From a virus, in IMG/VR virus record IMGVR_UViG_3300018021_000024, positions 1-20,738 of that record: 20,738 bases of DNA. The stretch is one strand, 5' to 3'. The notes under the pieces were generated by a model. The model saw only the letters and a program-made list of their open reading frames with translations. It searched no databases and was not told the origin of the DNA. The translations under genes were made by a program, and so were the position numbers. This document shows positions 1 to 20,738 of this stretch, piece by piece; the stretch's first letter is position 1, and every line of letters begins with the position of its first letter.

Positions 1-660
1 ATGGCATCTGAAATACGTCAGGAAATAGATAAAGAAGTTATTTCTTATATGAAATTTATTTCTCAGATAACAACTTCTGCTACTGTAAATTTAAGTGCTT
101 CTTTAGGTGCTGTTAATGGTGACTTGCAAGGAATTACAAACGATCTAATTGTAAATATATATCTTGCTGCTGAAAGAATTGTAAGAGACACAAAGAGAAA
201 CAGATCAATCTTTATTATGGCCGATCCTATTACAACTTCTTTCTTACAACTTAATGCGTTCCATACACAAGCAGAGTTCAATCAAAACAATCCTTATCTT
301 GTAGGTCATCTTGGAATATATCCATTGTATTGTGATCTATATGCCGATGTGAACGAACATTATGTTATGGTTGGATATCTAGGTAGCAATAATAATGATG
401 GAGACTCTGGAATCATTTACTGTCCATATACAACTACTCTACATGTTGCTCCCGATCCTACATATTTTACAGAGAATATGTTGTTCTTACAAAGATATGC
501 AATGATTCGACACCCACAAGATTTAGGTAATGTTCTTCCTAGCGATCCGTGGAATACAGCTAATGCTAGTAATTCAGATTTCTTCAAGATGTTCTTAGTA
601 AACTTTGGAACAAGTGCTCTGGTTAACTTTTCTGATATAAGCATACCAGTATTTCAGTAA
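1..660 (+). CDS. T4 gp23-like major capsid protein, C-terminal part (cut by left edge)
   Basis: This is the C-terminal ~219 residues of a major capsid protein resembling T4 gp23, the HK97-fold protein that forms the hexamers of myovirus heads. By recall, residues 2-15 (ASEIRQEIDKEVIS) match the gp23 segment containing ATEI..EINREV. Later stretches also match in order: GHLGIYPLYCDLYAD against GVLGGKYRVYIDQYA, VGYLGS against VGYKGP, and GIIYCPYTT against GIYYAPYV, followed by a conserved DP..F...M.F..RYA. T4 gp23 is about 520 residues and the first visible residue falls in its middle, so the ATG at position 1 is probably an internal Met and the gene continues to the left. It is followed after 10 bases by a holin-like gene. 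The family call is strong. What is odd is that the same window holds an unrelated-looking second capsid protein at 18326-19897. Confidence 0.85.
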   Translation: MASEIRQEIDKEVISYMKFISQITTSATVNLSASLGAVNGDLQGITNDLIVNIYLAAERIVRDTKRNRSIFIMADPITTSFLQLNAFHTQAEFNQNNPYLVGHLGIYPLYCDLYADVNEHYVMVGYLGSNNNDGDSGIIYCPYTTTLHVAPDPTYFTENMLFLQRYAMIRHPQDLGNVLPSDPWNTANASNSDFFKMFLVNFGTSALVNFSDISIPVFQ

Positions 661-670
661 AGGATAATAT

Positions 671-1039
671 ATGAATTCTTTCAGACTTTTTGTACAAAGA
701 ATGAATGAAAGAATTGCAATAATTTTATCGAACAGCCTATCATCTATGATTTGTTTTTGGGTTATATGTGTAATGGTAATAGCTGTTCTTCAGTGGCAGG
801 TTCCAAAAAATCCTTTGGAATGGATTGAGTATTTAGTTCAGACATTCTTTCAAGGTGTTGCTCTTCCAGTACTTGCATTTGTTGCTAAGAAGGAAGGTGA
901 AGAGAGCAGAAAGATGAATACTGAGACACACGATATAGTTATGGGAGAACTTAAAGACCTTAAACAATTTCATGAAGACTTGGCTATTTTATTAAAAAAA
1001 CCAAGATGCCATGAAATAGGAAAAGAACTACAGAAATAA
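671..1039 (+). CDS. two-helix membrane protein, holin-like or exclusion-type
   Basis: A 122-residue protein with two predicted membrane segments: about residues 25-42 (SMICFWVICVMVIAVLQW) and about 55-72 (YLVQTFFQGVALPVLAFV). A charged soluble tail of roughly 50 residues follows, rich in Glu and Lys and probably helical. The ATG at 671 is preceded by AAAGGA (659-664) at good spacing, and the gene starts 10 bases after the capsid gene ends. Two short helices plus a charged tail, next to a second small membrane protein, fit a holin or antiholin. The general shape, with W near helix 1 and a helical tail, also recalls small low-affinity iron permease-like membrane proteins. I recognise no specific family, so the lysis role is inferred from size, topology and neighbours only. 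Confidence 0.6.
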   Translation: MNSFRLFVQRMNERIAIILSNSLSSMICFWVICVMVIAVLQWQVPKNPLEWIEYLVQTFFQGVALPVLAFVAKKEGEESRKMNTETHDIVMGELKDLKQFHEDLAILLKKPRCHEIGKELQK

Positions 1040-1051
1040 CATTGGTGGAGT

Positions 1052-1282
1052 ATGAAAAGTTCACAAAAACATTTCCAGGTAATTGCAGCTATTGGTGTAA
1101 TAGCAATAGGAGTACTTGGAGTAATAGTAGGTGGTATAGTTGTGTGGCATGGTAAAGATATTACTATAGCTGTAGCATGTATTACATTAGCATCAACAGC
1201 ATTAGGAATACTTGGTGGTGTTCTTACTGCTCAAAAAATAAACCGAACCTCAGATGATATTGATACAACTCCAGATAGTTAA
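1052..1282 (+). CDS. small two-helix membrane protein, candidate holin
   Basis: A 76-residue protein made almost wholly of two hydrophobic helices: about residues 9-32 (rich in I, V, G and A) and 37-60 (ITIAVACITLASTALGILGG). It has a short basic N-terminus (MKSSQKH) and a short polar tail. This matches class II-like phage holins, which form holes in the inner membrane to release endolysin. The upstream GGTGGAG sits only 1-3 bases before the ATG at 1052, tighter than usual, but there is no better start. It lies 12 bases after another small membrane gene and 10 bases before the next start. I see no endolysin gene in the window, so the holin role remains an inference. Confidence 0.6.
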   Translation: MKSSQKHFQVIAAIGVIAIGVLGVIVGGIVVWHGKDITIAVACITLASTALGILGGVLTAQKINRTSDDIDTTPDS

Positions 1283-1292
1283 AAGGATAAAC

Positions 1293-1547
1293 ATGAAAAA
1301 TAAAATAGAAGAAACGATAGAATTGTTAATAGATATTCTCAAAGACATAAAAAAAGAAACTCAAAATAGAGTATTCTTAAACAATATTCCAGAAATATTA
1401 GTAGGTATCGATAAAGCTCTTAACAGAATTAAACTTGGAGAAGATGTTGTATGGGAAACTATAGATGGATTGACAATTCAAGTACAAATTGCTGATAAAT
1501 GTGGAGAAGGAAGTGGTAAAAGATTAAGAATCAATGTGGATAATTAA
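1293..1547 (+). CDS. hypothetical protein, 84 residues
   Basis: A small soluble protein of unrecognised family. The ATG at 1293 is chosen because AAGGA (1283-1287) precedes it at 5 bases; an in-frame upstream extension lacks such a site and overlaps the previous gene. The N-terminal half (residues 1-50) is Glu/Lys/Ile-rich and probably helical. The C-terminal half (WETIDGLTIQVQIADKCG and a basic patch GSGKRLR) looks like a short beta sheet. Its stop codon overlaps the next ATG (TAATG), so translation is probably coupled to the exported protein that follows. No function can be assigned. Confidence 0.65.
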   Translation: MKNKIEETIELLIDILKDIKKETQNRVFLNNIPEILVGIDKALNRIKLGEDVVWETIDGLTIQVQIADKCGEGSGKRLRINVDN

Positions 1548-1924
1548 TGAAACTAAAACTTTTGATAATTGGTTGTATACTATTTTGTGCTTCTATAGCT
1601 AATGCATATACCGCAGTAGTTACTTGGAATGCTCTTCCTGTAAAACCTACTGGATATTATGTTTACTATGACATACAACCAAAAGCTCCGTTAAAAGGAA
1701 TAGGTATTACTCAGGGAAGTTCTCCTATAACAGTTACAACTAATACTATAACATTAACAAATATGTTAGCAACAAAATCTTATAGTATTGCTATCGCTGG
1801 ATATTATGCTAAGACTACAACTCTTCCATTAATTATAGGTCAGTTAAGTACTATAGTAACTATACCTATATTACCAACAGCAACAACTTCTACTACGATA
1901 ACAATTACTATAACCAATCCATAA
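1547..1924 (+). CDS. exported beta-rich (FN3-like) protein 1
   Basis: A 125-residue protein with a clear Sec signal peptide: basic MKLK, hydrophobic LLIIGCILFCASI, then a probable cleavage site after ANA (residues 18-20). The mature part has alternating Thr/Ile/Val strands, VTW near its start and GYYVYYD. This recalls a fibronectin type III or Ig-like sandwich, where a Trp in strand B and a Tyr in strand C pack the core. It ends in a Thr-rich tail. The start overlaps the stop of the preceding gene by one base. The following gene encodes a similar signal peptide plus VLQW...QKVYYG, so the two look like diverged paralogues. Phage-encoded exported FN3-like proteins could alter the host surface or join the particle; neither role is shown here. 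Confidence 0.7.
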   Translation: MKLKLLIIGCILFCASIANAYTAVVTWNALPVKPTGYYVYYDIQPKAPLKGIGITQGSSPITVTTNTITLTNMLATKSYSIAIAGYYAKTTTLPLIIGQLSTIVTIPILPTATTSTTITITITNP

Positions 1925-1933
1925 GGAGAGTAT

Positions 1934-2329
1934 ATGAAAAAGATTTTATCTGTATTGAGCTTGATGTTTATGTTAGCAATTCCTGCATTTGCCAATGCAA
2001 CTACTGTAGTATTGCAATGGACTTTAACTACAGATGCTACTGTTGCTGGACAAAAAGTTTATTATGGTCAAGGAACTGTAAATTCTGGTACTGTTACATG
2101 TCCTGCTGTACCTTATACTGGTTCGACTGCTACTCAAGGTGCTGCTGGATTTCCTGTTCCTAATGGAACTGGAGCAACTGTTGCTGGACTTGTCAGTACA
2201 AATGCTTGGTGTTTTTATGTTACCAATACAAATGCAGCAGGAATGGAAAGTGCAATTAGTAATATAGTTTCTGTTCCTGCATTTCCTGCTGGTGTGACGG
2301 GTGTTGTAATAAAATCTATCACGCAGTAA
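1934..2329 (+). CDS. exported beta-rich (FN3-like) protein 2
   Basis: A 131-residue protein with a Sec signal peptide: MKK, hydrophobic LSVLSLMFMLAI, and a probable cleavage site near AFA-NA (residues 18-22). The mature part contains VVLQW, QKVYYG, two Cys (in TVTCPAV and WCFYV) that could form a disulfide in the periplasm or outside the cell, and a SNIVSV strand near the end, as in FN3-like folds. The ribosome-binding site AAGGAGA lies just upstream of the ATG at 1934, and the gap to the preceding gene is 9 bases. It looks paralogous to the exported protein just upstream. It is the last gene before the late promoter at 2336. The signal peptide is clear and the fold is inferred; the function is unknown. 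Confidence 0.7.
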   Translation: MKKILSVLSLMFMLAIPAFANATTVVLQWTLTTDATVAGQKVYYGQGTVNSGTVTCPAVPYTGSTATQGAAGFPVPNGTGATVAGLVSTNAWCFYVTNTNAAGMESAISNIVSVPAFPAGVTGVVIKSITQ

Positions 2330-2335
2330 AACTTT

Positions 2336-2343
2336 TATAAATA
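2336..2343 (+). promoter_or_regulatory. T4-type late promoter core TATAAATA (1)
   Basis: Exact TATAAATA just after the stop of the second exported-protein gene. In T4 this octamer occupies about -13 to -6 and is read by gp55-bound RNA polymerase without a -35 box. Transcription would start near 2349 and drive the lipoprotein gene at 2429. Confidence 0.65.
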
Positions 2344-2389
2344 ATAATGAACACATTCCTTTTCGTCTAATAACTTATTCTTTCACGCT

Positions 2390-2406
2390 GTTGTGATACT
2401 CACAAC
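2390..2406 (+). promoter_or_regulatory. perfect inverted repeat in the lipoprotein gene leader
   Basis: GTTGTGA, a three-base loop TAC, then TCACAAC: a perfect 7-bp stem about 40 bases after the predicted start of transcription and 10 bases before the AAGGAG site. It could be an RNA hairpin affecting translation or stability, or an operator. No T-tract follows, so it is not a terminator. Confidence 0.4.
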
Positions 2407-2428
2407 ACAACTAACTAAGGAGTACTAT

Positions 2429-2842
2429 ATGAAAAAACTAATTTCAATTTTTCCATTACTAGCTTTTCTTTTTTGTAGTCTAGCTGGATGTTCAACTACA
2501 GCACAGGTAACTGTAGGTGATACATTTATTGCCATGCATGATCTTGTAAAAACTGGAGCTATTGCTTCTGATTCACTCTGTAAAGCAAAGACTATTCCCG
2601 CAGCAGACTGTGCGGCTATTTCTAAAGCCTATCAGAAAATTCAATTAGTATGGCCTGTAGTAGATGATGCACTTATAATCTATCTGAAATCAGACCCTAC
2701 TGATGCATTAGCAACTCAAAATTTCCAAGCTGCACAAGCTCAATGGAGTGCTGCTTATTCCGATATGCTTACTCTTCTTACTAAGACAGGCGTAATCAAA
2801 ACAACTACCGCAACTACAACTGCAAATACTGGAGGTAAATAA
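2429..2842 (+). CDS. small lipoprotein
   Basis: A 137-residue protein with a lipoprotein signal: MKK, hydrophobic LISIFPLLAFLFCS, and lipobox LAGC with the acylated Cys at residue 21. The mature part is Ala/Thr-rich and looks helical, contains two further Cys (SLCKAK and AADCAA) that could pair, and ends in a low-complexity Thr/Ala tail. The ATG at 2429 has AAGGAG at 2417-2422; an in-frame GTG 36 bases upstream lies inside the leader inverted repeat and is not used. Phage lipoproteins of this size include outer spanin subunits and superinfection-exclusion proteins. No inner spanin partner is visible, and the sequence does not choose between these roles. Confidence 0.75.
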   Translation: MKKLISIFPLLAFLFCSLAGCSTTAQVTVGDTFIAMHDLVKTGAIASDSLCKAKTIPAADCAAISKAYQKIQLVWPVVDDALIIYLKSDPTDALATQNFQAAQAQWSAAYSDMLTLLTKTGVIKTTTATTTANTGGK

Positions 2843-3012
2843 TGGACCCTATCACTATAATCAACTTAATAGCTACTCTTGTTCCTGTGGCAGAATCTGT
2901 TGGTCTTGACATTGTAACAATTATCCAAGGATTGAAAGCTGGTAAAACTGCTGCACAGTTAGCTGTTGAAGCTGCTGCTAAACGCAACGATCTTCCTGAC
3001 TTGACATTCTGA
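2842..3012 (+). CDS. small hydrophobic helical protein, 56 residues
   Basis: The ATG at 2842 overlaps the stop of the lipoprotein gene (TAATG), which implies coupled translation. The product begins MDPITIINLIATLVPVAES, then VTIIQGLKAGKTAAQLAVE, and ends in a short polar tail. It reads as two amphipathic or weakly hydrophobic helices rather than a certain membrane span. It is the last gene before the terminator at 3092-3144. No family recognised. Confidence 0.6.
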   Translation: MDPITIINLIATLVPVAESVGLDIVTIIQGLKAGKTAAQLAVEAAAKRNDLPDLTF

Positions 3013-3091
3013 GTTTAAAAATCTACAAAAGTTTTACATAGAAAGTAATTTGATCAACAATATCAATTTTTATAACATATTGATTTTAAAC

Positions 3092-3144
3092 AAAAAGCAT
3101 TTTCTCTTGAAATTGATGTTTCTTCAAGAAGAAAATGCTTTTTT
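3092..3144 (+). terminator. rho-independent terminator
   Basis: A long stem with arms 3092-3111 and 3123-3143. AAAAAGCATTTTCT..TTGAA pairs with TTCAAGAAGAAAATGCTTTTT with one bulged base, around an 11-base loop, and ends in a T-run. It closes the transcripts of the left cassette. The last T is also the first base of the next late promoter. Confidence 0.85.
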
Positions 3145-3151
3145 ATAAATA
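3144..3151 (+). promoter_or_regulatory. T4-type late promoter core TATAAATA (2)
   Basis: Exact TATAAATA overlapping the end of the terminator T-tract, a compact stop-and-restart arrangement. The predicted transcription start is near 3157, giving a leader of about 88 bases before the ATG at 3245. Confidence 0.7.
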
Positions 3152-3159
3152 GAAATAGA

Positions 3160-3218
3160 GCAAGTAATCTGTCTGCTGAAACAGAACAGAAACAGGGGAG
3201 CAATCCTGCTGTCCTTGC
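3160..3218 (+). promoter_or_regulatory. structured 5' leader, possible three-way junction
   Basis: GCAAG (3160-3164) can pair with CTTGC (3214-3218) and enclose two hairpins: TCTGT/ACAGA (3168-3172 with 3181-3185) and ACAGGGGA/TCCTGCTGT (3192-3199 with 3204-3212, one bulge, one wobble) closed by a GCAA tetraloop of the GNRA class. It begins within a few bases of the predicted transcript start. It could protect the 5' end, bind a regulator or sense a ligand. No known riboswitch class is recognised. Confidence 0.4.
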
Positions 3219-3244
3219 CATCTTTATTTATCAGGAGCAAAACT

Positions 3245-5542
3245 ATGACAATTTTTGATAATCCCACCGAAACAAAATCTCCACTCGATAATACAGTCGA
3301 TCTTGGCGGATATGAACTTTTGTTTAAAAATTACTACAAGGTTCAAGCTCCAAATATCCTCTGTGAGCTATGGAATCTCTGCTATCCAGGCAAGACCATT
3401 CGTTTTGAATCAAAACAGTTCCTACAGCTAAATTTGATCGTTTCTGACCTATATTCGTGTCATTGTTCTGATTATGAATTCGTTAGATACTCAAGAACAC
3501 GTGAGGATTATACAGGATCATCTAATTTGAGTTATCGTATAGCCCTCAATATTATTGACATTCTGATTGAAAATGATTATGTGTTCAGTATTATCGGACA
3601 GCAACTTGCTCAAAGAACTTCTAGAATGAAAGCAACCGATAAACTTATTGATCTGATTGGTGATCATTCTTTGGTTTTGAATAGAAAAATATCACCAGAT
3701 GATAATTTTGTGATATTAAGAAGCGAAAAAGAAAAACTAGAAGGTAGAGCAAAGAAAGTTGCTCATGATCTTTCATATAACCCTAATGACTTTACTATAA
3801 AAAATAACAAATTCTTGTTTGATTACAATACTCTGGTGAGTAATACATCTTTCAAGGTTGGAGATGAATTCAACCATATTATCAGTTTCGATAGAAATGT
3901 TATGAAAACTGTTTTTAATGATGGTTCTTTTTCTAAAGGTGGTAGATTTTGTGGTACATGGTGGTTGGAATGTAAAAGTAAAATACGTAAATCTATCTTG
4001 ATCGATAACGAAGAAACTTGTGAAATTGACTACAAATGTTCACATCCAACCATTGCATATGCTAAAAAAGGTATTGATGTATCAAACCAGGATTTGTATG
4101 CTGTAAATACTATTGATAATTATCAAGAACATCGTAAATTGATAAAGAAAGTTCTTCTTACATGTTTGAATGCTGTATCTAAAAATAGTGCAGCTAAAGC
4201 AATTGAAACTAACTTTTTAGAATATACGATTAAGAAACATAAAAAAAGAAAAGAAAATAAAATTTTAAAAAAACATCCAGATTATACTGTTTATCAGATC
4301 ATAAATCTTATAAAAGAATTTCATCCTAACATTCAAGAATTTCTATACAACGACTCTGGAAAAAATCTTATGTTTTTAGAAAGAGAAATAGTTTTTGATG
4401 TTTTAAACCATTTCTTAAAAAAAGATATTCTTGTTCTTCCTGTACATGATAGTTTTGTAATTAAGAAAAAATATCAAAAAGAACTAGAAGAAGTTATGCT
4501 ATCTATTTTTAAAACTAAAATGAATGTTAATATTAATATTGAAACTATAACTAAAAATACTAATATTCTTTCTTCTAATTCTTCTAATATATATTCTAAA
4601 TCTTATAATCCTATTTCTTCTAATTCTTATAATCTTATTTCTTCTAATTCTTCTAATATATATTCTAAATCTTATAATCCTATTTCTTCTAATTCTTCTA
4701 ATATATATTCTAATTCTTATAATCTTATTTCTTCTAATTCTTCTAATATATATTCTAATTCTTCTAATATATATTCTAATTCTTCTAATATATATTCTAA
4801 ATCTTATAATCCTATTTCTTATAATTCTTCTAATATATCTTCAAATATTTATTCTAAATCTTATAATCTAACCAATACAACCAACAATAAGGAATCATCG
4901 TATCACTACGTATCCCGGAACGTTTTAATCGAAACTGATACAAATTCGATAGATAACTCAACAAATGTTATGGGAAACGTTTTCAAAAAAGATTGCGTAA
5001 GTAACAAAAAAGTAACAAATTTGGATGTAGTGCGGAACGTTTTCAAAAAAGATTCCGTAAATTTGGATGTAGTGAATAACGTTTTCAAAAAAGATTTGGA
5101 TGTATCGCATAACGTTTTCAAAAAAGATTCCGTAAATTTGTTATCAACAGATGAATGTTTAGGATTTTTTGGAATAGATGATAACGAACAACCAACCAAA
5201 AAAAAGGAGACCCCCATGTCACTAAAGAAAACTTTTGAATCTAAATCAGCAGAAGTCCAGGAAGCGTTGCTTGCTCTTCCAAGAGAACTTACGGAACAGT
5301 ATCTTAAAAAGATGGCAGTGGATCCTACATTTTTCTCTGATGAAGAGATAATAGAAGATTACAAAGCCCAAACTCCAGAAAAAGAAGAGGATTCGTTCTT
5401 TGATTTTGTAAAACAACCAAAAAAAGAGTGGAGCGAAGAAGAATTAGCAATCGCTCGAAGAGAACATCGAGAAGAAGAGAAGAGAAGAAACGACGAATCG
5501 AACCGCCATCGTTTAGTGCAATTCAAAAACATACGAATTTAA
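3245..5542 (+). CDS. family A DNA polymerase-like protein with repeat-rich C-terminal half
   Basis: A 765-residue protein. The ATG at 3245 is chosen because AGGAG (3233-3237) precedes it by 7 bases; an in-frame TTG at 3215 lies inside the structured leader. Residues 1-425 carry an ordered set of motifs like those of family A polymerases: motif A-like DYKCSHP (D262, H267), motif B-like R297-x3-K301 in a hydrophobic helix, and motif C-like LPVHDSF (H401-D402). I recall similar proteins on proteobacterial mobile elements with E-x-DYSGLHP and PVHDSF motifs, mostly unannotated. No 3'-5' exonuclease domain is visible. Residues 440-542 are Asn/Ser/Tyr-rich repeats, 578-628 hold four NVFKKD units, and 658-765 form an acidic, charged tail with its own start signal. 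A polymerase activity is inferred, not shown. Confidence 0.6.
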   Translation: MTIFDNPTETKSPLDNTVDLGGYELLFKNYYKVQAPNILCELWNLCYPGKTIRFESKQFLQLNLIVSDLYSCHCSDYEFVRYSRTREDYTGSSNLSYRIALNIIDILIENDYVFSIIGQQLAQRTSRMKATDKLIDLIGDHSLVLNRKISPDDNFVILRSEKEKLEGRAKKVAHDLSYNPNDFTIKNNKFLFDYNTLVSNTSFKVGDEFNHIISFDRNVMKTVFNDGSFSKGGRFCGTWWLECKSKIRKSILIDNEETCEIDYKCSHPTIAYAKKGIDVSNQDLYAVNTIDNYQEHRKLIKKVLLTCLNAVSKNSAAKAIETNFLEYTIKKHKKRKENKILKKHPDYTVYQIINLIKEFHPNIQEFLYNDSGKNLMFLEREIVFDVLNHFLKKDILVLPVHDSFVIKKKYQKELEEVMLSIFKTKMNVNINIETITKNTNILSSNSSNIYSKSYNPISSNSYNLISSNSSNIYSKSYNPISSNSSNIYSNSYNLISSNSSNIYSNSSNIYSNSSNIYSKSYNPISYNSSNISSNIYSKSYNLTNTTNNKESSYHYVSRNVLIETDTNSIDNSTNVMGNVFKKDCVSNKKVTNLDVVRNVFKKDSVNLDVVNNVFKKDLDVSHNVFKKDSVNLLSTDECLGFFGIDDNEQPTKKKETPMSLKKTFESKSAEVQEALLALPRELTEQYLKKMAVDPTFFSDEEIIEDYKAQTPEKEEDSFFDFVKQPKKEWSEEELAIARREHREEEKRRNDESNRHRLVQFKNIRI
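4562..4870 (+). repeat. AT-rich tandem repeat tract inside the polymerase-like gene
   Basis: A low-complexity tract of about 300 bases built from units such as CTAATATATATTCTAA (six copies) and TCTTATAATC(C/T)TATTTCTTC. It encodes repeated SSNIYS and KSYNPISS, and the + strand is almost free of G. Around 4735-4800 the 21-bp unit for NSSNIYS stands in three direct tandem copies. The frame stays open throughout. The composition would make this DNA easy to unwind. Confidence 0.9.
4976..5129 (+). repeat. four 19-bp direct repeats (iteron-like)
   Basis: Four identical copies of AACGTTTTCAAAAAAGATT start at 4976, 5036, 5078 and 5111, with spacings of 60, 42 and 33 bases. A partial copy (AACGTTTT) begins at 4919. 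Copies 2 and 4 share a further 11 downstream bases. They encode NVFKKD. The exact DNA identity and the adjacent AT-rich tract recall replication iterons set inside a replication gene. A coding repeat expansion is the alternative reading. Confidence 0.9.
5216..5542 (+). CDS. possible separate product from an internal in-frame start (108 residues)
   Basis: Inside the polymerase-like frame, the ATG at 5216 has a strong ribosome-binding site, AAGGAG at 5204-5209, with 6 bases of spacing. That is as good as those of stand-alone genes nearby. The product from this point is a soluble, acidic, charged protein: helical residues near the start (SAEVQEALLALPRELTEQYL), then EEIIEDYK, SFFDFVKQ and a Glu/Arg-rich end. 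It has no visible link to the polymerase motifs. Either the large protein carries this as a C-terminal domain that is also made alone, or it was once a separate gene that fused in frame to the repeat-rich part upstream. The family is unknown. Confidence 0.5.
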   Translation: MSLKKTFESKSAEVQEALLALPRELTEQYLKKMAVDPTFFSDEEIIEDYKAQTPEKEEDSFFDFVKQPKKEWSEEELAIARREHREEEKRRNDESNRHRLVQFKNIRI

Positions 5543-5638
5543 AAATTGTGCTACGAAAAAAAGCAAAATGCTCCTTTTTAAAAAGTTTTTCTAAATAATA
5601 ATAGAGAGAATAACATTCGGAGTACAAAGGAGATCAAA
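5543..5638 (+). other. short intergenic region with a weak late-promoter variant
   Basis: About 95 bases without a convincing gene. It holds TCTAAATA at 5590-5597, one mismatch from TATAAATA, followed by an AAAGGAG site for the next small gene. A weak GCAAAATGC hairpin with T-runs lies at about 5563-5582. Neither element is strong enough to call as functional. Confidence 0.4.
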
Positions 5639-5794
5639 ATGAAAAAAAATGCATTCGGAAGTAGAGATAATATCATGGAAGAAAATTTTGAAGATGAACC
5701 AGAACAAAATTTTGAAAATAAAAGAACAGGAATTAAGCTCTCAAAAAATATAAAATATTTGATATATCTTTCAGAACACCAAGAAGAAAACTAA
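5639..5794 (+). CDS. small acidic hypothetical protein, 51 residues
   Basis: ATG at 5639 preceded by AAAGGAG at 5626-5632, a good ribosome-binding site. The product starts MKKNAFGSRDNIMEE, has an acidic stretch (EENFEDEPEQNFEN), then KRTGIKLSKNIKYLIYLSE, which may be a helix. Composition and codon use match its neighbours. It lies between the polymerase-like gene and a homing endonuclease. No family recognised. Confidence 0.6.
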   Translation: MKKNAFGSRDNIMEENFEDEPEQNFENKRTGIKLSKNIKYLIYLSEHQEEN

Positions 5795-5810
5795 TCCTTC
5801 ATAAGAAGGA
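5795..5810 (+). other. small hairpin after the 51-residue gene
   Basis: TCCTTC, loop ATAA, GAAGGA: a perfect 6-bp stem directly after the stop codon. No T-tract follows, so it may stabilise the transcript 3' end rather than terminate it. Confidence 0.4.
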
Positions 5811-5863
5811 ATCACCCTGTCAACGAATGAACGAACGATCCTCTAACCAAAAGGAGAGTTCAA

Positions 5864-6361
5864 ATGTTAATAGAAATCCATAGTAAAACTTATGGTCAAA
5901 TTTACGCAAAAGTCGATGATCAGGATTATGAAAAAGTTAAAGATTATAAATGGAATATAAATTATAACAAAATATCTCGAAAATATTATGTACGTTGTGC
6001 TAATCTTGATGGACGTAAGAATGTTTATCTCCATCGTGTTATTTGTGAGATACATCGTTTTGATATTCAACATTACAACGTAGATCATATCAATAATAAT
6101 ACTTTAGATAATCATAGTTCCAACCTTCGTCCTTCAACATATTCAGAAAATAGTATGAATTCCTTAAAACGATCTGGAGCATCCTCAATATTCAAAGGAG
6201 TAAGCTGGAATAAATTGTGCTCTAAGTGGATGGCACAAATCCAGGTTGACAAGACAAAATTTTATATTGGACTGTATAAAACACAAACAGAAGCTGCTAC
6301 AGCATTCAACGAAGCAGCTAAAAAATATCATGGTGAATTTGCATACTTAAACGCCGTATAA
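5864..6361 (+). CDS. HNH homing endonuclease with AP2 DNA-binding domain
   Basis: A 165-residue protein of the HNH-AP2 type, a free-standing phage homing endonuclease that cleaves intron- or insert-free copies of its target. The N-terminal part (VDDQDYEKVKDYKWNI...YYVR) is the usual beta-rich lead-in. The HNH core spans about residues 57-95: LHRVI, then VDHINNNTLDN with catalytic-type H75, and SNLR with the terminal Asn. Residues 107-162 form the AP2 domain (FKGVSWN, KWMAQI, YIGLYKTQTEAATAFNEAA, FAYLN). The start has AAAGGAG at 5851-5857. The stop codon lies inside a late promoter core (6357-6364). All the usual parts are present, so it is probably active. Its target site is unknown. Confidence 0.9.
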   Translation: MLIEIHSKTYGQIYAKVDDQDYEKVKDYKWNINYNKISRKYYVRCANLDGRKNVYLHRVICEIHRFDIQHYNVDHINNNTLDNHSSNLRPSTYSENSMNSLKRSGASSIFKGVSWNKLCSKWMAQIQVDKTKFYIGLYKTQTEAATAFNEAAKKYHGEFAYLNAV

Positions 6362-6364
6362 ATA
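6357..6364 (+). promoter_or_regulatory. T4-type late promoter core TATAAATA (3)
   Basis: Exact TATAAATA overlapping the TAA stop of the HNH-AP2 gene. The predicted start near 6370 would drive the small gene at 6397 and those after it. Confidence 0.65.
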
Positions 6365-6396
6365 CAAATATGATATGTAATTATAGGGGGGCTGAA

Positions 6397-6531
6397 ATGC
6401 ATGAGACGCAAGATTATAAAGATTGGATTCAGCGATGTTTCGAAAAAAGTTCTGACAAAGCTTTTTGGTCAGAGATTATACAAAAGCATGAAAACATCTT
6501 CTTTGAAGGAGAGGAGGATGACCAGTGCTAA
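6397..6531 (+). CDS. small hypothetical protein, 44 residues
   Basis: ATG at 6397 preceded by the G-rich site AGGGGGG. The product begins MHETQDYKDWIQRCFEKSS, continues KAFWSEIIQKHEN and ends in an acidic tail. It is probably helical and soluble, with a basic-aromatic pattern but no known motif. Its 3' end overlaps the GTG start of the next gene by 7 bases, so the two are probably translated as a coupled pair. Support is from start signal, position and composition only. Confidence 0.55.
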   Translation: MHETQDYKDWIQRCFEKSSDKAFWSEIIQKHENIFFEGEEDDQC

Positions 6532-6836
6532 TAATATTCAATTCTAAGCACCGAATTTGCCTTGTAGAGCCAGATGATGATCTGTATGATAGTCTGGTAG
6601 CACAATACGAACCAAAAAATACTGTGATCCGTCTGAATTGTCTAAAGTCTTTACCTGATAATATTTTGCTTTCAATTTATAACAATGCTTATCCAAATTA
6701 TACTGTAGAATTCATCAGGAGCAAAAGGCTGATGCTCAAAGCTGTGGATAGATTTGTGTGGAACAACAGCGCTAAATTGTCACCCAAAAAAAAGGAGAAA
6801 TCAAATGGAAAATCAGGACATAAGCCAAAAATGTAA
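6525..6836 (+). CDS. hypothetical protein, 103 residues, GTG start
   Basis: The start is the GTG at 6525, with GGAGG at 6513-6517 at 7-base spacing; the nearby ATG at 6518 is in another frame and gives only nine residues. The product has a beta-like N-terminus (LIIFNSKHRICLVEPDDD), a middle segment with LPDNILLSIYNNAYPNY, and a strongly basic Lys-rich tail (SPKKKEKSNGKSGHKPKM). The tail is coded by the same bases as the ribosome-binding site and start of the next gene, an overlap of 32 bases. The basic tail suggests nucleic-acid contact, but no family is recognised. Confidence 0.6.
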   Translation: MLIIFNSKHRICLVEPDDDLYDSLVAQYEPKNTVIRLNCLKSLPDNILLSIYNNAYPNYTVEFIRSKRLMLKAVDRFVWNNSAKLSPKKKEKSNGKSGHKPKM

Positions 6837-7266
6837 AATTTGTAATAATGAGTACGATGTCATGTTTGATGGTGAATGTATGCCGTGTATTAACAAAAAA
6901 AAATTGTTGTATGCACAAACTAGAGAAATTGTAGCAGGAATAGAAGAAACCCAAACTATCCGTAATTCTCAGCCTAATGAGAGTTATACCCGACGTTATA
7001 ACGAAGAAATCCGTAAGCTTCAGATGACAAAAAAGGAACGTCTCGCAAGCAAAAAACAACGAAGATTTGAAAAAAGAAAAACCGAATATGCAGCAGAACA
7101 TCAAAAAACAACGAGCCATATGGCTAGAATATCAGAAGAATGGAATGCTGTTGCTGAAATGATGGTTAAACTTTATCCAAATGGAATTCGTAAAGACTGT
7201 AATGCTGTGGATTACAAAATTCTTGGAATAACGATCTACAATCTTTTGCTCTCGACGAAAGCGTAA
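6805..7266 (+). CDS. zinc-ribbon protein with basic helical body
   Basis: A 153-residue protein. The ATG at 6805 is chosen for the AAGGAG just upstream; an in-frame extension to 6754 lacks one. Residues 9-29 hold two Cys pairs (CKIC and CMPC) about 11 residues apart, a probable zinc ribbon. The middle (residues 60-105) is highly basic and probably a long helix (Lys/Arg in KKERLASKKQRRFEKRK). The C-terminus (YKILGITIYNLLLSTK) is hydrophobic-helical. Zinc ribbon plus basic helix suggests binding to DNA, RNA or a polymerase. The last 32 bases of the gene are present again at 7968-7998 next to the HNH-NUMOD3 gene. Function not recognised. Confidence 0.65.
   Translation: MENQDISQKCKICNNEYDVMFDGECMPCINKKKLLYAQTREIVAGIEETQTIRNSQPNESYTRRYNEEIRKLQMTKKERLASKKQRRFEKRKTEYAAEHQKTTSHMARISEEWNAVAEMMVKLYPNGIRKDCNAVDYKILGITIYNLLLSTKA
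7230..7261 (+). repeat. direct repeat copy 1 (end of zinc-ribbon gene)
   Basis: A 32-base stretch beginning AACGATCTACAATC and ending CTCTCGACGAAAG. It recurs as a 31-base copy at 7968-7998 with one C-to-T change and one missing T. Copy 1 codes for the last residues of the zinc-ribbon protein. Confidence 0.85.
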
Positions 7267-7267
7267 T

Positions 7268-7801
7268 ATGATTATCTTGGACACAGAGACGTCTGGGCTG
7301 GTGGATGCAGGCTGTTATAATCTCAATAAACAACCAGAAATTTTGGAATTAGCTGCTTTGAAGATAGACGATAATTTTGAAATATCCGACAAACTTGACC
7401 TCTTTTTCAAACCATCAAGACCTATTTCTCCAGGAGCAACATCCATACATAACATCACAAATGAAATGTGTAATGACAAACAATCATTCGCATATCATCT
7501 GGACGAAATTAGAGAATTCTTTCTAGGAGAATGCCATATAGCCGGTGCTAATGTTCCGTTTGATATTGGAATGTTGAAGATCGAGCTAAGAAGATTAGGG
7601 CAAGAATATAAGTTTCCGTGGGGATGGTATTACACAGATGTTATTGATGATACAAAAAATTTCAATGGGTTTCGGTTGAAATTAGTTGATATTTATGAGA
7701 GAATATGTGGTAAATTACCAAAAGATGTCAGTGCGCATTCTGCTCTTGTTGATTGTATCATGACTTTTAGGATTTTGGATAAAATGCGAGTGCGAGTATA
7801 A
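7268..7801 (+). CDS. DnaQ-like DEDDh 3'-5' exonuclease
   Basis: A 177-residue stand-alone exonuclease of the DnaQ/RNase T superfamily, which removes nucleotides from 3' ends using two metal ions. All five catalytic positions are visible: D5 and E7 in LDTETSG (Exo I), D99 in NVPFD (Exo II), and H157 and D162 in HSALVD (Exo III, DEDDh type). SIHNITNEM is the usual segment between Exo I and Exo II. The length matches a single exonuclease domain without a polymerase. The start lies one base after the stop of the zinc-ribbon gene and has only a weak site, which suggests coupled translation. The stop overlaps a late promoter core. It could proofread for the exonuclease-lacking polymerase-like protein at 3245, process RNA or degrade host DNA; the sequence does not say which. 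Confidence 0.9.
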   Translation: MIILDTETSGLVDAGCYNLNKQPEILELAALKIDDNFEISDKLDLFFKPSRPISPGATSIHNITNEMCNDKQSFAYHLDEIREFFLGECHIAGANVPFDIGMLKIELRRLGQEYKFPWGWYYTDVIDDTKNFNGFRLKLVDIYERICGKLPKDVSAHSALVDCIMTFRILDKMRVRV

Positions 7802-7804
7802 ATA
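7797..7804 (+). promoter_or_regulatory. T4-type late promoter core TATAAATA (4)
   Basis: Exact TATAAATA overlapping the TAA stop of the exonuclease gene. The predicted start at about 7810 falls inside the ribosome-binding site of the tiny gene at 7822, so the leader would be very short. Confidence 0.65.
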
Positions 7805-7839
7805 AGATAGGAGATAATATCATGGAACCGATATTACAA
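7797..7839 (+). repeat. duplicated promoter/start segment, copy 1
   Basis: Late promoter core, GGAGATAATA ribosome-binding site and ATGGAACCGATATTACAA. This block recurs at 8766-8812 with small gaps upstream of the ATG and 18 identical bases from the ATG on. The two copies bracket the HNH-NUMOD3 gene. Confidence 0.85.
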
Positions 7840-7896
7840 GGAATGATAGTTACATTTTTGTTTATAATTATAGTAATATACATTTGTAAAAAGTAA
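7822..7896 (+). CDS. tiny single-span membrane peptide, copy 1 (24 residues)
   Basis: ATG at 7822 with AGGAGAT directly upstream and its own late promoter. The peptide is MEPILQ, then one hydrophobic span (GMIVTFLFIIIVIYIC) and a KK end, giving an N-out or N-in single-pass topology with a basic tail. A paralogue of 27 residues with the same first six residues and same layout lies at 8795. Conservation of promoter, start and hydrophobic pattern across the two copies argues that both are translated. Tiny phage membrane peptides may act as lysis regulators or inhibit a host membrane protein; this role is inferred. Confidence 0.6.
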   Translation: MEPILQGMIVTFLFIIIVIYICKK

Positions 7897-7916
7897 AATA
7901 ATATAGACAGAATAAC

Positions 7917-8003
7917 ATGAATTATACACAAACTTATCAACAACTTATTGAAAAATTGCGAGTTCGCAACGATTTACAATCTTTGCTCTCGACGAAAGGA
8001 TGA
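7917..8003 (+). pseudogene. probable remnant of a homing endonuclease N-terminus
   Basis: An open frame of 28 codons starting ATGAATTAT, as does the intact HNH gene at 8011. Its product (MNYTQTYQQLIEKLRVRN) resembles that protein's N-terminus (MNYQKIYQNIINNRQ) and other phage HNH leaders, then stops matching at the second copy of the 32-base repeat. No good ribosome-binding site is visible. It looks like the broken start of an earlier endonuclease copy, joined to a duplicate of the zinc-ribbon gene end. It could instead be a short leader peptide for the endonuclease. Confidence 0.45.
7968..7998 (+). repeat. direct repeat copy 2
   Basis: A 31-base copy of the end of the zinc-ribbon gene (7230-7261), with one substitution and one deletion. 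It is located 13 bases before the HNH-NUMOD3 start and could mark the junction of a mobile-gene insertion or local duplication. Confidence 0.85.
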
Positions 8004-8010
8004 GAAATTA

Positions 8011-8748
8011 ATGAATTATCAGAAAATATATCAAAATATTATCAACAATCGTCAACAAAATTTACCATCTGGTTATACAGAAAAGCATCATATTGTTCCT
8101 AAATGTTTGGGAGGAACTAATAAAAAAGAAAATTTAGTTAAACTTACTGCTAGAGAACATTTTATAGCGCACCAACTGCTCGTAAAGATTTTTCCTAAAG
8201 AATATGGTCTGATTTATGCTGCATTTAGGATGAGTAATTTTAAAAAATATGGAAGTAAAAAATATGCATGGTTGAGAGAATTACATTCGATAAATTTATC
8301 AGAACGTCAAAAAGGAGAAAAAAATCATTTTTACGGGCAACATCATTCTTTAGAAAGTATACAAAAAATGTCAGAATCTAAAAAAGGAAAAATTTTTTCA
8401 GCAGAGACCAGAAAAAAAATGTCTGAAGGTCAAAAAGGAAAAATTTTTTCAGCAGAGACCAGAAAAAAAATGTCTGAACGTCAAAAAGGAAAATTTCTTT
8501 CAGCAGAGATACGAAAAAAAATATCAGAATCTGCTAAAGGAAAAATTCTTTCAGCAGAACATAAAAAGAAATTGTCAGAAAGTCAAAAAGGAAAAATTTT
8601 TTCAGCAGAACATAAAAAGAAACTGTCAGAATCTAGAAAAGGAAAAACACCAAATAAAGGAAAAATTTTTTCAGCAGAACATAAAAAGAAAATGTCTGAA
8701 TCTAGAAAAGGAAAAAAATACCAAATAAAGGAAAAACACCAAATCTGA
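8011..8748 (+). CDS. HNH homing endonuclease with NUMOD3 repeat array
   Basis: A 245-residue protein. The ATG at 8011 is preferred because the product then begins MNYQKIYQ, the usual start of this family; an in-frame extension reads through the duplicated repeat. The HNH core follows: EKHHIVPKCLGG (H26, H27), TNKKENLVKLTAREHFIAH, with the second metal-site His in HFIAH. Residues from about 105 form six NUMOD3-type DNA-binding repeats of 17 residues (GK-(I/F)(F/L)SAE-x-(R/K)KK(M/I/L)SES-x-K), partly near-identical in DNA (51-bp unit). The end looks frameshifted: an A-run at 8712-8718 changes GKTPNKGK-type coding into GKKYQIKEK, while the familiar coding continues in another frame to a stop near 8755. 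It is flanked on both sides by copies of a tiny membrane-peptide gene. Confidence 0.85.
   Translation: MNYQKIYQNIINNRQQNLPSGYTEKHHIVPKCLGGTNKKENLVKLTAREHFIAHQLLVKIFPKEYGLIYAAFRMSNFKKYGSKKYAWLRELHSINLSERQKGEKNHFYGQHHSLESIQKMSESKKGKIFSAETRKKMSEGQKGKIFSAETRKKMSERQKGKFLSAEIRKKISESAKGKILSAEHKKKLSESQKGKIFSAEHKKKLSESRKGKTPNKGKIFSAEHKKKMSESRKGKKYQIKEKHQI
8378..8705 (+). repeat. 51-bp tandem coding repeats (NUMOD3 array)
   Basis: Six near-identical units coding for 17 residues each, one interrupted by a short GKTPNK insertion. The first two full units differ by a single visible base. Such recent tandem copies imply slippage or unequal exchange. Confidence 0.8.
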
Positions 8749-8765
8749 AGAAATAAAAAAGAAAA

Positions 8766-8773
8766 TATAAATA
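8766..8773 (+). promoter_or_regulatory. T4-type late promoter core TATAAATA (5)
   Basis: Exact TATAAATA 17 bases after the HNH-NUMOD3 stop. The predicted start near 8779 lies at the AAAGGAG site of the second tiny membrane-peptide gene. It is also the first promoter upstream of the terminase genes. Confidence 0.65.
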
Positions 8774-8812
8774 AAGATAAAGGAGATAATTATCATGGAA
8801 CCGATATTACAA
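8766..8812 (+). repeat. duplicated promoter/start segment, copy 2
   Basis: The second copy of the block described at 7797-7839: promoter core, GGAGATAATTAT ribosome-binding site and the first 18 bases of the tiny gene, identical from the ATG. Confidence 0.85.
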
Positions 8813-8878
8813 TGTACGATTGTATTAGGAATTATAGGAATAGTTATACTTTACATATGTTTACATAGTAATATGTAA
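8795..8878 (+). CDS. tiny single-span membrane peptide, copy 2 (27 residues)
   Basis: ATG at 8795 after AAGGAGATAATTATC. The peptide is MEPILQ followed by one span (CTIVLGIIGIVILYIC) and a short polar end (LHSNM). It shares its first six residues and layout with the copy at 7822, but the span has diverged and the KK end is lost. The hydrophobic character has been kept despite divergence, which suggests selection. It lies between the homing endonuclease and the terminase small subunit candidate. Confidence 0.6.
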   Translation: MEPILQCTIVLGIIGIVILYICLHSNM

Positions 8879-8902
8879 AGTGCATGTTTAATGGAGTGAA
8901 CA

Positions 8903-9214
8903 ATGAGTACGTTGAAGAAAACTATGAGTGGAGCAGCTAAAAGATGTTCTTCTATCGCAAGAATTAACGAGTTATATGATCGTATTCTCGAAAAATTTCC
9001 GGGATTTGATCCTATTGAGCAACTTATCGTTTATGCTCAACACCCCTTAACCGAGGATTCGTTACGGGTAAAATGTTTATCGGAGATTTCAAAGTATATG
9101 TATCCTTCACTCAAAGCCCTTGAGATTAGTGGTACTGGTGAAAATGGGGAGATAGAGGTAAATGAAAGAATAGTCAAGTTCATAAAACCCAAAAAAGAAG
9201 AAGAAGATGACTAA
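8903..9214 (+). CDS. putative terminase small subunit
   Basis: A 103-residue protein directly upstream of the large terminase gene, the usual place for the small subunit that recognises phage DNA and loads the packaging motor. It is probably helical in the middle (RINELYDRILEKFPGFDPIEQLIVYAQ split over two helices). It carries the EISKYMYPSLKALEISG segment, which resembles the A..KYLYP.RKA.E.SG pattern of many siphovirus small terminases, and an acidic end (KEEEDD). The ATG at 8903 has GGAG at 8893-8896. The stop overlaps the next small gene. The call rests on position and that segment, so it is moderate. Confidence 0.55.
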   Translation: MSTLKKTMSGAAKRCSSIARINELYDRILEKFPGFDPIEQLIVYAQHPLTEDSLRVKCLSEISKYMYPSLKALEISGTGENGEIEVNERIVKFIKPKKEEEDD

Positions 9215-9314
9215 GATATGTTCTAAATGTAAAATTGAAAAGAATGTTGATGAAAGAATTTCAAATGCTTACTGGAGAAATAAAGGTTTTGAAATAGTTA
9301 AGAAAGGATTCTAA
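9207..9314 (+). CDS. small Cys-motif protein, 35 residues
   Basis: ATG at 9207 overlaps the end of the small terminase candidate by 8 bases, and its stop TAA is followed at once by the ATG of the large terminase. The product, MTKICSKCKIEKNVDE then SNAYWRNKGFEIVKKGF, has one CxxC pair and a basic end. AAGAAGAAGA upstream is a poor ribosome-binding site, so translation would be coupled. It may be a real mini-zinc-knuckle protein, or simply a spacer that lets ribosomes reach the terminase start. Confidence 0.45.
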   Translation: MTKICSKCKIEKNVDERISNAYWRNKGFEIVKKGF

Positions 9315-10646
9315 ATGGAAGATATAGAATTCCTTGAAAAATTTGATTTTCTTTTTGATGAATCCTTAACATACAAAGTATTATACGGAGGTCGTGCGGC
9401 TCTTAAGTCATGGAGCATCGCAAGAGCTTTGCTTTTGTTAGGTTGGCAGAAGCCTTTACGTATTCTGTGTGCTAGAGAATTTCAGGTAAGTATTCGAGAG
9501 AGTGTGCATTATTTACTTTGTGAGCAGATCGATCTTCTAAAATTATCAAACTTTTATGATATTACAGATCGAACTATCACAGGTAAAAACGGAACAAATT
9601 TCATTTTTGCTGGTCTGAAGACTAATCCTGCAAATATAAAATCTCTCGAAAAAATAGATATATGCTGGCTCGAAGAAGCTCAGGTAATATCAAAAAATAG
9701 TTTAGATATTTTACTACCTACATTATTAAGAAATGATGGAGCACAGTTATTCGTAAGTTTTAATCCCGAAAATGAGTCCGATCCTATATATCAAATGTTT
9801 GTTGCTAATACACCTCCACCAAATTCTGTAGTAGTGACAACTAGTTACCTTGAGAACGATTACTTGCCTCAAGCAATCTTAGAAGAAGCAGAACGTAGAC
9901 GCATTGATGATTATGATGGATGGAGACACATTTGGAATGGAGAAGTAGTTCAATACAGTGCTTCCAGAGTTTTATCTGGTAAATGTGTAAGTTATTCTTT
10001 TGAACCTAAAGAAGATTGGGCAGGTCCTTATTACGGGGTAGACTTTGGTTTTACTGATCCTACAACACTTGTGAAATGTTGGTCATATGATAATGTCATG
10101 TATGTAGAGAAAGAGGCTTACAAGACGAACCTGGAGCAGGATCATATGCTTTCTTATTGGTCCATGACTATACCAGAAGTAGATCGTGTTAGAATTTATG
10201 CTGACTGTTCAAGACCTGAGACTATTTCATATCTGAGAAGAAATGGAATTTCGAATATCGTAGGTTGCACGAAACACAAAGGTTCTGTTGATGATGGAAT
10301 TTCATTCTTACGTGGATGCAAACAGATAGTGATTCATCCAGATTGTAAACACACATTAGAGGAATCAAAACTTTGGTCTTGGAAGATCGATGACAAGACA
10401 GGGGAAGTAATTCAACCTGCTGTTCTTAAACCTGGAAATGATCATACGTGGGATGCAATTCGATATGCATTTCAAGATGTTATCAAATCTAGTTATTCTG
10501 GTTTACTACAGTTCTACAAAAATCAAATTGAGGAAGTTAAAGAAGAAAATGAGATCAAAGATATTGAGATCAAACCAGAACGACAACTTACTACTCTTGA
10601 TAAAATCAAATTAATGAGAAAAGAGTATGAGAAAAACAGAGTATAA
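9315..10646 (+). CDS. terminase large subunit (PBSX/Terminase_3 type)
   Basis: A 443-residue packaging ATPase/nuclease. The Walker A-like site is GGRAALKS (residues 25-32, K31), with the usual glycines replaced by A-A-L. Walker B is ICWLEEAQ with E120-E121. The coupling segment is SFNPENESDPIY. The C-terminal RNase H-like nuclease has D243 in YYGVDFGFTDPT, D297 in IYADCSRPE and D380 in HTWDAIRYA, the expected three metal-binding acids. The length is normal for the family, which drives DNA into preformed proheads and cuts it at the end. The start follows the preceding stop directly with no good site of its own. It belongs to siphovirus or podovirus types, not to the T4 gp17 type expected beside a gp23 capsid. 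Confidence 0.93.
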   Translation: MEDIEFLEKFDFLFDESLTYKVLYGGRAALKSWSIARALLLLGWQKPLRILCAREFQVSIRESVHYLLCEQIDLLKLSNFYDITDRTITGKNGTNFIFAGLKTNPANIKSLEKIDICWLEEAQVISKNSLDILLPTLLRNDGAQLFVSFNPENESDPIYQMFVANTPPPNSVVVTTSYLENDYLPQAILEEAERRRIDDYDGWRHIWNGEVVQYSASRVLSGKCVSYSFEPKEDWAGPYYGVDFGFTDPTTLVKCWSYDNVMYVEKEAYKTNLEQDHMLSYWSMTIPEVDRVRIYADCSRPETISYLRRNGISNIVGCTKHKGSVDDGISFLRGCKQIVIHPDCKHTLEESKLWSWKIDDKTGEVIQPAVLKPGNDHTWDAIRYAFQDVIKSSYSGLLQFYKNQIEEVKEENEIKDIEIKPERQLTTLDKIKLMRKEYEKNRV

Positions 10647-10649
10647 ATT
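10642..10649 (+). promoter_or_regulatory. late promoter variant TATAAATT
   Basis: One mismatch from TATAAATA, overlapping the terminase stop codon and 15 bases before an exact copy. It may be a secondary start or a chance match. Confidence 0.3.
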
Positions 10650-10656
10650 TACCAAG

Positions 10657-10664
10657 TATAAATA
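10657..10664 (+). promoter_or_regulatory. T4-type late promoter core TATAAATA (6)
   Basis: Exact TATAAATA in the short gap after the large terminase gene. The predicted start near 10670 coincides with AAAGGAG (10669-10675), giving a leader of about 12 bases before the ATG at 10682. It would drive the small genes and the portal. Confidence 0.7.
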
Positions 10665-10681
10665 GTATAAAGGAGAATATT

Positions 10682-10945
10682 ATGGACAGAGAAGAACGTA
10701 TGAAAGAACTAGCTGAAGCGTTGTATAATTGTATCAGTATAGTTTATGATAGAACTGCATTAAAAGGTCATGGAGATTTCATTCCCTGGAATAACTTAAC
10801 ACAAGAAGGTGCTGATTATTACAAAGCAATAGCTGACGAGGTTGCTGCACGATTCTCTTTTCAACCTCTTTGCAGAATGACAGTAAGTGTTGATCCTGAA
10901 TGGGATTTTGAAAACAATACTTTCAAAGGAATGTCAATTGTTTAA
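10682..10945 (+). CDS. hypothetical protein, 87 residues, between terminase and portal
   Basis: A small soluble protein. The ATG at 10682 has AAAGGAG just upstream and sits 18 bases after a late promoter core. The N-terminal half is helical (REERMKELAEALYNCIS), the middle has GHGDFIPWNNLTQEGADYYKAIADEVAA, a helix-turn-helix-like spacing without a clear DNA-binding match, and the end is VDPEWDFENNTF. By position it could be a packaging accessory or small head protein. I recognise no family. An overlapping frame may begin within its last bases (TTG at 10938). Confidence 0.65.
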   Translation: MDREERMKELAEALYNCISIVYDRTALKGHGDFIPWNNLTQEGADYYKAIADEVAARFSFQPLCRMTVSVDPEWDFENNTFKGMSIV

Positions 10946-10994
10946 ATCTATCAGTTTTTTTACGGGATTATTAGAAAAACAAAACGAGGCACTT

Positions 10995-11159
10995 ATGAAT
11001 CTAGAACAAGAAAATAAGATACTCAAAGACAAAATAAATAAAATTTTTAGAATTCTAGCTGAACCATGCATAGAAGAACAGTATGATACTGTGGGAATTA
11101 TATTAACCTTAGAAGATTTTTTAGTTTTACATAAAGAACATGTTAAGGATCATTTATGA
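10995..11159 (+). CDS. small coiled-coil protein, 54 residues (start uncertain)
   Basis: The ATG at 10995 has GAGG 5 bases upstream and gives MNLEQENKILKDKINKIFRIL, a short coiled coil with heptad leucines and isoleucines, then an acidic end. The frame is open further upstream: a TTG at 10938 with AAAGGA before it would add 19 residues (FKSISFFTGLLEKQNEAL) that extend the helix and overlap the previous gene by 8 bases. I cannot decide between them. The stop overlaps the portal start (ATGA). Possible roles include scaffold or portal accessory, inferred from position alone. Confidence 0.5.
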   Translation: MNLEQENKILKDKINKIFRILAEPCIEEQYDTVGIILTLEDFLVLHKEHVKDHL

Positions 11160-12751
11160 TCAAAGAATATATAAGAAAATGGTTGGATATTGATAAAAAT
11201 GATACTCCTACTAATGATATTGAACGTGTAAATCCAGTTTCGAGTATAATGACACAAGCATATGCTCAAGGTGCTCCAATTACAGATGTTTCTACTAAGT
11301 TCGATACACCAAAAGCTGGAGGACAAAATACACAAGCTTTAGTTCCTGTAATTGGTCCTGATCCTGTTAACAACCAAACTCCTGAAGCTGTTCCTTTTGG
11401 TCCTTTGCAACCAATAGGACCATTCTATCAAGCACAGATGAAGGATCGTATTCGTGATTATAGACAAGGATTCAACCTTGAATATACTCCTGGATATACA
11501 AAATCTAATACATTTGCTACTCTCAGAAACTTTGCTGATAATTATGATCTATTAAGATTGTGTATCGAAACCAGAAAAGATCAGATGTGTGGTTTAAATT
11601 GGGATATTAGATATAAAGATAAAAGTAAAGATGCCGACAAAGATTGTGAAGCTGTTATAGATTTCTTTAAGTTTCCTGATGGAGAACATAATTTTTATAG
11701 TTGGATGCGTATGTTGCTAGAAGATATGCTAGTGATTGACGGAGTTGCTATTTATCCACGTGTTACAAAAGGTGGAGAATTATTGAGTCTTGACCCTATT
11801 GACGGTTCGTTGATTTCTTTGAAAATAGATGCATTAGGACGTAGACCAAAACCTCCTTCTACTGCATACCAACAAATATTAGTAGGATTACCTGCTGTTA
11901 ATTATTGTGCGATAGATATGAGTCCAAAACCGATAGCAGTTCCTGGTTCTGAATTGATATATAATATCAGAAATCCTAGAACACATGCTCTGTATGGATT
12001 TTCGTATTGCGAACAGATATTGATGATCATCAATATAGCATTACGGAGAGAAGTAAATCAGTTGCAATATTTTACCGAAGGATCATTGCCAGATTTGTTA
12101 ATAGGTCTTTCTGATGATCTTACTGCTGATCAAATAAACGATATGCAAGAATTGTTTGATACATTACTTTCTGGTAATACAGCAGAACGTAGAAAAACAA
12201 GATTCATCCCTGGAAAAGATGTTAAATTTTTTGATACAAAAGAACGTACTTTAAAGGATGATTTTGATGAATGGTTGGCAAGAATAGTATGTTATTGTTT
12301 CAGTCTACCAGCTACTCCATTTGTAAAGGGTAATAACAGAGCAACCGCTGATACAGCTAAAGAGAGTGCTGAAGAAGAAGGATTAGAACCTATCAAACGA
12401 TGGTTCAAAGAACTTATAGATATGATCCTTGCTAGATATTTTAGCCGTGATCTTGAATTCATTTGGGATGAAAATAACAGTATTGACCCACTTACACAGG
12501 CAACGATTTTTAAAACTTATCTTCAAGAGTATGTTATGAGTCCTGAAGAAGTTCGTGAAGCACTTGGTATGAAAGGTGATGCTCCTGTGAAACCATTACT
12601 TCCATTACTTGGTCAACCTACAACGAATCCTGATGGTACTCCAGCAACTCCTGAAGAAACACCATCCACTGAACCAGAACCATCACCAAAAGGTGTCACA
12701 AAATCTACAACACCTAGAAAGAAACGTAGTGAAGCAACAGAGAAAAAATAA
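11156..12751 (+). CDS. portal protein
   Basis: A 531-residue portal, the dodecameric ring at the head vertex through which DNA enters and leaves. It follows the terminase genes and has the usual layout: a disordered Pro/Gly/Gln-rich N-terminal region (residues 15-85), then a core with LRNFADNYDLLRLCIETRKDQMCGLNW, the WMRMLLEDMLVIDGVAIY helix typical of portals, the LDPIDGSLI segment, YGFSYCEQILMIINIALRREV (stem/crown-type helix), and a C-terminal LPATPF...NRATADTAKE motif region common in siphovirus portals. The tail (residues 480-531) is Pro/Thr/Lys-rich. The start ATG overlaps the previous stop (ATGA). The length is normal. A capsid gene does not follow directly: four other genes lie between. 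Confidence 0.85.
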   Translation: MIKEYIRKWLDIDKNDTPTNDIERVNPVSSIMTQAYAQGAPITDVSTKFDTPKAGGQNTQALVPVIGPDPVNNQTPEAVPFGPLQPIGPFYQAQMKDRIRDYRQGFNLEYTPGYTKSNTFATLRNFADNYDLLRLCIETRKDQMCGLNWDIRYKDKSKDADKDCEAVIDFFKFPDGEHNFYSWMRMLLEDMLVIDGVAIYPRVTKGGELLSLDPIDGSLISLKIDALGRRPKPPSTAYQQILVGLPAVNYCAIDMSPKPIAVPGSELIYNIRNPRTHALYGFSYCEQILMIINIALRREVNQLQYFTEGSLPDLLIGLSDDLTADQINDMQELFDTLLSGNTAERRKTRFIPGKDVKFFDTKERTLKDDFDEWLARIVCYCFSLPATPFVKGNNRATADTAKESAEEEGLEPIKRWFKELIDMILARYFSRDLEFIWDENNSIDPLTQATIFKTYLQEYVMSPEEVREALGMKGDAPVKPLLPLLGQPTTNPDGTPATPEETPSTEPEPSPKGVTKSTTPRKKRSEATEKK

Positions 12752-12784
12752 CATTAACGTAACACAATATTAGGAGGATTAACA

Positions 12785-13237
12785 ATGGCAACTTCAGGGA
12801 AAGCAAATTTTTTACAAAATAAGTATTTCGATTTTCTCTTTCGAGCACAAACATTTACACCAGCAGCTACACTGTATGTAGCACTTTTCACAACTACTCC
12901 CACAGCTTTAGCTGCTAGTGGAACAGAAGTCAGTGGTGGATCGTATGCTCGTCAGTCTATTACATCTGGATTGACTCAGTGGGCAGGTACGCAAGGAGCT
13001 ACAACTACTGCTGTTAGTTCTGGAACTGGTACATCTGGTCTTCAGACTTCTAACAATGCAGCTATTACATTTCCTACTGCTACCGCAGGATGGGGAACTG
13101 TAAATGGTTTTGCTATCTTCGATGCAGTTACAAGTGGAAACATGCTGTATTTTGCTCCATTAACTACACCACAGACTATTGCTGTTGGTAACATCGCATC
13201 ATGGGCAATTAGCGCATTAGTAGTTAACGAAGTTTAA
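12785..13237 (+). CDS. small beta-rich virion protein (phage structural family)
   Basis: A 150-residue protein with an AGGAGG site and ATG at 12785. Its pattern is that of a common phage family: LYVALFTTTPT, then GSYARQSI, NAAITFPTATAGWGTVNGFAIFDA, GNMLYFAPLTTPQTIAVGNI and an SWAISAL end. Homologues are usually labelled hypothetical or tail fibre-like and lie near head or tail genes. The fold is probably a beta sandwich that binds the particle surface. It is followed by a strong terminator. A role as head decoration or fibre accessory is inferred from its place inside the head module. Confidence 0.7.
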   Translation: MATSGKANFLQNKYFDFLFRAQTFTPAATLYVALFTTTPTALAASGTEVSGGSYARQSITSGLTQWAGTQGATTTAVSSGTGTSGLQTSNNAAITFPTATAGWGTVNGFAIFDAVTSGNMLYFAPLTTPQTIAVGNIASWAISALVVNEV

Positions 13238-13246
13238 TTTCAATCG

Positions 13247-13290
13247 AAAAATGGTTTTGATCCCAATACTATAGGGACAAAACCATTTTT
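13247..13290 (+). terminator. rho-independent terminator
   Basis: AAAAATGGTTTTG plus TCCC (with one bulged A) pairs with GGGACAAAACCATTTTT around a nine-base loop, and the stem ends in a T-run. It closes the terminase-portal transcript before the fibre-like gene. Confidence 0.85.
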
Positions 13291-13305
13291 ATTTAGTGGA
13301 CTATT

Positions 13306-16299
13306 ATGGCAATAGCATTCGTACAAGGAAATAGTGGAAGTCCAACACAATCTGGTAGTTCAGGATCGTATGTATATACGTATACTGTAACTGGTGGTAC
13401 TGCTGGTAATCTTGTATTTTTTGGTGTATTAAACGCATTCGTGTATACATGGACTAATTCTTCTTCTACAAATTTGAATTCTATTACACCTTTATATTCA
13501 TATACCGCTAGTGGTGAATCAATATTAGTATATTCAGCTATTATTACTTCTGGTGGTTCATATTCAATTAGTAATGATACAGGATATGCATCATATACAG
13601 GAACTATATATGCTGCTGAATTTTCTGGATGTAATAATAGTTCTTATATAGATTCTTCTAGCAGTAATATTGGATATTCAACATCAATAACAACAGGAAA
13701 TTTAGTTACTGCTGCTGGCGAATTAATATTAGCATTTTGTTATGATGATTCGTCATTTACTTCAGGACCATCTGGGTTTTCTACAGTAGATGGTTCAACA
13801 TTGAACATGGTTTATAATATAGAATCTTCACAAGGAACTTATAATCCTACTTGGGTAGGATCAAGTATTACTTGCTGGGGAGCATATGGAGTTTCAGTTA
13901 AAGTTTATGATCCTTCGGTAAATATATCAGGATCATCTTTTGGTGTTGCTTCTGTAGTAGATAATGGATTTACACAATCAGTAGCATTATCTGGAGAAAT
14001 TAATAGTATTGGATCGATGGCAGCAAATATGCATGGTCTTGCTGCTAATGTTCAAGGAACTGCTACTGTTAGTACTTCAAATATAACATTAACTGTTTTA
14101 TTAGCAGGAATCGTTCAAGGTACTGCTACTATTTCAGGAAGTGTAACACAACGTAACGCATTAGTTGGAACTGCTCAAGGAACTGCTACAGTTGGTACTC
14201 CAAATATAACATTAAGAACTACAAAAGGTTCTGTTGCAGAAGCTAATACATGTTCTGTTACAATTACAGGAGGAATTGCTGGTAATTTAGTAATTATAGG
14301 TGTTGCTGAAGAAGATAGTTCAACTCCAAATCTTGCAACTTCTATGTTTAGTTCTTCTACAAATGTTGGAATTTTTGGTATTTTAGGTACAGAATCTACT
14401 AATAATACTGAAAACATTAGTTCAACTTTATTATACACCACAGTAACATCAAATGGAAGTTATACTATAACATACACAAACTCTAATGCTCTTGATATTA
14501 CTATAGGAGTAGCAGAATTTTTGGGTTGTAATACAAAAACTCCTTTAAATTATTCTGCTAAGAAGAATGGATATTCAACCAATCCAAATTCTTCATCTTT
14601 AACGGCTTCTATTAACAATATAATGGTTGGTTTAGCTATCAATTTTAATGATACTAGTATGACTTTACCATCAGGATATTCATCTATATTTTCTGATTAT
14701 ACAGGTTGGAATCCTGGTTTTAATATGTGTTATAAACTTATGACATCATCAGGATCGAGTAATCCTACATGGACAGCAGCACCAGATTATTGGGCAGCAT
14801 CAGCAGTAAGTCTTAATACAAATACATATACATTGAATCAATCTATAGCATTATCAGGAACAATATCTAGTACTGGAACGATGGTAAATAATGGTTTTGG
14901 TACATTACGTGGAATGGCAGCAACAGCATACGGAACAGCAACCGTTTCTGATTCTGATGGTTTTAATGTTACAATCCCATTGAATTCTGTTTCTTATGGG
15001 ATAACTAGTGTGTCTGATACAATTTTAACACAATATGTCCCATTGAATTCAGTATGTTATGGGGGTAATACTTCTTCTTTGGCTGATGGAACCGTTTCTA
15101 GTACAACACCTATTGCAGCTATTGTGAATGGTATTGCGTCCGTTTCGGGTGATATGAATCAAACTGTACCATTAACAGCAACAGTAAATGGGGTAGCAAA
15201 TTTTACTGATTTTCTTACAAATTCTGAAGTTGAATATTGTACTGGTGAAGTTTTTGGTTTTGCGTCTGTTTCTGGTGCATTGAATACATATATACCTCTT
15301 ACAACAACCGTAAATGGTGTTGCAACGGTTTCTGGAACAGAGAATGCTATCATACCATTAGTTTCTATAGTAAATGCTGTAGCGAGTGTTTCTGGTAATG
15401 CTACGCAAGAAAATAATTTAACAGGAATAGTTCAAGGAGTTGGATCAGCAGTTGCAGCATTGAATATTGCTATTGCTAATTATTGTGTTGGTACAGTTCA
15501 AGGAACAGCAACAGTTTCTGGTAATATGAATCAAACTGTACCGATGTCTGCAACTGCATATGGAGTAGCAGCAGCAACAGCAGTTGCTTATACAACAAAG
15601 TTTATGTCTGGAGAATCTGATGGTATTGCTTCATTAACAGGAACTCCACAATATCAAATATTAGGAAATGTCCAGGGTACATCAGTAGTTTCTGGAGATA
15701 TGAATAACATAATTCCATTATTAACAACTGTATATGGAATTGCAAGTATGTCTGGAGAAGTTGGAACTGGTTCTAATGCTACAGCATATGGTAAAGCAAC
15801 CGTAATTGGTGATATGAATACTCAGGTGTTTATGTCTGGAACAGCAAATGGTATTGGTAGTTCTACTTTTGCTCTGAATACTACACAATTTATATCTGGA
15901 GAAGCAGATGGTGTTGCTTCAGTAACTGGTAATACAAACGCTATAATTCCTCTACAATCGATTGTTTATGGTCAGGGCATAGTATCAGGTGCAGCAAATG
16001 CTACAATTCCTTTAAAGGCAACATCACAAGGAACAGCAATAGCAACAGGAAGTGTTACTTTAGTTGATGCTAATATTCATCTTTCAGGAATTGTTTATGG
16101 TGTTGGTAGTGGGGAATTAAAAACTATTATACATAAATCATTATCAGGAATAGCGTATGGAGTTGGATCAGGATCAATGTTCGTTCCTACAAGACCAGGA
16201 AATGTTTTTGTTTGTCCTCAAGAAGAACGAGTATTACTGATGAATAATGAAGAACGTTTATGGACTTGTCCAAAAGAAAAACGTATTATAAAAATTTAG
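13306..16299 (+). CDS. 997-residue repetitive fibre-like protein
   Basis: A large Gly/Ser/Thr/Val-rich beta protein. It has two copies of a ~200-residue domain (about residues 1-205 and 305-505) that share TGG-x-AGNLV, AEF-x-GCN, GYST, NPTW and WGAYG/WAAS landmarks. Around and after them run many short units of the pattern (V/A)xG(V/T)A(S/T)VSG-x-PL, about 20-30 residues each (residues 206-304 and 505-960). The end (VFVCPQEERVLLMNNEERLWTCPKEKRII) is a different, charged hairpin-like tip. The ATG at 13306 has only a weak GTGGA site. Such proteins form elongated surface fibres or decorations. Its position between portal and protease suggests the head rather than the tail, but this is inference. 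No promoter is visible after the terminator. Confidence 0.7.
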   Translation: MAIAFVQGNSGSPTQSGSSGSYVYTYTVTGGTAGNLVFFGVLNAFVYTWTNSSSTNLNSITPLYSYTASGESILVYSAIITSGGSYSISNDTGYASYTGTIYAAEFSGCNNSSYIDSSSSNIGYSTSITTGNLVTAAGELILAFCYDDSSFTSGPSGFSTVDGSTLNMVYNIESSQGTYNPTWVGSSITCWGAYGVSVKVYDPSVNISGSSFGVASVVDNGFTQSVALSGEINSIGSMAANMHGLAANVQGTATVSTSNITLTVLLAGIVQGTATISGSVTQRNALVGTAQGTATVGTPNITLRTTKGSVAEANTCSVTITGGIAGNLVIIGVAEEDSSTPNLATSMFSSSTNVGIFGILGTESTNNTENISSTLLYTTVTSNGSYTITYTNSNALDITIGVAEFLGCNTKTPLNYSAKKNGYSTNPNSSSLTASINNIMVGLAINFNDTSMTLPSGYSSIFSDYTGWNPGFNMCYKLMTSSGSSNPTWTAAPDYWAASAVSLNTNTYTLNQSIALSGTISSTGTMVNNGFGTLRGMAATAYGTATVSDSDGFNVTIPLNSVSYGITSVSDTILTQYVPLNSVCYGGNTSSLADGTVSSTTPIAAIVNGIASVSGDMNQTVPLTATVNGVANFTDFLTNSEVEYCTGEVFGFASVSGALNTYIPLTTTVNGVATVSGTENAIIPLVSIVNAVASVSGNATQENNLTGIVQGVGSAVAALNIAIANYCVGTVQGTATVSGNMNQTVPMSATAYGVAAATAVAYTTKFMSGESDGIASLTGTPQYQILGNVQGTSVVSGDMNNIIPLLTTVYGIASMSGEVGTGSNATAYGKATVIGDMNTQVFMSGTANGIGSSTFALNTTQFISGEADGVASVTGNTNAIIPLQSIVYGQGIVSGAANATIPLKATSQGTAIATGSVTLVDANIHLSGIVYGVGSGELKTIIHKSLSGIAYGVGSGSMFVPTRPGNVFVCPQEERVLLMNNEERLWTCPKEKRIIKI

Positions 16300-16301
16300 A
16301 G

Positions 16302-16309
16302 TATAAATA
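16302..16309 (+). promoter_or_regulatory. T4-type late promoter core TATAAATA (7)
   Basis: Exact TATAAATA just after the fibre-like gene. The predicted start near 16315 leaves a leader of about 9 bases before the ATG at 16324. Confidence 0.65.
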
Positions 16310-16323
16310 GAGAAGAGGTATAT

Positions 16324-16608
16324 ATGAAACCATTCATAGTAAAAGCAGGAGAAACTATAATCAATTTAGGTTTGGATTTTGCTCCTAGATTGATAGTAGG
16401 AGAAACCATTGCTTCGGTTACTGTTCCAGGAATTACTAGTGTTATTGTGATTAACTCTACAGAATACGATGGTACAGTTGCGACAGCTTCGATTACTATT
16501 CAGAATATTGTTGATCAGGATGTAGTTCTTGTATATACAGTTATTGGAACTCAAGGAAGTGAACGTATTGGTAAACGATTGATATCAATTCAGAGTCTTT
16601 CTGACTAA
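16324..16608 (+). CDS. small Ig-like structural protein, 94 residues
   Basis: A beta-rich protein with no signal peptide: KPFIVKAGETIINLGLDFAP, then TIASVTVPG, VIVINSTEYDGTVATASITI and VLVYTVIGTQGSERIGKRL. It resembles small phage proteins that lie beside capsid and fibre genes (pattern: DTI..S.V....G..I..........V...I......Y.V...I.T..G......). These probably decorate the head or join fibres to it. The ATG at 16324 lies 15 bases after a promoter core with a weak AGAGG site. Function inferred from pattern and place. Confidence 0.6.
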   Translation: MKPFIVKAGETIINLGLDFAPRLIVGETIASVTVPGITSVIVINSTEYDGTVATASITIQNIVDQDVVLVYTVIGTQGSERIGKRLISIQSLSD

Positions 16609-16633
16609 ATTATAACCATCAAAATTTTTTGAA

Positions 16634-16641
16634 TATAAATA
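16634..16641 (+). promoter_or_regulatory. T4-type late promoter core TATAAATA (8)
   Basis: Exact TATAAATA in the short gap before the protease gene. The predicted start near 16647 lies just before GGAG (16649-16652), a leader of about 13 bases. Confidence 0.7.
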
Positions 16642-16659
16642 GTAATATGGAGTAATCAT

Positions 16660-18255
16660 ATGATTGATAATGACAACATTGAAATTTTTCTTGATATAAC
16701 CAGAATTGACAAGGATAAACATATTGTCGAAGGTTATGGTTTACGTTCTGATACCAAAGATTCATACGGAACAACCATAGATCATGATGATGCTGTTAAG
16801 TGTATGGCAGATTATGATAAATATCCTGCCATAAGAGCTATGCATCAAACCGATGTTGCTGTTGGTAAAACCATCGATTATGTTGCTGATGGAAAAGGAA
16901 TCAAGATAACTGCAAAAATTGTAGATGATGATGCCTGGAATAAGGTAAAAGAAGAAGTATATCGAGGACTTAGTGTTGGAGCTAAACAAGCATATACTGA
17001 ACGTAATGGTAGAAATATAGGAAAATGTAAACCATCTGAATGGCAAGACGGAGATATTCTACATCTTGCATCTATTACAGAATTTAGTCTTGTTGATAGT
17101 CCTTCTCACAAAGGATGCCCGTTAGTATACAGAATCGATTCTAAGGAGTCTAATGATATGAAAAAAGAAATTAAAGTAGAAGAAGTTAAGATAGAAGATG
17201 TTGTAAGACAGGAAGAAGTAGCACCTAGACCTGATGTTAATCCAAAAGAAGGTGCAAAGAAATATGGTTCTGTAAAATTTGCTGATGCTAAGAATAAAAA
17301 GTATCCGATTGATTCAGAGAAACACATCAGAGCAGCTTGGTCATATATCAATATGCCTAAGAATGCTGGTAAATATTCTTCTGAAGATGTTGCTGCTATC
17401 AAAGCAAAGATTGTATCGGCCTGGAAATCTAAGATTGATAAAGAAGGTCCACCTTCTGCTGATGTAAAGAAAGCTGATGGTGTTGATGTAGAACGTTGTA
17501 CATGTGATCCTTGGTGTACTTCTTATGTTTCTGATGAAATTGATGATTGTATGAATGCTATCTATGCTCTTCAGCAGATCAAGGGACTTCTTAGTAGAGA
17601 AGAAGGCGAAACTGACCCTGAAGATTCCGAAGATGGAAAACAGATTGAAGCATTAGAACTTGCTATGCAAGCTATCAAAGATTTCATTGCATCTGAAATC
17701 CAGGAAGACAATACAGTAGAAAAGGCTGATACGGATATAGATGTTGAACGTGTTGGTGCTGCTATTTCTGCTGAAAACAAAACTCATTCACAAAGTATTC
17801 ATGATGCATCAGTAGAACTTGGTGCTGTTTGTAAATGTAACAAATGTGACATGGTAGACGGAAAATCACCACAAGATAACGGGGATCCTTCTAACAAAGA
17901 AACCGATGATGTTACAAATTCAGCTACTGCTGATATTACAAGAGTAGCTAAAACTCTTTTTGAAACAGAAGAAATTACTACTATTGATTCGTTGGTTAAA
18001 CGTGTTGCTGTTGAACTTAAAACTCTCAACGAAAAAATAAAAGTATTAGAAGCAATTCCTGCTGCACCTTCTGTTTCTGATGTTGTAACAAGAGTAATCA
18101 CAAAAGACGGTGAAATTGTAGTTGAGGATAAGGTTGATGTAAAGAGACTTGAAGATACCGATTACTTCAAAAATTCTAATGCTCAAACACAAGCTTTATT
18201 GCTGATCAAAGAGGCTAGACGCAACCAAGGACCACAAACAAATAGAAAATTTTAA
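16660..18255 (+). CDS. prohead protease fused to DUF6582 and scaffold-like domain
   Basis: A 531-residue protein directly upstream of the second capsid gene. Residues 1-170 look like an XkdF/HK97-type serine protease: IRAMHQ with H62, GLSVGAK with S105, and ITEFSLVDSPSHKGC after it, the usual His-Ser arrangement and the E-x-SLVDxP motif. Residues 198-264 match the DUF6582 pattern (KYGSVKFADAKNKKYPID, HIRAAWSYINM, AAIKAKI). The rest is acidic and helical (residues 300-370, 430-531), with Cys-rich patches CTCDPWCT and CKCNKCDM, as expected for a scaffold that is cut out during maturation. The start at 16660 has GGAG nearby and its own late promoter. The fusion of protease and scaffold saves a separate scaffold gene; none is seen elsewhere. 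Confidence 0.8.
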   Translation: MIDNDNIEIFLDITRIDKDKHIVEGYGLRSDTKDSYGTTIDHDDAVKCMADYDKYPAIRAMHQTDVAVGKTIDYVADGKGIKITAKIVDDDAWNKVKEEVYRGLSVGAKQAYTERNGRNIGKCKPSEWQDGDILHLASITEFSLVDSPSHKGCPLVYRIDSKESNDMKKEIKVEEVKIEDVVRQEEVAPRPDVNPKEGAKKYGSVKFADAKNKKYPIDSEKHIRAAWSYINMPKNAGKYSSEDVAAIKAKIVSAWKSKIDKEGPPSADVKKADGVDVERCTCDPWCTSYVSDEIDDCMNAIYALQQIKGLLSREEGETDPEDSEDGKQIEALELAMQAIKDFIASEIQEDNTVEKADTDIDVERVGAAISAENKTHSQSIHDASVELGAVCKCNKCDMVDGKSPQDNGDPSNKETDDVTNSATADITRVAKTLFETEEITTIDSLVKRVAVELKTLNEKIKVLEAIPAAPSVSDVVTRVITKDGEIVVEDKVDVKRLEDTDYFKNSNAQTQALLLIKEARRNQGPQTNRKF

Positions 18256-18272
18256 AGGTAATTTTTAACAAG

Positions 18273-18280
18273 TATAAATA
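18273..18280 (+). promoter_or_regulatory. T4-type late promoter core TATAAATA (9)
   Basis: Exact TATAAATA 45 bases before the capsid start. The predicted start near 18286 gives a leader of about 40 bases that holds the GGAGG site. The capsid gene therefore has the longest leader among the head genes here. Confidence 0.7.
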
Positions 18281-18325
18281 GTAATAGATAATAAAGGATA
18301 ATGATCCTATCATTTGGAGGAAAAT

Positions 18326-19897
18326 ATGATTAAAATAGACGAACTTAACAAAGAAACACAGGAACTGTTCAGAGCAGCAGTTGCTAATCCTTTGGAAGTA
18401 GATGACGTAAACAGAGCATTTACTCAACCTGCTACTGCAACTTCTGGACTTATCGGATATGACCTTGAAGCTCCTTCAAAGAAAATATATCCTGTCCTTA
18501 CTCCTCTTCGTAACAGAATCACTAGAGTAACTGGTGGTTTTGGTATTCAATCAAACTGGAACGTTGTTTCTGGTATCAATATCACTAATATCGGTATTGG
18601 TGTTGAGGAACGTTTGAGAGGTGGAATCAACTCTTTTGCTACAAATCGTTATGATGCTGGATTCGCTGAATTGGGTCTGGAAGATTATATAACTGATAAA
18701 GCCCAATATGCTTCTCGTAAATATGAAGATGTTCTTGCTGACTGTCAGTTTATGTTGCTTCAAGCAATCATGATTCAGGAAGAATTCCTTGACCTTGGTG
18801 GTATGTCTACTTATGGTCTTGGTCAACCTGCTAATGCTCCTACATGTACCACAGCAGCTTCTGGTGGAACTATTGCTGATAGTGCTTCTTACTATGTAGC
18901 TGTTGTTCCTCTGAATCTTGCTGGTTATCAGCAAATTGCTGGATGGAACAATGGTATCACAGGACATACTTTGAATTTTGCTTCTCCTGCTGCTCTTGTA
19001 CAGCAAGTTGCTCGTATAAATGCTGACGGTACAACTACTACTTATGGTGCTGGTGTAGGTAGACCTTCTGCTATTTCGTCAATATGTACTGTTGGTTCTA
19101 CAGGAAGTAATAAAAATGTAATTAATGCTTCTATTACTCCGATTGCTGGAGCTATGGGATATGCCTGGTATATGGGTACTTCTAGTTCAACTGCTGCTCT
19201 TTATTTGACAGGTGTTTCGACTACTGCCAATGTAACTCTTGGTACTGCTACTTTCCCTGCTAATACAGCCAATCAACTTCTTTCTACTCTTGCTGCTACT
19301 GATTATTCTGCTAACGCATTAGTATATGACGGTATTCTTACTCAGGTTCTTAAATCTGGTTCTGGTTCTGCTAATTATGTTGCTGCTGCTGGTGAACAGT
19401 TAACATCTGATGGTGCTGGTGGAATCACACAGTTTAATACTGTATTTACAAATATGTGGAACGAATACCGTTTGTGTCCTGATGAAGTTTATGTAAATGC
19501 ACAGCAATATATGGATATTACACAAATTGTTATTAAGAATGGTGGAGCACCGTTGATTCGTTATAACTTTGAAGCTGGTAATTCTGTTAATCCTGCTCTT
19601 TCTTCTGGAACTGCCGTTACAAGTATCTTGAATCCTATTGGTGGAAAATCTGTTAAGGTTACTATCCATCCAAACATGGCTCCTGGTACTCTGTTGTTCT
19701 GGACTGATAGTGTTCCTTATCCTAATAATGCTATCGGAACTATAGTGATGAAGCACCTTCGTTACGATTATAGAGCTATTCAATGGATGAGAGTTCACCG
19801 TTCGGAAGACTTTGGTGTTTACTTCGATGGTGTACTGAAAAACTATTTCCCACAAGCGTTTGCTGTTATCACTAATATTACTTCTGGTCATGATTAA
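18326..19897 (+). CDS. major capsid protein (siphovirus HK97-fold type) with inserted domain
   Basis: A 523-residue protein placed after the protease/scaffold gene and before the connector, the standard place of the siphovirus major capsid protein. The ATG at 18326 has GGAGG at 18316-18320; an in-frame TTG at 18314 overlaps that site. The N-terminal part has an E-rich helix and the P-loop-like strand region (SKKIYPVLTPLRNRITRV), then GFAELGLEDYITDKAQYASRKYEDVL (spine-helix-like). Residues about 165-335 look inserted: a Gly/Ala/Thr-rich beta segment (YYVAVVPLN, GYAWYMGTS) resembling an Ig/FN3-like surface domain. The C-terminal part has PDEVYVNAQQYMDI, FWTDSVPYPNNAIG and YRAIQWMRVHRSEDFGVYFDG. 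It shows no match to the gp23 fragment at the left end beyond the general fold class. Confidence 0.8.
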   Translation: MIKIDELNKETQELFRAAVANPLEVDDVNRAFTQPATATSGLIGYDLEAPSKKIYPVLTPLRNRITRVTGGFGIQSNWNVVSGINITNIGIGVEERLRGGINSFATNRYDAGFAELGLEDYITDKAQYASRKYEDVLADCQFMLLQAIMIQEEFLDLGGMSTYGLGQPANAPTCTTAASGGTIADSASYYVAVVPLNLAGYQQIAGWNNGITGHTLNFASPAALVQQVARINADGTTTTYGAGVGRPSAISSICTVGSTGSNKNVINASITPIAGAMGYAWYMGTSSSTAALYLTGVSTTANVTLGTATFPANTANQLLSTLAATDYSANALVYDGILTQVLKSGSGSANYVAAAGEQLTSDGAGGITQFNTVFTNMWNEYRLCPDEVYVNAQQYMDITQIVIKNGGAPLIRYNFEAGNSVNPALSSGTAVTSILNPIGGKSVKVTIHPNMAPGTLLFWTDSVPYPNNAIGTIVMKHLRYDYRAIQWMRVHRSEDFGVYFDGVLKNYFPQAFAVITNITSGHD

Positions 19898-19924
19898 GAA
19901 ATAATAACAAAATAATAACAACCA

Positions 19925-19960
19925 AAGGAGTAGGAGTTAAAACTCTTACTCCTTTTTTTT
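19925..19960 (+). terminator. rho-independent terminator
   Basis: A 14-bp stem, AAGGAGTAGGAGTT with AACTCTTACTCCTT (one G-T wobble), a two-base apex of A and a run of eight T. It lies directly after the capsid gene and would limit read-through into the connector gene. Confidence 0.9.
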
Positions 19961-19976
19961 ATAACAAAGGATGACT

Positions 19977-20576
19977 ATGGCAAATGCACTTGATTTAACA
20001 ACTTTAACTTCGGTGAAACAATGGCTAGGATTACCAACACCAATTGCTGGTCAACCTCCCTTTGCCGATGATGTATTGTTGACTAGAATGGTAACTGCTG
20101 CTAGTGCTTTTATTCAGTCTGCTTTAAGTCGTACTTTTGCTGTAAATTCTTATACTGAAGTTAGAAATGGAAGAAATACTGATGCTATGATGGTTGCTGA
20201 TGCTCCTATTATATCCGTAACATCTGTTATGATTGGTAATCAATCAATTCCTGAACAAGCGGCATGGGTAGTAAACGGACCCATTCCTATAGGCTTTAGT
20301 TTTTCTGATAAAGCTATATATTTAAACGGTTATACTTTTTGTAAAGGTCGTCAAAATGTAAAATTAGTATATGAAGCTGGTTATGATCCAATTCCTTTTG
20401 AAGTTGAACAGATCACTATAGAATTGGTTGGTAAAAAATATGAAGAACGAAAACGTATAGGATTAAGAAGTTCGATTTTAGAAGGTCAGAATATTGTATA
20501 CGATCTTAAAGACATCAATGATGAAATGAAGAATGTATTAGCACAATATCGTAAGATCATTCCGGTCGGAATCTAA
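19977..20576 (+). CDS. head-tail connector (HK97 gp6-like)
   Basis: A 199-residue protein that joins the portal to the tail or closes the head. The pattern is that of gp6-like connectors: ALDLTTLTSVKQWLGL, DDVLLTRMVTAASAFIQSALSRTF, YTEVRNG, APIISVTSVMIG, NVKLVYEAGYDPIPFEVEQITIELV and KKYEERKRIGLRS. The ATG at 19977 is preferred, as AAAGG at 19966-19970 then stands 6 bases away; the in-frame ATG at 19971 would touch it. It follows the capsid terminator, so some read-through or an unseen promoter must serve it. Length and order (capsid, connector, gp10-like) fit siphoviruses. Confidence 0.85.
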   Translation: MANALDLTTLTSVKQWLGLPTPIAGQPPFADDVLLTRMVTAASAFIQSALSRTFAVNSYTEVRNGRNTDAMMVADAPIISVTSVMIGNQSIPEQAAWVVNGPIPIGFSFSDKAIYLNGYTFCKGRQNVKLVYEAGYDPIPFEVEQITIELVGKKYEERKRIGLRSSILEGQNIVYDLKDINDEMKNVLAQYRKIIPVGI

Positions 20577-20582
20577 TAAATA
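20575..20582 (+). promoter_or_regulatory. late promoter variant AATAAATA
   Basis: One mismatch from TATAAATA, overlapping the stop codon of the connector gene and followed by GTATAG like other copies. It could drive the gene at 20639, but as a single-mismatch hit in AT-rich DNA it is weak. Confidence 0.3.
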
Positions 20583-20638
20583 GTATAGAAGCTCCATATT
20601 TGACCTGTGGCTGGACTTTATATATAAAGGCATATAGC

Positions 20639-20738
20639 ATGATCACTGCAACTATCGAAGGACAGGAAAGAGTATCACAAAATTTAAGAAATCTACCACA
20701 GAGAGCTAGTGATTTGCTATTTGCTGAACTTGATTCGA
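20639..20738 (+). CDS. HK97 gp10-like tail/neck protein, N-terminal part (cut by right edge)
   Basis: ATG at 20639 with AAAGG at 20626-20630. The visible product, MITATIEGQERVSQNL then RNLPQRASDLLFAELDS, follows the N-terminal pattern of HK97 gp10-like proteins (short beta start, G-x-E-R/K-L, then a helix with LP.RA...L). These proteins help complete the tail or neck. The order connector then gp10-like is standard. Only 33 codons are inside the window. Confidence 0.6.
   Translation, partial: MITATIEGQERVSQNLRNLPQRASDLLFAELDS

Follow-up and report, generated by a model that had tools for sequence, protein, structure and literature searches.

Exact T4-type late promoter octamers at the gene junctions of a siphovirus-type structural module

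The octamer TATAAATA, the core of the T4 late promoters, marks the gene junctions of a siphovirus-type virus in the DNA analysed here (20,738 nucleotides of IMG/VR record IMGVR_UViG_3300018021_000024; the window), and this signal is real. We consider it probable (about 0.6) that these octamers work as T4-type late promoters for structural genes of non-T4 type, with a gp55-like factor on the host RNA polymerase as their probable reader. Late transcription in T4, which relies on a small sigma factor and is activated by the replication clamp, has been called unique to, or general in, the T4-related family (PMC2988020). If exact T4-type late promoters do stand before an unrelated capsid and tail module, as in our reading, this kind of late-gene timing is able to pass from one phage lineage to another or to arise independently in several.

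The window, taken as a single stretch in the earlier note, consists of the DNA of two viruses joined at position 3018 (Table 1): a T4-like part that had been overlooked there, and a siphovirus-type part, referred to as virus B, in which eight of the nine octamers indeed lie. The T4-like part encodes Gp23, and the matching contig L013 carries homologues of gp14, gp15, gp17 and gp18; the octamer at 2336 lies in this DNA and one of the nine sites is thus unsurprising. Identity to the contigs L011-L014 stops at 3018 in all four of them and they continue differently, with genes for DUF1353, gp17 and gp18 beyond the shared stretch. The join may have arisen in assembly, as a chimera, or in nature, by recombination; in a search for a repeat common to both sides that might explain a misjoin, no exact match of at least 18 bases turned up between window positions 3019-9700 and the T4-like contigs. 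Searches for further B contigs with the phrog_4756 protein, the exonuclease and an exact 20-mer near 3230 recovered no relatives, and no Rfam families were found in the window.

Table 1. Features of the window (positions in the window; octamer, exact copy of TATAAATA)
Feature	Position	Strand	Evidence or remark
T4-like DNA	1-3018	+	~99% identity to contigs L011-L014
gp23 major capsid protein, C-terminal part	1-660	+	Gp23 PF07068 E 9e-28
Small membrane and secreted proteins	within 1-3018	+	
Octamer, T4-like part, before lipoprotein gene	2336-2343	+	exact; same place in L011-L014
Lipoprotein	2429-2842	+	
Small protein	2842-3012	+	
Virus B, siphovirus-type part	3019-20738	+	L010 99.5% identity over 14045-20738; L009 96% over 9759-14119
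Strong hairpin with U-run, terminator-like	3092-3143	+	RNA fold -20.9 kcal/mol, z -5.6
Octamer before phrog_4756 gene (start 3245)	3144-3151	+	
phrog_4756 protein (ICP1-like phages), repetitive C-terminal half	3245-5542	+	phrog_4756 E 2.8e-54
Octamer overlapping stop codon of HNH endonuclease gene	6357-6364	+	
Octamer overlapping stop codon of exonuclease gene; small ORF at 7822, 17 nt on	7797-7804	+	
Octamer before small ORF (8795), then two genes, terminase large subunit last	8766-8773	+	
Terminase large subunit, PBSX/Terminase_3 family	9315-10646	+	PF04466 E 1.6e-37; TIGR01547 158 bits
Octamer heading the block of the portal gene	10657-10664	+	also in L009
Portal protein, HK97-type	11156-12751	+	PF04860 E 2.8e-16; phrog_2662 E 1.4e-64
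Octamer 14 nt before start codon 16324	16302-16309	+	also in L010
Octamer 18 nt before start codon 16660 of presumed protease gene	16634-16641	+	also in L010
Presumed head maturation protease/scaffold, DUF6582 in middle	16660-18255	+	PF20223 E 3.5e-25
Octamer before major capsid gene	18273-18280	+	also in L010
Major capsid protein, phrog_13692	18326-19897	+	phrog_13692 E 1.8e-111

As the earlier note had proposed, the octamers head gene blocks for terminase, portal, protease and capsid; the terminase proves to belong to the PBSX/Terminase_3 family, the portal is HK97-type, the protease is a presumed one and the capsid protein is phrog_13692. The combination of a gp23-type capsid and a gp17-type terminase was not found in virus B (3019-20738), where the Terminase_3/PBSX and phrog_13692 proteins occur instead. 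The capsid protein is 39% identical to Brevundimonas phage proteins, and the presumed protease gene lies ahead of the gene for it, the order seen in phage MMB025. In L010, a contig of virus B that overlaps the window, the gene order is: capsid, connectors, presumed tail tube and TP901-type tape measure; no tail sheath gene was seen in this contig, a gene content of siphovirus type.

On recount all nine octamers were found exactly where they had been reported, all on the + strand, and it was borne out that no copy lies within a gene body, that two overlap stop codons and that the other strand has none. Seven of the nine are wholly intergenic, with a noncoding share of the window of just 6.3%, and those at 6357 and 7797 touch a gene solely through its last bases and stop codon; the octamer at 3144 directly abuts the terminator-like hairpin, without a gap. 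L010 adds two copies at gene junctions beyond the window, so that virus B has ten exact octamers, 10 of 10 at junctions. The pattern recurs independently: L009 and L010, contigs without T4-like DNA, together carry four of the eight B sites of the window as well as the two additional ones. Across both strands of the entire window the octamer is in moderate excess (9 versus a mean of 3.83 in shuffled sequence; 2 of 100 shuffles reach 9), and the location of the copies tells far more than this count. For virus B only (24 kb: window 3019-20738 and a further 6.3 kb from L010; 1000 shuffles), the noncoding + strand contains 10 exact octamers versus 0.58 expected (17-fold; none of the 1000 shuffles reaches 10), all 24 one-mismatch variants together occur there at chance level (6 versus 7.8 expected), and exact copies are absent from the - strand. 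Enrichment of the exact octamer, variants at chance and an empty - strand together fit sequence-specific reading rather than AT-richness.

The identification of the octamer with the T4 late core is supported: T4 late promoters have their core at the -10 position and lack a -35 element (PMC2988020), and the B copies, which would likewise occupy a -10-like position, show no TTGACA-like hexamer at the usual spacing and no strong conservation of upstream columns. In the T4 late region (31.3 kb) we counted 12 octamers, 8 of them at gene junctions and mostly 14-28 nt before a start codon, and two that overlap stop codons by 5 bases; the octamers of virus B (10 in 24 kb) lie mostly 14-21 nt before a start and two overlap stop codons, also by 5 bases. 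The two sets are therefore alike in exact sequence, absence of a -35 element, spacing to the start codon, stop-codon overlap and density per kb. They differ in the genes that follow, which in virus B encode the Terminase_3 terminase, the HK97-type portal and the phrog_13692 capsid, and in an additional G at -14 and at -5 (7 of 10 sites each), a B feature that is unlike the T4 late promoters. The sixth base past the octamer is a purine at all ten B sites, but purines abound downstream in any case, so that this counts for little. Where a T4 late promoter has an AT-rich stretch, directly downstream of the octamer, the bases -5 to -1 are 74% AT, against 66% for the window as a whole, a slight difference only. 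An archaeal-type TATA box was rejected on general grounds: it would place the start ~25 nt downstream, which here would fall inside genes, since the octamer lies just 14-21 nt before many start codons, with clear ribosome-binding sites in between.

The relatives of virus B present a different picture. The octamer pattern is absent from its capsid relatives (~90, all richer in G+C), which thus give no comparative support inside its own family. The Brevundimonas phages Polewnik and Strzyga and the IMG/VR contig L043 have a portal (43%) and capsid (39-51%) homologous to those of B, and in L043 the genes for capsid, connectors and tail are also arranged as in B; unlike B, they have a G+C content of 55-59%, and Polewnik and L043 do not contain TATAAATA at all. 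A search with the tape measure protein retrieved, besides L010, just distant G+C-rich contigs without the octamer.

In the reading that we prefer, each octamer of virus B would act as a -10-like TATA box without a -35 element that heads a gene block for structure or packaging, and the transcript would begin 5-7 bases past the octamer, with a short leader that carries the ribosome-binding site. We infer both promoter activity and late timing for these sites. The host RNA polymerase core would probably be brought to the octamers by a small factor of gp55 type whose gene would lie in the part of virus B that is not covered here, and perhaps a sliding clamp couples late transcription to replication, as in T4. 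The window and ten related records yielded no match to gp55 (phrog_234, phrog_12791) or gp45 (phrog_223); because all of these are incomplete fragments, the missing matches neither refute nor support dependence on gp55, gp33 and the clamp. Among the matches listed in a tblastn search of phage records with T4 gp55, all were in T4-type phages. Escherichia phage rV5, outside the gp55 group, has been reported to carry a T4-late-like motif ahead of its late genes, and no gp55, gp33 or gp45 homologue was detected in it (PMC3606486), so that the motif alone is no proof of the mechanism; unlike the octamers of virus B, the rV5 motif is degenerate (TggTAaAAtA), and the genes tested give no link between both phages.

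The rV5 precedent and the gp55 that was not found in the incomplete records lend weight to real promoters with another reader, be it an alternative sigma factor of the host, a phage sigma factor unrelated to gp55 or an RNA polymerase of the phage, and so do the B-specific G residues at -14 and -5; we nevertheless judge this unlikely, as the exact T4 octamer, its spacing and the absent -35 element most simply fit gp55 promoters. The phrog_4756 protein was considered as such a polymerase, since its alignment shows conserved D, R...K and HDS motifs that are suggestive of a family-A polymerase, a fold common to single-subunit RNA polymerases. Tests of the idea that it is a single-subunit RNA polymerase gave it no support: comparison of its profile with T7/SP6 RNA polymerase and family-A DNA polymerases touched the HDS motif alone and was non-significant (~0.2% probability), and a PDB profile search gave nothing credible. 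Its single-sequence fold had a pLDDT of 32. ICP1 carries phrog_4756 relatives, yet its genome shows no octamer excess.

The T4-like virus (contigs L011-L017) carries the same octamer at its gene junctions, at a G+C content of 32-35%, and differs from virus B in having true T4-type structural genes (gp14, gp15, gp23, gp17 and gp18 homologues). The distance between the dinucleotide signatures of the two viruses is 0.039, as compared to 0.036 between two T4-like lineages, 0.033 between two parts of T4 and 0.057-0.094 for AT-rich control phages, which suggests a common host, although similarity is no proof of it. With the identical octamer, the close signatures and the DNA of both viruses joined in the window, one could imagine that virus B, being satellite-like or opportunistic, borrows its reader from the T4-like virus when both infect the same host. 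This seems distinctly improbable: virus B has its own packaging, capsid and tail module, syntenic with that of L043, and the bases that flank the octamer differ (-5 is mostly G in B, mostly A in the T4-like virus). It is a tentative and rather doubtful extension of our preferred reading that a siphovirus lineage unrelated to T4 took the whole T4-type late programme, promoters and reader, from a T4-like virus of the same host, with the join at 3018 as a record of the exchange.

That a chimeric contig produced the entire pattern, with promoters that stem from T4-like DNA, is very improbable, in spite of the T4-like first 3018 positions and the four contigs that diverge thereafter, as eight of the nine sites lie beyond 3018 amid siphovirus-type terminase, portal and capsid genes and as L009 and L010 contradict it. 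Just as little credence is due to the view that the octamers have no role as promoters and are chance copies or part of AT-rich spacers upstream of ribosome-binding sites: the AT content of the window and the moderate both-strand count would suit it, but the strand-specific enrichment of the exact octamer does not, and several sites, at 45-93 nt upstream of the start codon, are well clear of the ribosome-binding site.

We conclude that the siphovirus-type virus making up most of the window (virus B, 3019-20738) appears to have genuine T4-type late promoters heading its structural gene blocks. The T4 late promoter core TATAAATA occurs in nine exact copies in the window, at the positions that the earlier note had listed (2336, 3144, 6357, 7797, 8766, 10657, 16302, 16634 and 18273), all on the + strand and with no exact copy on the - strand. 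When both strands of the whole window are included, the octamer is only moderately in excess (9 vs 3.83 in shuffled sequence, with at least nine copies in 2 of 100 shuffles), and the position of the octamers is a stronger fact than their count: coding sequence takes up 93.7% of the window, and the copies indeed lie at gene junctions, seven being wholly intergenic and two reaching into a gene for just its final five bases, stop codon included. The accompanying claim that they precede siphovirus-type genes stands for the eight sites of virus B; site 2336 is located within T4-like DNA, and an octamer is therefore expected there.

The window consists of DNA of two viruses, one T4-like and one siphovirus-type, joined at 3018. 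The join directly follows the end of a gene, and four other contigs continue differently: L011-L014, contigs of the T4-like virus, are ~99% identical to window 1-3018, the identity ends at 3018 in all four, and they then run into a DUF1353 gene, after which the longest (L013) has a terminase gene of T4 type (Terminase_6N/6C) and one for a tail sheath; L013 also has gp14- and gp15-type genes upstream of gp23. A second contig spanning the left end of virus B was searched for and none was found. The join may be a chimera made in assembly or the product of natural recombination, and the octamer finding holds despite it.

A search with the gp23 piece as query retrieved eight contigs, L011-L014 among them. 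The T4-like part of the window is a distinct strain; the lipoprotein signal-peptide region differs from all four of L011-L014 (29 differences in one 100-base block), as do three of the final 40 bases before 3018. Each of the contigs L011-L017 of the T4-like virus has 4-9 TATAAATA sites of its own on the gene strand, and several of these sites are conserved across two T4-like lineages that are mostly 82-86% identical in their shared parts.

Further contigs of virus B are L010 (99.5% identical to window 14045-20738) and L009 (96% identical to window 9759-14119), and no T4-like DNA was seen in either. By the genes tested virus B is siphovirus-type and not T4-like, because of its Terminase_3, portal, capsid and tape measure genes, the relatives of its portal and capsid protein (for both, the nearest among phage records are Brevundimonas phages Polewnik and Strzyga, at 43% for the portal and 39% for the capsid protein) and its gene order, which is the same in L043, an IMG/VR contig related in capsid and portal. 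No tail sheath gene was seen in L010. Over its 5' part (L009 1-284), the L009 terminase gene is ~68% identical to the window as against 96% elsewhere, which suggests a recombination point inside that gene; this divergent part carries TATAAATA within coding sequence.

Features of the window and of related contigs (window coordinates unless a contig is named)
Feature	Position	Annotation or remark
gp23 major capsid protein, C-terminal part	1-660	T4 type; PF07068, E 9e-28
Lipoprotein and small-protein pair	2393-3018	Present in L011-L014, not found in related T4-like contigs L015-L017; signal-peptide region highly variable between strains
phrog_4756 protein	3245-5542	Common to ICP1 and other Vibrio phages
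Tandem repeats in phrog_4756 gene	4573-4846	21/45/66-base units
Duplicated octamer, ribosome-binding site and small ORF start (MEPILQ...)	7797-8870	Flanking the NUMOD3 gene
NUMOD3 homing endonuclease gene	7948-8748	C-terminal part made of 51-base repeats
997-aa protein	13306-16299	Repeated Ser/Thr/Gly-rich modules; no Pfam or PHROG match; between gp80-type fibre gene and next putative late promoter
B terminase large subunit		PBSX/Terminase_3
B portal		HK97-type
B presumed protease		Contains DUF6582
B capsid protein		phrog_13692
B head-tail connector		
B tape measure protein	in L010	TP901-type
Papain-family cysteine protease gene	L013 14209-14967	In the T4-like virus, between the genes for gp17 and gp18

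Besides the eight octamers in the window, virus B has two in L010 past the window (L010:7533 and L010:8734), both preceding + strand genes. Its noncoding + strand (1783 bases) holds 10 exact octamers vs 0.58 in dinucleotide shuffles, none of 1000 shuffles reaching 10, while the 24 one-mismatch variants occur six times together vs 7.8 expected; the reverse strand has no exact octamer. On the + strand of the whole of B the count is 10 vs 2.4 in shuffles (0/1000). A preference this sharp for a single exact octamer is a sign of sequence-specific recognition.

T4 late promoters have a TATA box of eight bases roughly one helical turn upstream of the start, mostly AT just downstream and no conserved -35, and 32 of the 50 late sites listed are exact octamers (PMC2988020). 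In a 31.3-kb section of the T4 late region, taken as a yardstick, the gene strand has 12 octamers and the opposite strand one; eight are at gene junctions, mostly 14-28 nt upstream of a start codon, and two share five bases with stop codons. Virus B has 10 in 24 kb, mostly 14-21 nt from the next start codon, and like T4 it has two that overlap stop codons by five bases and no -35 conservation, neither as a -35-like hexamer nor as a conserved column. Positions -5 to -1 are 74% AT and the sixth base after the octamer is a purine in 10/10 sites, both weak signals in AT-rich and purine-rich surroundings. The sites favour G at -14 and at -5 (7/10 each), whereas the T4-like contigs mostly have A at -5. 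It is very likely that the octamers of virus B are promoters. A strong terminator-like hairpin abuts the octamer at 3144.

Within the sample, the pattern does not characterise B's family, since it is seen neither in ~90 loci of capsid relatives (1.36 Mb, 18 octamers altogether), all of higher G+C than B so that base composition confounds the comparison, nor in four phages with near terminases. The dinucleotide signature distance is 0.039 between B and L013, 0.036 between L013 and L015 and 0.057-0.094 for AT-rich control phages, which is compatible with, but no proof of, a host shared by B and the T4-like virus.

The most likely mechanism would be that a virus-encoded factor resembling gp55, the T4 late sigma factor, reads the octamers of virus B. 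No match to gp55 (phrog_234, phrog_12791) or to the sliding clamp gp45 (phrog_223) was found in the window or ten related records; all of these are fragments, and the missing matches therefore say little on the whole B genome. T4 gp55 matched 1951 phage records by tblastn, and in the even sample listed the matches are T4-type phages of at least 147 kb, except for one partial T4 record. Phage rV5 has a T4-late-like motif without gp55, the co-activator gp33 or gp45 (PMC3606486). Conserved motifs (HP, R...K and LPVHDS) of the phrog_4756 protein suggest a family-A polymerase core, an identity unconfirmed by structure prediction and profile comparisons; in the window this protein is a fusion with a long region of Ser/Asn/Tyr repeats.
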